Below, piece after piece: positions 1 to 64,000 of a stretch of 64,000 nt of DNA (its first letter is position 1; each line of letters starts with the position of its first letter). The DNA is from Agromyces larvae. Lineage in GTDB: Bacteria; Actinomycetota; Actinomycetes; Actinomycetales; Microbacteriaceae. The notes under the pieces are model-generated. The model had not been told where the DNA came from. It was given only the letters and a program-made list of their open reading frames with translations, and did not search any database. A program made the position numbers and the translations under genes. The stretch is from positions 3,658,001-3,722,000 of the forward strand of contig NZ_CP094528.1 in assembly GCF_022811705.1 (NCBI RefSeq), given 5' to 3'.

Positions 1-42
1 TCGCGCTGACCCCGACGCGTGGCGTCCTCGCGGGCGTGGGCA

Positions 43-48
43 TAGGGT
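43..48 (+). promoter_or_regulatory. -10 box of a leaderless promoter
   Basis: TAGGGT lies exactly six bases before the ATG at 55, with no purine-rich ribosome site between. This spacing puts the transcription start at or next to the initiation codon. Confidence 0.5.
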
Positions 49-54
49 GCGGGT

Positions 55-789
55 ATGCACCGGTTGCAGGGCAGGACGCGTGTACTCGGATCGATGATCG
101 CGGTCACCGCCGCGGTCGCGCTCGGCCTGTCGGCCTGCGCACCGCCGTCGGGCGGCACGAACGGCGGGGGTGCGACGGAGGGGCAGGTCACCGCGGATGC
201 TCCGCGCGGCGTCGTCGACGACGCGTTCCAGACGGGCGAGGGTGCGGTCGTGGTCGACCTGTACAGCGACGCGTCGTGCCCGCACTGCCGCGACTTCGAC
301 GCGACCGCGGCCGAGGAGCTGCAGGCCCGGATCGACGCCGGCGAGGTCACCTACCGCCTGCATCCGATGAACTACGTGAGCGCGAAGCGCGCTGACGACA
401 CCGACTTCTCGACGCGTGTCATGAACCTGCTCGCCGTCGCCAGCGACCACGGGCAGGCCGACGCGATTCCGGCGGTGTACTCGGCGCTGGTCGCGGCGCA
501 GGCGCCGACCCTCGACGACCCGATGCCCGACGACGACGAGCTCGTCGACCTCGCCCAGGGCGCCGGGCTCGAGGTCGACGACGAGATGCGCGACGAGATC
601 GCCGACGGCGTCTGGGCCGCCTGGGTGCAGGCCGTCAACGACCGCGCGGTCGGGCAGCCGATCGGCGACACCGGCGAGACGCTCTCGGGCGTGCCGACGC
701 TGCTGATCGACGGCACCCGGTTCGATATCCGGGCGGACGGCACCGACCTCGCGCGCCTGCAGCAGACGCTCGACGCCGCGACCGGCTGA
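55..789 (+). CDS. DsbA-like thioredoxin-fold lipoprotein
   Basis: Predicted exported thiol-disulfide protein of 244 residues. A hydrophobic signal ends in a lipobox (LSAC, Cys28), so it should be lipid-anchored on the outer face of the membrane. A Gly/Thr-rich linker precedes a thioredoxin fold with a CPHC active site (Cys75/Cys78) and a C-terminal GVPT segment that supplies the cis-proline loop. This is the usual layout of the DsbA/Thioredoxin_4 family in actinobacteria. The start at 55 fits a leaderless transcript (TAGGGT six bases upstream). Met14 (94) is an alternative that still keeps the signal peptide. No partner such as VKOR/DsbB is adjacent, so whether it oxidises or isomerises substrates is open. 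Confidence 0.85.
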   Translation: MHRLQGRTRVLGSMIAVTAAVALGLSACAPPSGGTNGGGATEGQVTADAPRGVVDDAFQTGEGAVVVDLYSDASCPHCRDFDATAAEELQARIDAGEVTYRLHPMNYVSAKRADDTDFSTRVMNLLAVASDHGQADAIPAVYSALVAAQAPTLDDPMPDDDELVDLAQGAGLEVDDEMRDEIADGVWAAWVQAVNDRAVGQPIGDTGETLSGVPTLLIDGTRFDIRADGTDLARLQQTLDAATG

Positions 790-840
790 CGGCGCCGCGG
801 TCGAGGGAGCGCGCCGACGGCGTTCGCGCGAGGCATCCGC

Positions 841-1143
841 TCAGCTGACGATGCGGAACTCGTGCTCGCCGGTCGCCTCGACCGGCGCGACCTCGATGCG
901 GGTGACCTCGGAGCCGGGCGGCCCGGCCTCGAGGCGGCGCAGCATGGTCGCCACGGATGCCTCGTCGCCCTCGATCTCGGCCGCCACCGTGCCGTCGGGC
1001 AGATTGCGCACCCAGCCGGCGACGCCGAGCCGCCGGGCGTGCTTGCGCGCGAGGTACCGGTAGCCGACGCCCTGCACCCGCCCGTGCACGACGACGTGTC
1101 GGCGCACGGGCGGGGTGGGCTCGGACTCGCGGGGCACGCTCAC
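841..1143 (-). CDS. acyP: Acylphosphatase
   Basis: A 100-residue acylphosphatase that hydrolyses the carboxyl-phosphate bond of acyl phosphates. The family signature GRVQGVGYR carries the phosphate-binding Arg29. WVRNLPDG carries the catalytic Asn47. Length matches the family (about 90-100). The start is GTG and overlaps the stop of the upstream aldehyde dehydrogenase by four bases (GTGA), so the two are translated from one message. About 14 residues precede the conserved core and look unstructured. Confidence 0.93.
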   Translation of the reverse strand: MSVPRESEPTPPVRRHVVVHGRVQGVGYRYLARKHARRLGVAGWVRNLPDGTVAAEIEGDEASVATMLRRLEAGPPGSEVTRIEVAPVEATGEHEFRIVS

Positions 1144-2504
1144 CCGATGCGGATGAGCTTCTTGTTCACGAACTCATCGGCGCCGAGGCGGCCCATCTCG
1201 CGGCCGGTGCCGCTGCGCTTCACGCCGCCGAACGGCAGCTCGGCGCCGTCGGCGAGCACGACATTCACGAACACCATGCCGGCCTCGATGCGGTCGGCGA
1301 CCCGCTGCGCCTGCTCGGGGTCGGTCGTGTAGACGTACGAGCCGAGGCCGAACGGGGTGTCGTTCGCGATGCGCACGGCGTCGGCCTCGTCGGCCGCGCG
1401 GTACACCTGGGCGACCGGGCCGAAGAACTCCTCCTTCGACGCCGGGTTCTCGGGCGTGACATCCGTCAGCACCGTCGTCTCGAAGAACGCGCCGTCGCGG
1501 CTGCCGCCGCGCACCAGCTTCGCACCGTGCTCGACGGCGCGCTTGACCTGCTCGTCGAGGTTCTCGGCCGCCTTCAGCGACGACAGCGGCCCGAGCGCGG
1601 TGTCGGCCGACGTCGGGTCGCCGGTCTCGACCTCGGCGAGCTTCGCCGTGAACTTCTCGAGGAACGGCTCGTACAGGTCGTCGACCACGATGAAGCGCTT
1701 GGCCGCGTTGCACGACTGCCCGCTGTTGTCGAGGCGCGCGTCGACGGCGTGCTGCACCGCCTCGTCGAGGTCGTCGGTCGACAGCAGGATGAACGGGTCG
1801 CTGCCGCCGAGCTCCAGGACGACCTTCTTCAGGTGCCGGCCCGCGATCTCGGCGACCGCGGCCCCGGCCCGCTCGGAGCCGGTCAGCGACACGCCCTGCA
1901 CGCGCGGGTCGGCGATGACCTGCTCGATCTGGTCGTGCGAGGCGTAGATGTTGACGTACGCGCCCGCGGGGAACCCGGCGTCGTGGAAGATCTCGGCGAT
2001 CGCCGCAGCCGACTCGGGGCACTGCTCGGCGTGCTTCAGCAGGATCGTGTTGCCGATCACCAGGTTCGGGCCGGCGAAGCGGGCGACCTGGTAGTACGGG
2101 AAGTTCCACGGCATGATGCCGAGCAGCACGCCGAGCGGCGAGCGGCGCACGACCGCGGTGCCGTCGCCGGCGAGCAGCTCGATCGGCTCGTCCTTCGTGA
2201 AGTCGGCGGCGTGATCGGCGTAGTACTCGTAGATCGCGCCGGCGAAGTCGACCTCGCCGAGCGCCTGCTCGATGGGCTTGCCCATCTCGCGCACGATGAT
2301 CTCGGCGAGCTGCTGACGGCGTTCGACGTGCAGTTCGCCGACGCGGCGGATGAGGGCCGCGCGCTCGTCGACCGTCGTCGTCGGCACCCACTCGCGAGAC
2401 GCGGCGTGCGCGGCGGCGATCGCGTCGGCCAGCTCGGCGTCGGTGATCGTCGGGTAGGTCTTGATCGTCTCTCCGGTAGCCGGATTGACCACGGCGTAGC
2501 TCAT
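1140..2504 (-). CDS. NAD(P)-dependent semialdehyde dehydrogenase (GabD-like)
   Basis: 454-residue aldehyde dehydrogenase, closest in feel to succinate-semialdehyde dehydrogenases. It shows the catalytic cysteine motif NSGQSCNAAKRF, the glutamate motif LELGGSDPF, and MPWNFPYYQV in the cofactor-binding region. The ATG at 2504 is chosen because AGAAGGAG lies just upstream and the protein then begins with the usual MSYAVVNPATGE. Further upstream the frame is not conserved-looking. It is divergent from a CoA-transferase/acyl-CoA-dehydrogenase pair. Together they could run glutarate semialdehyde to glutarate to glutaryl-CoA to crotonyl-CoA, so the substrate may be the C5 rather than the C4 semialdehyde. 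Substrate choice is an inference. Confidence 0.88.
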   Translation of the reverse strand: MSYAVVNPATGETIKTYPTITDAELADAIAAAHAASREWVPTTTVDERAALIRRVGELHVERRQQLAEIIVREMGKPIEQALGEVDFAGAIYEYYADHAADFTKDEPIELLAGDGTAVVRRSPLGVLLGIMPWNFPYYQVARFAGPNLVIGNTILLKHAEQCPESAAAIAEIFHDAGFPAGAYVNIYASHDQIEQVIADPRVQGVSLTGSERAGAAVAEIAGRHLKKVVLELGGSDPFILLSTDDLDEAVQHAVDARLDNSGQSCNAAKRFIVVDDLYEPFLEKFTAKLAEVETGDPTSADTALGPLSSLKAAENLDEQVKRAVEHGAKLVRGGSRDGAFFETTVLTDVTPENPASKEEFFGPVAQVYRAADEADAVRIANDTPFGLGSYVYTTDPEQAQRVADRIEAGMVFVNVVLADGAELPFGGVKRSGTGREMGRLGADEFVNKKLIRIG

Positions 2505-2699
2505 GGTGCTCCTTCTCAGACGGTGCACGACCGGGCCGGAACGGGCGTCGATGCACACTCGGGGCCACCAGCCTATGCCGACGCGGGCGCCGCGGGAACT
2601 CGCCGGAACGGCGCATCCGAGGCATCCGTTCGACGCGCGGTACACCCGGCCGCACCCCGCCCGCCGGTATCGTGGCGAGCGCCGGCCGAGGAGGACGCG

Positions 2700-3872
2700 A
2701 TGACGGGTCGCAGGGTGCTCGACGACGTGCGCGTCGCCGACTTCTCACGCGTGCTCGCCGGCCCGTACGCGACCATGCTGCTGGCCGACTTCGGCGCCGA
2801 CGTGGTGAAGATCGAACCGCCCGACGGCGACGAGACGCGCCGGTGGCGGCCCCCGGTCGATGCGACCGGGGCGTCGACCTACTTCGGCAGCGTCAACCGC
2901 GGCAAGCGGTCGGTCGCGCTCGACCTGACGGATGCCGCGCAGCGCGCCGAGGCGCAGCGGCTGGCCGCGACGGCCGACGTCGTGATCGACAACTTCCGGC
3001 CGGGGGTGATGGCGCGGTTCGGGCTGGACCGTGCCGCGCTCGCCGCGGTGAACCCGCGGGTCGTCACGTGCTCGATCACCGGGTTCGGCGGCGGGGTCGG
3101 GGCGGCGCTGGCCGGCTACGACCTGCTCGTGCAGGCGGTCGGCGGGCTGATGAGCATCACCGGCGAGGCCGACGGGCCGCCGACGAAGGCGGGCGTGGCG
3201 CTCGTCGACGTGCTGACGGGGCAGAACGCGCTCGCGGGCATCCTGCTCGCGCTGCGCGAGCGCGACCGCACCGGCGCGGGCCAGCACGTCGAGGTCACCC
3301 TGCTCGGCTCGCTGCTCTCGGCCCTCGTCAACCAGGCCGGTGCGGCGCTCGCGACCGGGGAGGCGCCCGGCCGGCTCGGCAACGCGCACCCGAGCATCGC
3401 GCCGTACGCGGTGTTCCGCGCGGCCGACCGCGACCTCGTCATCGCGGTCGGCACCGATCGGCAGTTCCGCACCCTCGCCCGGCTGATCGGTCGCCCCGGG
3501 CTGGCCGACGATGCGCGCTTCGCGACCAACCCCGACCGGGTCGCGCACCGCGACGAGCTGAGCGCGGCGCTGACCGATGCGCTCGCCGCCGCACCCGCGG
3601 CCGAATGGGTCGGGGTGCTCGGCGACGCCGGGGTGCCGGCCGGCCTCGTGCACGACGTGGTCGAGGCGATCGGGTACGCCGAACGGCTCGGGCTCGACCC
3701 GGTGGTGCGGTTCGGCCGCGCGGCGGGCGCGGCGGGCATCGCGAACCCGATCGAGCTGTCGGCGACCCCGGCCGAGTACCGCAGCGCCCCGCCCCGCCTC
3801 GACGCCGACGGGCCGTCGCCCGCCTGGCACGAGGCATCCGCCCCGCCCGCCCACCGGAAGGAACGACCATGA
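2700..3872 (+). CDS. CaiB/BaiF (class III) CoA-transferase
   Basis: 390-residue family III CoA-transferase, cytosolic, moving CoA between carboxylic acids through an aspartyl-CoA intermediate. Family marks are DFSRVLAGPYATMLLADFGADVVKIE at the N-terminus (two adjoining motifs), NRGKRSVALDL, and the probable nucleophile Asp170 in VALVDVLTG. The ATG at 2700 follows GAGGAC. Its TGA overlaps the ATG of the next gene by four bases, so it is co-translated with a glutaryl-CoA-dehydrogenase-like enzyme. That pairing is typical of glutarate activation (compare human SUGCT with GCDH). Substrate is inferred from this context only. Confidence 0.88.
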   Translation: MTGRRVLDDVRVADFSRVLAGPYATMLLADFGADVVKIEPPDGDETRRWRPPVDATGASTYFGSVNRGKRSVALDLTDAAQRAEAQRLAATADVVIDNFRPGVMARFGLDRAALAAVNPRVVTCSITGFGGGVGAALAGYDLLVQAVGGLMSITGEADGPPTKAGVALVDVLTGQNALAGILLALRERDRTGAGQHVEVTLLGSLLSALVNQAGAALATGEAPGRLGNAHPSIAPYAVFRAADRDLVIAVGTDRQFRTLARLIGRPGLADDARFATNPDRVAHRDELSAALTDALAAAPAAEWVGVLGDAGVPAGLVHDVVEAIGYAERLGLDPVVRFGRAAGAAGIANPIELSATPAEYRSAPPRLDADGPSPAWHEASAPPAHRKERP

Positions 3873-5095
3873 CCGCGGCCGCCCGCATCGACGAACTGCT
3901 CGCCATCGACGCGCTGCTCACCGACGAGGAGCGCGGCTGGCGCGACAAGGCGCGCGCCTTCGTGCGCGAGCACGTGCTGCCGACCATCGCCGACGACTAC
4001 GAGCAGGCGCGGTTCCGCGTCGAGCTCGCGCACGAACTGGGCGACGGCGGATTCCTCGGCATGCACCTGAGCGGCTTCGGCTGCGCCGGGGCTGGCGCCG
4101 TCGCCTACGGGCTGGTGTGCCACGAACTCGAGTTCGGCGACTCGGGGCTGCGCACGTTCGCGTCGGTGCAGGGGTCGCTCGCGATGAGCGCGATCCGCAA
4201 GCACGGCTCCGACGAGCAGCGCTGGAAGTGGCTGCCCAGCATGGCCGCGGGCGAGACGATCGGATGCTTCGCCCTCACCGAGCCGCAGGGCGGCAGCGAT
4301 CCCGCGGCGATGACCACCACCGCGCGGCGGGACGGCGACGGTTGGGTGCTCGACGGGCGCAAGCGCTGGATCGGGCTCGCCTCGCTCGCCGACGTCGCGA
4401 TCGTGTGGGCGAAGGCGGTCGACGGGAGCGAGACGGATGCGTCGGAGCCCGGCACGTCCGACGCGGCGGCCGCTGGCGGCAGCGCGGTGCGCGGGTTCAT
4501 CGTGCCGACCTCGACGCCGGGGTTCACGGCGACCCCCATCCCGGGCAAGCTGTCGATGCGCGCGTCGGTGCAGTGCGATGTCGTGCTCGACGGGGTGCGC
4601 CTGCCCGACGATGCACTGCTGCCCGGGGCATCCGGCCTGTCGGGCCCGTTCTCGTGCCTGAACGAAGCCCGCTACGGCATCGTGTGGGGTGCGCTCGGCG
4701 CCGCGCGCGCCTGCCTCGAGGCGGCGCTCGACCGCGCGGTGTCGCGCGAGGTGTTCGGCCGGCCGATCGGCGGGTACCAGCTCACGCAGGCCAAGCTCGC
4801 CGACCTCGTCGTCGAGTACCAGAAGGGCATGCTGCTCGCGCTGCACCTCGGGCGGCTGAAGGAGGCCGGCCGGCTCACGCCCGCGCAGATCTCGACGGGC
4901 AAGCTGAACAGCGTGCGCGAGGCGCTGCGGATCGCGCACGAGTGCCGCACGATCCTCGGCGGCGACGGCATCACGGCGGAGTTCCCGGTGATGCGGCACG
5001 CGGCGAACCTCGAGTCGGTGCGCACGTACGAGGGCACCGACGAGATCCACCAGCTCGTGATCGGCCGGGCGCTGACGGGGCTGAACGCGTTCTGA
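3869..5095 (+). CDS. Acyl-CoA dehydrogenase, glutaryl-CoA dehydrogenase type
   Basis: 408-residue FAD-dependent acyl-CoA dehydrogenase. CFALTEPQGGSDP is the flavin/substrate loop. The C-terminus reads YEGTDEIHQLVIGRALTG, with Glu388 as the likely catalytic base. The ending GRALTGLNAF closely parallels glutaryl-CoA dehydrogenases (GRAITGxxAF), which oxidise and decarboxylate glutaryl-CoA to crotonyl-CoA. A low-complexity Ser/Ala/Gly insert (residues about 189-208) interrupts the middle beta-domain and is probably a surface loop. Starts four bases inside the CoA-transferase. An inverted repeat follows the stop. The glutaryl-CoA call is good but not proven without the decarboxylation-specific residues. 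Confidence 0.85.
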   Translation: MTAAARIDELLAIDALLTDEERGWRDKARAFVREHVLPTIADDYEQARFRVELAHELGDGGFLGMHLSGFGCAGAGAVAYGLVCHELEFGDSGLRTFASVQGSLAMSAIRKHGSDEQRWKWLPSMAAGETIGCFALTEPQGGSDPAAMTTTARRDGDGWVLDGRKRWIGLASLADVAIVWAKAVDGSETDASEPGTSDAAAAGGSAVRGFIVPTSTPGFTATPIPGKLSMRASVQCDVVLDGVRLPDDALLPGASGLSGPFSCLNEARYGIVWGALGAARACLEAALDRAVSREVFGRPIGGYQLTQAKLADLVVEYQKGMLLALHLGRLKEAGRLTPAQISTGKLNSVREALRIAHECRTILGGDGITAEFPVMRHAANLESVRTYEGTDEIHQLVIGRALTGLNAF

Positions 5096-5124
5096 CGTCG
5101 GTCGGACCCGCCCGCTCGCGATGC

Positions 5125-5182
5125 AGGCACCGTGTGCCGTCCGAGGGAGTGCCGACGGTGCCGCGGACTGAACACGGTGCCT
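5125..5182. terminator. Long imperfect hairpin after acyl-CoA dehydrogenase
   Basis: AGGCACCGTGT (5125-5135) pairs perfectly with ACACGGTGCCT (5172-5182), and CCGTC/GACGG can pair inside. It sits 30 bases past the stop. No U-tract follows, as is usual in such GC-rich genomes. Confidence 0.45.
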
Positions 5183-5222
5183 TCGGCGGGGCGTGAGCCG
5201 CGGGCCACCGCGCGCGGCCGCG

Positions 5223-5228
5223 TACCGT
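5223..5228 (+). promoter_or_regulatory. -10 box of a leaderless promoter
   Basis: TACCGT ends six bases before the ATG at 5235 and there is no Shine-Dalgarno sequence. Confidence 0.5.
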
Positions 5229-5234
5229 GGAGTC

Positions 5235-5957
5235 ATGTCCCCGCGCACCGCGCGCCGGCTCCTCGGCGGAACCCGACTCGCCGTCGCGGCCGTCGAGATC
5301 GTCGCGCTGGTGGGCAACTTCGAGTACGTGCTCGGGTTCCGGCTGTTCGCGACCGCGAACTTCTTCAGCTACTTCACCGTGCAGTCGGCGTTCGCCGCGG
5401 TCGTGGTGCTCATCGTGGCCGGATGGTTGGCGCTCACCGCCCCGAAGGATCCGCCGTGGCTCGGGGTGGTGCGCACGTGCGTCACGGTCTACGTGATCGT
5501 GTCGGGCATCGTGTTCGGGGTGATCGTCGTGCAGGCGTCGTCGTATGCGTACCGGGTCGACGTGCCCTGGTCGGACACGCTGCTGCACTTCGTCGTGCCC
5601 GCGCTCATCGGCCTCACGTGGACCGTCGACAGCATCCTCGCGGTGAATCCGCCCGTGCCGTGGACGACGGTCGGATGGGTGCTGCTGTTCCCGGCGGCGT
5701 GGCTGGTGTTCGCGCTCTGGCGCGGATCGGACGTGGGCTGGTACCCGTACTTCTTCCTCGACGAGACGCAGGTGGGCGGCTGGCCGGGGGTCGTGTTCTG
5801 GTGCCTCGTGTGCCTGGTGATCTTCCTCGCCGTGACGGCGCTGCTCGTCACGGTCAACCGGTGGCTGTGGCGAAGGGCGCGAGCGCGGCGAGCACCTCGT
5901 CTTGGAACTCGTCGTCGTCCAGCGACTCCAGTCGCGTCGCCTGCGTCGCGGCGATGA
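5235..5957 (+). CDS. Pr6Pr-family integral membrane protein
   Basis: 240-residue polytopic membrane protein with about six hydrophobic helices. FFSYFTVQS near residue 45, and DxxLHFVVP and GWYPYFFLD further on, are typical of the Pr6Pr/FAR-17a-like family, whose role is unknown. The ATG at 5235 is chosen over an upstream frame because it sits six bases after TACCGT. The last 30 or so residues are arginine/proline-rich and are simply the antisense of the amine oxidase 3' end. The two genes overlap tail to tail by 104 bases, so the natural stop may have been lost. Confidence 0.8.
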   Translation: MSPRTARRLLGGTRLAVAAVEIVALVGNFEYVLGFRLFATANFFSYFTVQSAFAAVVVLIVAGWLALTAPKDPPWLGVVRTCVTVYVIVSGIVFGVIVVQASSYAYRVDVPWSDTLLHFVVPALIGLTWTVDSILAVNPPVPWTTVGWVLLFPAAWLVFALWRGSDVGWYPYFFLDETQVGGWPGVVFWCLVCLVIFLAVTALLVTVNRWLWRRARARRAPRLGTRRRPATPVASPASRR

Positions 5958-7368
5958 CGCCGACGATGACGGGCTCGCCGGTGCCGCGGCCGACGTCGAG
6001 CCACGCCGCGACGGTCGGGCTCGAGCCGACGACGGTGAGTACGTCGGGCGTCGGCGCCGCGGCGTCGGCGTCGGGCATCGCGGCCGCCTCGTCGGCGCTC
6101 GGCACGTCGGTGCGCCAGAACGCCTCCTCGAACCGCAGCCACACGGTGTCGAGCTGCCCCACGCCGAGCAGCGAGATCGCGCGCTGGTGGGTGAGCGGCA
6201 GCCGCGGCTCGAACCGGATCGTCGAGGTCTTCAGCACGCCGAGCGGGGCGGTGACGATCACCCGGTCGGCCGTGATCGACTCGCCCGTGTCGAGCCGCAG
6301 GCTCACCCGCTCGTCGGTGTAGGCGATGCGGGTGACGGTGCTCGACACGGCGATGTCGACCTCGGCGGTGAGGTCGTCGACGACGTCGCCGAGCCGGCCC
6401 TGCACGAGCCGGAGGGTGCGGCCCAGCCGGTCGCGGTCGACGCTCGCGGCCGAGACCCGCGTGGTGGTCGCCCCGGTGGCGACCTCCACGCCGCTCGAGA
6501 TCGCGTGCGCGAGCCAGTCGGTCGCGCGCACGCCGTGCTCGTCGGGGTCGGTCGGCAGTGCGGCGGTCGCGCCCGAGTCGACGAGGGCGGTCGCGACCGA
6601 CACGTCCTGGGGCTGGGCGAGCGCCCAGTTGTGCGCGTCGGCGAGGGCCGCGACGCCGACCGGGTCGATCGGCACCCACGCGCCGTCGGTCGCGAGCGCC
6701 GTGGCCGGCACATCGATCAGCCGGGTGTCGACGGACGCCTCGTCGAGCAGGTCGTCGACCGCCTCGGCGTCCGCGCCGACGAAGAGGGCGCCGAGTTGGG
6801 CGGACCCGCCGAACGCGTCGTCGTCGATCGAGTGGACGCGTCCGCCGGCGCGGTCGCGCGCTTCGACGACGACGACCCGGATGCCACGGCCCACCAGTGC
6901 GTTCGCGGCGGTGAGCCCGGCGAGCCCGGCGCCGACGACCACCACGCGTTCGCCCTCGCCGGTGCGAGCCGCGACGGCCGCGGCGGCCGCCTCGCCCGAG
7001 GCGATCGCGCCCTGCATGGTGCCGGGCGCATCGGTCGAGCAGGCCTCGCCGGCGAACCAGAGCCGGTCGCGCACCGGGCGGGACAGTGCGACCCGGAGAC
7101 GCTCGGTTCCGCCGACGTCGGCGTAGCTGATGGCGCCGCGGGCGAACGGGTCGGCGCCCCAGCGCGATCGCCGCATGGCGATGAGGCGGGGCAGGCCGTC
7201 GGGCCCCGGGCGCGGGGTGAAGGCGGGCGACGGCGACGGACTCGGCGAAGCGGTGGGGGAGGACTCGGGGGTGCAGCTCGACAGCGCGACCGTGGTGACC
7301 CCGGCGAGTGCCGCTGCGAGGAAGGTGCGCCGCGGCATCCCCTCGCGCGGTCGCCCCCTGGAGTCCAT
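5854..7368 (-). CDS. Tat lipoprotein flavin amine oxidase, circularly permuted
   Basis: 504-residue FAD amine oxidase. A twin-arginine signal (RRTFL, residues 13-17) ends in a lipobox (LSSC, Cys32), followed by a Ser/Pro linker. The motifs then run in the wrong order. RWGADPFARGAISY (from residue 69) and RLWFAGEACS to PGTMQGAIASGEAA (102-127) normally close an amine oxidase. Here they come before the dinucleotide-binding VVVVGAGLAGL (142-152) and VVVVEARDRAGGR. The protein stops at LDDDEFQDEVLAALAPFA, just where a normal enzyme would continue into RWGxDP. Nothing is missing; the ends are relocated. Tat export fits a cofactor-loaded enzyme. TAGCCT six bases before the ATG suggests a leaderless message. 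Substrate unknown. Confidence 0.85.
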   Translation of the reverse strand: MDSRGRPREGMPRRTFLAAALAGVTTVALSSCTPESSPTASPSPSPSPAFTPRPGPDGLPRLIAMRRSRWGADPFARGAISYADVGGTERLRVALSRPVRDRLWFAGEACSTDAPGTMQGAIASGEAAAAAVAARTGEGERVVVVGAGLAGLTAANALVGRGIRVVVVEARDRAGGRVHSIDDDAFGGSAQLGALFVGADAEAVDDLLDEASVDTRLIDVPATALATDGAWVPIDPVGVAALADAHNWALAQPQDVSVATALVDSGATAALPTDPDEHGVRATDWLAHAISSGVEVATGATTTRVSAASVDRDRLGRTLRLVQGRLGDVVDDLTAEVDIAVSSTVTRIAYTDERVSLRLDTGESITADRVIVTAPLGVLKTSTIRFEPRLPLTHQRAISLLGVGQLDTVWLRFEEAFWRTDVPSADEAAAMPDADAAAPTPDVLTVVGSSPTVAAWLDVGRGTGEPVIVGVIAATQATRLESLDDDEFQDEVLAALAPFATATG

Positions 7369-7374
7369 GGATTC

Positions 7375-7380
7375 AGGCTA
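7375..7380 (-). promoter_or_regulatory. -10 box of a leaderless promoter
   Basis: On the minus strand TAGCCT precedes the amine oxidase ATG by six bases; no ribosome site is visible. Confidence 0.5.
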
Positions 7381-7423
7381 GCCGCGGTTCGCGCGCGGCG
7401 GCGGCTCGTGGCATCCGATCGTT

Positions 7424-7458
7424 ACTTGCTATTGACAAGTGAACTTGCAAAGAGCAAG
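7424..7458. promoter_or_regulatory. Double inverted-repeat operator, probably for the HxlR regulator
   Basis: Two adjacent inverted repeats sit upstream of the VOC gene. ACTTG-7-CAAGT spans 7424-7440 and CTTGC-5-GCAAG spans 7444-7458. They embed TTGACA (7432-7437), a good -35 element. The stretch is much more AT-rich than its surroundings. Binding by the downstream HxlR protein is inferred. Confidence 0.5.
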
Positions 7459-7511
7459 CTAGCCCTCGAACCCGAGGATGACACTCGACACGAATCCCAC
7501 CGGAGGACACC

Positions 7512-7970
7512 ATGACCCTCAGCATCTTCGTCAACATCCCGACGACCGACCTCGAGCGCTCGAAGGCGTTCTACGAGGCGCTCGGCTTCACCGTCAACCC
7601 GCTCTTCACCGACGACAACGCGGCGTGCATCGTGCTGAGCGACACGATCTACTTCATGGTCGTGACCCGCGACTACCTGCAGACCTTCACCGACAAGCCG
7701 ATCATCGACCCGAAGACCGGCGCGCAGACGCAGATCTCGCTCACCCGCGACTCGCGCGAAGCGGTCGACGAGATCGTCGCGAAGGCGCTCGCCGCCGGGG
7801 GTACCGAGCCGCGCGAGGCGCAGGACTACGGCTTCATGTACTCGCGCGACCTGGAGGACCCCGACGGCAACCTCCTCGGGTTCCTCTACATGGACCAGGC
7901 CGCCGCCGAGCAGGGGCCCGATGCGTACCTCGCCCAGCAGGGCGCGGGCACGCCGCAGGCGTCCGCCTGA
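7512..7970 (+). CDS. VOC (glyoxalase/bleomycin-resistance fold) protein
   Basis: 152-residue vicinal-oxygen-chelate protein built of two beta-alpha-beta-beta-beta units. It begins with IFVNIPTTDLERSKAFYEALGF and ends its second module with DLEDPDGNLLGFLYMD, where the Asp/Glu pattern is typical of PhnB/lactoylglutathione-lyase-like members. GGAGG lies seven bases before the ATG. It is followed after 13 bases by an HxlR regulator and preceded by a paired inverted repeat, so expression is probably induced by a small molecule. Metal ligands are not complete enough to name a reaction. Confidence 0.85.
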   Translation: MTLSIFVNIPTTDLERSKAFYEALGFTVNPLFTDDNAACIVLSDTIYFMVVTRDYLQTFTDKPIIDPKTGAQTQISLTRDSREAVDEIVAKALAAGGTEPREAQDYGFMYSRDLEDPDGNLLGFLYMDQAAAEQGPDAYLAQQGAGTPQASA

Positions 7971-7983
7971 GCCGGGCCACCGC

Positions 7984-8712
7984 GTGGGAACGCGCATCGC
8001 GCGCGGCTTCGGCCAGTACAGCGGGGTGGCCCGTGCCGTCGAGCGGGTCGGGGAGCGGTGGGCGCTGCTCATCGTCCGCGACCTGCTCGCCGGCGCGCGC
8101 CGCTACAGCGACCTCAAGGCATCGCTGCCGCGCATCCCGACGAACATCCTGAGCGACCGGCTGAAAGAGCTGCAGGAGGCGGGCGTCGTCCGGCGCGTGC
8201 CGACGGTGCGCGGCGGGTACGAGCTCACCGACTCCGGGCGCGCGCTCGAGCCCGTCGTGCTCGCGCTCGAGCGATGGGGATGGCACGTGCTCGGCGAACC
8301 CGCCGAAGGCGAGGTCGTCTCCGCCGACGCGCTCGCGGTCTCGCTGCACGCCGCATTCCGCCCCGAGCTCGCCGCGGCGCTGCCGCCGACCGAGTATGTG
8401 CTGCACGTCGGCGGCGCCGGCCTGTCGGCGGTCGTCGCCGGGGCGGTGCTGGACGTGGTGCCGATCGGCCCGGGCGCACTGCCGCAGCCGCGGCGGCGCA
8501 CCGCCGTGGCGGCCCCCGAAGACGTGGTCGAACTCGCGGTGGCTCCGGCCGGGTTCCGCGACCTGCTCGCGGGCACGGCCGACCCGTCGGCGGTGTCGAT
8601 CCTCGCCGGGCGCCGGGAGTTCCTCATGAGGTTCACGCGCACGTTCCGCATCGATCCCGTCGTGCCCGACGGGTCGAGCGAAGCGGCGGGCGCCGAGGCA
8701 TCCGTCGCATAG
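7984..8712 (+). CDS. HxlR-family transcriptional regulator with C-terminal domain
   Basis: 242-residue regulator. Residues about 8-100 form an HxlR winged helix: ARAVERVGERWALLIVRDLLAGARRY, then FSDLK-type and IPTNILSDRLKEL recognition helices, then the wing GGYELTDSGRALEPVV. The remaining 130 residues resemble the SCP2-like domain found on long HxlR proteins and may bind a lipophilic ligand. A GTG at 7984 is chosen, giving the usual short N-terminus directly after the VOC stop. Starting further upstream would run through an Arg-rich stretch antisense or out of frame with VOC. Likely controls the VOC promoter and itself. Confidence 0.82.
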   Translation: MGTRIARGFGQYSGVARAVERVGERWALLIVRDLLAGARRYSDLKASLPRIPTNILSDRLKELQEAGVVRRVPTVRGGYELTDSGRALEPVVLALERWGWHVLGEPAEGEVVSADALAVSLHAAFRPELAAALPPTEYVLHVGGAGLSAVVAGAVLDVVPIGPGALPQPRRRTAVAAPEDVVELAVAPAGFRDLLAGTADPSAVSILAGRREFLMRFTRTFRIDPVVPDGSSEAAGAEASVA

Positions 8713-8785
8713 GGTTCCGTTTCGCGCGCAGCCTTGGCAGAATCCGGAGCGTACTTTCGATTCCCGATGGGTGAGGAGCAAGAGG

Positions 8786-9265
8786 ATGAGGATGAGGCAT
8801 GCAGGGTATGCGGCGGTGAGTGCCGGAGCGCTCGTGGCGGGTCTGCTGATCGGGGCGGCGCCCGCGCACGCCGCGGGAAGCGGGTGCGACAGCGCCGACC
8901 GCCCGCCCTCGGCCAACACCTGGTACGACCAGAGCAACAACTACCGGGGCACTCGTTCGTCCTATCGCTACAACACCTACCACCTCTCGACCGTCGTCTA
9001 CGAGACGTTCGGCCCGAACTACTACCAGGCAGAGGTGTGGTTCGAGGGCGGCATGCAGCCGCCGCAGCGCGTCGACTGTCAACGTAAGCCCGACACGCCG
9101 AAGCCGACGCAGCCGAACCCCCAGCCGATGAACGTCGGCGGAGTCGCAGGGGGCGGCGTGTTCCTGCCGACCGGTGGGATGACGATCTGGATGTCGAATC
9201 CGGTCATCCGCACGGGGACGGTCAACGTGGGCCAGCCGACGCCGGTGGACACCCTCGTGGAGTAG
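8786..9265 (+). CDS. Small secreted protein of unknown function
   Basis: 159 residues starting at the ATG seven bases after GAGGAG; a GTG at 8771 and an ATG at 8792 are alternatives. A Sec signal peptide ends at APAHA-AG. The mature part is rich in Tyr, Asn and Gly, has two cysteines that could form a disulfide (GCDSAD and VDCQRK), and a central Pro/Thr linker. I recognise no family. It stands alone and converges on the DAO-family oxidase with a 14-base gap. Confidence 0.7.
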   Translation: MRMRHAGYAAVSAGALVAGLLIGAAPAHAAGSGCDSADRPPSANTWYDQSNNYRGTRSSYRYNTYHLSTVVYETFGPNYYQAEVWFEGGMQPPQRVDCQRKPDTPKPTQPNPQPMNVGGVAGGGVFLPTGGMTIWMSNPVIRTGTVNVGQPTPVDTLVE

Positions 9266-9279
9266 CGGCCCGGCGCCGT

Positions 9280-10728
9280 TCACGAGTCGAACCCGAGCCC
9301 GAGCGCGTCGAGCAGTTTCAGCATCGGGCCGCGCCGCCCGCCCGCGTGATCGGCGCGGTCGAGCGCGCGGCGCACCGCGTCGATGCCGATGCCGGCTGCC
9401 GGCTCGGGCGGGAACGGCACCGGCCGCTCGCGGACCATCCGCAACGAGGTGCGCTCGTTCTCGCGACCCTCGAGCAGGTCGAGCATGACGTCGGCGGCGA
9501 ACCGGGTCGCGGCCACCCCGAGCCCCGTGAAGCCGGCCGCGTAGGCGACGCGACCCTCGCGCGCCGTGCCGTAGAACGCGCAGAACCGCGTGCAGGTGTC
9601 GATCGCGCCCGCCCACCGGTGGGTGAATCGCAGGCCCTCGAGCTGCGGGAACATCGTGAGGAAGTGGCTCGCCAACCGCTCGAAGCTCTCGGGGCGGTCT
9701 TCGTACTCGGGGCGGATCAAGCCGCCGCGGTGGTACACGGCGTCGTACCCGCCGAACAGGATGCGGTCGCCGCTCCGCCGCAGATAGTGGAACTGGTTCG
9801 CCAGGTCGCTCACGCCCTGCCGGCCGTGCCAGCCGATCTCGGCGAGCTGCGCCGCGCTCAGCGGCTCGGTCATCAGCGCGTAGTCGTACACCGGAACGGT
9901 CATCAGGCGGTTGCGGCGCAGCAGCGACGGGAAGACGTTCGTCGCGAGGACCGCTCGCTTGGCGAGCAGCCGTCCGTCGTCGGTGACGAGCTCGACGGCA
10001 CCGGTCGAACCCGGGCTTTCGATCGCGCGCACGGGGGAGTGCTCGAAGATCTCGACGCCGAGCGCCTCGGCCGCGCGGGCCAGTTCGGCCGCCAGCTTCG
10101 CCGGGTGCACGAGCGCTCCCGTGCGCCGCTCCCAGACGGCGCCGAGCACGATCGGCGACGCGATCGCGTCGCGTGCGGCGTGCTCGTCGAGCAGGGTCAC
10201 CTCGTCGGCTTCGCCGCGGGCGGATGCCTCGGCCGCCCACTCGTGCAGCCACTCGACCTGGTGGGGCTCGACGGCGACCCCGAGCGTGCCGGTGCGCTCC
10301 CAGTCGGCGTCGATGCCCCAGGTCTCGAGGTCGGCCTCGAACGCGTCGAGGTTCTCACGACCGAGCCGCTCGAGCAGGTCGATCTCGTCGGGCCAGCGGC
10401 TCGCGCCGTTCTCGCGGCCGTGCGTGAGGGATGCTTCGCAGAACCCGCCGTTGCGGCCCGACGCGGCCCAGCCGATCGACTTCGCCTCGAGCACGACGAC
10501 CCGGGCGTCGGGCTCGCGGCGCTTCGCGAGCAGCGCCGTCCACAGGCCCGTGTACCCGCCGCCGACGACCGCGAGCTCGGCGACGCTGCGGCCCGTGAGC
10601 TTCGGTCGGCCGCCGACCGCACCGGCGGGCAGGTCATCGAGCCAGAACACCGACTGGCGCGAGCCTTCGAGCGCGTGGGCGATGACGGATGCCGGCGGCC
10701 GGCGCCGTTCGTAGACGGTGGTTGCCAT
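9280..10728 (-). CDS. DAO-family FAD-dependent amine/amino-acid oxidase
   Basis: 482-residue flavoprotein of the glycine oxidase/D-amino-acid oxidase superfamily. The Rossmann motif VVGGGYTGLWTALL lies near residue 54, followed by VVVLEAKSIGWAASGRNGG, the usual FAD-contact segment. A second FAD-binding part appears near the end (YAAGFTGLGVAATR). The size and GRNGGF pattern resemble gamma-glutamylputrescine oxidase (PuuB/OrdL) proteins, suggesting an amine substrate. AGAGGATGAGGC precedes the ATG. The next gene upstream on the same strand is the RamB-type regulator, with a palindromic repeat in the gap. Exact substrate not deducible. Confidence 0.85.
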   Translation of the reverse strand: MATTVYERRRPPASVIAHALEGSRQSVFWLDDLPAGAVGGRPKLTGRSVAELAVVGGGYTGLWTALLAKRREPDARVVVLEAKSIGWAASGRNGGFCEASLTHGRENGASRWPDEIDLLERLGRENLDAFEADLETWGIDADWERTGTLGVAVEPHQVEWLHEWAAEASARGEADEVTLLDEHAARDAIASPIVLGAVWERRTGALVHPAKLAAELARAAEALGVEIFEHSPVRAIESPGSTGAVELVTDDGRLLAKRAVLATNVFPSLLRRNRLMTVPVYDYALMTEPLSAAQLAEIGWHGRQGVSDLANQFHYLRRSGDRILFGGYDAVYHRGGLIRPEYEDRPESFERLASHFLTMFPQLEGLRFTHRWAGAIDTCTRFCAFYGTAREGRVAYAAGFTGLGVAATRFAADVMLDLLEGRENERTSLRMVRERPVPFPPEPAAGIGIDAVRRALDRADHAGGRRGPMLKLLDALGLGFDS

Positions 10729-10754
10729 GCCTCATCCTCTCGCGCCGGCCCGTG

Positions 10755-10835
10755 CGCAATTCAGGTGCGGAGGTGTGTCGCGCCGCCGACACGCCGGGTC
10801 GGGGCGCGACACGCCGTGCGCGAACCTGAATTGCG
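10755..10835. repeat. Palindromic intergenic element, copy A
   Basis: 81-base element with perfect 12-base ends CGCAATTCAGGT/ACCTGAATTGCG and an inner near-palindrome (GGTGTGTCGCGCC against GGCGCGACACGCC). Its right half, read on the minus strand, is identical over 32 bases to the left half of copy B at 22264. It fills most of the gap between the RamB-type regulator and the DAO oxidase. Confidence 0.85.
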
Positions 10836-10895
10836 AACGTGGCGGGGGGGCGAACGTGGAGGGGGCGATCGGGCGGGAGGCGAACGGGCGGAAGG

Positions 10896-12422
10896 TTATG
10901 TGCGCGGGGCGTGGGCCTCGAGGAACTGGAAGACCTCGGTCTGGTCGACGCCGGGGAACGTGCCCGTCGGCAGCGCCGCGAGCAGGCTCGTGGGCGTGCG
11001 GGCGGCCGGCCACGAGGCATCCGCCCATTTCTCGGCCAGGCCCGCCGGGGCCTGGCAGCAGGCCGGGTCGGGGCACCGCGACACCGCACGATGCGGTGTC
11101 TCGCGACCGCGGAACCACTTCACGTGCTCGAACGGCACGCCGACCGAGACCGAGTACTCGCCCTCTTTCGCCTTCTCGATGCGTGACGTGCACCAGAACG
11201 TGCCGGCCGGCGTGTCGGTGTACTGGTACCAGGGGCTGAACCGGTCTTCGACGTCGAACACGGTGCGGGCCGTCCAGTTGCGGCACATCGTGGTGCCCTC
11301 GATCGCGCCGAGCGCGTCGGACGGGAACCGCACCCGGTCGTTCTCGTACGCCTTGATGATGGTGCCCGACTCGTGCACCTTCGTGAAGTGCACGGGGATG
11401 CCGAGCCGGGCCGTCGCGAGGTTCGTGAACCGGTGCGCGGCGGTCTCGTATGACACGGCGAACGCGTCGCGCAGGTCCTCCATCGAGATGCGGCGCAGGT
11501 TCTTCGCCTCGGTGAGGAACCGCACCGCGTCGGCCTCGGGCAGCAGGATCGCCGCGGTCAGGTAGTTCGTCTCGATGCGCTGGCGCAGGAACTCGCGGTA
11601 GCTCGCGGGTTCGGCGTGGCCGAGCAGATGCGACGAGATCGCCTGCAGGATCGGCGAGCGCGAGTCGCGCGACGGCGACTGCGACGTGGGGAGGTAGATG
11701 CGTCCGTTGCGCTTGTCGGTGACGGACCGGGTCGAGTGCGGCAGGTCGCCGACGTAGTGCAGCGAGAAGCCGAGGTGCGAGGCCATGTCGGCGACGAGCT
11801 GGTTCGAGAGCGGGCCGCCGGCGTGGCCGACGGCTTCGAGCAGCTGGGATGCCTCGCGCTCGAGCTCTTCGTAGTAGTTGTCGCGGGCGCGCATCTCGGC
11901 GCGGAGCTGGGCGTTCGCGCGGCGCGCCTCCTCGGGCGTCGCGGCGCGTTCGCGGTGCAGGCGGGTGATCTCGTCGTGCAGGGCGAGGATCGTCTGCAGC
12001 GTCGCGTCGCTCATCGACTTCGCCACCCGGAACGGCTCGAGCCCGAGGGTGTCGAACACCGGGCCGCGCATCGCGCGTTCGACGGCGATCTCGAGCGCGG
12101 CGCGCTCGGACGGGGCGTCGGGGCGCAGCAATTCGTCGGCGGTGGTGCCGAGCGCGAGCGCGATGGTGCGCAGCATCGACAGCCGCGGTTCGCGTTTGCC
12201 GTTCTCGATCGCGCTCACCTGCGAGGGGGCGCGGTCGATCGCCGCGGCCAGGGCGCCGAGCGTCATGCCCCGGGCGAGACGGCGGTCGCGGATGCGCCGG
12301 CCCAGCGTGAGGGCGTCGACCTCGCTCTCGTCGCGCTCGAGCACCGGCTCGGCGAGGGCTGCGGCGAGTGCCGCGGCCGGCGAGCCGTGACCGGCTGAGG
12401 TGGGGCGATCGGCGATGACCAT
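10896..12422 (-). CDS. ramB: RamB-type transcriptional regulator (acetate/glyoxylate metabolism)
   Basis: 508-residue regulator. An XRE helix-turn-helix (residues about 40-95; LGALAAAIDRAPSQVSAIENGKREPRL) is followed by a coiled segment and an IrrE/ImmA-like domain, where SSHLLGHAE keeps the two histidines of the zinc site but not the usual Glu. The C-terminal domain carries cysteines (TMCRNW, FWCTSR, CPDPACC) typical of the short-chain fatty-acyl regulator family. In Corynebacterium and Mycobacterium RamB controls aceA, aceB and related genes in response to carbon source. Both of those genes lie 8-12 kb away here, which supports the call. CTGTTTGCAG upstream on its own strand may be an autoregulatory box. 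Confidence 0.85.
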   Translation of the reverse strand: MVIADRPTSAGHGSPAAALAAALAEPVLERDESEVDALTLGRRIRDRRLARGMTLGALAAAIDRAPSQVSAIENGKREPRLSMLRTIALALGTTADELLRPDAPSERAALEIAVERAMRGPVFDTLGLEPFRVAKSMSDATLQTILALHDEITRLHRERAATPEEARRANAQLRAEMRARDNYYEELEREASQLLEAVGHAGGPLSNQLVADMASHLGFSLHYVGDLPHSTRSVTDKRNGRIYLPTSQSPSRDSRSPILQAISSHLLGHAEPASYREFLRQRIETNYLTAAILLPEADAVRFLTEAKNLRRISMEDLRDAFAVSYETAAHRFTNLATARLGIPVHFTKVHESGTIIKAYENDRVRFPSDALGAIEGTTMCRNWTARTVFDVEDRFSPWYQYTDTPAGTFWCTSRIEKAKEGEYSVSVGVPFEHVKWFRGRETPHRAVSRCPDPACCQAPAGLAEKWADASWPAARTPTSLLAALPTGTFPGVDQTEVFQFLEAHAPRT

Positions 12423-12474
12423 GCCTCATGGTCACACGCGGAGAACAGCACTGCAAACAGAACAATCAGGGAAG

Positions 12475-12536
12475 TTCACGCGGATGCTGCGCCCTGCTCC
12501 GAGCAACAGGGCGCTCGCGTGGCATCCGACTGTGAA
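12475..12536. repeat. Nested three-step inverted repeat in the ramB/dcu divergent region
   Basis: From outside in, TTCAC pairs with GTGAA, CGGATGC with GCATCCG, and GCGCCCTG with CAGGGCGC around a ten-base loop. Only short mismatched spacers separate the steps. The 62-base structure lies 52 bases from the ramB start and 160 from the transporter start. Confidence 0.7.
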
Positions 12537-12695
12537 GAATCGTCCTGATTCTGCGCCGGTCCGGCCTCCCTCCAGCTCCTCGCCGCCCGGGCGCGACGAC
12601 TCGTGAGCCTCGGATCCTCGCCCCGGACCGGTCTGCGGCGATACGCTCCCCCCAGACCTCGTCGACCGCGGTCATGGCTCAGGGGGAGAGCTCGC

Positions 12696-14192
12696 ATGGA
12701 AATCGTGCTCGTGGTGTTGCAGGCCGTCGTCGTCATCGGGGCGATCGTGCTCGGTGTCCGCGTCGGGGGAGTCGGTCTGGGGCTCTGGGGTGTGGTCGGC
12801 ACCCTGATCCTCGTCTTCGTGTTCCGGCTGCCGCCGGGCAGCCCGCCCGTCGACGCGTTCTTCATCATCATCGCAGTGATCACGGCCTCGGCCGCCATGC
12901 AGGCCGCCGGCGGCATCGACTACCTCGTGTCGATCGCGTCGAAGGTCATCCAGGCGAACCCGAAGCGGCTCACCTACGTCGCCCCGCTCGTCGCGTTCGT
13001 GTTCACGCTGCTGTCGGGCACGTCGAACATCTTCTTCGCCCTCATCCCCGTGATCTACGAGACGGCGTACCGCAACGGCCAGCGGCCCGAGCGCGCGCTC
13101 GCCGCGTCGACCGTCACGAGCGCCCTCGGCATCACCTCGAGCCCGGTGTCGGCGGCGATGGCGGCCTACCTCGTGCTCATGGACGGGTCGGGGTTCGCGC
13201 TGCCGCGGATCCTCGCGATCACCATCCCCGCGGCGATCGTCGCCTGCCTCGTCACGTCGTTCGTGCAGCAGCGCATCGGCAAGGAGCTGCTCGACGACCC
13301 CGTGTTCCTCGAGCGGGTCAGGCAAGGCCGGGTCGAGATCCCGGCCGCGCTCGCCGAGCAGGCTGCGGCGCGAGGGCTCATTGCGGGCGGGGGCACGGCG
13401 GGCGGGCTCGCAGCGGACGGGCGCACGGCGGACGGTGCGGATGCCTCCGGCGCGGCCGCCTCCGGGTCGACGCGGACGGGCAAGCGCGGCAGCGACGCGG
13501 CACCCGCTTCGACGAAGCACATCGAGCACGCGGTGCCGCCCGGCGGCGCGACCGCCGCATGGATCTTCCTCACCGGCACGTTCCTCGTCGTCCTGCTCGG
13601 GCTCTTCCCGGGCCTGCGGCCGGCGTTCCCGACGGGCGAGGACGGCGCGCTCGAACCGCTCGGCATGTCGCCCGTAATCGAGATGATCATGTTCAGCGTG
13701 GCGCTCGCGATCATCCTCGTGCGCAAGGTGAAGCCGGCGGCGATCGTCGAGCAGTCGCTGCTGAAAGCCGGCTTCGTCGCGGCGATCGCGCTCTTCGGCA
13801 TCGCGTGGATGGCCGACACCTTCATCGGCGCCAACCAGGAGACCATCATCGACCCGCTCGGCGACCTGATCGATGCGGTGCCGATCCTGCTCGCGGTCGC
13901 CCTGTTCCTCGTGGCCGGCCTCACGACCAGCCAGTCGGCCACGACGAACACGCTCGTGCCGATCGCGCTCGCCGCCGGGCTCGCGCCCGGCGTCATCACC
14001 GCGATGTGGCCCTCGCTCGTCGGCGTCTGGCTGTTCCCCGCGAACGGGTCGCAGATCGCCGCCGTCGAGACGGACCTCACCGGCTCCACGAAGCTCACCC
14101 AGGTGCCGGTGTGGCACTCGTTCACGATCCCGATGCTGGTGTCGTGGGTGACCGTGGTGGTCGTGGGCCTGCTCGTCCAGCTCGTCGTCTGA
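12696..14192 (+). CDS. Dcu-family C4-dicarboxylate transporter
   Basis: 498-residue inner-membrane carrier with about 12 hydrophobic segments. MQAAGGIDYLV and TLLSGTSNIFFALIPVIYE match the conserved N-terminal half of DcuA/DcuB exchangers, and GITSSPVSAAMAAY also fits. A hydrophilic loop of about 60 residues in the centre (residues 220-285) is low-complexity Ala/Gly/Ser/Thr and longer than in enteric Dcu. The start at 12696 follows GGGGGAGAG. Divergent from ramB and near the glyoxylate-shunt genes, so uptake or exchange of succinate, malate or fumarate is likely, though the function in an aerobe is uncertain. Confidence 0.85.
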   Translation: MEIVLVVLQAVVVIGAIVLGVRVGGVGLGLWGVVGTLILVFVFRLPPGSPPVDAFFIIIAVITASAAMQAAGGIDYLVSIASKVIQANPKRLTYVAPLVAFVFTLLSGTSNIFFALIPVIYETAYRNGQRPERALAASTVTSALGITSSPVSAAMAAYLVLMDGSGFALPRILAITIPAAIVACLVTSFVQQRIGKELLDDPVFLERVRQGRVEIPAALAEQAAARGLIAGGGTAGGLAADGRTADGADASGAAASGSTRTGKRGSDAAPASTKHIEHAVPPGGATAAWIFLTGTFLVVLLGLFPGLRPAFPTGEDGALEPLGMSPVIEMIMFSVALAIILVRKVKPAAIVEQSLLKAGFVAAIALFGIAWMADTFIGANQETIIDPLGDLIDAVPILLAVALFLVAGLTTSQSATTNTLVPIALAAGLAPGVITAMWPSLVGVWLFPANGSQIAAVETDLTGSTKLTQVPVWHSFTIPMLVSWVTVVVVGLLVQLVV

Positions 14193-14267
14193 GCGGCGCG
14201 GACCCGTCGCATCCGGGCACGATGGCCCGTCGCATCCGATCAGGAAGTCAGGAAGAAGGAAGCCGAA

Positions 14268-15620
14268 ATGACCGACACCTCCGACCTCGCCGCGCGGGCG
14301 GCCGCGCTCATGCCCGAGGTGGTCGAGCGCCTCGAGGCGCTCGTGCGCATCCCGTCGGTCGCGTTCCCGGGGTTCGACCCCGCGCCCGTGCACGAGATGG
14401 GGCAGGCCGTCGTCGACCTGTTCACCGCGGCCGGAGCGACCGACGTCGCGCTGCTCGACGTGCCCGACGGCTACCCGTGCGTCTACGCCGACCTGCCCGG
14501 GCCCGAGGGGTCGCCGACCGTGCTGCTCTACGCGCACTACGACGTGCAGCCCGCGCCGAAGGAGCAGGGCTGGACGAGCGAGCCGTTCGAACCCGTCACC
14601 AAGGACGACGGGCGCATCTACGGTCGCGGCGCGGCCGACGACAAGTCGGGCCTCGTCATGCACTACGGCACGCTGAAGCTGCTCGGACCCGACCGACCCT
14701 GCCGCATCAAACTGCTCGTGGAGGGCGAGGAGGAGACGATCTCGCACCTCGAGGCGTTCGTCGAGGCCAACCCCGAGCGGTTCGCCGCCGACGCGTACGT
14801 GATCGGCGACATCGGCCCGCAAGAGGTCGGCAAGCCGGGCCTCACGACCGCGCTGCGCGGCGACGTCGCGTGCACGGTCACGGTGCGCACGCTCGCGAAC
14901 CCCGTGCACTCGGGGCTGTTCGGCGGTGCGGCGCCCGACGCGCTCACCGCCATGATCCGCATCCTCGACACCCTGCACGACGAGCACGGCGACACCGTGT
15001 TCCCCGGCGTCGACGGGGTCGGGGCGGCGTGGCCCGGCGCCGAGATGGACGAGCAGGTCTACCGCGACGGGTCGGCCATCCTGCCCGGCGTCGAATTCCT
15101 CGGCACGGGCTCGCTCAGCGACCGGCTGTGGGCCAAACCCAGCGTGACCGTGCTCGGCATGGACGTGCCGAACACGCAGGAGGCCTCGAACGTGCTGCTG
15201 CCGCAGGTCACCGCGAAGCTGTCGATGCGCATCGTGCCGGGCAGCGACGGCGAGGGCCAGCTCGAGGCGCTGATGACCCACCTGCGCTCGCAGCGGCCGT
15301 GGAACGTCGAAGTCGAGGTCGAACGGGTGAAGGTCGGGCACGCGTTCGCGGTCGACGAGTCGCACCCCGCGATCGTCGCCGCCGAGCGGGCGCTCGAAGA
15401 GGCGTACGGTGCGGCCGTCGAGCTGATCGGCAGCGGCGCGTCCATCCCGCTCGTCGCCTCGCTGCAGAAGGTGTCGCCGGATGCCGCGATCATCCTCTGG
15501 GGAGCCGAGGACACGGCGAAGGCGCGCATCCACGCGTCCGACGAATCGGTCGACCCGGCCGAGATCGAGCGCATGATCGTCGCGCAGGCCCTGTTCATCG
15601 AGAAGTTCGCCGAGCACTGA
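14268..15620 (+). CDS. M20-family metallodipeptidase
   Basis: 450-residue cytosolic zinc peptidase of the M20 (CPG2/PepV-like) family. The first metal ligand lies in LLYAHYDVQPAP, the bridging Asp in GRGAADDKSG, and the catalytic Glu pair in LVEGEEETIS. A dimerisation (lid) domain carrying NPVHSGLFGG follows at about 190-330. Length and motifs match broad-specificity dipeptidases. AGGAAGAAGGA precedes the ATG. It follows the Dcu transporter by 75 bases on the same strand but need not be linked in function. Confidence 0.9.
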   Translation: MTDTSDLAARAAALMPEVVERLEALVRIPSVAFPGFDPAPVHEMGQAVVDLFTAAGATDVALLDVPDGYPCVYADLPGPEGSPTVLLYAHYDVQPAPKEQGWTSEPFEPVTKDDGRIYGRGAADDKSGLVMHYGTLKLLGPDRPCRIKLLVEGEEETISHLEAFVEANPERFAADAYVIGDIGPQEVGKPGLTTALRGDVACTVTVRTLANPVHSGLFGGAAPDALTAMIRILDTLHDEHGDTVFPGVDGVGAAWPGAEMDEQVYRDGSAILPGVEFLGTGSLSDRLWAKPSVTVLGMDVPNTQEASNVLLPQVTAKLSMRIVPGSDGEGQLEALMTHLRSQRPWNVEVEVERVKVGHAFAVDESHPAIVAAERALEEAYGAAVELIGSGASIPLVASLQKVSPDAAIILWGAEDTAKARIHASDESVDPAEIERMIVAQALFIEKFAEH

Positions 15621-15621
15621 G

Positions 15622-15658
15622 CGCTGCCCGCGGCAGCGAGCGACCCCGGAACCCGGGG
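15622..15658. terminator. Two short hairpins between convergent genes
   Basis: CGCTGCC-CGC-GGCAGCG (15622-15638) and CCCCGG-AAC-CCGGGG (15644-15658) lie in the 50-base gap between convergent genes and could stop transcription from both sides. Confidence 0.55.
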
Positions 15659-15670
15659 AACGGAGACGGG

Positions 15671-17140
15671 TCAGGCGAACCCGAAGAGCGGCGGGAAGAC
15701 GACGACCACGACCGCGGCCCAGCCCGGGTACACCGGAATGTACGCCGTCTGCCAGCGCTCGAGCACGGCGAACGGCCGGCGGCCGCGCACGAACTCGAAC
15801 TGCAGCCACGCCGCCCACGCCAGGTTCGCGAGCAGGATGAGGTTCAGCCCGAGCGACGCCGTCTTGTTCGCGCTGAACCCGAACTCGCCGGTGCGGGCGA
15901 GCATGGCCGCGAGCACGATCGCGTCGATCACCACCGCGGCGACGAGCATCACGAGCTGCAGACGCTCGAACCATCCGGCCGGTTGCAGCGGGTCGCGCGC
16001 CGAGTACGAGTACACGAGCAGGGCGAGCACCACCACGAGCACGAAGTCGAACGCGATGAGCAGGTCGCGGCTGCCGTCGACGAGATTCCACTGCACGGCG
16101 GCCGCCACGATGAGCGCGAGCATCATGAGCGTGAACAGCGGCGTGAACACCTTGGTGAGCACGGGCGCGATGTTCTCGATCACCCGCTGCTTCGCCTCGA
16201 CGAGCCAGGCCGCGACGAGCACGGCGCCGGCCGCACCGCAGGGCAGCACCCATTCGCCGAAGAAGCGCGTGACATCGACGTCGATCGAGGCGAACACCGT
16301 GATCGTGAGGCCCGACAGCACGCCGCCGCCGAGCGCGATGAGCACGTAGTACACGAACCATTCGCCGCTGAACCGTACGAAGTCCATGCGGGCCCGCCCG
16401 GTGCGCCAGTCGCCGCCGGTGTACGCGAGGCCGACCGCGAGCCACAGCACCACGACCGCGTGTACCGCGGCGAGCAGTTCGGTCGCCGCGAGCGCGCCGC
16501 CGAGCGCCTCGACGCCCGACCGGTCGGCGAACGGATACAGGTTGAGCAGCAGCGCGACCGCGACGAACGCACCGGCGACCACGGCGCCGGCTGCGAGGGC
16601 GAGGCTGCGCCGCCAGGCGAAGTAGGCGGCCAGGAACGGCAGCACGAGCAGCGCCGTGTTGCGCACGAAGAACCCGGGATCCTGCGCGAGGTCGACGCCG
16701 AACCACCCGGGAGCTTTGACCGCGAGCCCGGCACCCACGCCGAGCGCGAGTGCGACCCACAGGGAGCGCGCCCGGCGGGTTCGACGGCCGGATGCCTCGC
16801 CGCCGACGTCGGCGGCGCGGCCCGGGTCGCCCGCGGCATCCGAACCCTCGGCTACGTCCCAGCCGTCCGTTCCGTCAGACAGCACGAGTTGCTTCCACAA
16901 CCGCTGCGAATGCTCGCGGGCGTACTCGCGGGAGAGGTCGTCGACTGCGCCGAGGCGCTTGACGCCGACCAGGAAGGCCTCGTCGTCGGCGAGCCCGGCC
17001 TCGCGCAGGGCGTCGATGCGGTCGCGCAGGTGGCTCTCGAGCTCGTCGACGTCGGCGGCGCTCAGGGCATCGCGTCGGGACATCCAGTCGCGCCAGGCGG
17101 CGACGAGGTCGTCGAGTTCGCGCCGCTCATCGGTCGACAT
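15671..17140 (-). CDS. Multi-pass membrane protein with permease-prefix domain
   Basis: 489 residues. The first 90 form a soluble helical permease-prefix domain (SAADVDELESHLRDRIDALREAGLADDEAFLVGVKRLG as adjoining motifs), common on proteins encoded next to PadR regulators. After a Gly/Asp linker come about 11 transmembrane helices with no recognised transport motif. It starts two bases after the PadR stop, so it is the PadR-controlled partner. Probably a stress-related integral membrane protein; substrate unknown. Confidence 0.8.
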   Translation of the reverse strand: MSTDERRELDDLVAAWRDWMSRRDALSAADVDELESHLRDRIDALREAGLADDEAFLVGVKRLGAVDDLSREYAREHSQRLWKQLVLSDGTDGWDVAEGSDAAGDPGRAADVGGEASGRRTRRARSLWVALALGVGAGLAVKAPGWFGVDLAQDPGFFVRNTALLVLPFLAAYFAWRRSLALAAGAVVAGAFVAVALLLNLYPFADRSGVEALGGALAATELLAAVHAVVVLWLAVGLAYTGGDWRTGRARMDFVRFSGEWFVYYVLIALGGGVLSGLTITVFASIDVDVTRFFGEWVLPCGAAGAVLVAAWLVEAKQRVIENIAPVLTKVFTPLFTLMMLALIVAAAVQWNLVDGSRDLLIAFDFVLVVVLALLVYSYSARDPLQPAGWFERLQLVMLVAAVVIDAIVLAAMLARTGEFGFSANKTASLGLNLILLANLAWAAWLQFEFVRGRRPFAVLERWQTAYIPVYPGWAAVVVVVFPPLFGFA

Positions 17141-17142
17141 GC

Positions 17143-17511
17143 TCAGGCTCCGCCCAGTGCGAAGCGCTCACCCGGGCCGCCCGGCCGGCCGTCCCAGACC
17201 TTGCCGAGCACCCCGTCGACGACCGCCCACTGCCGTCGCTGATCGGCGAGGGCCGCGGCGCCCTGGGCGCTCAGGCGATAGTGCTTGCGCGGGCGGCCGG
17301 CGTCGGACTGCTTCCACTCGCTCTCGACGTGGCCGAGCCGCTCGAGGCGGTGCAGCAGCGGGTAGAGCATGCCGTCGCTCCACTGCAGCTCGCCGTCGGA
17401 GAGTTCGGCGATCCGCTGCAGGATCGCGTAGCCGTACGAGTCGCCCTCGGCCAGGATGCCGAGAACGACCGGGGTGGCGGCGGCCGCCACCAGGTCTTTG
17501 CCGATGCGCAT
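17143..17511 (-). CDS. PadR-family transcriptional regulator
   Basis: 122-residue PadR repressor. The winged helix has TPVVLGILAEGDSYGYAILQ, the recognition part MLYPLLHRLERLGHVES and the wing GRPRKHYRLSAQG. The short C-terminal helix fits the PadR-s2 type. ATCCGGAGG lies upstream of the ATG. It is the first gene of a two-gene unit with the permease-prefix membrane protein. The upstream region has GATACC/GGTATC boxes that may be its own operator. Confidence 0.9.
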   Translation of the reverse strand: MRIGKDLVAAAATPVVLGILAEGDSYGYAILQRIAELSDGELQWSDGMLYPLLHRLERLGHVESEWKQSDAGRPRKHYRLSAQGAAALADQRRQWAVVDGVLGKVWDGRPGGPGERFALGGA

Positions 17512-17554
17512 GCGCTGCCTCCGGATGCGACGTGACGGATGCCTCGTGGTGCTA

Positions 17555-17594
17555 GATACCCCGCAGTGCGAGGTACATAGAGCTGCAAGGTATC
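17555..17594. promoter_or_regulatory. Candidate PadR operator
   Basis: GATACC at 17555-17560 is inverted as GGTATC at 17589-17594, with a further GGTA at 17572. The stretch is AT-richer than its flanks and sits 44-83 bases before the padR start. Assignment rests on position only. Confidence 0.35.
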
Positions 17595-17665
17595 ACGTCG
17601 GCCGGCCGGCGTCGAGGGGGCGCCGGGCATCCGGCCGGGATGCGGCGACGCGCGGCGGCCTCGGC

Positions 17666-18586
17666 TCAGGCCGGCGGCGTCGGCGTGGGAGGCGTGGGGT
17701 ACGACGCCGGCGTCCCGGCACCGGGCTGCGGCGGCTGAGGCTGATACCCGGGCTGCTGCGGCTGAGCGGCGAGCTGCTCCGGCTGCGCGGCGGGCTGCGG
17801 CGGCTGCGGGGCGAGCTGCTCCGGCTGCGCGGCGGGCTGCGGCGGCTGCGGTGCGGGCTGCGGCTGTGCCTGCGGCTGGGCGTACGGGGGATACCCGGGC
17901 TGCGGCTGAGGCTGCGGTGCCTGCGCCTGCGCGTACGGCGGATACGCGGGCGGCTGCGGCGCGGCCGCGTGGTGCTGCGGCTGCGCGTACGGGGGATACG
18001 CCGGCTGCTGCGGCTGGTACGCCGGCTGCGCCTGCGGCGTCGTCGGCTGGTATGCCGGCTGCGCCTGCGGCACGGTCGGCGCCTGCGGCAGGGCCGCCGG
18101 CTGCGCCTGGTACCCGAACGGCTGCGGGGAGGCCGGCTGCGGGTACGCCTGCCCGGGGTGACCCGGGAACGCGGCTGCGCCCGCGGGCTGCAGGCCGCGC
18201 CACGGCGCCCCGCCGAATCCGATGAGCACCATCCACACGAAGGGCAGGGACACGTACAGCACCGTGTGGCCCACGCCCTTGCCGAAGCCCTCGTTGATCT
18301 TGTGCACGGCGATGATGAGGAACACCGCGCTGACGACGTTCGCCACGGGCACGAACGACAGCAGCGCGAGCCAACCGCGCTGGCCGCCGGTCTCGAGGAG
18401 CTTCCAGGTGCCGTAGACCGGCACCCAGGCGGGCCAGCCCGGCTGACCCGTGGCACGGAAGACCTTCGACAGCAGCACGCCCGTGGCGACGTAGGTCGCC
18501 ACGAGCACGAAGCCGACGAATGCCCAGACGAAGACGAAGATGCCCATGCTGACGGCGAACGCGTCAACGGCTGCGATGTGTGTCAT
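17666..18586 (-). CDS. DUF5684 membrane protein with long Pro/Gln-rich tail
   Basis: 306 residues. Residues 1-115 hold three or four hydrophobic helices with TGQPGWPAWVPVYGTWKLLETGG, the conserved DUF5684 loop (written here as adjoining motifs). The other 185 residues are cytosolic low-complexity repeats of QPAYQP, QAQP and YPPYAQPQ type. Two other proteins in this window share the membrane part but carry an FHA domain at the tail instead. The ATG at 18586 is chosen because the conserved core begins directly after it. Function unknown; the pattern suggests a membrane anchor for interaction tails. Confidence 0.75.
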   Translation of the reverse strand: MTHIAAVDAFAVSMGIFVFVWAFVGFVLVATYVATGVLLSKVFRATGQPGWPAWVPVYGTWKLLETGGQRGWLALLSFVPVANVVSAVFLIIAVHKINEGFGKGVGHTVLYVSLPFVWMVLIGFGGAPWRGLQPAGAAAFPGHPGQAYPQPASPQPFGYQAQPAALPQAPTVPQAQPAYQPTTPQAQPAYQPQQPAYPPYAQPQHHAAAPQPPAYPPYAQAQAPQPQPQPGYPPYAQPQAQPQPAPQPPQPAAQPEQLAPQPPQPAAQPEQLAAQPQQPGYQPQPPQPGAGTPASYPTPPTPTPPA

Positions 18587-18600
18587 GACGGTGCCTTCGA

Positions 18601-19380
18601 TCAGATCAGCGAGAGGACGAGGTAGGTCGCGACATCGCCCGAGAGCGTCGCGTCGAGTGCCTCGGTCGTCGGGCATTCGACGTAGATCATCACGCCCTCG
18701 CCGGCGGGCGAGAACGTGCGCGCGAGCACGGCGATCTGCGTGGCATCCGTGGTGAAGTACTCGATGACCGCCTCGGCGGAGCCGATCGGCTCGCCGAGCA
18801 GATCGGCGTGCGTGATGGTCGACGTGTACGAGTTCGGGTCGGGTTCGGTTCCGAACATCCACTCGATGAACGCGTGGCTGGCAGCCTGGTCGCCGAGCGA
18901 GAGGTCGATCTCGTCGGGAATCGACCCGTTGTCGTACGAGACCGCGCACCCGGTCGACGCGTTCGTGTACCCGAGGTAGCCGATCTCGGTCTCGGTGGTC
19001 GCCGTCCAGGCGTCCTGGCCGGTGAGCGAGTCGTTCACGCTCGCGTAGACGCCCGCGGGCACCTCGATGTCGAACGGCAGATCGGCCGGCAGATCGGCCC
19101 CGGCGCCGAACGAGAGCCCGGTGTCGGCATCGGTGTAGGTGTCGGTGTCGTCGGTGACGACGCTCTCCTCGATGCTCTCGCGCACCTCGCTCTGCGCCGC
19201 CGCGATCGAGGCGATGGTGCCGAACACCGCAGCCACGTAGACCGGGATGAAGAGCACCGGCAGCGCCGTGACCGCGATCGCGAGGGTCATCGCCCAGCCG
19301 AAGCCGGGCTTGCGCGGCGGCTGGGCGGGGTACGGCTGCGGTGGCGTGGGCAGGCCGATCGGCGGCGGGGCAGCGGTCAC
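18601..19380 (-). CDS. Single-pass membrane protein, extracellular domain of unknown function
   Basis: 259 residues from a GTG that follows GAGGAG by six bases. A Pro-rich cytosolic start (PIGLPTPPQPYPAQPPRKPG) leads into one hydrophobic helix (about residues 30-58), then an Asp/Thr-rich outer domain with two cysteines (STGCAVS and YVECPT) that may pair. It lies 14 bases before the DUF5684 protein on the same strand, so they are likely co-transcribed. I recognise no family. Confidence 0.65.
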   Translation of the reverse strand: MTAAPPPIGLPTPPQPYPAQPPRKPGFGWAMTLAIAVTALPVLFIPVYVAAVFGTIASIAAAQSEVRESIEESVVTDDTDTYTDADTGLSFGAGADLPADLPFDIEVPAGVYASVNDSLTGQDAWTATTETEIGYLGYTNASTGCAVSYDNGSIPDEIDLSLGDQAASHAFIEWMFGTEPDPNSYTSTITHADLLGEPIGSAEAVIEYFTTDATQIAVLARTFSPAGEGVMIYVECPTTEALDATLSGDVATYLVLSLI

Positions 19381-19515
19381 TGCGGCTCCTCGAGGGGGGT
19401 TGGGGGCGACGGCCGAACCGGGCCGTCGACCGATGCTATGCGATGGCGGGGCTCCGTGTGCGACGGCGTCGCGCAGCTGTGCACAACTCACCCGGCGCGA
19501 CCCGTGACGGTCGGC

Positions 19516-19521
19516 TACCGT
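19516..19521 (+). promoter_or_regulatory. -10 box of a leaderless promoter
   Basis: TACCGT ends seven bases before the GTG at 19529; no ribosome site is present. Confidence 0.45.
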
Positions 19522-19528
19522 CGATCGG

Positions 19529-20497
19529 GTGCAGACCTTCGCCGCCGCCGACGGCGCCCGGATCGCCTACCACGTCATCGGCGCGCCCCGCGCCGATGAC
19601 CGCGCCGACCGCGCCGCCGACCGCGCCGCCGACCGCGCCGCCGACCGCGCCGACGACCGCGCCGACCGCGCCGACGACCGCGCCGGGCCCGCCATCCTCG
19701 TGCCGGGCGGGCCCTGCCGCGGCGTCGACTACCTCGAGCTGCTCGCCGACGCGGCATCCGAGCGCCCGATCGCGGTGCTGCACCCGCGCGGCACCCCGAC
19801 GACCGGCGGGCGCTCGCGCGGCTGGTGGGCCGATGCCGACGACCTCGTCGCGCTCGCCGACCACCTCGGACTGGACGGCGTCGACGTGATCGCGCACTCG
19901 GCCGGCACCCGGCTCGCGCTCGCCGCGCTGGCGCGGCGGCCCGAGCGCGTCCGCAGCCTCGCGCTGGTGACCCCGCCCGCGGCCTGGCTGACGGGCGCCG
20001 GGTACGACGGCGATGCGCTGGTGCGGGCGCGTCGCGACCCGCTGGTGGATGCCGCGTTCGCCTCGATCGCGGGCGACGGGCCGCGTGATCAGGCGGAGTT
20101 CGACCGCGTCCGGGCGATCGAGGGGCCCGCGGGCTACGCACGATGGACCGAGCGCGAGCGTGCGCACGCGGCGGTCGGAGCCTGGAGCCTCGCCTCGATC
20201 GAGGCGTACTTCACCGGCATTCCGGATGACGCGGCCGCCCGCATCCTCGCGGCGCCCCGCCGCCCGACCCTCGTGATCGCCGGAGACGGGGACATCCTGG
20301 TCGGCGTCGGCCCGGTACGGGCGTACGCGGACGCGCTCGGCGCCGACCTGCGGATGCTGGCCGACTGCGGACACTACCCGTGGGTCGAGCAGCCTGAGGC
20401 GTTCCGCGCGGCGCTCGACGGATGGCCGGCATCCGGGTCGAGCCGGTCGGCGCGATCAGGAGCATCGAGTCGAACCGGGCAGCACGCCGGGCGGTGA
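19529..20497 (+). CDS. Alpha/beta-hydrolase with repeat insert
   Basis: 322-residue alpha/beta-hydrolase. The oxyanion region is LVPGGPCRG, the nucleophile elbow VIAHSAGTR, then [11 protein letters not shown] with the acid residue and [15 protein letters not shown] with the catalytic His. An insert of about 31 residues made of [12 protein letters not shown] units sits between the first two strands (residues 22-52). It is encoded by a 9-12 base tandem repeat and probably forms a charged surface helix or loop. The tail after PEAF is low-complexity. A strong hairpin follows 20 bases downstream. Substrate unknown. Confidence 0.82.
19592..19684 (+). repeat. Coding tandem repeat (GACCGCGCC units)
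   Basis: About ten units of GACCGCGCC with GCC or GAC inserts, all in frame, encoding DRA-based repeats. Such arrays vary in copy number by slippage. Confidence 0.8.
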
Positions 20498-20517
20498 GCC
20501 GGGCGCGCGCCGACGCG

Positions 20518-20555
20518 CGGCGGGGCCGGTCGTCGCGTGACGACCGGCCCCGCCG
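20518..20555. terminator. Strong 17-bp hairpin terminator
   Basis: A perfect 17-base stem (20518-20534 with 20539-20555) around a GCGT loop, 20 bases past the hydrolase stop. The core of the stem is GGGGCCGGTCGTC. It could act on both strands. Confidence 0.7.
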
Positions 20556-20667
20556 ATGCGGTTCGGCGCTCAGTACCCGAACGCGTGGTCGCCCGGCTCG
20601 AGCGTCGCCCCGGTCTCGATGCTCGGCGCTCCCCGGCCGTGCACGGCGGCAGGGCACCGGGCCCGAG

Positions 20668-20713
20668 CCCGCTGAGAGCGGGTTCCTTCCGCGGCGCAGA
20701 AGAACCGCGGAAG
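20668..20713. promoter_or_regulatory. Two hairpins in the long region upstream of aceA
   Basis: CCCGCT-GAG-AGCGGG (20668-20682) and CTTCCGCGG-10-CCGCGGAAG (20686-20713) form back-to-back stems 140 bases before aceA. The whole 356-base gap (20498-20853) holds the hydrolase terminator, these stems, and an aceA ribosome site (GAAGGAG). No recognisable -35/-10 pair or known riboswitch was found. The role as leader structure or operator is inferred. Confidence 0.4.
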
Positions 20714-20853
20714 TTCACCCCCCGAATCGTCGGTCGCACCCCCGGCACGCCCCGCACAGTGGAGGACACAGGCCACCGGATGCCACACCGCACGCCGCCC
20801 GCAACGGCCGGCCGAGGCACGAGGCATCCGATCACCACCGAAGGAGCACGACG

Positions 20854-22239
20854 ATGAGCACCCAGCAGCCCAGCCAGCCCCGACCCGGCGACCAGACCCA
20901 GACCGCTGCCGAACTGCAGCTCGAGTGGGACGCGAACCCGCGCTGGGAGGGCGTCAAGCGCGACTACACCGCCGAGGACGTCATCGCCCTGCGCGGCCCG
21001 GTGCGAGAGGAGCGCACGCTCGCCCGCCGCGGCGCCGAGAAGCTGTGGGAGGACATCCAGCGCAACACCGGCACCGCGTTCGCCCCGCAGGACGACCCGC
21101 AGTGGTCGGCCGCGCTCGGCGCGCTCACCGGCAACCAGGCCGTGCAGCAGGTGCGTGCGGGCCTGAAGGCGATCTACCTGAGCGGGTGGCAGGTCGCCGC
21201 CGACGCGAACCTCAGCGGCCAGACCTACCCCGACCAGTCGCTGTACCCCGCGAACTCGGTCCCGGCCGTCGTGCGCCGCATCAACAACGCGCTGCTGCGC
21301 GCCGGGCAGATCGAGGTCTCGCTCCCGGAGCCCGGCGACGGGGGTGACGGCTCCCTTCGACAGGCTCAGGGAGCTCCGAAGGACTGGATGGCCCCCATCG
21401 TCGCCGACGCCGAGGCCGGCTTCGGCGGCCCGCTGAACGCGTACGAGCTCATGCACCAGATGATCGAGGCGGGCGCCGCCGGCGTGCACTGGGAGGACCA
21501 GCTCGCCAGCGAGAAGAAGTGCGGCCACATGGGCGGCAAGGTGCTGATCCCGACGTCGCAGCACATCCGCACGATCAACGCGGCGCGCCTGGCGGCCGAC
21601 GTGGCCGGCGTGCCATCCGTCATCATCGCCCGTACCGACGCGCTCGCCGCGACGCTGCTGACCAGCGATCACGACGAGCGCGACCGCCCCTTCGTGACCG
21701 GCGAGCGCACCGCCGAGGGCTTCTATGAGGTGCAGAACGGCATCGAGCCGGTCATCGCCCGCGGCCTGGCCTACGCCGAGTACGCCGACCTGCTCTGGGT
21801 CGAGTCGGCCGAGCCCGACCTCGACCTGGCCCGCCGGTTCGCCGAGGCGGTGCACGCGAAGTTCCCGGGCAAGCGCCTGAGCTACAACTGCTCGCCGTCG
21901 TTCAACTGGAAGCGCCACCTCGACGACGACCAGATCGCGAAGTTCCAGCGCGAGCTCGCGAGCATGGGCTACGCGTTCCAGTTCATCACGCTCGCGGGCT
22001 TCCACGCCCTCAACCACTCCATGTTCACGCTCGCGAAGGACTACAGCGAGCGGCACATGAGCGCATACGTCGAGCTCCAGGAGGCGGAATTCGCCTCGGA
22101 GGCATCCGGCTACACCGCCACGCGCCACCAGCGCGAGGTCGGCACCGGCTACTTCGACCAGATCGCCACGGCGCTGAACCCCACCAGCGCGACGCTCGCC
22201 CTCGTCGGATCGACCGAGGAAGACCAGTTCACCCACTGA
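20854..22239 (+). CDS. aceA: Isocitrate lyase
   Basis: 461-residue isocitrate lyase, splitting isocitrate to succinate and glyoxylate in the glyoxylate shunt. The signature KKCGHMGGK carries the catalytic Cys, WEDQL and the VESAEPD and YNCSPSFNW segments are all present. Compared with mycobacterial Icl1, a run of about 15 residues ([15 protein letters not shown]) is inserted before [16 protein letters not shown]. That run is encoded by a REP-like palindrome read in frame (21351-21373). GAAGGAG precedes the ATG. aceB follows after 141 bases containing a palindromic repeat; both are likely RamB targets. Confidence 0.97.
21351..21373. repeat. REP-like palindrome inside aceA
   Basis: 23 bases with arms CTCCCT/AGGGAG and the core TTCGACAGGCTC. 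I recognise the core (CTTCGACAGGCTCAG) as a palindrome common between genes in many actinobacteria. On the opposite strand it gives the telltale peptide SLSLSKG. Here it is in frame and translated as SLRQAQG. Confidence 0.75.
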
Positions 22240-22263
22240 CCCACCGACCCGCCCGCCCGCGAT

Positions 22264-22349
22264 GTACGCAATTCAGGTTCGCGCACGGCGTGTCGCGCTT
22301 CCGGCACCCGGAAACCGCCGCGACACGCCTCCCGACCTGAATTGCGTAC
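22264..22349. repeat. Palindromic intergenic element, copy B
   Basis: 86-base element with perfect 15-base ends GTACGCAATTCAGGT and its complement, and an inner GGCGTGTCGCG/CGCGACACGCC palindrome. It lies between aceA and aceB. It is in opposite orientation to copy A at 10755, sharing 32 identical bases in one half. Confidence 0.85.
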
Positions 22350-22380
22350 CGGGGGCGGCGGGATGCAAGGAGACGAGACC

Positions 22381-24078
22381 ATGAATTCGCTCATCATCGA
22401 ACGAACGGATGCTCCGCCGCAGGCGGCGCCGCGCAGCTCGCGTACGGGCGCGCCGACCACCGGCAGCTTCGCGACCGTCGCGCCGAGGATCGAGGTCACC
22501 GGCGCCGCCGGCGAGCGGTACGACGAGATCCTCACGCCCGGCGCACTGGAGTTCCTCGCCGAACTCCACGACCGGTTCGCCCACACCCGGCACGACCTGC
22601 TCGCCGCGCGCCTGCAGAACCGGGTGGACGCCGCGAACGGCCGCGACCCGAAGTTCCTCCCCGAGACCGAGCAGATCCGCCGCGACCCGTCGTGGCGCGT
22701 CGCCGGCGCGGCCCCGGGCCTCGAGGACCGCCGCGTCGAGATCACCGGCCCCACCGACCGCAAGATGGCCATCAACGCGCTGAACAGCGACGCGAAGGTC
22801 TGGCTCGCCGACCAGGAGGATGCCACGAGCCCCACCTGGCGGAACGTGATCGAAGGGCAGCTCAGCCTGTTCGACGCGCTGCGCGGCGACCTCGAGTACA
22901 CGAGTCCCGAGGGCAAGCAGTACCGCGTGGCCCGCGACATCCGCGAAACGCCCACGATCGTCATGCGTCCGCGGGGCTGGCACCTCACCGAGAAGCACAT
23001 CCGCTTCCACGACCGCGCCGGCCGCGACATGCAGGCGTCGGGGTCGCTGGTCGACTTCGGGCTGTACTTCTTCCACAACGCGGCGAAGCTCATCGAGCTC
23101 GGTCGCGGCCCGTACTTCTACCTGCCGAAGCTCGAGTCGCACCGCGAGGCGAAGCTGTGGAACGACATCTTCGTCTACGCGCAGGACCGGCTCGGCATCC
23201 CGCAGGGCACGATCCGCGCGACGGTGCTCATCGAGACGATCCAGGCCGCGTTCGAGATGGAGGAGATCCTCTACGAGCTGCGCGATCACTGCGCGGGCCT
23301 GAACGCCGGCCGCTGGGACTACATCTTCTCGATCGTGAAGACGTTCCGCTGCCGGGGCCGCCGTTGGACGCTGCCCGACCGGCGGCAGATCACGATGACG
23401 GTGCCCTTCATGCGCGCTTACACCGAGCTCCTGGTGCAGACCTGCCACAAGCGGGGCGCGCACGCGATCGGCGGCATGAGCGCGTTCATCCCGAATCGCC
23501 GCGACCCCGAGGTCACCGAGCGCGCCCTGCAGGCCGTCTCGGCCGACAAGCGCCGCGAGGCATCCGACGGGTTCGACGGCACGTGGGTCGCGCACCCCGA
23601 CCTCATCCCGACCGCGCGGGCGGAGTTCGACGCCGTGCTCGGCGACCGGCCCAACCAGGTCGACCGCCTGCGCGACGACGTCGCGGTGACCGCGGCGGAC
23701 CTGCTCGACATCCCGTCGGCGGGCGGCCAGGTCACCGAGGCGGGCGTGATCGACAACATCTCGATCGCGATCCGCTACCTCGAGTCGTGGCTGCGCGGCG
23801 TGGGGGCCGCCGCCATCGACAACCTGATGGAGGATGCCGCGACCGCCGAGATCTCGCGCTCGCAGATCTGGCAGTGGCTGCACGAGAACACGGTCACGGC
23901 CGAGGGCACCCGCATCGACCAGACGTTCATCGTCGCCGCCATGGGCGACGCGGTGCGCGGCCTGCCGCGGTTCGAGGGCGACCGGTTCGACGACGCGATC
24001 CAGGTGTTCCGCTCGGTCGCGCTGGAGCCCGAGTTCCCGACGTTCCTCACGCTGGGCGCGTACGCCAGATTCCTCTGA
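22381..24078 (+). CDS. aceB: Malate synthase A
   Basis: 565-residue malate synthase (isoform A type, not the longer GlcB), condensing glyoxylate and acetyl-CoA to malate. Family segments are LADQEDATSPTW, RPRGWHLTEKH, YFYLPKLESHREA, VLIETIQAAFEMEEIL, GRWDYIFS and the catalytic-Asp helix ESWLRGVGAAAIDNLMEDAATAEISR (adjoining motifs). The ATG at 22381 follows AAGGAGACGAGACC. An upstream in-frame ATG would lie inside the palindromic repeat and is rejected. A 15-bp hairpin follows the gene. Forms the shunt with aceA. Confidence 0.97.
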   Translation: MNSLIIERTDAPPQAAPRSSRTGAPTTGSFATVAPRIEVTGAAGERYDEILTPGALEFLAELHDRFAHTRHDLLAARLQNRVDAANGRDPKFLPETEQIRRDPSWRVAGAAPGLEDRRVEITGPTDRKMAINALNSDAKVWLADQEDATSPTWRNVIEGQLSLFDALRGDLEYTSPEGKQYRVARDIRETPTIVMRPRGWHLTEKHIRFHDRAGRDMQASGSLVDFGLYFFHNAAKLIELGRGPYFYLPKLESHREAKLWNDIFVYAQDRLGIPQGTIRATVLIETIQAAFEMEEILYELRDHCAGLNAGRWDYIFSIVKTFRCRGRRWTLPDRRQITMTVPFMRAYTELLVQTCHKRGAHAIGGMSAFIPNRRDPEVTERALQAVSADKRREASDGFDGTWVAHPDLIPTARAEFDAVLGDRPNQVDRLRDDVAVTAADLLDIPSAGGQVTEAGVIDNISIAIRYLESWLRGVGAAAIDNLMEDAATAEISRSQIWQWLHENTVTAEGTRIDQTFIVAAMGDAVRGLPRFEGDRFDDAIQVFRSVALEPEFPTFLTLGAYARFL

Positions 24079-24092
24079 CACCGTTCGAGACC

Positions 24093-24136
24093 AGACGGAT
24101 GCTTCGCACGGGACGCTCCCGGCGAGGCATCCGTCT
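24093..24136. terminator. Long hairpin terminator after aceB
   Basis: AGACGGATGC (24093-24102) pairs with GCATCCGTCT (24127-24136). The stem extends through TTCGC/GCGAG and an inner CGGGA/TCCCG, giving an almost continuous hairpin. It uses the GGATGC/GCATCC word that is frequent in this genome. Confidence 0.7.
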
Positions 24137-24165
24137 GCGTTCGCGAGCGATGCCGGGCGCTGTGA

Positions 24166-24171
24166 CAGAAT
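24166..24171 (+). promoter_or_regulatory. -10-like box of a leaderless promoter
   Basis: CAGAAT ends six bases before the GTG at 24178; there is no ribosome site. This would start the DUF5684-FHA gene at the left edge of the type VII locus. Confidence 0.4.
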
Positions 24172-24177
24172 CCTGTG

Positions 24178-25191
24178 GTGACCGATCCTGCGGCTGTGAC
24201 GTCTGTGCTGGTGCTCGTGTCCGGCATCGGGGCGGTCGCGATCGGCCTGTACCTCTGGACGGGACTCGCGCTCTCGCGGCTCTTCGCGCGCACCGGGGGC
24301 GAGCCGTGGAAGGCCTGGGTTCCGTTCGTGAACGAGGCCGAGGTGTTCGTGCGCGGCGGTCGGCCGGCGCACTCGCTCGTGTACTGCTTCATTCCACTGG
24401 TCGCGGTGTACGGACTCGTGGTGCGCGTGGCCGCGGTGCATCGCATCAACGCACGGTACGGGCGCGGCAGCGGCGCGACGGTGCTCGGCATCCTGCTGCC
24501 GCCGGTGTGGATGTCGGTGCTCGCCTGGGGGCCGGAACCGGCGCCCGAACCGCAGGTGGAGCGGTCGGAGGAACTCGACGACGCGATCGATCCGAGGGTG
24601 GCGTTCGCGCCGAGGGATGCGTCGGGCTACGCGATCCCGGCCGCGGAGGTGCCGGTGGTGGTCTCGCCGGTGGCGGCGGCGCCCGCGGTGGCGGCGGCGC
24701 CGGCAGCTCCGGCGGCGCCCGTGGCGGTGGCACCGGTGGCGGCGGCGGCCGTGGCGGTGCCGGCGACTCCGGCGACTCCGGCGGCGCCCGTGGCGGTGCC
24801 GGCGACTCCGGCGGCACCCGTGGCGGCCGTGGCCGCTCCTGCCGCACCCGTGGCGGCGAAGCAGGCCAAGTGGCGCGTCGAGCTCGCCGACGGAACGGCG
24901 ATCGAGCTGACCAGCCCGCTGGCGGTCATCGGGCGCAATCCCGATTCTTCGACCCCCGGTGAGCAGCGCATCGCGCTGCCCGACGTCGGCCGCACGCTCT
25001 CGAAGACCCATGCCCGACTCAGCTACGACGACGGAGCGTGGCGGCTCACCGACCTGAACTCGACGAACGGTTCGAGGGTGCTCGACCGGGCCGGCGTCGC
25101 GACCCCGTTGCGCCCCGGAGAACCGGTCGTCGTCGGGGTCGGGTTCATCGTCGGCGAAGTCGGCGTGCGCCTCGCGTACGAACTCATCTGA
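24178..25191 (+). CDS. DUF5684 membrane protein with C-terminal FHA domain
   Basis: 337 residues. The DUF5684 membrane part covers residues 1-115 (LARTGGEPWKAWVPFVNEA-type loop). An Ala/Val/Pro-rich flexible linker runs to about 220. A cytosolic FHA domain follows with IGRNPDSSTPGEQR, SKTHARL and NSTNGS, the residues that bind phosphothreonine. It is a close paralogue of the protein at 55780; their FHA cores can be aligned without gaps. A GTG start at 24178 (one codon inside another GTG) matches the paralogue's VTDP opening. It converges on the mycosin with an 18-base gap. Likely a membrane docking point for kinase-modified T7SS partners. Confidence 0.85.
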   Translation: MTDPAAVTSVLVLVSGIGAVAIGLYLWTGLALSRLFARTGGEPWKAWVPFVNEAEVFVRGGRPAHSLVYCFIPLVAVYGLVVRVAAVHRINARYGRGSGATVLGILLPPVWMSVLAWGPEPAPEPQVERSEELDDAIDPRVAFAPRDASGYAIPAAEVPVVVSPVAAAPAVAAAPAAPAAPVAVAPVAAAAVAVPATPATPAAPVAVPATPAAPVAAVAAPAAPVAAKQAKWRVELADGTAIELTSPLAVIGRNPDSSTPGEQRIALPDVGRTLSKTHARLSYDDGAWRLTDLNSTNGSRVLDRAGVATPLRPGEPVVVGVGFIVGEVGVRLAYELI

Positions 25192-25209
25192 AGCGATCGC
25201 GCGCGCTGA

Positions 25210-26505
25210 TCAACGTGCTGCGTCGGTCTGACGGTCGAGCAGCCCGCCGCGCAGGGTGGCGAGGGTCGGGCCGGCGTGTGTTCGACGCCGGCGCAGCACC
25301 AGCAGCGCCCCGAGCGTGCCGAGCACGCCGGCCGCGATGACGCCGGTGATCAGCAGGGTTTCGCGGGTCGCGCCGAACGGCGTCGGGCCGTGCTCGGCGT
25401 CCACGGTGACCGGTGCGGGACGGAGGGGATCGGCTCCGACACCCGTGACCGGGTGGGTCGGCCCGCGGGTGTCGGATGCGGGAATCATCGTGAGCGCGTC
25501 GTACGGCTGCACGAGCCCCCAGCCGAGCTCGTCGGTGCGCTGGTCGGGGTCGCTGCGGGTCGCACTCGCGAGCAGCCGGTACTTCCACCCGTCGGGTCCC
25601 TCGGCGGGGTGCGCTCCGGCGACGAGTGCTGCGGCTCCGCTCGCGTAGGCGGTGGCGAAGCTCGATGACGGCGTATCGGTCGCGTACAGGCAGTCGCCGG
25701 CGCCGGTCGCGGTGGTGAGCACATCCTGGCCGGGAGCCGCGAGTTCGACGTGCGGGCCATGAACGGACGCCTCGGTCGGCTGACCAAGGGCATCGCTCGC
25801 GGCGACCGCGAGTGCGCCGGGGTAGGCGGCCGGATACCGCGGTCCGTCGGCGTCCGAGGCGGAGGTGGTGCGGTTGCCGGCGCTGGCGACCACGAGGCTG
25901 CCGTTCGCGTGTGCGTACTCGACAGCGTCGCGCAGCACGTCGGAGTCGGGCACGTCGCTCAGCGAGACGTTCACGATGTCGGCGCCGCGGTCGCTGGCGA
26001 ACCGGATACCGGCCGCGAGCCGCTCGGCGCTGGGGCCGAAACCTGCCTCGATCGACGCGTCGTCGCGGCCGCGGAACACCCGCACCGAGAGCAGGCCGGC
26101 CTCGGGGGCGAGTCCGCGAACGCCTGATCCGGTCACCTCGGCGGCGGCGATGATGCCCGCGATCGCGGTGCCGTGGCCGTCGAGGTCGGTGAGCCCGTCG
26201 CTGCGCTCGCCGTCGCCGACGAGGTCGATGCCCCCGACCACCCGAGAGGCGAGGTGGGCGTTGCCGGCGTCGATGCCGGAGTCGACGACCGCGACGAGCA
26301 CGTCGGCGCCGGTCGCCCGGCTCCAGGCGAGTTCGGTCTGCAGCATCGCCAGGGCCGGAGGCGTCTGCGGGGTGTACTGCACGTTGCCGGGCTCGCATGC
26401 CTCGGCCGCGGATGCGGGCGACGGTGCGAGCAGCGGGGTCGTGAGGGCGGCGCCGCACAGGAGCGCGCCGAGCAGTGCGCCGCCGCGAACGCGTCGATGC
26501 GTCAT
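25210..26505 (-). CDS. mycP: Mycosin (type VII secretion subtilisin-like protease)
   Basis: 431-residue S8 protease. A signal peptide (ends APSPASAAE) leads to a subtilisin domain with the triad in VAVVDSGID, DGHGTAIAGII and SSSFATAYASGAAAL. Near the C-terminus is a Pro-rich stretch, then one transmembrane helix (LLITGVIAAGVLGTLGALLVL in two overlapping motifs) and a basic cytosolic tail, exactly the mycosin layout. Mycosins stabilise the ESX membrane complex from the outside. It overlaps eccB by four bases (ATGA), completing an eccD-eccB-mycP operon. Confidence 0.92.
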   Translation of the reverse strand: MTHRRVRGGALLGALLCGAALTTPLLAPSPASAAEACEPGNVQYTPQTPPALAMLQTELAWSRATGADVLVAVVDSGIDAGNAHLASRVVGGIDLVGDGERSDGLTDLDGHGTAIAGIIAAAEVTGSGVRGLAPEAGLLSVRVFRGRDDASIEAGFGPSAERLAAGIRFASDRGADIVNVSLSDVPDSDVLRDAVEYAHANGSLVVASAGNRTTSASDADGPRYPAAYPGALAVAASDALGQPTEASVHGPHVELAAPGQDVLTTATGAGDCLYATDTPSSSFATAYASGAAALVAGAHPAEGPDGWKYRLLASATRSDPDQRTDELGWGLVQPYDALTMIPASDTRGPTHPVTGVGADPLRPAPVTVDAEHGPTPFGATRETLLITGVIAAGVLGTLGALLVLRRRRTHAGPTLATLRGGLLDRQTDAAR

Positions 26506-27854
26506 CCGCCGCTCGCTGACGCGGGCTCGGCCGTGTGCGCTGCCGCCTCGGGAGTGAGGGCCGGGCCGGTGGGGAACCAGTCGATCCAGGCATTCGTCAC
26601 GGCCGTGACATCGTCGTCGTCGTATCCGAGCCGGTGGAGCACGTCGGGGTCGGCGCCCGGAACCGGGAACGCCGTGCCGGTCTCGTCGATGACGAAGACC
26701 GTCTCGGCGCGGGCCGAACCCGATCCGCCCGCCGCGACGACGGCGCCTGCACCGCGCTGCATCGCCACTCCGCCGGCGGCGCCGACCTCGGGCAGTTCGC
26801 GCTTCGCGAGGCCGATCCGGGTCGTGGGCGCCTCGCCCGAGGTGTCGAGCACCGCGCAGGGGCTGTCCCCGGTCGTGAATTCGGTGAGCACATCGCGGGG
26901 CCAGTCGGCGCCGCCGGCCGGGGTGGTCGCGGTGGTGAGCGTGGCGAGTTCGCCGGGCCCGACCTCGCGGGCCGCGCCGAATTCGGCTCCGGTGCCGAGC
27001 AGGTAGAGCTGATAGGCGAGCGGGCTGAGCGGCGCGAGTTCGCCCTCGGCCGTGACGAGGTAGCGATCGTCGTCTGGGCTGCCGGTCGGATGCACCGCCT
27101 CGCCGACCCGGAGGGCGGTGCCGGGCACCTCGGTGCCGGCTCCCGCGACGACGATGGGTTCGAGCGGATCGCCCTCGGCGAAGAGCTCGAGCCAGCGGCC
27201 CTCGACGTCGCGCGGGGCGAGCGAGCCGAGGCCTGCCGCACGCAGCACGGCGCTCGTCTGCGCCCCCGCGACGACATGGCGCCGGGCGCCGGCGACGATG
27301 AAGACCTGTTCGTCGAGGGCGACCGTGATTCCGTGTTCGGGCGTAGCGGCCGCCACCGGCAGCGACGAGAGCGCCATCACGGAGGATCCGTCCTCTGCCA
27401 GGCACGCCGCCCAGGCATCGTCGACGAGTGCGGCCCGTGCGGGCAGTTCGTCGGGGGCTCCGACGATGCCGATCGAGCGGCCGACCTCGATGCCCGCGAG
27501 GGTCGCCTGATCGGTGGTGATCACCTCGAACTCGCCCGAGGGCACCAGCAACCGGGCGCTCGCCGTGTTGACGACAGGGTGCAGCACGCCGTCGATCGCG
27601 AGGTACCGCGAACCGGTGTCGCTCGCGATGATGAGGTGGCCGTGCTCCCAACCGCTCGGCAGGCCCGGGCGGATCATCCCGATGAAGACGCCGCCGAGCA
27701 CGAGCATGATGCTCAGGGCGATGCCGGCGATGACGGCGACGAGCGGCTTCGCGGGCTCGAGTTCTCTGCCGCCGGGCGCGCCGCCGGTGAAGGCGGTGAG
27801 CAGCCGTCGTCGGCTGAACGTCTGCGCCTCGATGAGGTCCTTCTTCGTCGCCAT
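26502..27854 (-). CDS. eccB: Type VII secretion protein EccB
   Basis: 450 residues. The cytosolic opening MATKKDLIEAQTFSRRRLLTAF is the EccB hallmark (first 20 residues: M1-T20). A single helix (about 38-62) is followed by a large extracellular domain with four repeat-like units and few cysteines (ACLAED, SPCAVLD) that may form the family disulfide. EccB is the outer-face core subunit of the ESX membrane complex. Slightly shorter than mycobacterial EccB (about 480). Encoded four bases after eccD. Confidence 0.93.
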   Translation of the reverse strand: MATKKDLIEAQTFSRRRLLTAFTGGAPGGRELEPAKPLVAVIAGIALSIMLVLGGVFIGMIRPGLPSGWEHGHLIIASDTGSRYLAIDGVLHPVVNTASARLLVPSGEFEVITTDQATLAGIEVGRSIGIVGAPDELPARAALVDDAWAACLAEDGSSVMALSSLPVAAATPEHGITVALDEQVFIVAGARRHVVAGAQTSAVLRAAGLGSLAPRDVEGRWLELFAEGDPLEPIVVAGAGTEVPGTALRVGEAVHPTGSPDDDRYLVTAEGELAPLSPLAYQLYLLGTGAEFGAAREVGPGELATLTTATTPAGGADWPRDVLTEFTTGDSPCAVLDTSGEAPTTRIGLAKRELPEVGAAGGVAMQRGAGAVVAAGGSGSARAETVFVIDETGTAFPVPGADPDVLHRLGYDDDDVTAVTNAWIDWFPTGPALTPEAAAHTAEPASASGG

Positions 27855-27858
27855 GCGT

Positions 27859-29193
27859 CTATGCGAGCCCGGCGGTCACGATGCCGAGCGGCAGCAGCAG
27901 GGCCAGGGCGATGAGTTCGGCGGTGTCGGCCAGGCGCAGCAGTCGAAGGCGGGCTCGCGGGCTGAGCAGGGTGAGTCCGACCAGCAGCGCGGTCGTCGTG
28001 AGCAGCACGACGAGCAGCGCGATGCGCAGCTCGGGTTGGGTGAGCACCACCGTGAGCCCGGTGACCGCCAAGCCGACGGCTCCGAATGCCATGAGGGCGA
28101 GCACGCCGCTGCGCGCGTGCATCTGACGGGACTGGAACATCAACCCCGCGAACGCCAGCGCGCAGAGCAGCGCCCCGATCGCGCCGGAGGCGGCGACGAA
28201 CGGGGTCGCGATGAGCAGCGCGAGGGCGAGCGCGATGCGCAGCGATGTGAGTGTGCGCGCCCCCGACTCGGCACGCCGGGTGATCTCGTCGGCGTCGATC
28301 GGCGGTTGCTCGGCGAAGATCTCGGTGTCGCTCTGCGGAGAGATCACGCGAATGCGCGTCGAGCTCATCGCGAGCCAGGGCAGGCCGTTGGAGATGCTGG
28401 CGGTGAGCGCGACCATGAGGGCCCACGGGACGAGCGGATCGCCGCCGAGCAACCCCGCCGAGAGACCCGTGAAGCCGAGTGCGCCGCCGAGCGCGATCGG
28501 CGCGTAGCGCAGCTGGGGCCGATCGGGTGCGAGGGCCAGAGCGATGCCGCCCACGAGGCAGAGTCCGAGTCCGGCGGCGGCGAGCGGCCACTCCCACGGG
28601 GTCGCGGCGGGCACGGCGATCAGCCCGGCGAGTCCCCCGAAGGCGGCAGCGGCCAGTGAGAGCGCGTGACTCGCCTCGGACTGGTCGAGACGGCCGAGCA
28701 CCGCACCGGTCGTCAGCAGCACGACGGCGGCGGCGCCGGCGATGATCGCCGCGAGCATGGCGTCGGCGCCCGAGGTGACGAGCAGCAGCGCGCACAGGGC
28801 GAGGAAGGCGAGGCTGATCGCAAGCGACGTGCGCGAGCTGTCGCGCGCGGTCCAGGCCCCGTGCCGGGTGGAGGTCGCATCGATCACGGCCTCGACGATG
28901 TCGTCGTAGACCTTCGGCTCGGCCACCAGTTCACCGCGCACGAGGGTGAGCAGTTCGCCGTCGCGGACGCCCTGCGGAGCGGCCGCGCGGGAGGAGTCGA
29001 GAGCGGAGCCGTCGGCGCGGTGCAGTCGATAGCCGGTGTGCGTCAGCGTGGGGTCGAGCACGCCGGTGCTGCGGGCGAACCCCGGGATCAGCTCGACGAG
29101 GGGCACGTGAGCGGGCACGCCGACGTCGATGCGCCGATCGTCGCTCACGATCGAGATCTTGAGCACGCCGGCGGCGACGGTGTGCGGTGCCAT
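27859..29193 (-). CDS. eccD: Type VII secretion protein EccD (copy 1)
   Basis: 444 residues. A ubiquitin-like N-terminal domain (about 8-95; LKISIVSDDRRIDVGVPAHV to DGELLTLVR) is joined to 11 transmembrane helices, the EccD architecture. The ATG at 29193 is chosen for its GAGAGGAGAG ribosome site; upstream in-frame Met codons have none. It heads the leftward operon eccD-eccB-mycP and is divergent from the WXG100 genes. A second EccD-like protein is encoded at 35553, so the pore may be a heterodimer. Confidence 0.9.
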   Translation of the reverse strand: MAPHTVAAGVLKISIVSDDRRIDVGVPAHVPLVELIPGFARSTGVLDPTLTHTGYRLHRADGSALDSSRAAAPQGVRDGELLTLVRGELVAEPKVYDDIVEAVIDATSTRHGAWTARDSSRTSLAISLAFLALCALLLVTSGADAMLAAIIAGAAAVVLLTTGAVLGRLDQSEASHALSLAAAAFGGLAGLIAVPAATPWEWPLAAAGLGLCLVGGIALALAPDRPQLRYAPIALGGALGFTGLSAGLLGGDPLVPWALMVALTASISNGLPWLAMSSTRIRVISPQSDTEIFAEQPPIDADEITRRAESGARTLTSLRIALALALLIATPFVAASGAIGALLCALAFAGLMFQSRQMHARSGVLALMAFGAVGLAVTGLTVVLTQPELRIALLVVLLTTTALLVGLTLLSPRARLRLLRLADTAELIALALLLPLGIVTAGLA

Positions 29194-29399
29194 GAGTCTC
29201 TCCTCTCGATGGCGGGCAGGTTCCATCGCATCACGCGATGGAGCGCTGCCGTCGGCGACGTGGATTCGCATTCTCCCGGGGGCATGGGGGCGATCGGAAA
29301 AGCGTGCTTCACATTACTGCAACAGACGTCGCCGATCCCCCCTAACGGGGTACGCTCTCCACCGTCCACGTTGCAACTTGGGGTGAAAAGGAGGGCGAG

Positions 29400-29717
29400 A
29401 TGGCAGATGTGATCTCCGCCGAAGAAGGGGCGCTGCGCCGTGGTGCGCAGGCCGTGAACGAGGCCAAGGGAGCCATCGATCAGAAGGTCCGCGCCGTGCG
29501 TGCCGAGATCAGCGAGCTGAACGGCTACTGGAGCGGTGCCGCTGCGAACTCGTTCACGGGTCTGCTGAACCGTTGGGACGCCGAGACGACCAAGCTCAAC
29601 GAGGTGCTGGTCACCCTCGAAGAGGCGCTGTCGGGCACCGAGCGCGACCAGGCTGCGCTCGAAGAGGAGCACCAGCAGACGATCGCGGGCCTCGGCTCGA
29701 TGATGTCGGGCGCGTAG
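29400..29717 (+). CDS. WXG100-family secreted protein (first of a pair)
   Basis: 105-residue helical hairpin protein. The turn motif YWSGAAANSF holds the W-x-G between two amphipathic helices. No signal peptide or cysteines. AAAAGGAGG precedes the ATG strongly. Together with the next gene (34 bases on) it should form the antiparallel EsxA/EsxB-type heterodimer exported by the EccC machine. It carries no YxxxD/E at its tail, so it is probably the partner lacking the secretion signal. Confidence 0.92.
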   Translation: MADVISAEEGALRRGAQAVNEAKGAIDQKVRAVRAEISELNGYWSGAAANSFTGLLNRWDAETTKLNEVLVTLEEALSGTERDQAALEEEHQQTIAGLGSMMSGA

Positions 29718-29751
29718 GCGCCGAGTCGAGACACGAGAGAAGGAGACGGAT

Positions 29752-30042
29752 ATGCAGGGGTTCTCAGTCAAGCCCGAGCAGGTCATCGGTCTGGGCGGCA
29801 AGATCCGCGGCGGCGCGAGGGGGATCCGTACGGATCTCGACCGCCTCGAGTCCGAGGTCGGCAAGCTCCGCTCGGCGTGGGGCGGTGAGGCGCAGGCCGC
29901 CTACGACCAGGCCCAGCTGAAGTGGAACCGTTCGCTCGAAGAACTGCAGCAGCTGCTCGAGCAGATCGCGACCAAGACCGAGCAGATGTCGGGTGGCTAC
30001 ACCTCGGGCGACAACCAGTCGGCGAAGCGCTTCTCGGTCTGA
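29752..30042 (+). CDS. WXG100-family secreted protein with YxxxD signal
   Basis: 96-residue WXG100 protein. The turn is SAWGGEAQAAY. The C-terminus reads SGGYTSGDNQSAKRFSV, where YTSGD fits the YxxxD/E export signal recognised by the last EccC ATPase domain. AGAAGGAGAC precedes the ATG. Second gene of the pair; two strong hairpins follow it, which could favour high levels of these two messages over the downstream genes. Confidence 0.92.
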   Translation: MQGFSVKPEQVIGLGGKIRGGARGIRTDLDRLESEVGKLRSAWGGEAQAAYDQAQLKWNRSLEELQQLLEQIATKTEQMSGGYTSGDNQSAKRFSV

Positions 30043-30053
30043 TCAGGCTTCGA

Positions 30054-30117
30054 GCGATGGGGTGCGCGGCGGACCGTGGCACCCCATCGCTGTGCGGCGG
30101 CCCCCGGGCCGCCGCAC
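30054..30117. terminator. Tandem hairpins after the WXG100 pair
   Basis: GCGATGGGGTGC (30054-30065) pairs perfectly with GCACCCCATCGC (30079-30090). Immediately after, GTGCGGCGGCCC (30092-30103) pairs with GGGCCGCCGCAC (30106-30117). Twelve-base stems in tandem suggest an attenuator or an RNA-processing/stability block. Confidence 0.65.
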
Positions 30118-30171
30118 TTCGGTGAGCGGTACCGCATTCGCACGTGGAGCGAGAGAACGGAGGGGCCGAAG

Positions 30172-30660
30172 ATGGCTGAGGAGATCTCGGTCGAACCCGA
30201 GCAGGTGTTCGCGGCGTTGGGTGTCGTGTTCAACCGGCTGAGTCACCTGCCGCCGGCTGAGGCACTCACGCAGACGACGGGGGCGACGGGCGCCGACAGC
30301 GACGCGGTCGCGAAGTTCGCGCTCGCGCTGAACAGGCTCGGTGAGCAACTCAGCACCACGGTCGACGGCATCGCGAAGTCGATGATCGCCATCGGCGGGC
30401 AGATCCGCGAAGCGGTGCGCCATCAGGTCGAACTGGATGCCACGTTCTCCGACGAGGCGGACACGATCACGGCGCTCCTCGACGGGCTGGAGCGGGCGTA
30501 CCCCGAGTACGCGGCCGCGGCCGCGGCAGCGGCGGCATCTGCGGCGTCCACGGCCGTCGCAGCGGCGGCGGCCGCCGCGTCTCCGGCGGGCACGTCATCG
30601 ACCGCAGCATCGACGACGCCGGTGACGACGAGCTCGGGGCTCACCCTCGAGGCTCGCTGA
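30172..30660 (+). CDS. T7SS-associated helical protein with Ala-rich tail
   Basis: 162 residues from an ATG after ACGGAGGGG. Residues 1-110 are predicted helical (EPEQVFAALGVVFNRL, FALALNRLGEQLSTTVDGIAKSMIAIGGQIREA as neighbouring helices), reminiscent of WXG-like fold proteins though the W-x-G turn is absent. The tail is Ala/Ser/Thr-rich and disordered. It lies between the WXG100 pair and a second protease, so it is probably a substrate or accessory of the secretion system. No known family recognised. Confidence 0.7.
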   Translation: MAEEISVEPEQVFAALGVVFNRLSHLPPAEALTQTTGATGADSDAVAKFALALNRLGEQLSTTVDGIAKSMIAIGGQIREAVRHQVELDATFSDEADTITALLDGLERAYPEYAAAAAAAAASAASTAVAAAAAAASPAGTSSTAASTTPVTTSSGLTLEAR

Positions 30661-30673
30661 GGTGGCATTCGTG

Positions 30674-31960
30674 ATGCAGCGGGTGCTGCGTGGTGTGGTC
30701 GGGGGGCTGGTCGCGGGTGGGGTGGTGTTCGGTGCGGGGGTGTCGGCGTCTGGTGCGGAGTCGGTGCCGGGGGATTGGTATTTCGAGGTGTACGGGGTGC
30801 AGGAGTCGTTGGATGCCGGGTTCGACGGGTCGGGCGTGACGGTCGCGGTGATCGATCTGCAGGTCAATCCCGAGGTGCCCACGTTGCAGGGGGTGGATCT
30901 GACGGTGGCCGACCCGTTCTGCCGGGACGAGTCGGGTGCGGTGATTCCTGCGGTATCGACCGTGGTGTCGGACGCGGCGCATGGGACGAACTCGGTGTCG
31001 TTGGTCGCGGGCACGGGTGCGGGGTATCCGGGTCAGATCGGGGTGCGCGGCGCGGCGCCGGGCGCGAAGGTGCTGTTCTACAGCGGCGGACGCGACACCG
31101 CGGGCCGCCTGGGTTTCGTCGAGTGCGATGACGAATCACTCGAGCCCGCTTCATACGATGTGCTGTTCGAGCAGGCGTTGGATGACGGGGCGGACATCAT
31201 CACCATCCAGGTCGGTTCCAGCCCGGTGGATTCGGCGTTGGTGGCGCGGGCGGTGCGTGAGGGCGTGATCGTGCTGCAAGGGCTTTCGAATGAACAGGTG
31301 GTCGAACGCACCGGGGCCGGGCTTGCGGGGATGAATGGTGTGGTGGGGGTGCAGGCGATCGATGCGTTCGGGAATCTGCAGAACGGTCCGGATTCCACGG
31401 ACACGAGTGTGGATGTCGCGGCGCCGGGGGTGGGGTTGACGGCGCAGGGCGGCCCGGGTGAGGTGTCGTGGGAGGTGCAGACGGTGCAGTCGGGCACGTC
31501 GAACGCGACGCCGTTCACGGCTGGGGTGCTGGCGGCGGTGTGGTCGAAGTATCCCGAGGCGACGGGCAATCAGTTGCTGCAGTCGTTGGTGCGCAACACG
31601 GGCACGGAGGATCATGCGTTGTCGCGTGATGACGGGTTCGGGTACGGGATCGTGTCGTTGCGGCACATGTTGGCGGTGGATCCGACGCAGTACGACGATG
31701 TGAATCCGTTGGTCGTGGACGAGCGGACCCTCGACGAGGACGAGGCGTGGCTGGTCGAGCCGAGGTACGAGGAGATCTTCCCCGGCCAGCAGGCCGGCGA
31801 CCAGCCCGCGACGGGCCGGCCCGCGGCAGGGTTGCCGGGGTGGGTCGTGCCGGTCGTGATCTCGGCGGTGCTGGGTGTGCTGCTGCTGGCCGGCGTGATC
31901 GTGCTGGTCGTGGTGCTGGCCACACGGGGTGCGGCATCGCGGCAGATCGAGAAGGGGTGA
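30674..31960 (+). CDS. Second subtilisin-like, membrane-anchored protease of the T7SS locus
   Basis: 428 residues. Signal peptide, then an S8 domain with Asp in VAVIDLQVN, His in AAHGTNSVSLVAG and Ser in SGTSNATPFTAG, so the triad is kept although the Asp and His motifs are atypical. A transmembrane helix near the C-terminus (WVVPVVISAVLGVLLLAGV, then valines) gives the mycosin layout. Starts at 30662 (GTG) and 30671 (GTG) are also possible; GAGGTG suits 30671 or 30674. Codon use differs from its neighbours: TTG leucine, GGT/GGG glycine and GTG are frequent. That suggests separate origin or relaxed selection. Confidence 0.8.
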   Translation: MQRVLRGVVGGLVAGGVVFGAGVSASGAESVPGDWYFEVYGVQESLDAGFDGSGVTVAVIDLQVNPEVPTLQGVDLTVADPFCRDESGAVIPAVSTVVSDAAHGTNSVSLVAGTGAGYPGQIGVRGAAPGAKVLFYSGGRDTAGRLGFVECDDESLEPASYDVLFEQALDDGADIITIQVGSSPVDSALVARAVREGVIVLQGLSNEQVVERTGAGLAGMNGVVGVQAIDAFGNLQNGPDSTDTSVDVAAPGVGLTAQGGPGEVSWEVQTVQSGTSNATPFTAGVLAAVWSKYPEATGNQLLQSLVRNTGTEDHALSRDDGFGYGIVSLRHMLAVDPTQYDDVNPLVVDERTLDEDEAWLVEPRYEEIFPGQQAGDQPATGRPAAGLPGWVVPVVISAVLGVLLLAGVIVLVVVLATRGAASRQIEKG

Positions 31961-31962
31961 CC

Positions 31963-33285
31963 ATGGGGCAGTACGAAGACGAGCTGACACGAATCGCACA
32001 GGCGGGGGAGTGGGACGCGAGACACCTCGCGCGGCTCGACACCGCGCTCGAGTCGATCGGTCGGGCCGTGCAGAGCCTCGCCGACCTCTCGGGCACCGAG
32101 GCGTGGAGAGGCGACGCCGCCACCGCCGCGGCGGGCACGCTGAACACGTTCACCCAGGTCGTCTCACAGGTGCGCACCGGCCTCGACACGGCGAACACCG
32201 CGATCACTGCCGCGAACGAGGCGCGAAGGCGCGCGGTCGAGGCGAGCGGCGAGTTGCCCGCGGCCGAGGTGGACCCCATGTGGAAGCGCGCGGCGCAGGT
32301 CGGAGCGACGGTCGTGTTCCCGCCGCTCGGCACGCTCGCCTCGGATGTCGCGATCGGCACGATCGAGTCGTGGCTCGGCGGTCAGCGCGAAGACGCGGCG
32401 AGGGCTGCCCGCGACGAACTGGCGCGCGTGGCCGACGAACAGGCGAAGCGGCTGGACGTCGCAACGAGGCAGGCGCGGGACGGAGTCTGGAACCTACCCG
32501 CACCTACGCCGATCTCGATCCTCGAACCAGATCCGACTGACATCGACCCGGTCGATATCCCCGAGTGGAATCGCCCGCGCTCGGGCGGCGGCGGCACGAG
32601 CGGCAGCTCGTCACTCTCGGTCGACGGCTCGGTCGTCGGGGTGGCGCCGATCGGATCGATCGGCACGATCGAGACCGGGGCGCCCGGCGATTCCGGGAGC
32701 GCAGGCGGCGGCCGGATCGGCATCGATGACGGCGACGGAACGGGCGGCGACGGTGGAATCGGGGGCGACCGTGGTCCGGGCGGAGGCTCGGGGTCCAACG
32801 GCACGCTCGGTACCGGGACCGGGACCGGGTCGGGTCCGGGGCTGCTCGCCGGAGTCGGCGGGGCCGCCATCGGCGCGGCTGCACTCGCGGTCGGAGCGAA
32901 GGCCGCCGCCGGAGGCTCGTTGTTCGGCGGTGCCGGCGGTGGTGCGGGTGCCGGCGCGATCGGTCGCGGTGCGGCCGGTGCTGGTGGTGCGGGTGGTGCG
33001 GGCGGCGCGAGCGGTGTCGGGGGTGCCGGCGGCGGCCTGAACGGGCGGTCGGGCGGGCTCGAAGGGGGCGCGGCGCGCAACGCCTCGAGCACGACGGCGA
33101 CGACCGGCAGCGGCGCCGCGGGTGGCCGGGGCATGAGCATGGTCGGCGGACAGCCGGGTGGCTCGACCGGCAGCGCGAAACGAGACCAGCGGGCCGGGCT
33201 CGGCGGGCCGATCGCACCGAAACTCGAAGACGACGAAGCGGCACCGCGCTCCCGCGGCGCCGGGGCGGGAGGACGCACGCAATGA
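31963..33285 (+). CDS. Large WXG-like protein with Gly-rich tail
   Basis: 440 residues. The N-terminal 170 residues are helical with a W-x-G-like turn (TEAWRGDAATAAAGTL, near residue 47), suggesting an LXG/PPE-like helical bundle. A Pro/Asp linker leads into a long Gly/Ser/Ala-rich region (about 210-400) and a charged end. GAAGGGG precedes the ATG. It overlaps the next gene by four bases, and the next three overlaps are the same, so a tight operon starts here. Likely an exported or export-associated protein; function unknown. Confidence 0.72.
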   Translation: MGQYEDELTRIAQAGEWDARHLARLDTALESIGRAVQSLADLSGTEAWRGDAATAAAGTLNTFTQVVSQVRTGLDTANTAITAANEARRRAVEASGELPAAEVDPMWKRAAQVGATVVFPPLGTLASDVAIGTIESWLGGQREDAARAARDELARVADEQAKRLDVATRQARDGVWNLPAPTPISILEPDPTDIDPVDIPEWNRPRSGGGGTSGSSSLSVDGSVVGVAPIGSIGTIETGAPGDSGSAGGGRIGIDDGDGTGGDGGIGGDRGPGGGSGSNGTLGTGTGTGSGPGLLAGVGGAAIGAAALAVGAKAAAGGSLFGGAGGGAGAGAIGRGAAGAGGAGGAGGASGVGGAGGGLNGRSGGLEGGAARNASSTTATTGSGAAGGRGMSMVGGQPGGSTGSAKRDQRAGLGGPIAPKLEDDEAAPRSRGAGAGGRTQ

Positions 33286-34358
33286 GCGGAACGATCAGGG
33301 TGGACCCCGAGCTTCTGAACGAGGTCTCGGGCTTCTACCGCGGTCAGGCCCGGCAGACCCAGGACGCCGCCGCGTACGTGCGCGAGCACTGCACGCTCGA
33401 CGACGCCTTCGGGCTGCTGCTCTCACTGCTCAAGTCGCCCTACGAGCGCAGTCGCGACCAGGCGTTCGACGCGTTCGATCAGATCGCCGCCGCACTCGAC
33501 GGGGTGGCCGATCAGGTCGACGGCGCGCTCGACGACGCTCGCGTTCAAGAAGACGAGATGCTCGAGACCATTCGCCGGCTCGAGGCCGAACTCGATGCCC
33601 TGCGCGCCGAGTTCGACGCGCCGCAGTCGAGCGGCGCGGGCGGCACCTCAGGCGGCGGCACCGGAGGCGGCGGTGGCGGGTACAGCGGTGGCGGCTCGGG
33701 CGGCGGTGGCGGGGGCTACAGCGGCGGCGGGTCCGGTGGCTCCGCGGGCGGGTCCGCGACGGGTGGGTCGGCGCCGATCGCAACCGGCGCTGCGCCGGTC
33801 ACGATCGAGATCGAGGTGAACGGCGACGACAACGTCATCACGATCGGCGACGGAAACACCGTCACCGTCGAAGCATCGCCCGATCACGCTGCAGAGGAGG
33901 CCACGGCCGGCGAGGATGCTTCGGCGACCGAGGATGCCGCGACGGCCGAGGATGCCGCGGCGACCGACGACCCCGCAGCCCCGGACGAGGCGGACGCGAC
34001 GACCGACGAGCCGGCTGCCGACGACTCGGTCGAAGCGCAGGAGGCGGCCGACCGCGCCAAAGCGGAAGCGGACGCGAGACACGCCGAGCTCTACCGGCTG
34101 TTCTGGGAGGAGCAGGCGCAGCAGGACCCGCTCGGCCGCAGTGCCGAGGAGCTCGCGCTCGCCTGGGAGCAGCGCCACGGCATCGAGGGCATCGACTCCG
34201 ACGACCTCGCTCCGGCGATCGGCTACGGCTCCGAGGCATCCGGTCTCGCCGCGGCGCCCGCCGGAATCGGCTCCACCCTGCCGGTGCTGCCCGAACCCGC
34301 CACCGGCCACCGCGACCCGCAGTGGCCGTTCACCCACCCCACTGGAGGCGTGCGATGA
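33282..34358 (+). CDS. T7SS-associated helical/Gly-rich/acidic protein
   Basis: 358 residues. Residues 1-110 are helical (IRVDPELLNEVSGFYRGQ, then a heptad-like IRRLEAELDALRAEF). A Gly/Ser-rich block (115-160) follows, then a short beta-like patch with VTIEIEVNGDDNVITIGDGN, an Ala/Asp/Glu-rich acidic segment and a helical end. No domain recognised. Position and composition suggest an exported structural or carrier protein of the secretion system. Start overlaps the previous stop (ATGA). Confidence 0.68.
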   Translation: MSGTIRVDPELLNEVSGFYRGQARQTQDAAAYVREHCTLDDAFGLLLSLLKSPYERSRDQAFDAFDQIAAALDGVADQVDGALDDARVQEDEMLETIRRLEAELDALRAEFDAPQSSGAGGTSGGGTGGGGGGYSGGGSGGGGGGYSGGGSGGSAGGSATGGSAPIATGAAPVTIEIEVNGDDNVITIGDGNTVTVEASPDHAAEEATAGEDASATEDAATAEDAAATDDPAAPDEADATTDEPAADDSVEAQEAADRAKAEADARHAELYRLFWEEQAQQDPLGRSAEELALAWEQRHGIEGIDSDDLAPAIGYGSEASGLAAAPAGIGSTLPVLPEPATGHRDPQWPFTHPTGGVR

Positions 34359-35095
34359 CCATCACCGAGACGCAGAGCGTCACCTCGACGCTGCAGCCGC
34401 CGACGGGACGTGCGGGCGAGGGGCTCTACATCTGGCAGCTGCGCCTGCAGTGCGGCGTGATCATCGGCGGCGTCGACGCGGTGATCTCGGCGATCACCGG
34501 CTTCAGCCCGCTCGAGGAATGGGTGTTCAAACCCCTTGGCGGCGACTGGGAGGCGCTCGACCGCGGCGCTTCCGCCTGGACCAACGCCGGCAAGGCGGCC
34601 ACCGCGATCGCCGCGAACGTGCAGGCCGTGCCCGGCCAGATCGGCGACGCGTGGACCGGGGCGACCGCCGACAGCTTCGACGAACTGCAGCACAAGGTCG
34701 TCGCGCTCGTCGAACCGCTGCCCGACTCGTGCGCGCAGCTCTCGGCGATGTGCACCGCCCTGGCCACGATGGCGCGGGCCATCGCCGAGTTCGTCGCCCA
34801 GATCATGCATGAGCTGCAGGACTGGGCGCTGAAGATGCTCGCGGGCACCGCGATCCCCGGCGGCCAGGTGACGCTGCCGATCTGGATCAGCGAGCTGATG
34901 GCGAAGATCGCCAGGTGGGTGCCCAAGCTCACCGGCATGATCAACCGCTTCGTGAGTTTCCTGAGCCGCATCTGGCACATCGTGAACCGCATCATCGGCG
35001 TCGTGCAGACGGTGCAGAAGGTGGTCGACAAGCTGGTCAAGGTGTACGGCATCATGCGCACCGGGGCCGACGCGTTCGCCGGAGCCACGGCATGA
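34355..35095 (+). CDS. WXG-like protein of the T7SS operon
   Basis: 246 residues, mostly helical. GDAWTGATADSFDEL (about residue 95) matches the W-x-G turn and following helix of WXG100/LXG-type folds. It is longer than an Esx protein and carries amphipathic or partly hydrophobic helices after the turn (IAEFVAQIMHELQDWALKML; RWVPKLTGMINRFVSFLSRI), so it could associate with membranes. Overlaps its neighbours by four bases on each side. Candidate substrate or toxin-carrier module; no toxin domain is visible. Confidence 0.72.
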   Translation: MTITETQSVTSTLQPPTGRAGEGLYIWQLRLQCGVIIGGVDAVISAITGFSPLEEWVFKPLGGDWEALDRGASAWTNAGKAATAIAANVQAVPGQIGDAWTGATADSFDELQHKVVALVEPLPDSCAQLSAMCTALATMARAIAEFVAQIMHELQDWALKMLAGTAIPGGQVTLPIWISELMAKIARWVPKLTGMINRFVSFLSRIWHIVNRIIGVVQTVQKVVDKLVKVYGIMRTGADAFAGATA

Positions 35096-35556
35096 ACGGC
35101 GACGAGCTGACGAGCAGCGAGTTCGAGTCGCTCCTCGCCGAACTGGCCGAGGCGACCGCCGAGATCGAGCGCGAGACCCGGGCGCAGCGAGACGCGTTCC
35201 GGGCGCAGCGCGACGCCGATCGCGAACGCGACGACGCCGCGGCCGCGGCGCGACGCAACGGCGAGCACGGCCGCGACTGGCAGGTGCTGCAGCAGCGCAT
35301 CGATCTGTCGCGCACGACGCTCGCTGACATCGTCAACGGCGTGGATGACTCGGACGAAGCCCGGCAGGTGCGTCGCGTGATGCAGCGCGGACTGCCGGAG
35401 GCCAGGCAGCAGTTCGCCGATCTGGCCGCCGACGAGCAGCAGGCCGACGCGGTGCGCGGCATCGGCGAGGCCCAGGCCGAGCTCGCCCGCACGATCGATC
35501 GCGCACGGGCCATCTCGCTCGACTTCGCCGGAGGGCTGGGGATCCCCCGCGCATGA
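35092..35556 (+). CDS. Small coiled-coil protein of the T7SS operon
   Basis: 154 residues, almost entirely charged helix (ELAEATAEIERETRAQRDAF and later EARQQFADLAADEQQADAV), predicted coiled coil, no signal peptide. Overlaps the WXG-like gene before it and the second eccD after it by four bases. Possibly a chaperone for the large WXG-like proteins. No family recognised. Confidence 0.7.
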   Translation: MNGDELTSSEFESLLAELAEATAEIERETRAQRDAFRAQRDADRERDDAAAAARRNGEHGRDWQVLQQRIDLSRTTLADIVNGVDDSDEARQVRRVMQRGLPEARQQFADLAADEQQADAVRGIGEAQAELARTIDRARAISLDFAGGLGIPRA

Positions 35557-36923
35557 CCGCCCCGACCGTCGAACGTCGCCGCATCACCCTGCTCGGTGAG
35601 GCGGGCGGCGTCGACCTCGTCATCCCCGTCGACGATCGGCTGGGCGACGCCCTGCAACGCGTGGGGCTGCACACGAACGTGCGCTCGGCGCGCATCGTGG
35701 ACCGCCGCGGGGCGACGATCGATCCGGCCACTCCGGGCGGAGAGCTCGACGATGGCGGGCTCTACGCGGTCGTCGAGTCCGATGCCGCGCGGCCGACGCC
35801 GGCTCGCGCGCCACGCACCGCGGCGCATCGAGCCGAGCACGGTGCCCGCTGGATCCTGCTCGGAATCGCCCCCGTACTCGGCGTCGTGCTCATCGCGCTC
35901 GTCGACTCCACCTCCGCCGCGCGCGTGGCCACCGGCGCCGTGTTCGGCACGGCCGCCGTCGCCACGGCGCTCGTGTGGGCCGCGCGTGCGGGTCGGCCCG
36001 GTGCGGCGCCCCCGATCGCGATGGCCGCGCCGGTCGGGCTCGCCGCGGTCGCGGCCGCCGTGCTGGTGCCGGGCGACCTCGTCGCCGCCGTGCAGCTGCG
36101 CATCGCGATCGCGCTGCTGGCCGCGGCCGTGCTCGCACTGCTGCTGGCCGTCGGCGTCACCGCGTCGGCGCAGCGCGCGGCGTGGGGCGCCGTCGCCACG
36201 CTGCTGCTCGGCTTCGCCGCCGTCCAGGGCGTCGCGCTGCTGCTGCGGATGCCGCTCGACGCCGCCGCGATCGTCTCGCTCGGCATCGTGCCCCTCGCGC
36301 TGCGCGCCCTGCCGACCACGCTCGTGAACGTGCCCGAAGGACTGTTCATCGACTACCGCCACTTCATGAGCACCCGGTGGAGCGTGCGCGGGGCGATCCC
36401 CGACTCCCCGGCCACCATCGCCGCGAGCGAGGCGGAGCGGGTCGTGCAGGCTTCGACCGGGCGCCTCACCGCGGGCAGCCTGGTGCTCTCGCTCGTGGCG
36501 GTGGCGGCCGCGGCGCTCGGCGCGACCCGGATCGGCGCGGGCGAGCCCATGCCGACCATCGGATCCTTCGCGGTGTTCGGCTGCGCGGTGCTGGCGCTGC
36601 TGCTCACCCCGCGCCACACGACCGGCCACGCCGCGCGATGGATGCCGCGAGCCGCGGCGATCGCCGTGCTGCTCGCCGCCGTGGCAGGGTCGGGCATCGG
36701 GGCGGTCTCGGGCGGTCTCGTCGGCGTGCTCGGCGGAGTCGCGGTGTTCGCGGCCGCCGTGCTCGCCGCCATCGCGAGCCTGCCGATCGCACGCGGTGCG
36801 AGATCGCTGGCGTGGTCGCGCGTCGGCGACGTCGTCGAATGGCTCGCCGTCGCCCTCGCCCTGCCCGCCGGGCTGCTCGCCGCCGACACCGTCGAACTGC
36901 TGCGCGGAATGATGGCCGCATGA
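35553..36923 (+). CDS. eccD: EccD-like type VII secretion protein (copy 2)
   Basis: 456 residues. A ubiquitin-like N-terminal domain (about 7-80; RRITLLGEAGGVDLVIPVDDRLGDAL as adjoining segments, then DGGLYAVVE) precedes about 11 transmembrane helices, as in EccD. It shares layout but little obvious sequence with the leftward copy at 27859. Encoded inside the rightward operon just before RDD-FHA and EccC. In known ESX systems one gene gives an EccD homodimer; two different genes here imply a heterodimer or two complexes. Confidence 0.85.
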   Translation: MTAPTVERRRITLLGEAGGVDLVIPVDDRLGDALQRVGLHTNVRSARIVDRRGATIDPATPGGELDDGGLYAVVESDAARPTPARAPRTAAHRAEHGARWILLGIAPVLGVVLIALVDSTSAARVATGAVFGTAAVATALVWAARAGRPGAAPPIAMAAPVGLAAVAAAVLVPGDLVAAVQLRIAIALLAAAVLALLLAVGVTASAQRAAWGAVATLLLGFAAVQGVALLLRMPLDAAAIVSLGIVPLALRALPTTLVNVPEGLFIDYRHFMSTRWSVRGAIPDSPATIAASEAERVVQASTGRLTAGSLVLSLVAVAAAALGATRIGAGEPMPTIGSFAVFGCAVLALLLTPRHTTGHAARWMPRAAAIAVLLAAVAGSGIGAVSGGLVGVLGGVAVFAAAVLAAIASLPIARGARSLAWSRVGDVVEWLAVALALPAGLLAADTVELLRGMMAA

Positions 36924-38116
36924 CCGCGGTGACCGGAACCCGCGCCGCCGCGGCGAGCACGGGGCGACGCCTCGCGGCCTTCACCGTCGACGTCGTCGTC
37001 GTCGCGGTCGTCGGCCTCATCGTCGGGCTCGCGACCGCGAGCGCCGTGCTCGGTCAGGTGGCGGCGCTGCAGTGCGTGCTCGCGCAGTGGGGGCTCGAGG
37101 CGCGCATCGGGGCGACCGTCGGCAAACTGCTGCTGCGGTTGCGCACGACCCGCGACGATCGACCCTATTCGCCCGGCGCGGGTCGCGGATTCGTGCGCCT
37201 CTGCATCACGGGGATCGGGTTCGCGGTCGGCGTGGTCGGCGCCTGGATCGTGGTGGCGTCGGGCGTCTGGGACCCGAGCGGGCGCCGACGCAGCTGGACG
37301 GATCGAGCCGCGCAGACCGTCGTGCTCGCCGTGCCTCCGCGCCGCCGATCCGCGGTGGGCGCCGCCGGCCCGACGCACGCGATGACCGGCGCACCCGGGG
37401 TGCACCGTCCCGGGGTCGTGCACGCAGACGCAGCCCTGCACGGCTCTGTGGCGGGGCACGGCGGCCCCGCGGCGTCCGGGCGAGCCGCAGGCGTGCCGCC
37501 GCTCCCGGTGGGGGCGCCGCCGGGGATGATCGACGCCCTGCCCGCTCGGATCGACTCCGCACCTGCGGCTCCGCCGCCCGCGCCGTACTCGGCACCCGCC
37601 GTGCCGGCCGCGCCGCGCGCACCCTACGCGGCTCCGGCTCAGACGGCGGCCCCGGGCGCGGCGCGGACCGCCACCGCGCCGGCGCCGGCGCATCCGGTCG
37701 CTGCCGCCCAGCTCCCGCCTGACGCGCCCGCCGCGCCCGACGCGCCGCAGACCGGCGTCGAAGGCGGCCTGCTGCTCATCTTCGACACCGGGCAGCGCGC
37801 GCACCTGCCGTTGCCCGTGATCGCCAACCTCGGGCGCAACCCCGCGCAGAGCCAGTCCGGCGACCGCTTGCTCACGGTGCACGACCCCGAGGGCACGGTG
37901 TCGAAGACCCACCTCCGGCTCGAGCACTCGCGAGGGCAGGTCTGGGTGACCGACGGCGGCTCGACGAACGGCACCGAGATCCTCGGCGACGACGGCGCAC
38001 TGCAGCGGCTCGCGCCGGGTGTGCGCACCCTGCTCGAAGACGGCGACCGGGTGCGCATCGGCAACCGCACGTTCACGCTGAGCCTGCTGCTCGCCTCCGA
38101 TGGAGAGATCCGCTGA
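36920..38116 (+). CDS. RDD membrane protein with C-terminal FHA domain
   Basis: 398 residues. An RDD-type membrane part (residues 1-140) begins with GRRLAAFTVDVVVVAVVG and has R-D-D-like charged positions. A Pro/Ala-rich linker reaches about 285. The FHA domain then has LGRNPAQSQSGDR, VSKTHLRLEHS and GSTNGTEIL. It overlaps eccD copy 2 by four bases and eccC by one, so translation is coupled. Proposed to dock phosphothreonine partners onto the secretion complex. Confidence 0.85.
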   Translation: MTAVTGTRAAAASTGRRLAAFTVDVVVVAVVGLIVGLATASAVLGQVAALQCVLAQWGLEARIGATVGKLLLRLRTTRDDRPYSPGAGRGFVRLCITGIGFAVGVVGAWIVVASGVWDPSGRRRSWTDRAAQTVVLAVPPRRRSAVGAAGPTHAMTGAPGVHRPGVVHADAALHGSVAGHGGPAASGRAAGVPPLPVGAPPGMIDALPARIDSAPAAPPPAPYSAPAVPAAPRAPYAAPAQTAAPGAARTATAPAPAHPVAAAQLPPDAPAAPDAPQTGVEGGLLLIFDTGQRAHLPLPVIANLGRNPAQSQSGDRLLTVHDPEGTVSKTHLRLEHSRGQVWVTDGGSTNGTEILGDDGALQRLAPGVRTLLEDGDRVRIGNRTFTLSLLLASDGEIR

Positions 38117-41100
38117 TGACCGCACCACGCCTCGCCCCTCCCCGCGTGCCCTCGGGCAAGATCACGGTGCAGGCGCCCCCCGAGCTCGCCCCCGGCGACG
38201 GCGGCGGCGGCATGCTCGCGTCGCTCGTGCCGATGCTCGGCAGCGTCGGCGCGATCATCATGGTCTCGATCTCGAACGCGGGCCCGACCGGGTTCATCAC
38301 CGGCGGCATGTTCCTGCTCTCGGCCCTCGGGTTCGTCGCCGTCAACGGCTGGCGGCAGCGCGCGCAACGGCAGTCGGCCGTCATCGGCGCCCGGCGCGAG
38401 TACCTCGCCTACCTGACCGAACTGCGCAAGACCGTGCGCACCGCGGCCCGGCAGCAGCGGCGCGCGGGCAACTGGCAGCTCCCCGCCCCCGAGACGCTGC
38501 CGTTCCTCGCCGAGGAGGGCACCCGCGTCTGGGAGCGCTCGGCCGGCGATCCCGATTTCCTCGCCGTGCGGGTCGGCGTCGCGGCGCAGCCGCTCTGCAT
38601 CGCGCTCGAGGCCCCCGAACTGCCTCCGCTCGCGCAGCTCGACCCCGTCGCCGCCTCCGCCGCGCATCGCTTCATGCTCACCCACGAGACCCAGGCGAAC
38701 CTGCCCGTCGGCGTGACCCTGCGCGACTACGCCCGCATCGAGCTCACCGGCGGCGAGCACGAGACCCGGGCACTCGCCCGGGCCATGCTGCTCGGCGCCG
38801 CCGCGATGCACGGCCCCGATCTGCTGCAGATCGTGGTGCTCGCCGCCGACGAGGCCCTGCCGCAGTGGGAGTGGGCGAAGTGGCTGCCGCACACCCACTC
38901 GGCCACCGTGACCGACGGGCTCGGCCCGGCGCGCATGATCGGCTCGTCGTTCGAGGCGCTGGAGTCGATGCTGCCGCCCGAGGTGCGCGAGCGCCCGCGC
39001 TTCGCCCGAGACGGCTCGCTGCCGAAACTGCCGCACCTGGTCGTGCTCGTCGACGGCGCCCAGGTGCCGAGCTCGAGCCTCGTGGTGTCGAGCGAGGGCA
39101 CGCAGGGCGTCACGGTGCTCGAGCTGCCGAGCCGGTGGGACGAGTTCGACGATCAGCACGGCCTGCGCATCTCGTTCAGCGCGGCGGGCCCCGCCGAACT
39201 CATCACCATGCAGACCGCCGCGAGGCCGTTCACTCCCGACGTGGTCGACATCGTCACGGCCGAGGCGACCGCACGCCGCCTCACGCCTCGGTACACCGCG
39301 ACCGTCGCCGGCCCCGTCGACGGCGCGTCGCTCGGCAAGCAGGCCGAACTCGTCGAACTCCTGGGGCTGCCCGACGTGCGGGACCTCGATCTGGATGCCG
39401 CGTGGACGCCCCGTCTCGACCGCAACCGCCTGCGGATCCCCATCGGTCAGGATCTGCAGGGCGCGCCGGTCATCCTCGACCTGAAGGAGGCGGCGCACCA
39501 GGGTATGGGCCCGCACGGTGTCATGATCGGCGCGACCGGTTCCGGCAAGTCCGAGGTGCTGCGCACGCTCGTGCTCGGCCTCGCGATGACCCACTCGCCC
39601 GAACAGCTCAACTTCGTGCTCGTCGACTTCAAGGGCGGTGCGACCTTCGCCGGCATGGCGGGCATGCCGCACGTGTCGGCCATCATCACGAACCTCGGCG
39701 AGGAGCTCACCCTCGTCGACCGCTTCCAGGATGCGCTGCAGGGCGAGGTCACCCGGCGTCAGGAGCTGCTGCGCGCATCGGGCAACTTCGCCAACGTCTC
39801 CGACTACGAGAAGGCCCGTCGCGGCGGTCGCAGCGACCTCGCGCCGCTGCCCGCGCTGCTCATCGTCGCCGACGAGTTCTCGGAGCTGCTCGCGGCCAAG
39901 CCCGAGTTCATCGAGAGCTTCGTCAACATCGGCCGAGTGGGTCGCTCGCTGCAGATGCACCTGCTGCTCGCGTCGCAGCGGCTCGAGGAGGGCAAGCTGC
40001 GCGGGCTCGACACCTACCTGTCGTACCGCATCGGATTGCGCACGTTCTCGGCTGCCGAGTCGCGCTCGATCCTGGGCGTGCCCGATGCGTACACGCTGCC
40101 CCAGCAGCCGGGCGTCGGATTCCTGAAGAGCGACACCGAGACCATGACCCAGTTCCGAGCGGCGTACGTCTCGGGTCCCCCTCCGCGACGACGGGCGACG
40201 GCGACCGCCGCCGGCGGCGGCGTCGAGGCATCCGTCGAACTGTTCACCGCGGCGCCCCGGCACCGCGAGGTCGTCGCCGATCCCGCGCCGGACCCGGTCT
40301 CGGCGCCCATCGAACCGGTCGAGCAGCGCAGCACCTTCGACCTCGCGGTCGAGCGGATGCGCGGACGCGGGCCCGAGGCGCACCGCGTCTGGCTGCCGCC
40401 GCTGGAGACCCCGTCGACGCTCGACCAGCTGTTCGGCGACCTCGTCGTCGATCCCGCGCTCGGCGCGGTGTCGCCGAAGTGGCGCGCTGCAGGGCCGCTC
40501 ACCGTGCCGCTCGGGGTCGTCGACGTGCCGCTCGAGCAGCGCCGCGAGGGCCTGGTCGTGTCGCTCGCCGGCGCGGGCGGGCACCTCGCGATCGTCGGTG
40601 CGCCGCTCTCGGGCAAATCGACCCTGGCGCGCACGCTCGTCACCGCGCTCTCGCTCGTGCACACGCCGCAGGAGGTGCAGTTCTTCGTGCTCGATTTCGG
40701 CGGCGGCACGTTCGCGGGGCTGGCCGGGCTCCCGCACGTCGCGGGCGTCGCGAGTCGCTCCGAGCCCGACGTCGTGCGCCGCACCATCGCCGAGATCACC
40801 GGCGTGCTGAACGCTCGCGAGCGGTTCTTCCGCGAGCACGGCATCGATTCGATCGACACGTACCGGCGCCGAAGGGCCGAGGGGCTGGTCGACGACGGCT
40901 ACGGCGACCTGTTCCTCGTGATCGACGGGTGGGGTGTGCTGCGCACCGACTTCGAACCGCTCGAGCAGGCGGTGCAGCAGCTCGCCGCCCGAGGGCTCAC
41001 CTTCGGTGTGCACGTGGTCATCACGGCCGCACGCTGGATGGAAGTGCGGGCGAACCTCAAAGACCTCATCGGCTCGCGTATCGAGCTGCGCCTCGGCGAC

Positions 41101-42096
41101 CCCTCAGACTCCGAGATCGACCGCAGAGCCGCTGCCAACGTCACGGTGCGCGCCGGCCGCGGACTCGCGCCCAACCGGCTGCAGATGCTCACGGCGCTGC
41201 CTCGCATCGACGGGGATGCCTCGTCGCAGACGCTCGCCGACGGGGTCGACGACCTCGTGGCGCGAGTCAACGCGGCCTGGCGGGGGCCGGCCGGCCCGAA
41301 GCTGCGCCTGCTGCCCGAGCGCATCGAGCTCGAGCGGTTGCGCGCGCTCGCCCCCGACGCGTCGGGTCGCCTCCTGCTCGGCATCGACGAGGACGCGCTC
41401 GCCCCGTATCTGCTCGACCCCCGCGAGGAGCCGCACCTCTACCTCTACGGCGATACGGGATCGGGCAAATCGTCGATGCTGCGCGCCGTCGCCCACGAGA
41501 TCATGCGCCTGCACGAGCCGAAGCAGGCGAAGATCTTCGTCGTCGACTACCGGCGGTCGCTGCTCGGCGAGATCCCCGACGAGTACCTCGGCGCCTACCT
41601 CACCGGCCACGAGCTCGCGACGAGCGGAGTCGCGGAACTCGCCGACTTCTTCAAGTCGCGCATGCCCGGCGTCGACGTGACCCCCGAGCAGTTGCGCGCC
41701 CGCTCGTGGTGGACCGGTGCCGAGGGGTATCTGCTGATCGACGACTACGATCTCGTCGCGACCTCGCAGGGCAACCCGCTCGCTCCGCTCGCCCCGCTGC
41801 TGGCGCAGGCGGCCGACCTCGGCCTGCACGTGATCCTGACCCGACGGGCGGGCGGCGCGAGTCGAGCCGCCTACGACCCGATCATCCAGCGGTTCACCGA
41901 CCTCGGGGTGACGGGCATTCTGCTGAGCGGCAACCCCGAGGAGGGCCAGCTCATCGGCAAGGTCAAGGCGCAGCCCGCGGTGCCGGGCCGGGCCAGGATC
42001 GTGAGCCGCGAGCGCGGGGTGGTCGCGGCCCAGCTCGCCTGGGTGCCGTCGAAGCACGCCGCCGACGTCGTGTCGCCGGGTGCTCGCGTAGGCTGA
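38116..42096 (+). CDS. eccC: EccC, three-domain FtsK/SpoIIIE-type secretion ATPase
   Basis: 1326 residues, a full-length fused EccCa-EccCb. Two membrane helices lie near residues 33-75. Three ATPase domains follow: Walker A GATGSGKS at about 472 with LLIVADEF; GAPLSGKS at about 828 with LFLVIDGW; GDTGSGKS at about 1112 with YLLIDDYD. Domain 1 is the most canonical; the others have changed Walker B acids (DG, DD), as is usual for the substrate-binding domains. It drives export of WXG100 dimers, whose YxxxD tail binds the last domain. ATG overlaps the previous stop by one base. Confidence 0.96.
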   Translation: MTAPRLAPPRVPSGKITVQAPPELAPGDGGGGMLASLVPMLGSVGAIIMVSISNAGPTGFITGGMFLLSALGFVAVNGWRQRAQRQSAVIGARREYLAYLTELRKTVRTAARQQRRAGNWQLPAPETLPFLAEEGTRVWERSAGDPDFLAVRVGVAAQPLCIALEAPELPPLAQLDPVAASAAHRFMLTHETQANLPVGVTLRDYARIELTGGEHETRALARAMLLGAAAMHGPDLLQIVVLAADEALPQWEWAKWLPHTHSATVTDGLGPARMIGSSFEALESMLPPEVRERPRFARDGSLPKLPHLVVLVDGAQVPSSSLVVSSEGTQGVTVLELPSRWDEFDDQHGLRISFSAAGPAELITMQTAARPFTPDVVDIVTAEATARRLTPRYTATVAGPVDGASLGKQAELVELLGLPDVRDLDLDAAWTPRLDRNRLRIPIGQDLQGAPVILDLKEAAHQGMGPHGVMIGATGSGKSEVLRTLVLGLAMTHSPEQLNFVLVDFKGGATFAGMAGMPHVSAIITNLGEELTLVDRFQDALQGEVTRRQELLRASGNFANVSDYEKARRGGRSDLAPLPALLIVADEFSELLAAKPEFIESFVNIGRVGRSLQMHLLLASQRLEEGKLRGLDTYLSYRIGLRTFSAAESRSILGVPDAYTLPQQPGVGFLKSDTETMTQFRAAYVSGPPPRRRATATAAGGGVEASVELFTAAPRHREVVADPAPDPVSAPIEPVEQRSTFDLAVERMRGRGPEAHRVWLPPLETPSTLDQLFGDLVVDPALGAVSPKWRAAGPLTVPLGVVDVPLEQRREGLVVSLAGAGGHLAIVGAPLSGKSTLARTLVTALSLVHTPQEVQFFVLDFGGGTFAGLAGLPHVAGVASRSEPDVVRRTIAEITGVLNARERFFREHGIDSIDTYRRRRAEGLVDDGYGDLFLVIDGWGVLRTDFEPLEQAVQQLAARGLTFGVHVVITAARWMEVRANLKDLIGSRIELRLGDPSDSEIDRRAAANVTVRAGRGLAPNRLQMLTALPRIDGDASSQTLADGVDDLVARVNAAWRGPAGPKLRLLPERIELERLRALAPDASGRLLLGIDEDALAPYLLDPREEPHLYLYGDTGSGKSSMLRAVAHEIMRLHEPKQAKIFVVDYRRSLLGEIPDEYLGAYLTGHELATSGVAELADFFKSRMPGVDVTPEQLRARSWWTGAEGYLLIDDYDLVATSQGNPLAPLAPLLAQAADLGLHVILTRRAGGASRAAYDPIIQRFTDLGVTGILLSGNPEEGQLIGKVKAQPAVPGRARIVSRERGVVAAQLAWVPSKHAADVVSPGARVG
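42089..42094 (+). promoter_or_regulatory. -10 box of a leaderless promoter at the end of eccC
   Basis: TAGGCT ends six bases before the ATG at 42101, within the last codons of eccC. No ribosome site is present, so the acetyltransferase may have its own start. Confidence 0.45.
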
Positions 42097-42100
42097 CGGG

Positions 42101-42664
42101 ATGACCGGGTTCCACGTGCGGCGCGCGACGGCCGACGATGCGACGGCGCTCGCCGAGGTCGCGGCCGTCACCTTTCCGCTGGCCTGCCCGCCGACGACGA
42201 CGGATGCCGCGAAGCAGGCGTTCATCGCCGCGCATCTGACGGCCGAGCGGTTCGCCGAGTACCTCGCCGATCCGGCGCGCCTACTGTTCCTCGCCGAGGA
42301 CGGCGAGGGTGCTCTCGGGTACACGATGCTCGTGTTCGGAGAGCCGGGCGACCCCGATGTGGGCGCGGCGATCAGTCTGCGCCCCACCGTCGAGCTCTCC
42401 AAGTGCTACACGCTGCCCCGTGCGCACGGGTCGGGCGCGGCATCCCGGCTCATGACCGCGTCGCTGACCGCGCTCGCCGAGCTCGCCGACCGTCCCGTCG
42501 GCGTGTGGCTCGGCGTCAATCAGCAGAACGAGCGCGCGCAGCGGTTCTACCGCAAGCACGGATTCGAGCGGGTCGGCGTGAAGCGGTTCCTCGTCGGCGA
42601 CCGTTGGGAGGACGATTTCGTCTACGAGCGGGGCCTCGGCCAGGTCGCCGTCGCGGCCGGCTGA
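42101..42664 (+). CDS. GNAT-family N-acetyltransferase
   Basis: 187-residue acetyltransferase. The acetyl-CoA pyrophosphate loop is LPRAHGSGAASRLM (a Q/RxxGxG variant). Later come VWLGVNQQNERAQRFYRKHGFERVG (two adjoining motifs) and WEDDFVYERGL, typical of the RimI-like GNAT fold. It sits four bases after eccC and before the FHA/kinase half of the locus. N-terminal acetylation of Esx proteins is known in mycobacteria, so an Esx substrate is possible but unproven. Confidence 0.88.
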   Translation: MTGFHVRRATADDATALAEVAAVTFPLACPPTTTDAAKQAFIAAHLTAERFAEYLADPARLLFLAEDGEGALGYTMLVFGEPGDPDVGAAISLRPTVELSKCYTLPRAHGSGAASRLMTASLTALAELADRPVGVWLGVNQQNERAQRFYRKHGFERVGVKRFLVGDRWEDDFVYERGLGQVAVAAG

Positions 42665-42675
42665 CGTCGCTCGGG

Positions 42676-42681
42676 TACAGT
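42676..42681 (+). promoter_or_regulatory. -10 box of a leaderless promoter
   Basis: TACAGT ends six bases before the GTG at 42688; no ribosome site. It would start the FHA-kinase-FN3 transcription unit. Confidence 0.5.
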
Positions 42682-42687
42682 CGTTCT

Positions 42688-43629
42688 GTGTTCGAGTACG
42701 CCCCCGCTCCCGACGGCTCCGCGCCGGGATTCGCGATCGTGACCGAGCGCTTCGTCACCCTGCTCGGGCATGACAGCGGCGCCGAGTTCGCGGGCGAGCT
42801 GTACTCGCTCCTGGAGGGCGAGGACGCGGAGCTCGCCGACGTGCTCGATCTGCTCGCCCTGGACGGGGGCCCGCCCGACTGCGGCATCGTCGAGGTGGCC
42901 GACCAGGCGGCCCGTCGGGTGCATGTCGCGGTGCGCGGCACGGTCGACGTGTCGATGGACGGCGTGGCGTCGACCCGGTTCTCGGGTCCCGAGGGCGGGG
43001 CGTGGGTGCTCGGCGAGGCGTCCGGGATCGATGCGCTGCGGCTCGCGATCGGCGCGCCGACGCGATCGGGTGCGCGGCTGCCGATGCATCGCGGCGTCGT
43101 GCGCACGTCCGAGATCGCGATGGCGCAGGTGCGCCGACCGGCGCCGACGCGCCGGGATCCGGCGACCATGCCGATCGAGCTCCCCCCGGTCACGGCCGCG
43201 ATCGACGTGATCGAGGCGGTCGAGGCGACGATCGTTCCGGATGCCTCGGGCCCGGCGTCGGCCGACTGGATCGTGCACCTCCCCGACGGCGGCGAGGTGC
43301 GTCCGCCGGTCGTGTTCGGCCGCCGCCCGACGCCGGTGCAGGGCGAGAGCGGCGTGCATGTGGTGACCCCGTCGCCGCAGCGCGAGATCTCGGGGCGTCA
43401 TCTGCAGGTGCTCGTGGTCGACGGCGTCCCGGTCGCCATCGATCTCGCCTCGACCAACGGGACTCTGGTGCGCGCTCCCGGCCGGGCTCCTCATCTGCTC
43501 ATCCACAACGCTCAGGTTGCGCTTTCGCCGGGTGATATCCTCGACCTCGGCGAGTCGTACCTCGTGACCGTGGGGGAAGCGGGGGCGGCGCGCACGGAGG
43601 CGGAATTCGGGTCGGTCAGCCCGGGCTGA
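42688..43629 (+). CDS. FHA-domain protein with N-terminal unknown domain
   Basis: 313 residues. Residues 1-150 form a mixed alpha/beta domain I do not recognise. A short linker holds VEATIVPDAS (Thr181), which resembles the threonine motifs of the protein at 58289. The FHA domain follows (about 195-300) with FGRRPTP, SGRHLQV and DLASTNGTLV. The GTG at 42688 is favoured because TACAGT sits six bases upstream. It precedes the kinase by 17 bases and is probably its direct substrate or scaffold, as GarA/OdhI-type proteins are. Confidence 0.82.
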   Translation: MFEYAPAPDGSAPGFAIVTERFVTLLGHDSGAEFAGELYSLLEGEDAELADVLDLLALDGGPPDCGIVEVADQAARRVHVAVRGTVDVSMDGVASTRFSGPEGGAWVLGEASGIDALRLAIGAPTRSGARLPMHRGVVRTSEIAMAQVRRPAPTRRDPATMPIELPPVTAAIDVIEAVEATIVPDASGPASADWIVHLPDGGEVRPPVVFGRRPTPVQGESGVHVVTPSPQREISGRHLQVLVVDGVPVAIDLASTNGTLVRAPGRAPHLLIHNAQVALSPGDILDLGESYLVTVGEAGAARTEAEFGSVSPG

Positions 43630-43646
43630 CACGGGAGGACTCGAAG

Positions 43647-44774
43647 GTGGCACCACGGCGCACGGCGACCCCTCCGGTGATCGCCGGCTACACCTACGTC
43701 CGGCCGCTCGGTTCGGGCGGGTTCGCCGACGTGTTCCTCTACGAACAGGACATGCCGCGCCGCGTCACGGCGGTCAAGGTGCTGCGCGCCGATGCGATCG
43801 ACCCCGAGGTCAGACGCAGCTTCAACGCCGAGGCCGACGTCATGGCGCGGCTGTCGACGCATCCGGCCATCGTCACCATCCACCAGGCGTCGATCTCGTC
43901 CGACGGCCGCCCCTATCTCGCGATGGAGTTCTGTCCCGAGACGATGGCGGCCCGCTACAAGCGCGCGCCGCTGCCGATCGCCGAGGTGCTCGACGTGGGC
44001 GTGCGCCTCGCCGGCGCGCTCGAGACCGCGCACCGGGCGGGTCTGCTGCACCGCGACATCAAACCGTCGAACGTGCTCATCAACGCCTACGGTGCGCCCG
44101 TGCTGGCCGACTTCGGCATCGCCGCGGCCGCGCACGGCGACGACGAGAGCGAGGTCTTCGCGATGTCGGTGCCGTGGAGCGCGCCCGAGGTGCTGCGCGA
44201 AGAGGTGTCCGGCACCGTCGCGAGCGAGATCTGGAGCCTCGCGGCCACCCTGTACACCCTCGCCGCCGGACGCAGCCCGTTCGAGCTCGACGACCGCGCC
44301 CGCAACACCAGCGAACAGCTCATGAAGCGCATCTCGCGTGCGGTGTACCCGCGCATTCCGGTGCCCGGCACGCCCGCCGAACTCGACCGGGTGCTCGCGG
44401 CGGCGATGGTGCGCGAGCCGGCACGGCGGCCGGCGTCGATGGCCGCGTTCGCCGATCTGCTGCGCGACGCGCAGTACCGGCTCGGTCTGCCCGTCACCGC
44501 GTTCGAGGTCGCCGCGCCCGAGTGGGCCGGCGCCGCACCGGTGCGGTTCTCCGACGCGTCGGTGCGGGGGCCGGTCATCACCACCGTCGCCCCGAACTCG
44601 CGCCGGGCGCAGCGCGCCGCGAAGCGACTCGCGACCGGCGTCGATCGCGACGGCCTGCCCGTGGCCGCGGCCGCACCGAAGCGGTCGATGACCGCCGGGC
44701 TCGTCGGCGCCGGCATCGGCGTGGGCGTGGTCGCGGCCGCAGTGGTCGTCCTCGAACTCACCGGGCTCATCTGA
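43647..44774 (+). CDS. Membrane Ser/Thr protein kinase (PFNA-cluster type)
   Basis: 375-residue Hanks-type kinase. Glycine loop GSGGFADV (22-29), Lys44 in AVKVL, catalytic loop HRDIKPSN, DFGIA, and APEVL are all present, so it should be active. After the kinase domain a basic linker leads to one transmembrane helix at the very C-terminus (about 350-373), with no PASTA or other outer domain. Such short kinases next to an FN3 giant protein match Pkb2 of the bifidobacterial PFNA cluster. GGGAGG precedes the GTG start. The next gene starts on its last base. Confidence 0.93.
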   Translation: MAPRRTATPPVIAGYTYVRPLGSGGFADVFLYEQDMPRRVTAVKVLRADAIDPEVRRSFNAEADVMARLSTHPAIVTIHQASISSDGRPYLAMEFCPETMAARYKRAPLPIAEVLDVGVRLAGALETAHRAGLLHRDIKPSNVLINAYGAPVLADFGIAAAAHGDDESEVFAMSVPWSAPEVLREEVSGTVASEIWSLAATLYTLAAGRSPFELDDRARNTSEQLMKRISRAVYPRIPVPGTPAELDRVLAAAMVREPARRPASMAAFADLLRDAQYRLGLPVTAFEVAAPEWAGAAPVRFSDASVRGPVITTVAPNSRRAQRAAKRLATGVDRDGLPVAAAAPKRSMTAGLVGAGIGVGVVAAAVVVLELTGLI

Positions 44775-47700
44775 TGGCCGCCCGAACCGAGCGCCGCGGG
44801 CCGCGGCGCGCAGCGATCGCCGCGCTGATCGCCGCGATCGCCGTCGTGGGCACCGTCGCCGGGTTCGCGATCACGTCGGCCGGGTACCAGGCCCAGGAGG
44901 TGCCCCGGCTCGAATCCTCGGTGTGGGTGACCCGCGACGACGGCAAGTACGCCCGGGTCAACACCGACCTCGCCGAGCTCGACACGGTGCGCACGGTCGA
45001 CGATCCGAGCGGGGTGGCGCAGTCGGGCGCCGACGCGGTGGTGTTCAGCGGAGGGTTCCGCGAGCGCTGGTCGGTCGACGCCGCGGCGCCGACCGATCTC
45101 GTCGACGCGCAGGCCGCCGCCGAGCCGGTCGACGGCGAGTCCCAGGCCGCCGCAGCGGTGGCCGACCCCACGCCCGAGGGCACCCGCGAGGTCGTGGTCG
45201 CCGGCCGCCACCTCGTCTACCGCAGCGACGCCGGCCGAGTCGCCGTCGGATCGCTCGACTCGCCCGACGTGTCGCCGGTCGACCCGTTCGCGGCGGAGGC
45301 GCGCGAAGCGGGCGGCGAGGCATCCGTCGTCTATTCGGCGAACGCCGTCGGCATCGACGACGACGGCCGGCTCGCGGCGTACTCGGCGGCCGAGGGCGCG
45401 GTGCGCCGGTTCGACGTCGACGCGCTCGAGTTCGTCGGCGGCCCGGTCGAGCTCGTCGACGCGCCCGGTGCGGATGCGGTGCTGCAGCTCGCGATGGCGG
45501 GCGGGCGCTGGATCCTCGTCGAGGCGGCCGAGGGCCGGGCCTGGATCGAGGGCCTCGACGAACCGATCGAACTCGACATCGCCGGCGACGCCCGGCTGCA
45601 GCAGGGCTCGGCCGATGGCGAGTCGGCGCTGATCGCCGACAGCGACGGGCTCGTCGAGGTCGACCTGTCGACCGGCGCAGCGACCCGCACCGTCCAGGCG
45701 GCGGGCGTTCCCGCCGCGCCGGTGCGCCTCGGCGACGAAGCCGTCGCGGCGTGGATCTCCGAGCGCGGCGGCCTGCTCTGGTCGGCGTCGCTCGGCGAGG
45801 TTCCGCTCACCGTGCCCGACGACGCGCTCGACTCCGTGTCGGCGATCGTGCCCGAACTGCGCTCGAACGGCGACCGGGTCGTGCTGAACGAGGCCACGAG
45901 CGGCCTCGTGTGGACCGCACCCGACGGCCGGGCGGTGCCGCTCGGCCAGTGGGAGGCCGACGACGACACCAAGCAGGAGGGGTCGCTCGTCGTCGACGAC
46001 GTCGCCGAGCAGAAGCCGCCCGTCGCCGTCCCCGATGCGTTCGGCGTGCGCGCCGGGCAGCTCGTCCGGCTGCCCGTGCTGCTCAACGACCACGACCCCA
46101 ACCGCTCCGACGTGCTCACGATCGACCGCGGCTCGCTCACCCAGCCCGACGGGTTCGGCACCGTGTCGCTCGTCGCCAACAGCCAGACGCTCGTCGTCGA
46201 CGTGCAGGCGACGTCGGGCACGGCGACGTTCCAGTACGCCGTCTCCGACGGGCAGGCGGTGTCCGCCCCGGTCGCCGTGACCCTCACCGTGGTGCCCGAC
46301 GACCAGAACTCGGCGCCCGAGTGGTGCGGCGTCGAGGAGTGCCGGCAGGTCTGGCCGTCGCCGCACGTGCTGGCCGGCGGCACCGCCATCGTGCCCGTGC
46401 TCGAAGCGTGGGTCGACCCCGACGGCGACCCGGTCGTGCTCACCGATGCGCGCGCCGTCGACGCCGACGCCCCCGTCACGGTGGTTCCCCGGGCCGACGG
46501 TCGCGTCGCGATCCGGCACACCGACCCCAACGCCGACGCCTCCGTCCCGATCACGCTGACCGTCACCGACGCGCACGGCGCGGCCACCGAGAAGACGCTC
46601 GAGCTCGTGGTGTCGGCGGCGTCGCCGCTCGAGGCCGACGCGGTCGCGGTCACGGCCGGTGCCGGCGAGACGGTCGTGGTGAAGGTCGCCGACCACGTCT
46701 CGGGCGGCTCCGGCTCGTTCCGCCTGCTGGACGCGGTCGACGCCAAGGCCGGGGCATCCGGTCTCATCGTCACGCCGAACCCCGCGGCCGGCGAGATCGA
46801 GCTGGGCGCACCCGAGCCGGGCGAACACGTCGTGACGTACACCGTCGTCGATTCCGTGTCCCAGGCCGAGCAGTCGGCGACGATCCGACTGACCGTGGTC
46901 GACCTCGACGCCCCGCTCGGCATCGCGCCGATCACGGCGTTCGTGCGGCCCGGCGAAGACACCACCGTCGACGTGCTGCGCGCGGTGCAGAACTCGAGCG
47001 GGCGCGTGCTGCTGGTGTCGGGCGCGTCGAGCTCCACCGGCGACCTCAGCGTCGGCATCGTCGGCGCGTCGCAGCTGCGGGTCGCGATCGCGGGCGGAAC
47101 GGCGCCGGCCGGTGCGAACGCGCTGCTCGGCCGCGCCCGGGTGACGGTCACCGACGGCACGGGCGCCTCGGTCGTCGGCGTCGTCAACGTGTTCCTCGCC
47201 GCCGACGCGGGCGACGAGGCGCCGATCGCCCTGCCCGACAGCGTCACCGTGCGCGCCGGCGAACTCGCCGACATCCCCGTGCTGGCCAACGACGTCAGCC
47301 CGCGCGGCGCCCGCCTGCTCGTCGGGCACGACGTCGTCGGCTCCGGAACCGAGGGCGAGCTCGCGTTCGCCGCCGGCGACCAGCTGCGGTACGTCGCCCC
47401 CGACGTGCCGGGAACCTATCGCCTCGCCTACTCGGTCGCGCTCGAGAGCGACCCCGCACGCACCGACCACGCGGGGGTCACCGTGACGGTGCTGCCGGCC
47501 GGCGCCAACCGCCCGCCCCGCCCGCCGGTCCTGTCGGCGCGCGTCCTGAGCGGCCAGAGCGTCGAGATCCCGGTGGCGCTGACGGGCATCGACCCCGATG
47601 GCGACCGCGTGGCGCTCTCGGGCATCAGCCAGCCGCCCGCCGGCGCGGGCACCGCCTCCATCGGCGCCGAGGGCGACACCATCGTGTACCGGGCGCCCGC

Positions 47701-50700
47701 GGCGGGCGTGGCCGGCGGTCAGCTCGAATTCACGTACACCGTGCGCGACGGCGCCGGCGCCGAGCAGACCTCGACCGTTCGCGTCGGCGTGCTCGACGCC
47801 GAGCTCTCGGATGCGGCGCCCGTCACCTTCAGCGACTACGTGCGCACCACCCGCGGGTCGGCGACGCCGATCACGGTGCAGCCGCTCGGCAACGACCGCG
47901 ATCCGGCGCTCGGGTCGCTCGAGCTCGTCGAGGTCGTGCCGAACGCGCCCAACGGCAGCTCCGAGTACGAGCGTCTCGCCGCGCTCATCGACGACGCGAC
48001 GGCCCTCGACCACGGCCAGGTGGTGCTGCGGGCGGGCGACGTCGCCGGAACGAACTCCTACCTGTACACCGCCCGGTCCTCGACCACCTCGTCGACCGCG
48101 CAGGGGCTGATCGTGCTCGGCGTCGGGGAGTCCGCGGCGGTCGACCACCCGGTCATCACCGACACGGTGGTGACGGCGCGCAACCGCACCGACTTCGAGG
48201 GCCGCGGGCTCGACGTGGTCACCGGCAAGGTCTCCTGGTCGAACGGCGACCTCCAGAGCCTCGAGGTCGAGCTGTGGGGCGCCGCGGCGTCGCGGTACGA
48301 CGTCGACGGCTGGCGGGTGTCGGGCAAGCTGCCGAAGAACGGCGACGTGGTGGCGTTCCGCGTCACCTCGCGCGACGACGACGCGGTCGAGGCCTACGGC
48401 ATCCTGCGGATCCCCGCCTTCGACGACCTGCCGGTGCAGCTGCGTTCCGACCTCGACCCGGTCGACGTGGGCGAAGAGAAGACCGCCGCGTTCGACGTGC
48501 GCGACCTGCTCGACCTGCCGGCCGCCGACCAGGTGCAGCTGGGCGAAGGGCCTTTCACGGTGCAGCGCGCGAACTCGTCGTGCACCGCCGCCGGTGCCGA
48601 CCGGGCCCAGTACCAGGCGGGCCGCGAAGCACCCTGGAGCGACACCTGTCTGATCCGGGTGCGGCTCGAGGGCCAGCAGCGGTGGTCGTCGATCGCGGTG
48701 CCGATCGAGATCGAACCGAAGAACCCGCAGGCCCAGCTGTCGGCGATCTCGCGCACCGTCGCGCCCGGCGCGACCGAGACGGTGGCGCTCTACGACGCGA
48801 TGACCAGCTGGGAGGGCGGCCGCGTCGGCGATCGTGCCGCCCTGGCGTACAGCGTCTCGTACGGCGGGTCGGCGTTCCTGCAGCACGGCTCCGGCGACCA
48901 GGTCAGCTTCGAGGCGCGCGCGGATGCGGTGCCCGGCACGCGCGAGACCGCGACGGTGTCGGTGTCCGCGTTCGGCGGACTGAGCGCGACGATCACGCTC
49001 GTCGTCGGGGTGGCTCCGCCCGACGCGCCCCGCGGCGCCTCCTTCACGACGGAGTGCACGGTCAGCACCGGCAGCTGCTCGATCCCGGTGACCGGCATCG
49101 GCGGCGAGTACGATCCGTTCGCCGGCAAGCAGGGCGCGGGGTTGCACCTCGTGTCGATCGGCGCGAGCGGGGGCGGTGTGCGCTGCGACGCGGCATCCGT
49201 CTCGACCGCGGGCGACGCCGTCGTCGCGACCTTCCCCTCGGGCAAGGCCGCCTACGGCGGAACCTGCACCGTGCCGTACACGGTGCGCGACGCGCAGAAC
49301 CGCACCGGGCAGGGCACGCTCACCATCGACGTGCTGGGCTACCCGCAGGCGCCGCAGAGCATCTCGACCGTCGCGTACACCGGCACGAGCGTGACGCTCG
49401 AGATCCCGCTCGGCGAGGCCGCGAAGGCGCACCCGCCGGTCACGGGCGTCACCATCCAGCGCGACGGACGCGCCCAGGATGCCTCGTGCTCGGCCGCCCT
49501 GTCGGGCGTCTGGCGGTGCACCGTCGACGGCCTCGAGAACGGTCAGCGGTCGCGCTACACGGCACGGGCGGTCAACTCGGTCGGCGAATCCGTCGAGACC
49601 AGCGCGGTCGAGAGCTGGGCGTACCGCGCACCCGAGATCATCGACGCGACGTCCCGGCCGGTCTACGACAACGGCACCCGCACGGATCGCGCGATCGTCG
49701 AGCTCACCGTGCGCTCCTCGGCGGACACCCAGGGTCTGCGCGTCGTGGAGCTGAACCGGTCGCTCGAGCGGCAGGGCGACGTGTCCACCTACCGGCTCGA
49801 GCTGACGCCGGGCGGCCAGGTGCTCACCATCGTGCCGTCGAGCCGGTTCCAGCCGCCGATCACCGGTTCCATCGACGGCAGCGCCCGCTCGATCTCGGTC
49901 GAGGCGGCCGGCGCGCCGAGGTTCCGCAGCGAGATCGGCGCCGGAGCGAAGTCCGACACGTCCATCGAGGTCACGGGCGGCGAGGTCGACGCGAACGGCT
50001 CGAGCGCCGCGATCGAGACGCGGTACGTCGCGTGGCGCAACGGCGGGCAGCCCCAGTGCTCGGTCACCTCCAGCGGGGGCGGGCTGACCGTCTCGGGCGG
50101 GTCGGACGCGATCGTGTCCGACACCCCGGTCATCTCCGGGGTCGAGTCGTACGAGACGTACCGGGTCAAGGCGTGCGCGTCGAACGGTTTCGGCCTCGTC
50201 GAATCGAACACCGTGTCCGTCAACGTGGTCGTCACGCCCCCGAAGCCCGGCGGCACCACGACCTACACCGTGAACACGACCCCCGAGCAGAACGGGTCGC
50301 AGTACTACTACCGCCTGAAGAGCGCGCCCGAGATCTCGGTGCCGAACAACTACAAGCAGCGGCAGTACAAGCTCTCTGGCGGCGACTGGAGCGACACGTT
50401 CACGCTCGACCCCGAGTGGGCGCCGAGCGAGGTGCAGGTGCGCGGGTGCTGGATCTTGGGCATCTGCACCGAATCGGCGACCGCGACCCCCGCGACCGCG
50501 CCGACCACGGTCATCGTCACGTTCGCCGACCAGTGCCGCGCCGAGCCCGCCGCGGACCTGGTGACCATCTCGTCGGCGGCCCGCGGTTCGGCCACCGTCA
50601 CCTGGGTAACGGCCGAGGACGCGAAGTCGGCGGTGTACACGGTGACCTTCACCGGCGCGTACGCGTCGCTGCAGCCGATCGAGCGGACGGTGAACCTGTG

Positions 50701-50812
50701 CCCGCCCGAACCCGAACCCGAACCCGACCCCGATCCGCCGACGACCGACCCGACCGACCCGGATCCGCCGACCACCGACCCGACCGACCCCGGAACCGGC
50801 ACCGGCGGCTGA
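44774..50812 (+). CDS. Giant membrane-anchored surface protein with Ig/cadherin-like and FN3 repeats
   Basis: 2012 residues. A short basic start and one helix (about 13-36) anchor it with the rest outside. Residues 40-400 look like a beta-propeller or similar. A series of Ig/cadherin-like repeats follows, each opening like PPVAVPDAFGVRAGQ, APIALPDSVTVRAGE or RPPRPPVLSARVLSGQ and containing NDxDP or DPDGD. One or two FN3 domains (PQAPQSISTVAYTG region) come near 1530-1620. The end is an Asp/Pro/Thr repeat tail (about 1980-2012) without LPxTG. It corresponds to the FN3 protein of the PFNA cluster. Probable adhesin or cell-wall scaffold; several cysteine pairs may form disulfides. Confidence 0.88.
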   Translation: MAARTERRGPRRAAIAALIAAIAVVGTVAGFAITSAGYQAQEVPRLESSVWVTRDDGKYARVNTDLAELDTVRTVDDPSGVAQSGADAVVFSGGFRERWSVDAAAPTDLVDAQAAAEPVDGESQAAAAVADPTPEGTREVVVAGRHLVYRSDAGRVAVGSLDSPDVSPVDPFAAEAREAGGEASVVYSANAVGIDDDGRLAAYSAAEGAVRRFDVDALEFVGGPVELVDAPGADAVLQLAMAGGRWILVEAAEGRAWIEGLDEPIELDIAGDARLQQGSADGESALIADSDGLVEVDLSTGAATRTVQAAGVPAAPVRLGDEAVAAWISERGGLLWSASLGEVPLTVPDDALDSVSAIVPELRSNGDRVVLNEATSGLVWTAPDGRAVPLGQWEADDDTKQEGSLVVDDVAEQKPPVAVPDAFGVRAGQLVRLPVLLNDHDPNRSDVLTIDRGSLTQPDGFGTVSLVANSQTLVVDVQATSGTATFQYAVSDGQAVSAPVAVTLTVVPDDQNSAPEWCGVEECRQVWPSPHVLAGGTAIVPVLEAWVDPDGDPVVLTDARAVDADAPVTVVPRADGRVAIRHTDPNADASVPITLTVTDAHGAATEKTLELVVSAASPLEADAVAVTAGAGETVVVKVADHVSGGSGSFRLLDAVDAKAGASGLIVTPNPAAGEIELGAPEPGEHVVTYTVVDSVSQAEQSATIRLTVVDLDAPLGIAPITAFVRPGEDTTVDVLRAVQNSSGRVLLVSGASSSTGDLSVGIVGASQLRVAIAGGTAPAGANALLGRARVTVTDGTGASVVGVVNVFLAADAGDEAPIALPDSVTVRAGELADIPVLANDVSPRGARLLVGHDVVGSGTEGELAFAAGDQLRYVAPDVPGTYRLAYSVALESDPARTDHAGVTVTVLPAGANRPPRPPVLSARVLSGQSVEIPVALTGIDPDGDRVALSGISQPPAGAGTASIGAEGDTIVYRAPAAGVAGGQLEFTYTVRDGAGAEQTSTVRVGVLDAELSDAAPVTFSDYVRTTRGSATPITVQPLGNDRDPALGSLELVEVVPNAPNGSSEYERLAALIDDATALDHGQVVLRAGDVAGTNSYLYTARSSTTSSTAQGLIVLGVGESAAVDHPVITDTVVTARNRTDFEGRGLDVVTGKVSWSNGDLQSLEVELWGAAASRYDVDGWRVSGKLPKNGDVVAFRVTSRDDDAVEAYGILRIPAFDDLPVQLRSDLDPVDVGEEKTAAFDVRDLLDLPAADQVQLGEGPFTVQRANSSCTAAGADRAQYQAGREAPWSDTCLIRVRLEGQQRWSSIAVPIEIEPKNPQAQLSAISRTVAPGATETVALYDAMTSWEGGRVGDRAALAYSVSYGGSAFLQHGSGDQVSFEARADAVPGTRETATVSVSAFGGLSATITLVVGVAPPDAPRGASFTTECTVSTGSCSIPVTGIGGEYDPFAGKQGAGLHLVSIGASGGGVRCDAASVSTAGDAVVATFPSGKAAYGGTCTVPYTVRDAQNRTGQGTLTIDVLGYPQAPQSISTVAYTGTSVTLEIPLGEAAKAHPPVTGVTIQRDGRAQDASCSAALSGVWRCTVDGLENGQRSRYTARAVNSVGESVETSAVESWAYRAPEIIDATSRPVYDNGTRTDRAIVELTVRSSADTQGLRVVELNRSLERQGDVSTYRLELTPGGQVLTIVPSSRFQPPITGSIDGSARSISVEAAGAPRFRSEIGAGAKSDTSIEVTGGEVDANGSSAAIETRYVAWRNGGQPQCSVTSSGGGLTVSGGSDAIVSDTPVISGVESYETYRVKACASNGFGLVESNTVSVNVVVTPPKPGGTTTYTVNTTPEQNGSQYYYRLKSAPEISVPNNYKQRQYKLSGGDWSDTFTLDPEWAPSEVQVRGCWILGICTESATATPATAPTTVIVTFADQCRAEPAADLVTISSAARGSATVTWVTAEDAKSAVYTVTFTGAYASLQPIERTVNLCPPEPEPEPDPDPPTTDPTDPDPPTTDPTDPGTGTGG

Positions 50813-50824
50813 GCACCGCGCGCC

Positions 50825-50871
50825 GAGGCATCCGCCCGAGGCATCCGCCCGGCATCCGCCCGAGGCATCCG
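50825..50871 (+). repeat. Short tandem repeat GAGGCATCCGCCC
   Basis: Four contiguous units (two full 13-base units, one 11-base, one partial) in the 104-base gap between the FN3 giant gene and moxR. The unit contains the genome-wide frequent GAGGCATCC word. Confidence 0.8.
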
Positions 50872-50916
50872 AACCCGCACCAGACCTGAACGTCCCACCC
50901 GAGAGGACCCGACCCC

Positions 50917-51882
50917 ATGACGATCGCCCCAGTCCAGACGACCTGGTTCGCCGAGACGTTCGCCCTGCTGGCCGACAACGTCGAGCAGGCGATCCTCGGC
51001 AAGCGGCACGTCATCGAGCTCGTGCTCGCCACCGCGATCAGCAAGGGCCACGTGCTGCTCGAGGACTACCCGGGCACCGGCAAGACGGCGCTCGCCCGGT
51101 CGATCGCGCAGACCGTGCACGGCACGAACGCGCGCATCCAGTTCACGCCCGACCTGCTGCCCGGCGACGTCACCGGCATCACCGTGTTCGACCAGAAGCG
51201 CGGCGAGTTCGAGTTCCACGCCGGGCCGGTGTTCGCGAACATCGTGCTCGCCGACGAGATCAACCGCGCCAGCCCGAAGACCCAGTCGGCGCTGCTCGAG
51301 GTGATGGAGGAGGGCAACGTCACCATCGACGGCGTGACCCGCCCCGTCGGCGACCCGTTCCTCGTGATCGCGACGCAGAACCCGATCGAGCAGGGCGGCA
51401 CCTACCGCCTGCCCGAGGCGCAGCTCGACCGGTTCATGATCAAGACCTCGGTGGGCTACCCCGACGAAGCCGCGACGCTGCGGATCCTGCAGGGCGTGGC
51501 CGAGCCGCGCGGCGACCTCGACGCGGTCGCCACCACCGACACGCTCGTCGCGATGAGCGACCTCTCGCGCGGCGTGTACGTGAACCCGCTCATCTCCGAC
51601 TACATCATGCGGATCGTCGACGCGACCCGCCGCGCGAGCGAGGTGCGCCTCGGCGTCAGCGTGCGCGGCGCGATCGCGCTGTCGAAGCTCGTCATGACCT
51701 GGGCCGCCGCACGCGGCCGCAGCTTCGTCACCCCCGACGACGTGCGCGAACTCGCGGTGCCCGCCCTCGCCCACCGCCTCGTGCTCGAGCCCGAGGCCGA
51801 GTTCGACGGCGTCACCGCGGTCGCGGTCGTCGGCCAGATCCTGCTCGACGTCGCTCCGCCCCGGGAGAACGGCACCCTGTGA
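50917..51882 (+). CDS. MoxR-type AAA+ ATPase
   Basis: 321-residue MoxR ATPase. Walker A DYPGTGKTAL, Walker B VLADEINRAS, sensor-1 ATQNPIEQGGTYRLPEAQLDRF (two motifs) and the C-terminal lid are canonical. MoxR ATPases act as chaperones for assembling or activating neighbouring proteins. GTGA overlap ties it to the DUF58 protein, the usual MoxR-DUF58-transglutaminase trio. AGAGGA precedes the ATG. Confidence 0.95.
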   Translation: MTIAPVQTTWFAETFALLADNVEQAILGKRHVIELVLATAISKGHVLLEDYPGTGKTALARSIAQTVHGTNARIQFTPDLLPGDVTGITVFDQKRGEFEFHAGPVFANIVLADEINRASPKTQSALLEVMEEGNVTIDGVTRPVGDPFLVIATQNPIEQGGTYRLPEAQLDRFMIKTSVGYPDEAATLRILQGVAEPRGDLDAVATTDTLVAMSDLSRGVYVNPLISDYIMRIVDATRRASEVRLGVSVRGAIALSKLVMTWAAARGRSFVTPDDVRELAVPALAHRLVLEPEAEFDGVTAVAVVGQILLDVAPPRENGTL

Positions 51883-53246
51883 CCTTCCACACCGAGTCGC
51901 GGTTGACGCGCACCGCCGCCGCCACGGGCACCGTGACCCGTGCCGGTACGGTGACGCGCGTCTCCCGCGTGCGCCGCGGCCCGGTGGCGAACGCGGTCTG
52001 GCGGCTCCGGGTGTGGTGGCTGCGCACCCGGGTCGCGGTGCGCACCGCGGCCGGGTGGCTGCGCGACACGGTGTCGCCGGCGGGTGCCGTGCTCGCGTTC
52101 GTCGCGGTCGCCGGGGTCATCGGCGGCGCCGCGTACGGGTGGGTCGAGGCGTGGGCGGCCGCGGCGGTGGCGGCGATCCTGCTCGTCCTGTGCGTGCCGT
52201 TCCTGCTCGGCGCGCACGAGTACCGGCTGCAGCTCGAGCTCGACCGCGACCGGGTGGTCGCGGGCTCCGAGGTGCACGGGCGGCTCGACCTGGTGAACGC
52301 CGGGCGCCGCACCGCGCTGCCCGGCGTGGTCGACATCCCCGTCGGGGGCGGGCTCGTCGAGGTGCATGTGCCGCTGCTGCGCGGCGGCGCGCACCACGCG
52401 CACGAGCTCGCGATCGCCGCCGAGCGGCGCGGCATCATCGACGTCGGCCCGATGACGGTCTCGCGGGGCGACCCGATCGGCATCCTGCGGCGCGAGCAGC
52501 GCTGGCCCGACGTGCAACGGGTGCACGTGCACCCCGTGACGGTGCGGATCCCGTCGCTGAGCGCCGGGCTCGTGCGCGACCTCGAGGGCACGCCCACCGG
52601 CACCCTCGTCGACGCCGACCTCTCGTTCCACGCCGTGCGCGAGTACGTGCCGGGCGACTCGCAGCGGCACGTGCACTGGAAGGCGACCGCGCGCACCGGC
52701 AAGCTCATGGTCCGCCAGTACGAGGAGTCGCGCCACGCGCGCATCGCCGTGCTGCTCGACGTCGACCGTGCCGAGTACGCCGACGACGACGAGTTCGAGA
52801 CCGCCGTGAGCGCGGCCGCATCGATCGGCGTCCAAGCGGTGCGCGAGGGCCGCGAGGTGTCGGCGGGTGTCGGCGGCCCGCTGCCTGACTTCGGCGGCGA
52901 CGTGCTGTCGCTGCGCACGCTGCCCACGCTCACGCCGCGGGCGTTCCTCGACGCGATGTCGGGCGTCGAGTCCGGCGATCGGGTGACCAGGGTGGAGCAG
53001 GTCGCGACGCTGGCCGCGCAGACGTACGAGCACCTGTCGGTCGTGTTCCTCGTCACGGGCTCGCTCCTGCCGCTGCAGCGGCTGCGGCAGGCCGGCATCA
53101 CCCTGCCCCCGGGCGTCGGCGTGATCGCGGTGCGCTGCGAGCTCGGCGCCGAGCCGTCGCTGCGGCGCACGCGCGAGGTGCAGGTGCTCACGGTCGGCGC
53201 GCTCGGCGACCTCACCCGCATGCTCGCCAAGGGGGTGCTCGGATGA
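51879..53246 (+). CDS. DUF58 membrane protein
   Basis: 455 residues. Two transmembrane helices (about 68-110) are followed by an immunoglobulin-like part and the DUF58 domain, with the signature REYVPGDSQRHVHWKATART and LMVRQYEES. VLLDVDRAEY resembles a VWA-type metal-binding strand. It is the standard partner of MoxR. GTG start overlaps the MoxR stop (GTGA); its own stop overlaps the next ATG. Confidence 0.92.
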   Translation: MTFHTESRLTRTAAATGTVTRAGTVTRVSRVRRGPVANAVWRLRVWWLRTRVAVRTAAGWLRDTVSPAGAVLAFVAVAGVIGGAAYGWVEAWAAAAVAAILLVLCVPFLLGAHEYRLQLELDRDRVVAGSEVHGRLDLVNAGRRTALPGVVDIPVGGGLVEVHVPLLRGGAHHAHELAIAAERRGIIDVGPMTVSRGDPIGILRREQRWPDVQRVHVHPVTVRIPSLSAGLVRDLEGTPTGTLVDADLSFHAVREYVPGDSQRHVHWKATARTGKLMVRQYEESRHARIAVLLDVDRAEYADDDEFETAVSAAASIGVQAVREGREVSAGVGGPLPDFGGDVLSLRTLPTLTPRAFLDAMSGVESGDRVTRVEQVATLAAQTYEHLSVVFLVTGSLLPLQRLRQAGITLPPGVGVIAVRCELGAEPSLRRTREVQVLTVGALGDLTRMLAKGVLG

Positions 53247-55783
53247 CCCGCGGCGAAGCGGTCCGTTCGCGCGCCCGCCGCAGTGCGCCCGCCGAGGGCG
53301 CCGCGGTGCGGTGGCTCGGCTTCGGCTACCTCCTCGTCGGTGCGGCGCTCGCCGGATGGGCCGCATGGCCGATCCACGAGGTCGGCCGGGTCTGGCTCGT
53401 CGCAGCCACCGGCCTCGGCCTCGGCATCGGTGCGGCGCTCCTCGGGCGCCGGCTCGGCGGCGGCCGGGTGCTCGGCGCCCTCGTGACGACCGCGCTCGCC
53501 GCGCTCGGCTACGTGCTCGTCGTGGTGCCGGTCGCGGTGCCGCACGCCATGGGCTCGCTCGAGACGTGGGCCCGGGGCATCCGCGACGGCGCGACCGGCA
53601 TCGTGCTCGGCTGGAAGCAGGTGCTCACGCTCGAGCCCCCGCTCGGCGACTACCAGGCCGTGCTCGTCCCGTTCCTCGTCGTCACCGTGGTCGCCACGAC
53701 GATCGCGGCGTTCCTCATCGACCGCGGCGGGCGCGCGGCGCCGTTCGCGGTGCTGCCGGTGCTCGCGATGAGCGTCTACGGCATCGCGTTCGGCACCAGC
53801 GCGGTCAGCGAACCGCTTCGGCTCGCGGGCGTCGAGCTGGCGGCCGCGCGCGAGATCGCGATCGGCGTCGCCGGGCTGGCTGCGGCGGGCGCCTGGCTCG
53901 TCGCACGATCCCGGATGCTCCGCCGGCGCTCGCTCGCTCGTGCCCGCGCCACGACGGTGCGTCAGGGCGCCGCGTCGGCCGGCCCGGCGGTGCGTCGCAA
54001 CCTGCTCGCCGCCTCGCTCGTCGTCGTCGCCCTGGTCGGCGGCGTCGCCGCCGCGCCCGCGGTCGCGTCGCTCGGCCCGCGCACGGCGCTGCGCGACGAG
54101 GTCGAACCGGCGGTCGTGATGCAGCAGCAGGCCAGCCCGCTCGCCGCCTACCGCTCCTGGTTCACGGCCGACCTGCTCGACGAGACCGTGCTCACCGTGT
54201 CGGGGGATCTCGACGCGTTCGACCGGCTGCCGTTCGCCGCGCTCGAGGAGTTCGACGGCGAGGTCTTCCACGTCGACCCCGAGGCCCGGTACACGCGGCT
54301 GCCGCGCAGCGCCGACTCCGGTGCGGGCCTGGCCGAGCTGGAGGTGGTCGTCGGCGGCGCCTACTCGGGGGTCTGGGTGCCCGCGCCGCCGACGCTCGCA
54401 GCGGCGCCGGTATTCGAGGGCGACCGCGCCGAGGTGCTGGCCGACGGGTTCCACGTCACCGCCGACGGCGGTGCGGTCGAGGTCGCCGACGCCGACGGCG
54501 TCACCGGCCTGCGCGCGGGTGACCGGTACCGGCTCGTCGCCGAGCCCACCGCCGACGCCGGCGAGGCGCGTTCGGCGTTCGCATCGTCGGCCGGCGGCGA
54601 ATCCGCGCTCGACGCCGAGGCGTACCCGTCGCTCACCGAGTGGGTCGATCTGCAGGAGGTGCCGCGCACCGGCGCCGGCTATCTCGAGCTGGTCGAACAG
54701 CTGCGCGCCCGCGGGTACCTGAGCCACTCCGTCCTCGCCGACGACGAGGCCGAACCGTGGATCTCGCGGCTCGCCGCCGAGACTGGCTACTCCTTCCTGC
54801 CGAGCTACGCCGGGCATTCGCGGGCCCGCATCGAGGAGCTGTTCGCCGAGCTCGTCGATCAGCAGCGCCGGGCCGGCGCCGAACCCGCCGACGAGCTGCT
54901 CGTCGCCGGCGTCGGCGACGACGAGCAGTTCGCCGCTGCGGCCGCTCTGCTCGCACGCCAGTTCGGCTTCGAATCGCGGGTGGTGCTCGGGGTCCGGCTG
55001 CCGGGTTCCGGTGAGTCGACCACGGCCGCCCCGGTCTGCGACGGCACCTGCACGGGCGCCTCGCTCACCGCGTGGGCCGAGGTTCGCGCCGGCTCTGGGG
55101 CCTGGGTGAGCGTGGACGCCTCGCCGCAGTTCGCGGTGCACCCGAACCGGCTCGCCGAGGGGGAGCAGCTGCCGAAGCATCCGACCGTCCCCGACGACGC
55201 CCGCAGCGAGCCGCTCGACCCGCCGCCCGCCGAGAACGACGCGGCCGATACCGTGCCGCCGCCGGCCGACGACCCGGCCGAGGCGGGCGCCGTCTGGGTG
55301 CGCACCGCCGGGTACGTCGGCGCGGGCGTGCTCGCCGCGCTGCTGATCGTGCTGCCGTTCGCGGCCGTGGTGATCGCCAAGACCGCTCGGGCGCGTGCCC
55401 GCAGGTCCCTCGGCGACCCCGAGCTCTCAGCGGTGTCGGCGTGGGAGGAGCTGCGCGACCGGTACGCCGACGAGGGCATCGTGCTCGACGACCGCGGCGG
55501 GCGGGCGCGCGGCGCAGCGGCGATCGGCCGACCTCGTGCCGCAGCGCTCGCCGAGGTCGTCGACCGCGCCGTGTTCGCCGCCGACGCCGCCGATCCCGCG
55601 CTGGCCGACGAGGCGTGGCGACTCGTCGACGCCGAACGCCGAGAACTCGCCGCCGAGCGCCGCCGGCTCGCCGGACTGCGCGCCGCCCTGACCCTGCGTT
55701 CGCTCCTGCAGCGGGTGCGCCCGACCGCCGCACCGCGCACGAGCGCGAACCGCCTGACCCATCCGAAGGAGATCACCTCGTGA
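53243..55783 (+). CDS. Transglutaminase-like membrane protein with degenerate active site
   Basis: 846 residues. About six helices in the first 230 residues, an outer region with the transglutaminase-like core (about 470-635), another helix near 690, and a cytosolic tail. In the core, GDDEQFAAAAALLARQFGFESRVVLG aligns with the segment that normally has GxCxxFA, but no cysteine is there. SLTAWAEVR has Thr where the catalytic His (HAW) should be. Only the Asp in VSVDASP is kept. So it is probably a binding fold, not an enzyme. It is the TGM member of the PFNA set; overlaps DUF58 and the next gene by four bases. Confidence 0.88.
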   Translation: MTRGEAVRSRARRSAPAEGAAVRWLGFGYLLVGAALAGWAAWPIHEVGRVWLVAATGLGLGIGAALLGRRLGGGRVLGALVTTALAALGYVLVVVPVAVPHAMGSLETWARGIRDGATGIVLGWKQVLTLEPPLGDYQAVLVPFLVVTVVATTIAAFLIDRGGRAAPFAVLPVLAMSVYGIAFGTSAVSEPLRLAGVELAAAREIAIGVAGLAAAGAWLVARSRMLRRRSLARARATTVRQGAASAGPAVRRNLLAASLVVVALVGGVAAAPAVASLGPRTALRDEVEPAVVMQQQASPLAAYRSWFTADLLDETVLTVSGDLDAFDRLPFAALEEFDGEVFHVDPEARYTRLPRSADSGAGLAELEVVVGGAYSGVWVPAPPTLAAAPVFEGDRAEVLADGFHVTADGGAVEVADADGVTGLRAGDRYRLVAEPTADAGEARSAFASSAGGESALDAEAYPSLTEWVDLQEVPRTGAGYLELVEQLRARGYLSHSVLADDEAEPWISRLAAETGYSFLPSYAGHSRARIEELFAELVDQQRRAGAEPADELLVAGVGDDEQFAAAAALLARQFGFESRVVLGVRLPGSGESTTAAPVCDGTCTGASLTAWAEVRAGSGAWVSVDASPQFAVHPNRLAEGEQLPKHPTVPDDARSEPLDPPPAENDAADTVPPPADDPAEAGAVWVRTAGYVGAGVLAALLIVLPFAAVVIAKTARARARRSLGDPELSAVSAWEELRDRYADEGIVLDDRGGRARGAAAIGRPRAAALAEVVDRAVFAADAADPALADEAWRLVDAERRELAAERRRLAGLRAALTLRSLLQRVRPTAAPRTSANRLTHPKEITS

Positions 55784-57465
55784 CCGATCCCGAAGCCGCT
55801 GCCGGCGCGGCACTGCTGCTGCTGGCGCTGATCCTGGTCGAACTGCTGTTCGTCGCGGCCTGGTACGTGTGGACCGGCCTCTCGTTCTCGCGCCTGTTCC
55901 GACGGATGTCGGCCGAGCCCTGGCGAGGATGGGTGCCGGTGCTGAACACCGCCGAGGTGCTCGCGCTCGGCGGTGTGTCGCGCTGGTGGGTGCTGCTGTT
56001 CGCGGTGCCGATCGCGAACCTCTACGCCCTGTTCCTGTACATCGTCGCGGCGAATCGCGTCGGCCGGCTGTTCGGCAAGGGCGCCGGGATGACCGTGCTC
56101 GCCGTGCTCGTGCCGCCGCTGTGGGCGACGCTGCTCGGCTGGGGCAAGGTCGCACCCGACCTCGAGCACGGGCGGTTCCCCTCGGCGCCGGCGCCGGCCA
56201 GAGTCTCGACCGCGACCGGCCCGCTCGCGACCGTCGCCCAGCCCGGCGCGCCGATCGGCGGCGCGCCGGCCGCGTGGCCCGCCGATCCGTACACGCCGTT
56301 CGGCGCACCCGCGGCGCCGGGCCAGTACGGCGCACCCGCGGCGCCGGCGCAGTACGGGGTGCCGAGCCCGGCCGCGTCGTACGAGCCGGTCGCGCCGGCC
56401 CTCCCCGAGCCGTCCGTCGCCCCCGGACCCCCGCCCGCGAGCGTGGTGGACCAGGCTGCGCCGAACCCCTGGGCGCCCGTGGACGCGCAGCACGTCGTGC
56501 CGCCGTCGGCACCGTACTCGCCGGCCGCGTACGGCGCGCCGGTGGAGCCGGCCGGGTACGGCGCGCCCGCGCCGGCCGACCCGGCCGCGTACGGTGCGCC
56601 CGCGCCGGCCGACCCGTACGGGTACGCGGCCCCGGCCGCACCGGCCGACCCCTACGGGCAGGCCGCACCGGCCGACCCGGCGGCGTACGCCGCGCCCGCC
56701 CCGGCCGACCCGACCGCGTATGCGGCCCCGGCCGCGCCGGCCGCGTACCCCGCGCCCGCCCAGCACACCGAACCGTACCCGCAGACCGCCCCCGCCCCCG
56801 CCCCCGCACCGGCCGAGCCGCTGCCGGGGTCGGGGTCGCTGCCGGGGTCGGGCATGATCGTGCCGCCGGCCGGCATCATCGGCGCCGACGCAGGCGGCAC
56901 GGGGCATCCGCCCGCCGCGCCGGCGCAGCCCGCGTGGTCGACACCGCAGACCGACGCGGGCAGCGCCCCGGCCGCAGCGTGGTCGGCCCCGGCCGTGCCG
57001 GTCGACGAGGTCGACGGCGCCACGGTGCTGCGCCTCGACGACGCCGCCCTCGACGAGGCGCGCCGGCAGGCGCCGGCCGACCCCGAGCCGTACGCCGACG
57101 ACGACTACGAGGCGACGGTCGTGGTCGATCGCCGGCCGAAGGTCGCCTGGCGGCTCCGGCTCGACGACGGCAGCGAGCTCGCGCTCACCGGTGACCGGGT
57201 GCTGCTCGGGCGCAACCCGGCTGATGCCGCGACCGGCGAGCAGCGGCTCGCGGTGCCGGACTCCACCCGGACCCTGTCGAAGACGCACGCCCGGCTCGAA
57301 CTCGTGGCCGGGCAGTGGGTCATCACCGACCTGGGCTCGACGAACGGCGTGCTCATCGACGTCGGCGGCGAGGAGCAGCTCATCGACGCCGGCGTGGCGA
57401 CGCCGGTTCCGGGCCGGTTCGTGCTCGGCAAGCTGGGCATGCAGATCGTGGCGGGCACCCCATGA
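55780..57465 (+). CDS. DUF5684 membrane protein with Pro/Ala/Tyr repeats and FHA domain
   Basis: 561 residues from a GTG after GAAGGAG. DUF5684 membrane part (1-120; MSAEPWRGWVPVLNTAEVL), then about 300 residues of Pro/Ala/Tyr-Gly repeats such as AYGAPAPADP, then FHA (about 455-555; LGRNPADAATGEQR, SKTHARL, GSTNGVL). Just before the FHA domain EATVVVDRR (Thr446) resembles the (E/D)RTIVV motifs of the protein at 58289 and could be phosphorylated, as the N-terminal threonines of GarA/OdhI are. Paralogue of the protein at 24178. Confidence 0.88.
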   Translation: MTDPEAAAGAALLLLALILVELLFVAAWYVWTGLSFSRLFRRMSAEPWRGWVPVLNTAEVLALGGVSRWWVLLFAVPIANLYALFLYIVAANRVGRLFGKGAGMTVLAVLVPPLWATLLGWGKVAPDLEHGRFPSAPAPARVSTATGPLATVAQPGAPIGGAPAAWPADPYTPFGAPAAPGQYGAPAAPAQYGVPSPAASYEPVAPALPEPSVAPGPPPASVVDQAAPNPWAPVDAQHVVPPSAPYSPAAYGAPVEPAGYGAPAPADPAAYGAPAPADPYGYAAPAAPADPYGQAAPADPAAYAAPAPADPTAYAAPAAPAAYPAPAQHTEPYPQTAPAPAPAPAEPLPGSGSLPGSGMIVPPAGIIGADAGGTGHPPAAPAQPAWSTPQTDAGSAPAAAWSAPAVPVDEVDGATVLRLDDAALDEARRQAPADPEPYADDDYEATVVVDRRPKVAWRLRLDDGSELALTGDRVLLGRNPADAATGEQRLAVPDSTRTLSKTHARLELVAGQWVITDLGSTNGVLIDVGGEEQLIDAGVATPVPGRFVLGKLGMQIVAGTP

Positions 57466-58289
57466 CCGGCGCAGTCATCCTCAGCGTCGGCTCGGCGACC
57501 CATCCCGGGCGGCGTCGCGAGGTGAACGAGGACTCGTTCCTCGCGCGCGCCCCGGTGTTCCTCGTCGCCGACGGCATGGGCGGCTACGAGGCCGGTGACC
57601 GGGCGAGTCGCGCGGTCGTGGAGGCGTTCGACGAGACGGTCGCCGACGGCGACCGCACGACGATCGAAGCGGTGCGCGATGCGCTCACCGGCGCCGACGA
57701 GGCGGTCGCCTCGATCGCCGCCGACACGACCCGCGGGGCCGGCAGCACCGTCACCGGCATCGCGCTCGTCGACTCAGACGGCACGCCGAGCTGGCTCGTG
57801 TTCAACGTGGGCGATTCGCGGGTCTACCGGCATTTCGGCACCGAACTGCAGCAGCTGACCGTCGACCACTCGCTCGCCCAGGAGCTCGTCGACGACGGAT
57901 CGCTCGCACCCGAGGACATGCGCTCGTACGCGCAGCGCAACGTCATCACCCGGGCGATCGGCGCACCCGACAGCACGGCGGACAGCTGGCTGCTGCCGGT
58001 GACCAACGGCGAGCGGCTGCTGCTGTGCTCCGACGGCCTGACGAGCGAGGTCTCCGACGAGGCGATCCGCGCGACGCTGACGATGTCGGGTCGCCCCGAG
58101 TCGGCGGCCGAGGCGCTTGTCGCCCGCGCCAACGAGGCGGGCGGGCGCGACAACATCACCGTCGTGGTGGTCGACGTGGTCGCCGGCGGGCTGACCCAGG
58201 CGTTCGCCGGCGAGCCGACCTCGACCTCCGCCCCGGCGGAGTCGACGCTCGATGCGACCACCATCCCGGTGCGCGAGGTGCGGGGCTGA
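57462..58289 (+). CDS. PP2C-family Ser/Thr phosphatase
   Basis: 275-residue soluble PP2C. Metal-binding motifs are VNEDSF, VADGMGGYEAGDRAS, NVGDSRVYR, LLCSDGLTSEV and GGRDNITVVVVDV, all with the expected aspartates, so it should be active. A 40-residue tail after the fold is Ser/Thr-rich (ESTLDATTIPV). It would reverse the kinase at 43647. Corresponds to PrpC of the PFNA cluster. Starts within the previous stop (ATGA). Confidence 0.95.
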   Translation: MTGAVILSVGSATHPGRRREVNEDSFLARAPVFLVADGMGGYEAGDRASRAVVEAFDETVADGDRTTIEAVRDALTGADEAVASIAADTTRGAGSTVTGIALVDSDGTPSWLVFNVGDSRVYRHFGTELQQLTVDHSLAQELVDDGSLAPEDMRSYAQRNVITRAIGAPDSTADSWLLPVTNGERLLLCSDGLTSEVSDEAIRATLTMSGRPESAAEALVARANEAGGRDNITVVVVDVVAGGLTQAFAGEPTSTSAPAESTLDATTIPVREVRG

Positions 58290-59017
58290 TGTCCGAGACC
58301 CGCAACCCCGTGGATCCTGCGCCCGGTGAGGTCGAGGAGCGCACGTTCGTGATCGAGCGACCGCGTCCGTCGGTCGAGCCGTACGCCGACTTCGAGGAGC
58401 GCACGATCGTCGTCGGGCGCGACCCGGTCGATGTCGACGACGACGCCGCGTTCGACCGCACGATCGTGGTCGGCCCGGCCGACGGCCCGGCCGGCGACCG
58501 GGGCGGTGCCGGAACCGGCGGTCGAACCGGCGGCGGGACCGGCGCCGATGCAGGCGCCGGGGCCGACGAGTTCGATCGCACGGTCGTGGTGGGTCGTGCC
58601 GGGATCGCGGTCGCGGCCGACGCGCTCGACGAGGAACGCACCATCGTGCCCGGCGCCGCGGCGCACGGCGCGGACGCGACCGTGCAGACGGGCCGGGGGC
58701 GCGCGCCGGTCGGGCCGCGTCGTCGTCGGCGCACGCTCACCCCCGCACCCCTCGACCCCGCGACGCTGCGCCCGTCGGTGCCGGGCCGCGGTGCGGGTGC
58801 CGTCGAGGCCTACCCTGCGCGACCGGTGCCCACCCGCATCACGCCGATGCCGGTCGTCATGGACGAGACCCCGCCGACCCGCGACGTCGGCGCGAAGCCG
58901 TCGGTGGCCCGTCGTGCCCGTCGCGACGCCGTGGCCGGACTGGTCGCGGTCGGAGCATCCGTCGTCCTCTCGGTGAGCGGTCTGATCGCGCTCGCCCTGA
59001 TCGTCCCGTTGCTCTGA
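58289..59017 (+). CDS. Tail-anchored protein with repeated (E/D)RT(I/V/F)V motifs
   Basis: 242 residues. The N-terminal 125 residues are acidic and disordered, with EERTFVIE, EERTIVVG, FDRTIVVG, FDRTVVVG and EERTIVPG centred on Thr19, 39, 58, 98 and 118, about 20 residues apart. A GRTGGG at Thr80 fills the missing slot. Four of the five have Ile or Val at +3, the position FHA domains read after phosphothreonine. A Pro/Arg region follows, then one C-terminal helix (about 215-240). Last gene of the locus, directly after the phosphatase. I know no named family; it looks like a multivalent phospho-threonine ligand. Confidence 0.85.
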   Translation: MSETRNPVDPAPGEVEERTFVIERPRPSVEPYADFEERTIVVGRDPVDVDDDAAFDRTIVVGPADGPAGDRGGAGTGGRTGGGTGADAGAGADEFDRTVVVGRAGIAVAADALDEERTIVPGAAAHGADATVQTGRGRAPVGPRRRRRTLTPAPLDPATLRPSVPGRGAGAVEAYPARPVPTRITPMPVVMDETPPTRDVGAKPSVARRARRDAVAGLVAVGASVVLSVSGLIALALIVPLL

Positions 59018-59026
59018 CCCGGGCGG

Positions 59027-60406
59027 TCACTCCGCCACCGCGACCGCCGCACCGGCGCCCGCCGACGCGGCCGACGCCTCGCCGGCCCGCTCCTGCGCGC
59101 CCGCCGCGGCTCGCGCGATGACCCACACGCCGAGCCCCGAGACCAGGAAGACCGCGGCCAGCACGCCCCAGCCGAGCACGCCGTGCCGGTCGACGGTCGC
59201 GGCGACCAGCAACGGCGCCAGCATCGCGCCGATCGAGAAGCCCATGCCGAACACGCCCTGGTAGGTGCCGGCGCGCACCGGGTCGGCGAGTTCGAAGCTG
59301 AGCCCCCACCCGCCGGCCTGCGAGAGCACCTCCGCGAACGCGTGCGCGAGCGCGGCCGTCACGATCACGACCACCGCGACCCAGGCGGGCTGCCCGGTCG
59401 CCGCCGCGTAGACGAGGCAGGCCGCGGCCATCAGCCAGGCGGCGATCGCCGACACCCGGCCGGCCCGGCGCAGGTCGTGGGTGCCGTTCGCGAGCGGCAC
59501 CTGGAACAGGATCACGACGATCGTGTTGAGGATGAGCACCGCCGACATGAGCACCTCGGGGGCCTCGGTGGCGTGGGCGATCCACAGCGGTACGGCGAGC
59601 TCGCCGACGCCGAACTGCATCGCGAACACGGCGCAGAGGGCGGTGAGGGCGAGGTAGCGCGGGTCGCGCCACGGCGAGTGGGCGGCACGCGCCCGCCGGG
59701 CGGCGCGCTTCGTCGCGACGGTGTCGGTCGAGCCGGTCGCGGTGAGCACCGGGTCGGATGCCACGGTCACGGGCTCGTCGACCGTCGCGGGCAGCCGCAC
59801 GAGGGCCAGCAGCCCGAGCAGGAAGGCGGCCGCGGCGAACAGCAGCAGCCCGCGGTACGCCTCCGCGGTGCCGAGGGTGAGGGCGATCGCCCCGAACCCC
59901 GAGCCCACCGCGATCGCGAGGTTCGTGACGGTGCGCAGCACCGCGCGGGCGTGCACCCTGGCCTCGCCGACGAAGGCCCGGGCGATGATCGCCATGCGGG
60001 TCGAGTTCGCCGCCTGACCGAAGCCGCCGACGAACGCGGCCACCGCGAGCGCCGAGGCGAAGTCGCCCACGAACGCGTACCCGGCCAGTCCGAGCCCTTC
60101 CAGCGTGGTGAACGCGAGGATGAGCCGCCGCGGCGGCAGACGGTCGGCGAGCCATCCGCCCGCGAGCGACGCGAGCACGCCGATGCCGCTCGAGACGGCC
60201 AGCACGATCGCGACCTCGTGTGCCGGCAGGTGCACGATGAGCGTGAAGTACAGCACCGTCACGGTGAGGAACACGCCCCGGCCGATCCGGCTGATCATGG
60301 TGGCGGTGACGAGGATGCGCAGCACCGGGTCGGAGAGCGATGCGGTGATGCGGGCGAACAGCGAGGCGGTGGCGGGATCTTCGGGGGTTCGGGGGGATCG
60401 GCTCAC
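59027..60406 (-). CDS. MFS transporter
   Basis: 459-residue major facilitator with 12 predicted helices and a central cytosolic loop (about 210-245, Thr/Ala/Arg-rich). GGWLADRLPPRRLIL fits the loop 2-3 MFS motif. GTG start. Divergent from an ArsR-type regulator with a 56-base gap, which probably controls it; the pairing suggests drug or metabolite efflux. It converges on the T7SS locus end with a nine-base gap. Confidence 0.88.
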   Translation of the reverse strand: MSRSPRTPEDPATASLFARITASLSDPVLRILVTATMISRIGRGVFLTVTVLYFTLIVHLPAHEVAIVLAVSSGIGVLASLAGGWLADRLPPRRLILAFTTLEGLGLAGYAFVGDFASALAVAAFVGGFGQAANSTRMAIIARAFVGEARVHARAVLRTVTNLAIAVGSGFGAIALTLGTAEAYRGLLLFAAAAFLLGLLALVRLPATVDEPVTVASDPVLTATGSTDTVATKRAARRARAAHSPWRDPRYLALTALCAVFAMQFGVGELAVPLWIAHATEAPEVLMSAVLILNTIVVILFQVPLANGTHDLRRAGRVSAIAAWLMAAACLVYAAATGQPAWVAVVVIVTAALAHAFAEVLSQAGGWGLSFELADPVRAGTYQGVFGMGFSIGAMLAPLLVAATVDRHGVLGWGVLAAVFLVSGLGVWVIARAAAGAQERAGEASAASAGAGAAVAVAE

Positions 60407-60448
60407 TGCTCAGTTCTGCCATCGACCGGATGCCTCGCGAAACCGATG

Positions 60449-60454
60449 TAGCGT
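60449..60454 (+). promoter_or_regulatory. -10 box upstream of the ArsR-type gene
   Basis: TAGCGT ends eight bases before the ATG at 60463, without a ribosome site; fits a leaderless or near-leaderless message. Confidence 0.4.
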
Positions 60455-60462
60455 AGTGCTTC

Positions 60463-61422
60463 ATGTTGCGGTATCTCCTCACCGAGGACGACCTGGGCGC
60501 GGTGCGGTTCGGGCTGTCGCCGCTGTGCGAGCTCGGGTTGAGCCTGCGCGCCATCCGCGACCCGTCCCGGTTCCCGCTGCAGGTGGGCTGGCTGCGTCGC
60601 ACCGAGTCGGCGCGCGAGCGGCTCGACATGCGCGTGCTCGGCGCGCTCATCGACGAACGGCTCTGGACCCCCGACTTCCTGAACCCGCGGCCGACCTCGC
60701 CGCTGACCCGCCTCGAAGACGAACTCGCGGCGCTCGCGGCGACGCCGCGCGAGGTGTTCCGCGCCGACCTGGTCGGCGTGCACGGGCGGGTGCCCGAGGT
60801 GTTCGAGGGGTCGAGCCGGCGCGCGCTCGCCCGCATCGTCCGCGAGCTCACCCGCCTGTGGGAGACCTGCTTCGAGCCGTACTGGCCGCGGATGCGCGCC
60901 GTGCTCGAGGCGGACATCGCCTACCGCGGCCGCCAGGTCGCCCAGTCGGGCGTCGCGACGATGCTGAACGGCCTCTCGTCGCGGATCGTCTACGAGCACG
61001 GGTTGCTGAGCGTGATGCTGCGCGACCCGACCGAGCGCGCTCGCCCGGTCGGCGGCGAGGGGCTCACGCTCGTGCCCACGATGTTCACCCGGCGGGCGTC
61101 GGCGCCGATCGGCGACGGCCCGCCGATGATCATGTACTCGGCGCGCGGCCAGGGCACGCTCTGGGAGTCCGAGCGGGTCGCCAACCCCGCCGCGGTCGCC
61201 GCGATCCTCGGCGATGCGCGGGCCAGCCTCCTCACCATGCTCGGCGACCCGGCATCCTCGACCGAGCTCGCCGTGCGTCTCGACGTCACCCCGAGCGCGG
61301 TCAATCAGCACCTGCGGGTGCTGCGCGCGGCCGGGCTGCTCACCTCGTCGCGGTACGGCCGCAGCGTGCTCTATCTGCGCAGCGACCTCGGGACGGCGCT
61401 GCTCGAGGGCGCCACCGGCTGA
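60463..61422 (+). CDS. ArsR-type regulator with DUF5937-like N-terminal domain
   Basis: 319 residues. The long N-terminal part (about 1-235) with YLLTEDDLGAVRFGLSPLCEL and a Trp/Arg-rich middle is the DUF5937-like sensor seen on many actinobacterial regulators. The C-terminal 80 residues form an ArsR winged helix (SSTELAVRLDVTPSAVNQHLRVLRAAGLL in two motifs, then SRYGRSVLYLRS). Divergent from the MFS transporter, which is its likely target. Inducer unknown. Confidence 0.88.
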   Translation: MLRYLLTEDDLGAVRFGLSPLCELGLSLRAIRDPSRFPLQVGWLRRTESARERLDMRVLGALIDERLWTPDFLNPRPTSPLTRLEDELAALAATPREVFRADLVGVHGRVPEVFEGSSRRALARIVRELTRLWETCFEPYWPRMRAVLEADIAYRGRQVAQSGVATMLNGLSSRIVYEHGLLSVMLRDPTERARPVGGEGLTLVPTMFTRRASAPIGDGPPMIMYSARGQGTLWESERVANPAAVAAILGDARASLLTMLGDPASSTELAVRLDVTPSAVNQHLRVLRAAGLLTSSRYGRSVLYLRSDLGTALLEGATG

Positions 61423-61448
61423 CCTCGCGCGCTGGTGTTCCCCGGCCG

Positions 61449-62423
61449 CTAGCTGGGGTCGGGCGCCACCCGAAGCACCAGCTTGCCGCGCACGTGCCCC
61501 GCCTCGAGCCGCCGGTGCGCCTCGGCCCCCTCGGCCAGCGGGAACTCGCGGTCGACGTGCACGCGCACGGCGCCGTCGTCGATGAGGCGGGTGATCTCGG
61601 CGAGCACGCGCGCGTCGGGCGCGACGACGTACCCGGTGGCGCGCAGCCCGCGAGCGGCGGCCTCCTCGGCCATCGTCGGCCAGGACCCGGTCGGCACGTT
61701 CACCAGCACGCCGTCGGGATGCAGCACCTCGAGCGAGCGGGTGCCGGTGTCGTCGGCGACGTTGCCGATCAGGTCGATCACCGCATCCTGCTCGCCGGCG
61801 ACCTGCTCGAACCGCTCGCTCGTGTAGTCGATGACCCGACTCGCGCCGAGCGAGCGCAGGAATTCCGTGTTGCGCGCCGAGCCGGTCGCGGTGACCTCGG
61901 CGCCCGCGTGCGCGGCGAACTGCACGGCGAAGTGCCCGACGCCGCCGGCCCCGGCGTGCACCAGCACGCGCGTGCCGGCGCGCACCTTCGCGGTGTCGAA
62001 CACGGCGCCCCAGGCGGTGAGCGCGGCGAGCGGGATCGCCGCGGCCTCGACGAAGCCGAGCGATTCGGGCATGGGCGCGACGCTGAGCGAGGTGACGGCG
62101 AGGTACTCGGCGTAGCTGCCCGGCACCCGCGGCACCCGGCCCATGCCGTACACCCGGTCGCCGGGTCGCAGCGGGTGCGCGGCGTAGGGCGCCTGTTCGA
62201 CGATGCCCGCGAAGTCGAAGCCGAGCACGGCGGGCCAGGCGGCGAGCGCCCCGGACACGCCGCGGCCCGCGCGCGTCTTCGCATCGATCGGATTGACGCC
62301 GGCGGCGATCACCCGCACCAGCACCTCGTCGAGCACGCGCTGCGGGCGCGGCGCATCGGCGAGGCGCAGTTCATCGGGTCCGCCGGTGCGGTCGAGGACG
62401 AGGGCTCGCATCGTGTCGGTCAT
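61449..62423 (-). CDS. MDR-family NADP-dependent oxidoreductase
   Basis: 324-residue medium-chain reductase of the zinc-independent quinone-oxidoreductase branch. VIAAGVNPIDAKTRAG, GFDFAGIVE, and the nucleotide motif VLVHAGAGGVGHFAVQFAA are characteristic; zinc-binding cysteines are absent. GGGAGG precedes the ATG. It ends with TAG 26 bases after the convergent ArsR-type gene. Substrate (quinone or enone) is not deducible. Confidence 0.9.
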   Translation of the reverse strand: MTDTMRALVLDRTGGPDELRLADAPRPQRVLDEVLVRVIAAGVNPIDAKTRAGRGVSGALAAWPAVLGFDFAGIVEQAPYAAHPLRPGDRVYGMGRVPRVPGSYAEYLAVTSLSVAPMPESLGFVEAAAIPLAALTAWGAVFDTAKVRAGTRVLVHAGAGGVGHFAVQFAAHAGAEVTATGSARNTEFLRSLGASRVIDYTSERFEQVAGEQDAVIDLIGNVADDTGTRSLEVLHPDGVLVNVPTGSWPTMAEEAAARGLRATGYVVAPDARVLAEITRLIDDGAVRVHVDREFPLAEGAEAHRRLEAGHVRGKLVLRVAPDPS

Positions 62424-62468
62424 GGATCCTCCCGGTGGGTGCGTTCGAGGTCGAGGGTGCGGCCGCGT

Positions 62469-63242
62469 TCACTCGGCGGCGAGGAAGCGGCCGACGACGG
62501 CGTGGATGGCGCGGGTCTGCGCGGGCAGGCCGGCGTCGCGGGCCGGCACGGTGGCGAGCGGGGCGTCGAGCCCGGCGGCCCAGCGCTGGGCGATCGGCAA
62601 CGGATGCACCGGATCGCGTTCGGCGCCGACGACCAGCGTGCGGATGCCGGCTCGGGCGGATGCGGCCAGTTCGGCGTCGTCGGCGAAGGCGCGGTTGCGG
62701 GGGATCTCGACGAGTCGGATGGCGCGGGGCGCCGCGTCGGGCGCCGTGAACTGGGCGAGCAGCGCCCGACCCCCGGCCGGCGAGGCGTGCGCGACCCGCT
62801 CGTACAGCTCGGTCGAGCGGAACAGTTCGGCGCCGTCGGGCCCGGCCTCGGCGAGCATCCCGCCGATGACGGGGAACGGGCGCAGATGGTCGGGCAGCGA
62901 CCGGTCGTCGAACGACGGGCGCAGGTACACCGCTCGGCGGATGCGCAGGAGCCCGTCGAGCGCGAGCCGCAGACCGATCGCCGCCCCCATCGAGATGCCG
63001 ATGACGGTGAGCGGGCTGTCGTCGCCCTCGAGTTCGGGCAGGGCGCGCCGGGCCACGTCGTCGGCGAGCCGGTCGAGCCCGAAATCGGCGGGGGCGCCGA
63101 TCTCGGGGTGCGCGCCGTGCGCGCGCACGTCGAGCGCGAGCACGCGTTCGCTGCGCCCGGGGGAGGCGGCGAGCACGGGCGCGAGCAGGTCGAGCGGCTG
63201 GCGTCGGTCGGAACCGAGGCCGTGCAGGAGCAGCACCGTCAC
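62469..63242 (-). CDS. Alpha/beta-fold hydrolase
   Basis: 257 residues. The GTG start overlaps the stop of the upstream nuclease gene (GTGA), and the protein opens directly on the first strand VTVLLLHGLGSDRRQ. The nucleophile elbow is VIGISMGAAIG, and VVGAERDPVHPLPIAQ gives the acid. The usual C-terminal catalytic His is not obvious: only IHAVVGRF near the end offers one. Function unknown; co-translated with the YqaJ-type nuclease but probably unrelated. Confidence 0.82.
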   Translation of the reverse strand: MTVLLLHGLGSDRRQPLDLLAPVLAASPGRSERVLALDVRAHGAHPEIGAPADFGLDRLADDVARRALPELEGDDSPLTVIGISMGAAIGLRLALDGLLRIRRAVYLRPSFDDRSLPDHLRPFPVIGGMLAEAGPDGAELFRSTELYERVAHASPAGGRALLAQFTAPDAAPRAIRLVEIPRNRAFADDAELAASARAGIRTLVVGAERDPVHPLPIAQRWAAGLDAPLATVPARDAGLPAQTRAIHAVVGRFLAAE

Positions 63243-63952
63243 GCGAGCGGCCCGGGCCGGTAGTAGGAGCGGTCGCGCCCGGCGGGCGCCGTGACGGATG
63301 CCGCGTCGGGGGCGATGGTCGCGAGCAGCTCGTTCGCCAGGCCGATGAGGATCGCGATCTGGTCCTCGTCGCGGTCGACCCAGCGGCACTGCGGTTCGCC
63401 GACGGGGACGAAGGCGTCGTGCTGTTCCCACACGACCAGGGTGCGCTCGGCGCCGAGCACGTACTGCTGCCACCACACCTGACGCAGATAGCCGCGCGGG
63501 ATGCCCCGCCACGGCTTGGAGGTGGTCTTGATCTCGCACAGCTCGACGGCGCCGCGCTCGGTGACGCGCAGCCCGTCGGGCGTCGCGAGGTGGCGCTGCT
63601 CGCCGTCGGCGTGGAACAGCAGCGTCGACGGATCGATGCCGTACTGCTCGCGCACCCACCCGGCGATGACGGGTTCGCGTTCGCGGCCGTGGTCGGTGAA
63701 TCGGCTGCCGCCGAACCCGCGCCCGCCGGTGCCGTGCAGTTTCTCCCATGCGGCGGTGCGCACCGAGTTGCGGCCGGCGAGCTTCGCGGCATCCGTCGCG
63801 GTGACCCCGCGCGACCGTGCGCGCAGCCAGGCGACCCGGTCGCCCGAGTCGGCCACGATGCGCCGCTCGTGCGGGTGCGGCCCGCGGATCGCGGCCGCGA
63901 CCGCCGGTGCACGCTCGTCGAGGTCGAAGAGGGCGAACGGCTGGTCGGTCAC
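63239..63952 (-). CDS. YqaJ-type recombinase/exonuclease-fold protein
   Basis: 237 residues. PD-(D/E)XK nuclease fold of the YqaJ family: SRGVTATDAAKLAG at the start, GREREPVIAGWV, Asp in ATPDGL, Glu-x-Lys in CEIKTTSKPW, and Gln in QVWWQQYVLGAE. Such proteins are often phage-derived exonucleases, but lone chromosomal copies are common in actinobacteria and no phage genes are near. GTG start; TACCCT lies six bases upstream, so the message may be leaderless although CGGAGG also abuts the start. Confidence 0.85.
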   Translation of the reverse strand: MTDQPFALFDLDERAPAVAAAIRGPHPHERRIVADSGDRVAWLRARSRGVTATDAAKLAGRNSVRTAAWEKLHGTGGRGFGGSRFTDHGREREPVIAGWVREQYGIDPSTLLFHADGEQRHLATPDGLRVTERGAVELCEIKTTSKPWRGIPRGYLRQVWWQQYVLGAERTLVVWEQHDAFVPVGEPQCRWVDRDEDQIAILIGLANELLATIAPDAASVTAPAGRDRSYYRPGPLA

Positions 63953-63958
63953 CCTCCG

Positions 63959-63964
63959 AGGGTA
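63959..63964 (-). promoter_or_regulatory. -10 box of a leaderless promoter
   Basis: On the minus strand TACCCT ends six bases before the GTG of the YqaJ-type gene. Confidence 0.45.
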
Positions 63965-64000
63965 CTCGCCGCCGGCCCCTGCCCCACGCCCGACGCCCCT

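Follow-up and report, generated by a model that had tools for sequence, protein, structure and literature searches.

A type VII secretion block in Agromyces larvae adjoins a PFNA-type gene set that may control and assemble it by threonine phosphorylation

In Agromyces larvae, the core genes of a type VII secretion system (T7SS) lie beside genes for a kinase, a giant surface protein, MoxR, DUF58, a transglutaminase-like protein (TGM), FHA proteins and a PP2C phosphatase. Do these two blocks belong together, or are they only neighbours? The locus lies in the window, by which we mean the whole stretch of DNA analysed (64,000 nucleotides of contig NZ_CP094528.1, positions 3,658,001 to 3,722,000). 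Profile searches with Pfam and NCBIfam placed a T7SSa core in an 18-kb block, with the kinase-giant-MoxR-DUF58-TGM-FHA-PP2C set adjoining it directly downstream. The gene list of a first-pass annotation proved real in these searches, which supported EccB, EccC, two EccD proteins, two S8 proteases, a WXG100 pair and the run from FHA to PP2C; the threonine-motif protein (ThrRep) comes next.

Table 1 Features of the locus, with window positions
Feature	Position	Strand	Basis
T7SS block, whole	24149..42088	.	blastn of window vs G130 stretch
DUF5684-FHA1, membrane protein, C-terminal FHA	24205..25191	+	Pfam; FHA residues canonical (G-R, S, H, N-G)
MycP2, mycosin-like S8 protease, hydrophobic segments at N- and C-terminus	25210..26505	-	Pfam S8
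EccB	26502..27854	-	Pfam; NCBIfam EccB 173 bits, cut-off 154
EccD1, YukD-like domain and TM helices	27859..29193	-	Pfam; NCBIfam EccD 117 bits, cut-off 95
WXG100 protein 1 (WXG1)	29400..29717	+	Pfam
WXG100 protein 2 (WXG2)	29752..30042	+	Pfam
Small protein	30172..30660	+	No Pfam match (query from start 30076)
MycP1, second mycosin-like S8 protease	30662..31960	+	Pfam; Asp/His/Ser motifs
WXG-like N-terminus, long Gly-rich tail; candidate cargo	31963..33285	+	Pfam WXG100 19 bits, below cut-off
Gly-rich protein with acidic tail; candidate cargo	33282..34358	+	No Pfam match
WXG100_2-like protein; candidate cargo	34355..35095	+	Pfam WXG100_2 28.4 bits, cut-off 27
Small protein	35092..35556	+	No Pfam match (scanned inside longer frame 34915-35556)
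EccD2, divergent EccD	35553..36923	+	Pfam EccD below cut-off; hhalign vs EccD1
RDD-FHA, membrane protein, canonical FHA, no TVVV motif	36920..38116	+	Pfam; FHA residues
EccC ATPase, two TM segments, three FtsK stretches	38116..42096	+	Pfam; NCBIfam
GNAT acetyltransferase	42101..42664	+	Pfam; also next to PFNA set in G130, without T7SS there
FHA3, FHA protein, no TM segment	42688..43629	+	Pfam
Ser/Thr kinase, catalytic motifs, C-terminal TM, no ectodomain	43677..44774	+	Pfam
Giant: N-terminal TM, predicted beta-propeller, Ig/cadherin repeats, Pro-rich tail	44774..50812	+	Pfam; AlphaFold2; Foldseek
MoxR AAA+ ATPase	50917..51882	+	Pfam
DUF58 protein	51879..53246	+	Pfam
TGM, TgpA-like transglutaminase fold that lacks the catalytic Cys and His	53243..55783	+	Sequence alignment
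DUF5684-FHA2, membrane protein, TVVV motif directly ahead of canonical FHA	55780..57465	+	Pfam; motif scan
PP2C phosphatase, metal-site motifs present	57462..58289	+	Pfam
ThrRep, tail-anchored, repeated acidic-x-T-[VI]-V motifs	58289..59017	+	Motif and TM scan

The secretion block shares with T7SSa/ESX systems an EccB, EccC and EccD1 above curated cut-offs (for EccC, EccCa 914 bits and EccCb 829 bits in NCBIfam), two S8 mycosin-like proteases and two neighbouring WXG100 genes, each over the Pfam cut-off. The proteases carry S8 domains and Asp, His and Ser motifs, but both fall below the NCBIfam mycosin cut-off of 279 bits (244 bits for MycP2 and 89 bits for MycP1). Compared as profiles, EccD2 and EccD1 matched with an hhalign probability of 97.7 (E 1.9e-12); a PDB sequence search returned no match for either, and a single weak FHA match for FHA2. 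For the small protein upstream of MycP1, "EspC-like" is just a label. For EccE, noted earlier as absent, no protein of the genome passed the PF11203 cut-off, a search in which all 14 control genomes also fell below and which thus has no positive control. EccE is missing in some ESX-4 systems as well, according to the part of PMC11217815 consulted. Unlike T7SSa/ESX, the window has two diverged EccD proteins, two mycosin-like proteases, an RDD-FHA protein beside EccC and the attached kinase/PP2C/FHA/giant set, in addition to the lack of a detectable EccE. Neither a kinase or phosphatase nor an FHA protein or giant figures in the T7SSa description in the consulted part of PMC11217815.

The downstream set follows the order of the bifidobacterial PFNA operon, pkb2-fn3-aaa-duf58-tgm, at 43677-55783 (Pfam), with the giant in the place of fn3. 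In the consulted part of PMC8430577 that operon runs from kinase through large surface protein, MoxR, DUF58 and TGM to PP2C, a small protein and an FHA gene, whereas in the window the kinase lacks an ectodomain, a DUF5684-FHA gene precedes PP2C and a T7SS block is attached. The identification with PFNA made in the first pass is a likeness of gene order only, and FN3 domains do not bear it out. Likewise, its "giant Ig/FN3 protein" is a giant with Big_9/Cadherin repeats (Pfam), in which FN3 found no match at E up to 10. AlphaFold2 modelled the giant with a pLDDT of 84.5, and the protein has about 2000 residues in most loci with a complete gene call. By sequence, TGM is a pseudoenzyme: in an alignment of 99 sequences, duplicate loci included, the Cys column is Asp in 99/99 and the His column A/S/T/E/G in 99/99, with the Asp column retained in 95/99. 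With the catalytic residues missing, a functional transglutaminase is ruled out. The same residues are missing in two paralogues in the same genome, so their loss reaches well beyond this locus. At a distant locus (G299), TGM retains the His, not the Cys, as judged by eye.

How tightly are the two blocks joined? The first pass had described the locus as continuous, largely with overlaps of 1-4 bases. This holds for the 21 plus-strand genes from WXG1 to ThrRep, where 12 of 20 junctions overlap by 1 or 4 bases, figures that depend, like the gaps, on computationally chosen starts. It does not hold for the minus-strand genes EccD1-EccB-MycP2, for the single plus-strand gene DUF5684-FHA1 (alternative start possible at 24175), for a gap of 129 bases, the largest among the 21 genes, or for the GNAT gene that sits between EccC and the FHA3 gene. 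Strand changes at DUF5684-FHA1 and EccD1-EccB-MycP2 exclude a reading of the locus as one operon. In a genome of the same genus, G130, the positions matching window 24148 and 42089 are only 26 bases apart (blastn), leaving an empty T7SS site. Because G130 holds the PFNA set without the secretion block, the two blocks are separable.

Across genomes, the blocks nonetheless stay adjacent far above random placement. Pooling the genomes with both, EccC lay within 35 kb of TGM in 22/29; a family sample had the blocks adjacent in 5/5 genomes, and among named PFNA genomes (a survey that took 50 of 80 named loci) 15/20 had them within 25 kb, with G061 added by its EccB/EccD1. These counts are not independent, as they include related genomes and some near-identical species. 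The 22/29 figure rules out chance adjacency. Linked blocks also occur in other families, in Demequina (L084) and Cellulomonas (L110). In G354 and G343 the PFNA-like set stops 0.1-0.4 kb short of EccC, and in G300 and G376 the two share a locus; these four genomes were chosen for having giant and EccC on one contig, and no rate can be derived from them.

That the two form one machine, as proposed in the first pass, was on the other hand not supported by the same comparisons, in which each block was also found without the other. Among the 60 genera of the family sample, seven had a PFNA-type TGM only and six EccC only; 7/12 PFNA genomes lacked EccC at E 1e-100, and 6/11 EccC genomes lacked PFNA. 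In two genomes of another family the blocks are unlinked, 471 kb (G170) and 258 kb (G382) apart; in G065, G082 and G083 they are on separate contigs, and an order-wide listing holds many more genomes with EccC and a giant megabases apart or on different contigs (for example G172, G259 and G364). As PFNA without T7SS and T7SS without PFNA are both common, an obligatory single machine is ruled out.

These separations lend weight to a reading that we consider unlikely but serious, in which the PFNA-type genes form an envelope-signalling and giant-adhesin operon of their own and the T7SS is an uncoupled neighbour. Besides the PFNA genomes lacking EccC, G130 keeps the set without T7SS, as does G262 of the same genus except for a missing FHA3 match; ThrRep and its motif are present without T7SS; and the bifidobacterial literature, in the part of PMC8430577 consulted, describes PFNA as a signalling operon in its own right. 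Such a reading must contend, however, with the close linkage in genomes that have both blocks, with the three orders in which the blocks occur, and with distant clusters that pair related sets with another T7SS motor.

The three orders are PFNA before T7SS, T7SS before PFNA (the window and G347), and T7SS interrupted by PFNA, with EccC on one side and MycP2 on the other (Leifsonia aquatica, L083/G088). On a PFNA tree, the linked label changed 12 times, at least 11 of these changes being forced by starred branches; 16 of 88 rows are unlabelled, their contigs ending early, and a row is labelled "no" when a flank of about 10 kb carries no T7SS gene, so that a T7SS farther out or upstream can be missed, a range that the EccC search extends for the 50 named-survey genomes. 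The pairing of PFNA and T7SS has therefore been repeatedly made or lost. A MoxR+DUF58 tree (69 rows, 64 of them different) showed 15 changes of partner type, and together the two sets of changes rule out a simple ancestral fusion retained ever since.

Could both sets be passengers on a large, horizontally transferred island, with no shared function? The clean presence or absence of the T7SS block, the 12 changes of linked state and the permuted block order would fit such a transfer. We nevertheless consider it very improbable: no mobility gene is among those scanned with Pfam from 24 to 62 kb, and between the window and G347 the T7SS proteins (EccC 77% identical, EccB 60%) are about as diverged as the PFNA proteins (MoxR 88%, TGM 60%). 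Because of this similar divergence in the window's genus, a recent import of the T7SS is not suggested.

Related sets also accompany a second kind of motor. The window's own genome has one at another site, with an EssC-like ATPase and no WXG100 gene found there. We examined clusters around 20 distant giants, taken among the matches listed, one per genome, spread over families and away from contig ends. An EssC-like ATPase was present in 11/20 and absent from 9/20; WXG100 genes accompanied 7 of the 11 (none was found in the other four) and 0 of the 9 ATPase-less clusters. Models of FHA proteins matched an FHA-like N-terminus in all four EssC-like ATPases scanned, Pfam finding FHA in the one scanned with it; G269 is a relative that has such an N-terminal FHA. 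For the window's EccC, the 25 Pfam families listed do not include FHA. The recurrence of related sets with an EssC-like ATPase elsewhere in the order shows that the set is portable. Because it recurs beside two kinds of motor gene in relatives, the set likely switches or builds the T7SS, and phospho-regulation would fit a kinase, phosphatase and FHA proteins encoded next to two T7SS ATPases that are unlike each other. On balance we favour the reading that the kinase-PP2C-FHA-MoxR-DUF58-TGM-giant block controls and assembles the neighbouring T7SSa through threonine phosphorylation.

By composition, the EssC-like clusters resemble T7SSd, with an FHA-bearing ATPase, WXG100 proteins, a kinase and a giant. 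The T7SSd and T7SSe systems, in the consulted part of Garrett, Higginson and Palmer 2024 (PMC11217815), share with the window a Ser/Thr kinase, a large Ig-domain protein, FHA and, in T7SSe, a PPM phosphatase; that part also reports kinases, phosphatases and FHA proteins for several T7SSc-j types. The window has the kinase and Ig-domain giant characteristic of T7SSd, as judged by Pfam composition. ThrRep, with one TM segment and repeats, resembles by description TsdH/TseK, single-TM proteins with an unstructured cytoplasmic part. Unlike T7SSd, the window's motor is an EccC without FHA, together with EccB, EccD and mycosins, and no EssC-like ATPase with an N-terminal FHA is at the locus; TsdI, again compared by description, has a signal peptide and a C-terminal TM segment, whereas the window's giant has an N-terminal one. 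MoxR, DUF58 and transglutaminase do not occur in the main text of PMC11217815. Among the matches listed in the open-licence literature, searched at the level of title and abstract, we found no report of a T7SSa with a kinase/PP2C/FHA/giant set, which does not imply its absence from print.

The T7SSd giant also bears on a structural alternative, in which a T7SS conduit through the wall is built by MoxR-DUF58-TGM together with the giant, and the kinase, PP2C and FHA proteins serve only its assembly. The giant's size, N-terminal TM segment and predicted beta-propeller would suit a conduit, a role proposed for the T7SSd Ig-domain giant (PMC11217815, consulted in part), and in bifidobacteria MoxR is phosphorylated by the kinase of the PFNA operon that encodes it (PMC8430577, likewise). 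We think this rather improbable as the whole account, however, because RDD-FHA sits in the secretion half with its binding site retained in the window, a point in favour of a phospho-link to the motor too.

What might such a link consist of? The kinase and PP2C motifs are intact in the window, and all four FHA domains retain their binding residues. Among 56 proteins encoded next after PP2C, 55 have one TM segment, C-terminal, and 30 are enriched in a [DE]xTVVVxR-like motif at p<=0.01, against 6/969 background genes; the other 26 miss this threshold, and 15/71 loci have no such neighbour. Duplicate loci (11) and loci lacking a PP2C match (38) were left out of this survey, which used 100 shuffles for the background and 500 for the test; the motif had initially been scored with a different pattern. 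Ahead of FHA, the motif occurs in 46/56 FHA genes following TGM, in 0/10 gene-called RDD-FHA proteins and in 4% of random windows; in the EssC-type clusters, RDD-FHA has T-R-[VI] or a similar variant there, as seen by eye. Of 29 EccC loci, 27 include RDD-FHA or FHA relatives, and just 16 a kinase match (within the retrieved stretch). Because ThrRep and the motif are also found in PFNA sets without T7SS, they are independent of secretion. ThrRep itself has no Pfam family over cut-off.

From these features we infer a threonine-phosphorylation switch. The membrane kinase would phosphorylate the acidic-x-T-V-V repeats of ThrRep, a proposed phosphothreonine scaffold, as well as DUF5684-FHA2 at the copy of this motif in its linker. 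The phosphothreonines could then recruit FHA proteins, including RDD-FHA, encoded between EccD2 and EccC, which we propose as the phosphothreonine reader on the secretion side; PP2C would reset the state, a kind of phosphatase that also takes part where type VI secretion is controlled by threonine phosphorylation. MoxR-DUF58-TGM may help to assemble envelope parts, and the giant, with TM anchor, predicted beta-propeller and Ig-like stalk, might cross the wall beside the secretion core. The linker motif of DUF5684-FHA2 could also fill its own FHA, by analogy with GarA/OdhI (PMC2784874, consulted in part), which likewise have a threonine motif N-terminal to FHA in one protein, bound by that FHA once phosphorylated. 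Unlike these, DUF5684-FHA2 is a membrane protein (561 residues), and its putative phosphorylation motif recurs in trans on ThrRep. Type VI secretion under threonine-phosphorylation control, in the consulted part of PMC11217815, offers a parallel in which a membrane kinase and an FHA protein act on a secretion machine, an analogy of logic only, that machine being unrelated to T7SS.

More broadly, and only tentatively, PFNA-type sets may, across the whole of the window's order (which we take to be Actinomycetales), be the half of type VII secretion that provides its control and envelope parts: a portable phosphothreonine module of kinase, PP2C, FHA readers and T-V-V-V scaffold, joined by MoxR-DUF58-TGM and an Ig giant, that is swapped between EssC-type (T7SSd-like) and EccC-type (T7SSa) motors, bifidobacterial PFNA included. 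If the generalisation is true, the bifidobacterial PFNA operon, hitherto read as an immune-signal sensor, would belong to secretion and its assigned function would need revisiting; the word "secretion" does not occur in the main text of PMC8430577. The MoxR-DUF58-pseudo-transglutaminase trio would then gain a role in assembling a secretion apparatus or a surface giant. A T7SSa with a separable phospho-module and an empty-site sister species would allow a direct test of whether phosphothreonine controls an EccC machine, with ThrRep as a concrete candidate substrate and source of phosphopeptides.

The remaining gene, DUF5684-FHA1, at the far edge of the T7SS block, grouped in a tree with the G347 copy and was closer to FHA2 of Microbacterium than to the window's own FHA2, on long branches. 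It may be a relict of an earlier, upstream PFNA copy.

The genome that holds the window is a single 4.0-Mb contig, and the locus lies between glyoxylate-cycle genes (isocitrate lyase, malate synthase), upstream of 24.1 kb, and genes for an MFS transporter, a regulator and an alcohol dehydrogenase, downstream of 59.0 kb. Domain calls with Pfam and NCBIfam uphold, with corrections, the type VII secretion (T7SS) block and PFNA-like set described in the first-pass annotation. The genes form three direction groups: DUF5684-FHA1 (forward); EccD1-EccB-MycP2 (reverse); and a run of 21 forward genes from WXG1 to ThrRep, the threonine-motif protein, in which 12 of the 20 junctions are 1- or 4-base overlaps and the largest gap is at most 129 bases. 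EccD2 scored under the Pfam cut-off, and its alignment with EccD1 spans 401 columns. EccE, previously called absent, was not found either, in a search that had no positive control. All three DUF5684 matches in the genome lie inside the window.

We compared the neighbourhoods of EccC and the transglutaminase-fold protein (TGM) of the PFNA set in relatives. Of 60 genera sampled in the family, 11 have EccC (E <1e-100), including G031 with a more distant type (40% identity), and 12 have PFNA-type TGM (E <1e-80); both occurred in five genera, always within 25 kb (5/5), EccC only in six and TGM only in seven. Among 80 named relatives with PFNA loci, mostly Microbacteriaceae, 27 had a T7SS-type gene match in the flanking sequence, up to 10 kb long. 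This count is not an upper limit, since a T7SS positioned like the window's would lie beyond so short a flank. These loci include Microbacterium, Leifsonia, Leucobacter, Mycetocola, Cryobacterium, Rhodoglobus, Demequina and Cellulomonas. Four of the matches are weak: L079 has only EccC, at the end of a contig; L085 has a distant EccC type; L104 MycP2 alone; and the match in L115 is probably another ATPase, because its genome lacks EccC at 1e-100.

EccC was found in 24 of the 50 named genomes searched, and was of the window type (>=50% identity; distant type, 36-41%) in 20. In these 20, it lies within 25 kb of TGM in 15 and on other contigs in three; the 20 also include G061, where linkage runs through EccB/EccD1, and G060, where the PFNA set sits on a 13-kb contig. 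For comparison, one of six copies of the distant type is near TGM (G089), and another lies at 50 kb (G105). At strict thresholds, five of 297 genomes of the order carry both window-type EccC and TGM: linked at 11 kb in the window's genome and G347, at 31 kb in G220, and ~258 kb and ~471 kb apart in G382 and G170. Pooled, EccC lies within 35 kb of TGM in 22 of 29 genomes, against ~3% per genome expected from random placement; as these genomes are related, binomial figures overstate the significance. The proposal of one phospho-regulated machine is supported as a tendency and plausible as a mechanism, but it is not supported as an obligate unit, given the EccC-only, TGM-only and unlinked genomes.

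The arrangement of the two blocks also varies. The commonest order among the linked loci seen is PFNA then T7SS; the window and G347 have T7SS then PFNA, and in the Leifsonia aquatica group (L083/G088) PFNA lies between EccC and MycP2. Mapped onto the tree of TGM, the linked label requires 12 changes, of which starred branches force at least 11. The genome G130, a congener that the PFNA tree places as the window's sister, has the order malate synthase - GNAT - FHA3 - kinase - giant - MoxR - DUF58 - TGM - FHA2 - PP2C - ThrRep - MFS, with no T7SS at that site and no EccC genome-wide at E 1e-200. Window positions 24148 and 42089 are only 26 bases apart there, which marks out the T7SS block, together with DUF5684-FHA1, as a discrete unit of 17.9 kb. 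G262 likewise lacks the block, and in G347, of the same genus, it lies between GNAT and FHA3 rather than before GNAT; this comparison is compatible with gain of the block as well as with its loss. By PFNA protein, Agromyces agglutinans (TGM ~60%) is the closest named relative among the fetched loci.

EccC is in two pieces in two linked loci, which may thus retain the PFNA set alongside a broken secretion motor. Tandem PFNA-like sets were seen in L055 (Microbacterium galbinum) and L071 (M. commune), where the first set is followed downstream by another giant and MoxR, and in G376, where two sets in a row adjoin the T7SS. The WXG1-WXG2 pair occurs twice inside the T7SS locus of G037 (L013) and G220 (L132, L133).

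Features located by coordinates (G000, the window's genome; other G handles, relatives; L, fetched loci; C1, contig)
Feature	Location	Strand	Remark
Third DUF5684 protein	window 17666-18586	-	without FHA; adjoins PadR regulator
TGM of the PFNA set	window 53243-55783
Second PFNA-like set	G000:C1:481182-498766 (L162, L040)		own FHA protein and 1021-residue EssC/EccC-like ATPase
EccC in two pieces	G347:C1:232289-236217
EccC in two pieces	G092:C1:2888027-2891028
Conserved protein, 230-256 residues	L185 (G269) 7340-8044

Of 297 genomes, 150 hold relatives of the giant at E <=1e-8 (query: its first 601 residues). The second set of the window's genome runs FHA - PP2C - kinase - giant - MoxR - DUF58 - TGM - FHA and then the ATPase, which both EssC and EccC models match under their cut-offs; no WXG100 gene was found within the fetched stretch. 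A relative of this ATPase is present, within the fetched 34-40 kb, in 11 of another 20 loci with a giant (eight families, one locus from each genome). WXG100 genes, detected with an HMM seeded from those 11 loci and the window, were found in 7 of the 11 and in none of the nine others. The ATPases of G269, G308, G299 and G381 have ~1480 residues and EssC-model scores of 519-547 bits (cut-off 778); FHA-protein models match all four N-termini, and Pfam finds an N-terminal FHA in that of G269, the sole one scanned.

Elsewhere, PFNA-like sets share a locus with window-type EccC, down to 0.1 kb away, in G354, G343, G300 and G376, selected for having giant and EccC on one contig; G208 has the same arrangement with the distant EccC type, and in G274 set and EccC are ~39 kb apart. 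Set and EccC are far apart in many other genomes of the order-wide lists. Partner type switches 15 times across a tree of MoxR+DUF58. The conserved protein of L185 has equivalents in G316, G338, G379, G381, G331, G308, G299 and G400; in most cases its neighbour is the EssC-like ATPase, in G299 the giant. Visual inspection suggests a degenerate FHA and, after it, a helix-turn-helix-like region; neither Pfam nor NCBIfam matches the copy in G269.

A gene directly follows PP2C (same strand, within 400 bases) in 56 of 71 PP2C-bearing loci, and 55 of the 56 products have a single, C-terminal TM segment. Acidic-x-T-x-V motifs exceed shuffles at p<=0.01 in 30/56 of these products versus 6/969 other genes. 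The repeats vary by lineage, many converging on [DE]xT[VI]V[VI]xR, and are few or absent in some Leucobacter and other lineages. The motif also stands within 60 residues before FHA in 46/56 FHA genes after TGM and 0/10 RDD-FHA genes, against 4% of random 60-residue windows; this layout of FHA2 resembles GarA/OdhI as outlined in PMC2784874. RDD-FHA of EssC-type clusters has, by eye, T-R-[VI] or a similar variant before FHA.

Binding residues are kept in all four FHA domains of the window, and the site pattern appears in most of the other T7SS loci listed, the exceptions being G003, G048, G020 and G056. Of 29 window-type T7SS loci, 27 have RDD-FHA or an FHA relative no more than 9 kb from EccC and 16 have a kinase match in the fetched stretch; RDD-FHA also sits between TGM and PP2C in all three EssC-type clusters scanned. 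RDD-FHA is therefore the likely port between the T7SS and PFNA halves.

In gene composition (WXG100, FHA-ATPase, kinase, Ig giant), EssC-type clusters match T7SSd as outlined in PMC11217815; the main text of that paper has no occurrence of MoxR, DUF58 or transglutaminase, nor the main text of the PFNA review PMC8430577 of 'secretion'. In the literature surveyed we found no T7SSa core paired with a T7SSd/e-like phospho set separable from it, no threonine-repeat scaffold sharing its motif with an FHA2 linker, and no link of PFNA-type sets to EssC-like ATPases.

As modelled (pLDDT 79.8), TGM matches TgpA's periplasmic domain. Its catalytic Cys column holds Asp in 99/99 sequences and its His column never His (duplicates included); two paralogues in the same genome (L040; L042) also lack both residues. 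Judged from these residues, much of the actinobacterial family of MoxR-DUF58-associated transglutaminase-fold proteins may be catalytically dead. For the N-terminal 430 residues of the giant, the prediction (pLDDT 84.5) is a single TM helix plus a beta-propeller, with top Foldseek matches largely to beta-propeller proteins; Ig and cadherin repeats follow (Pfam).
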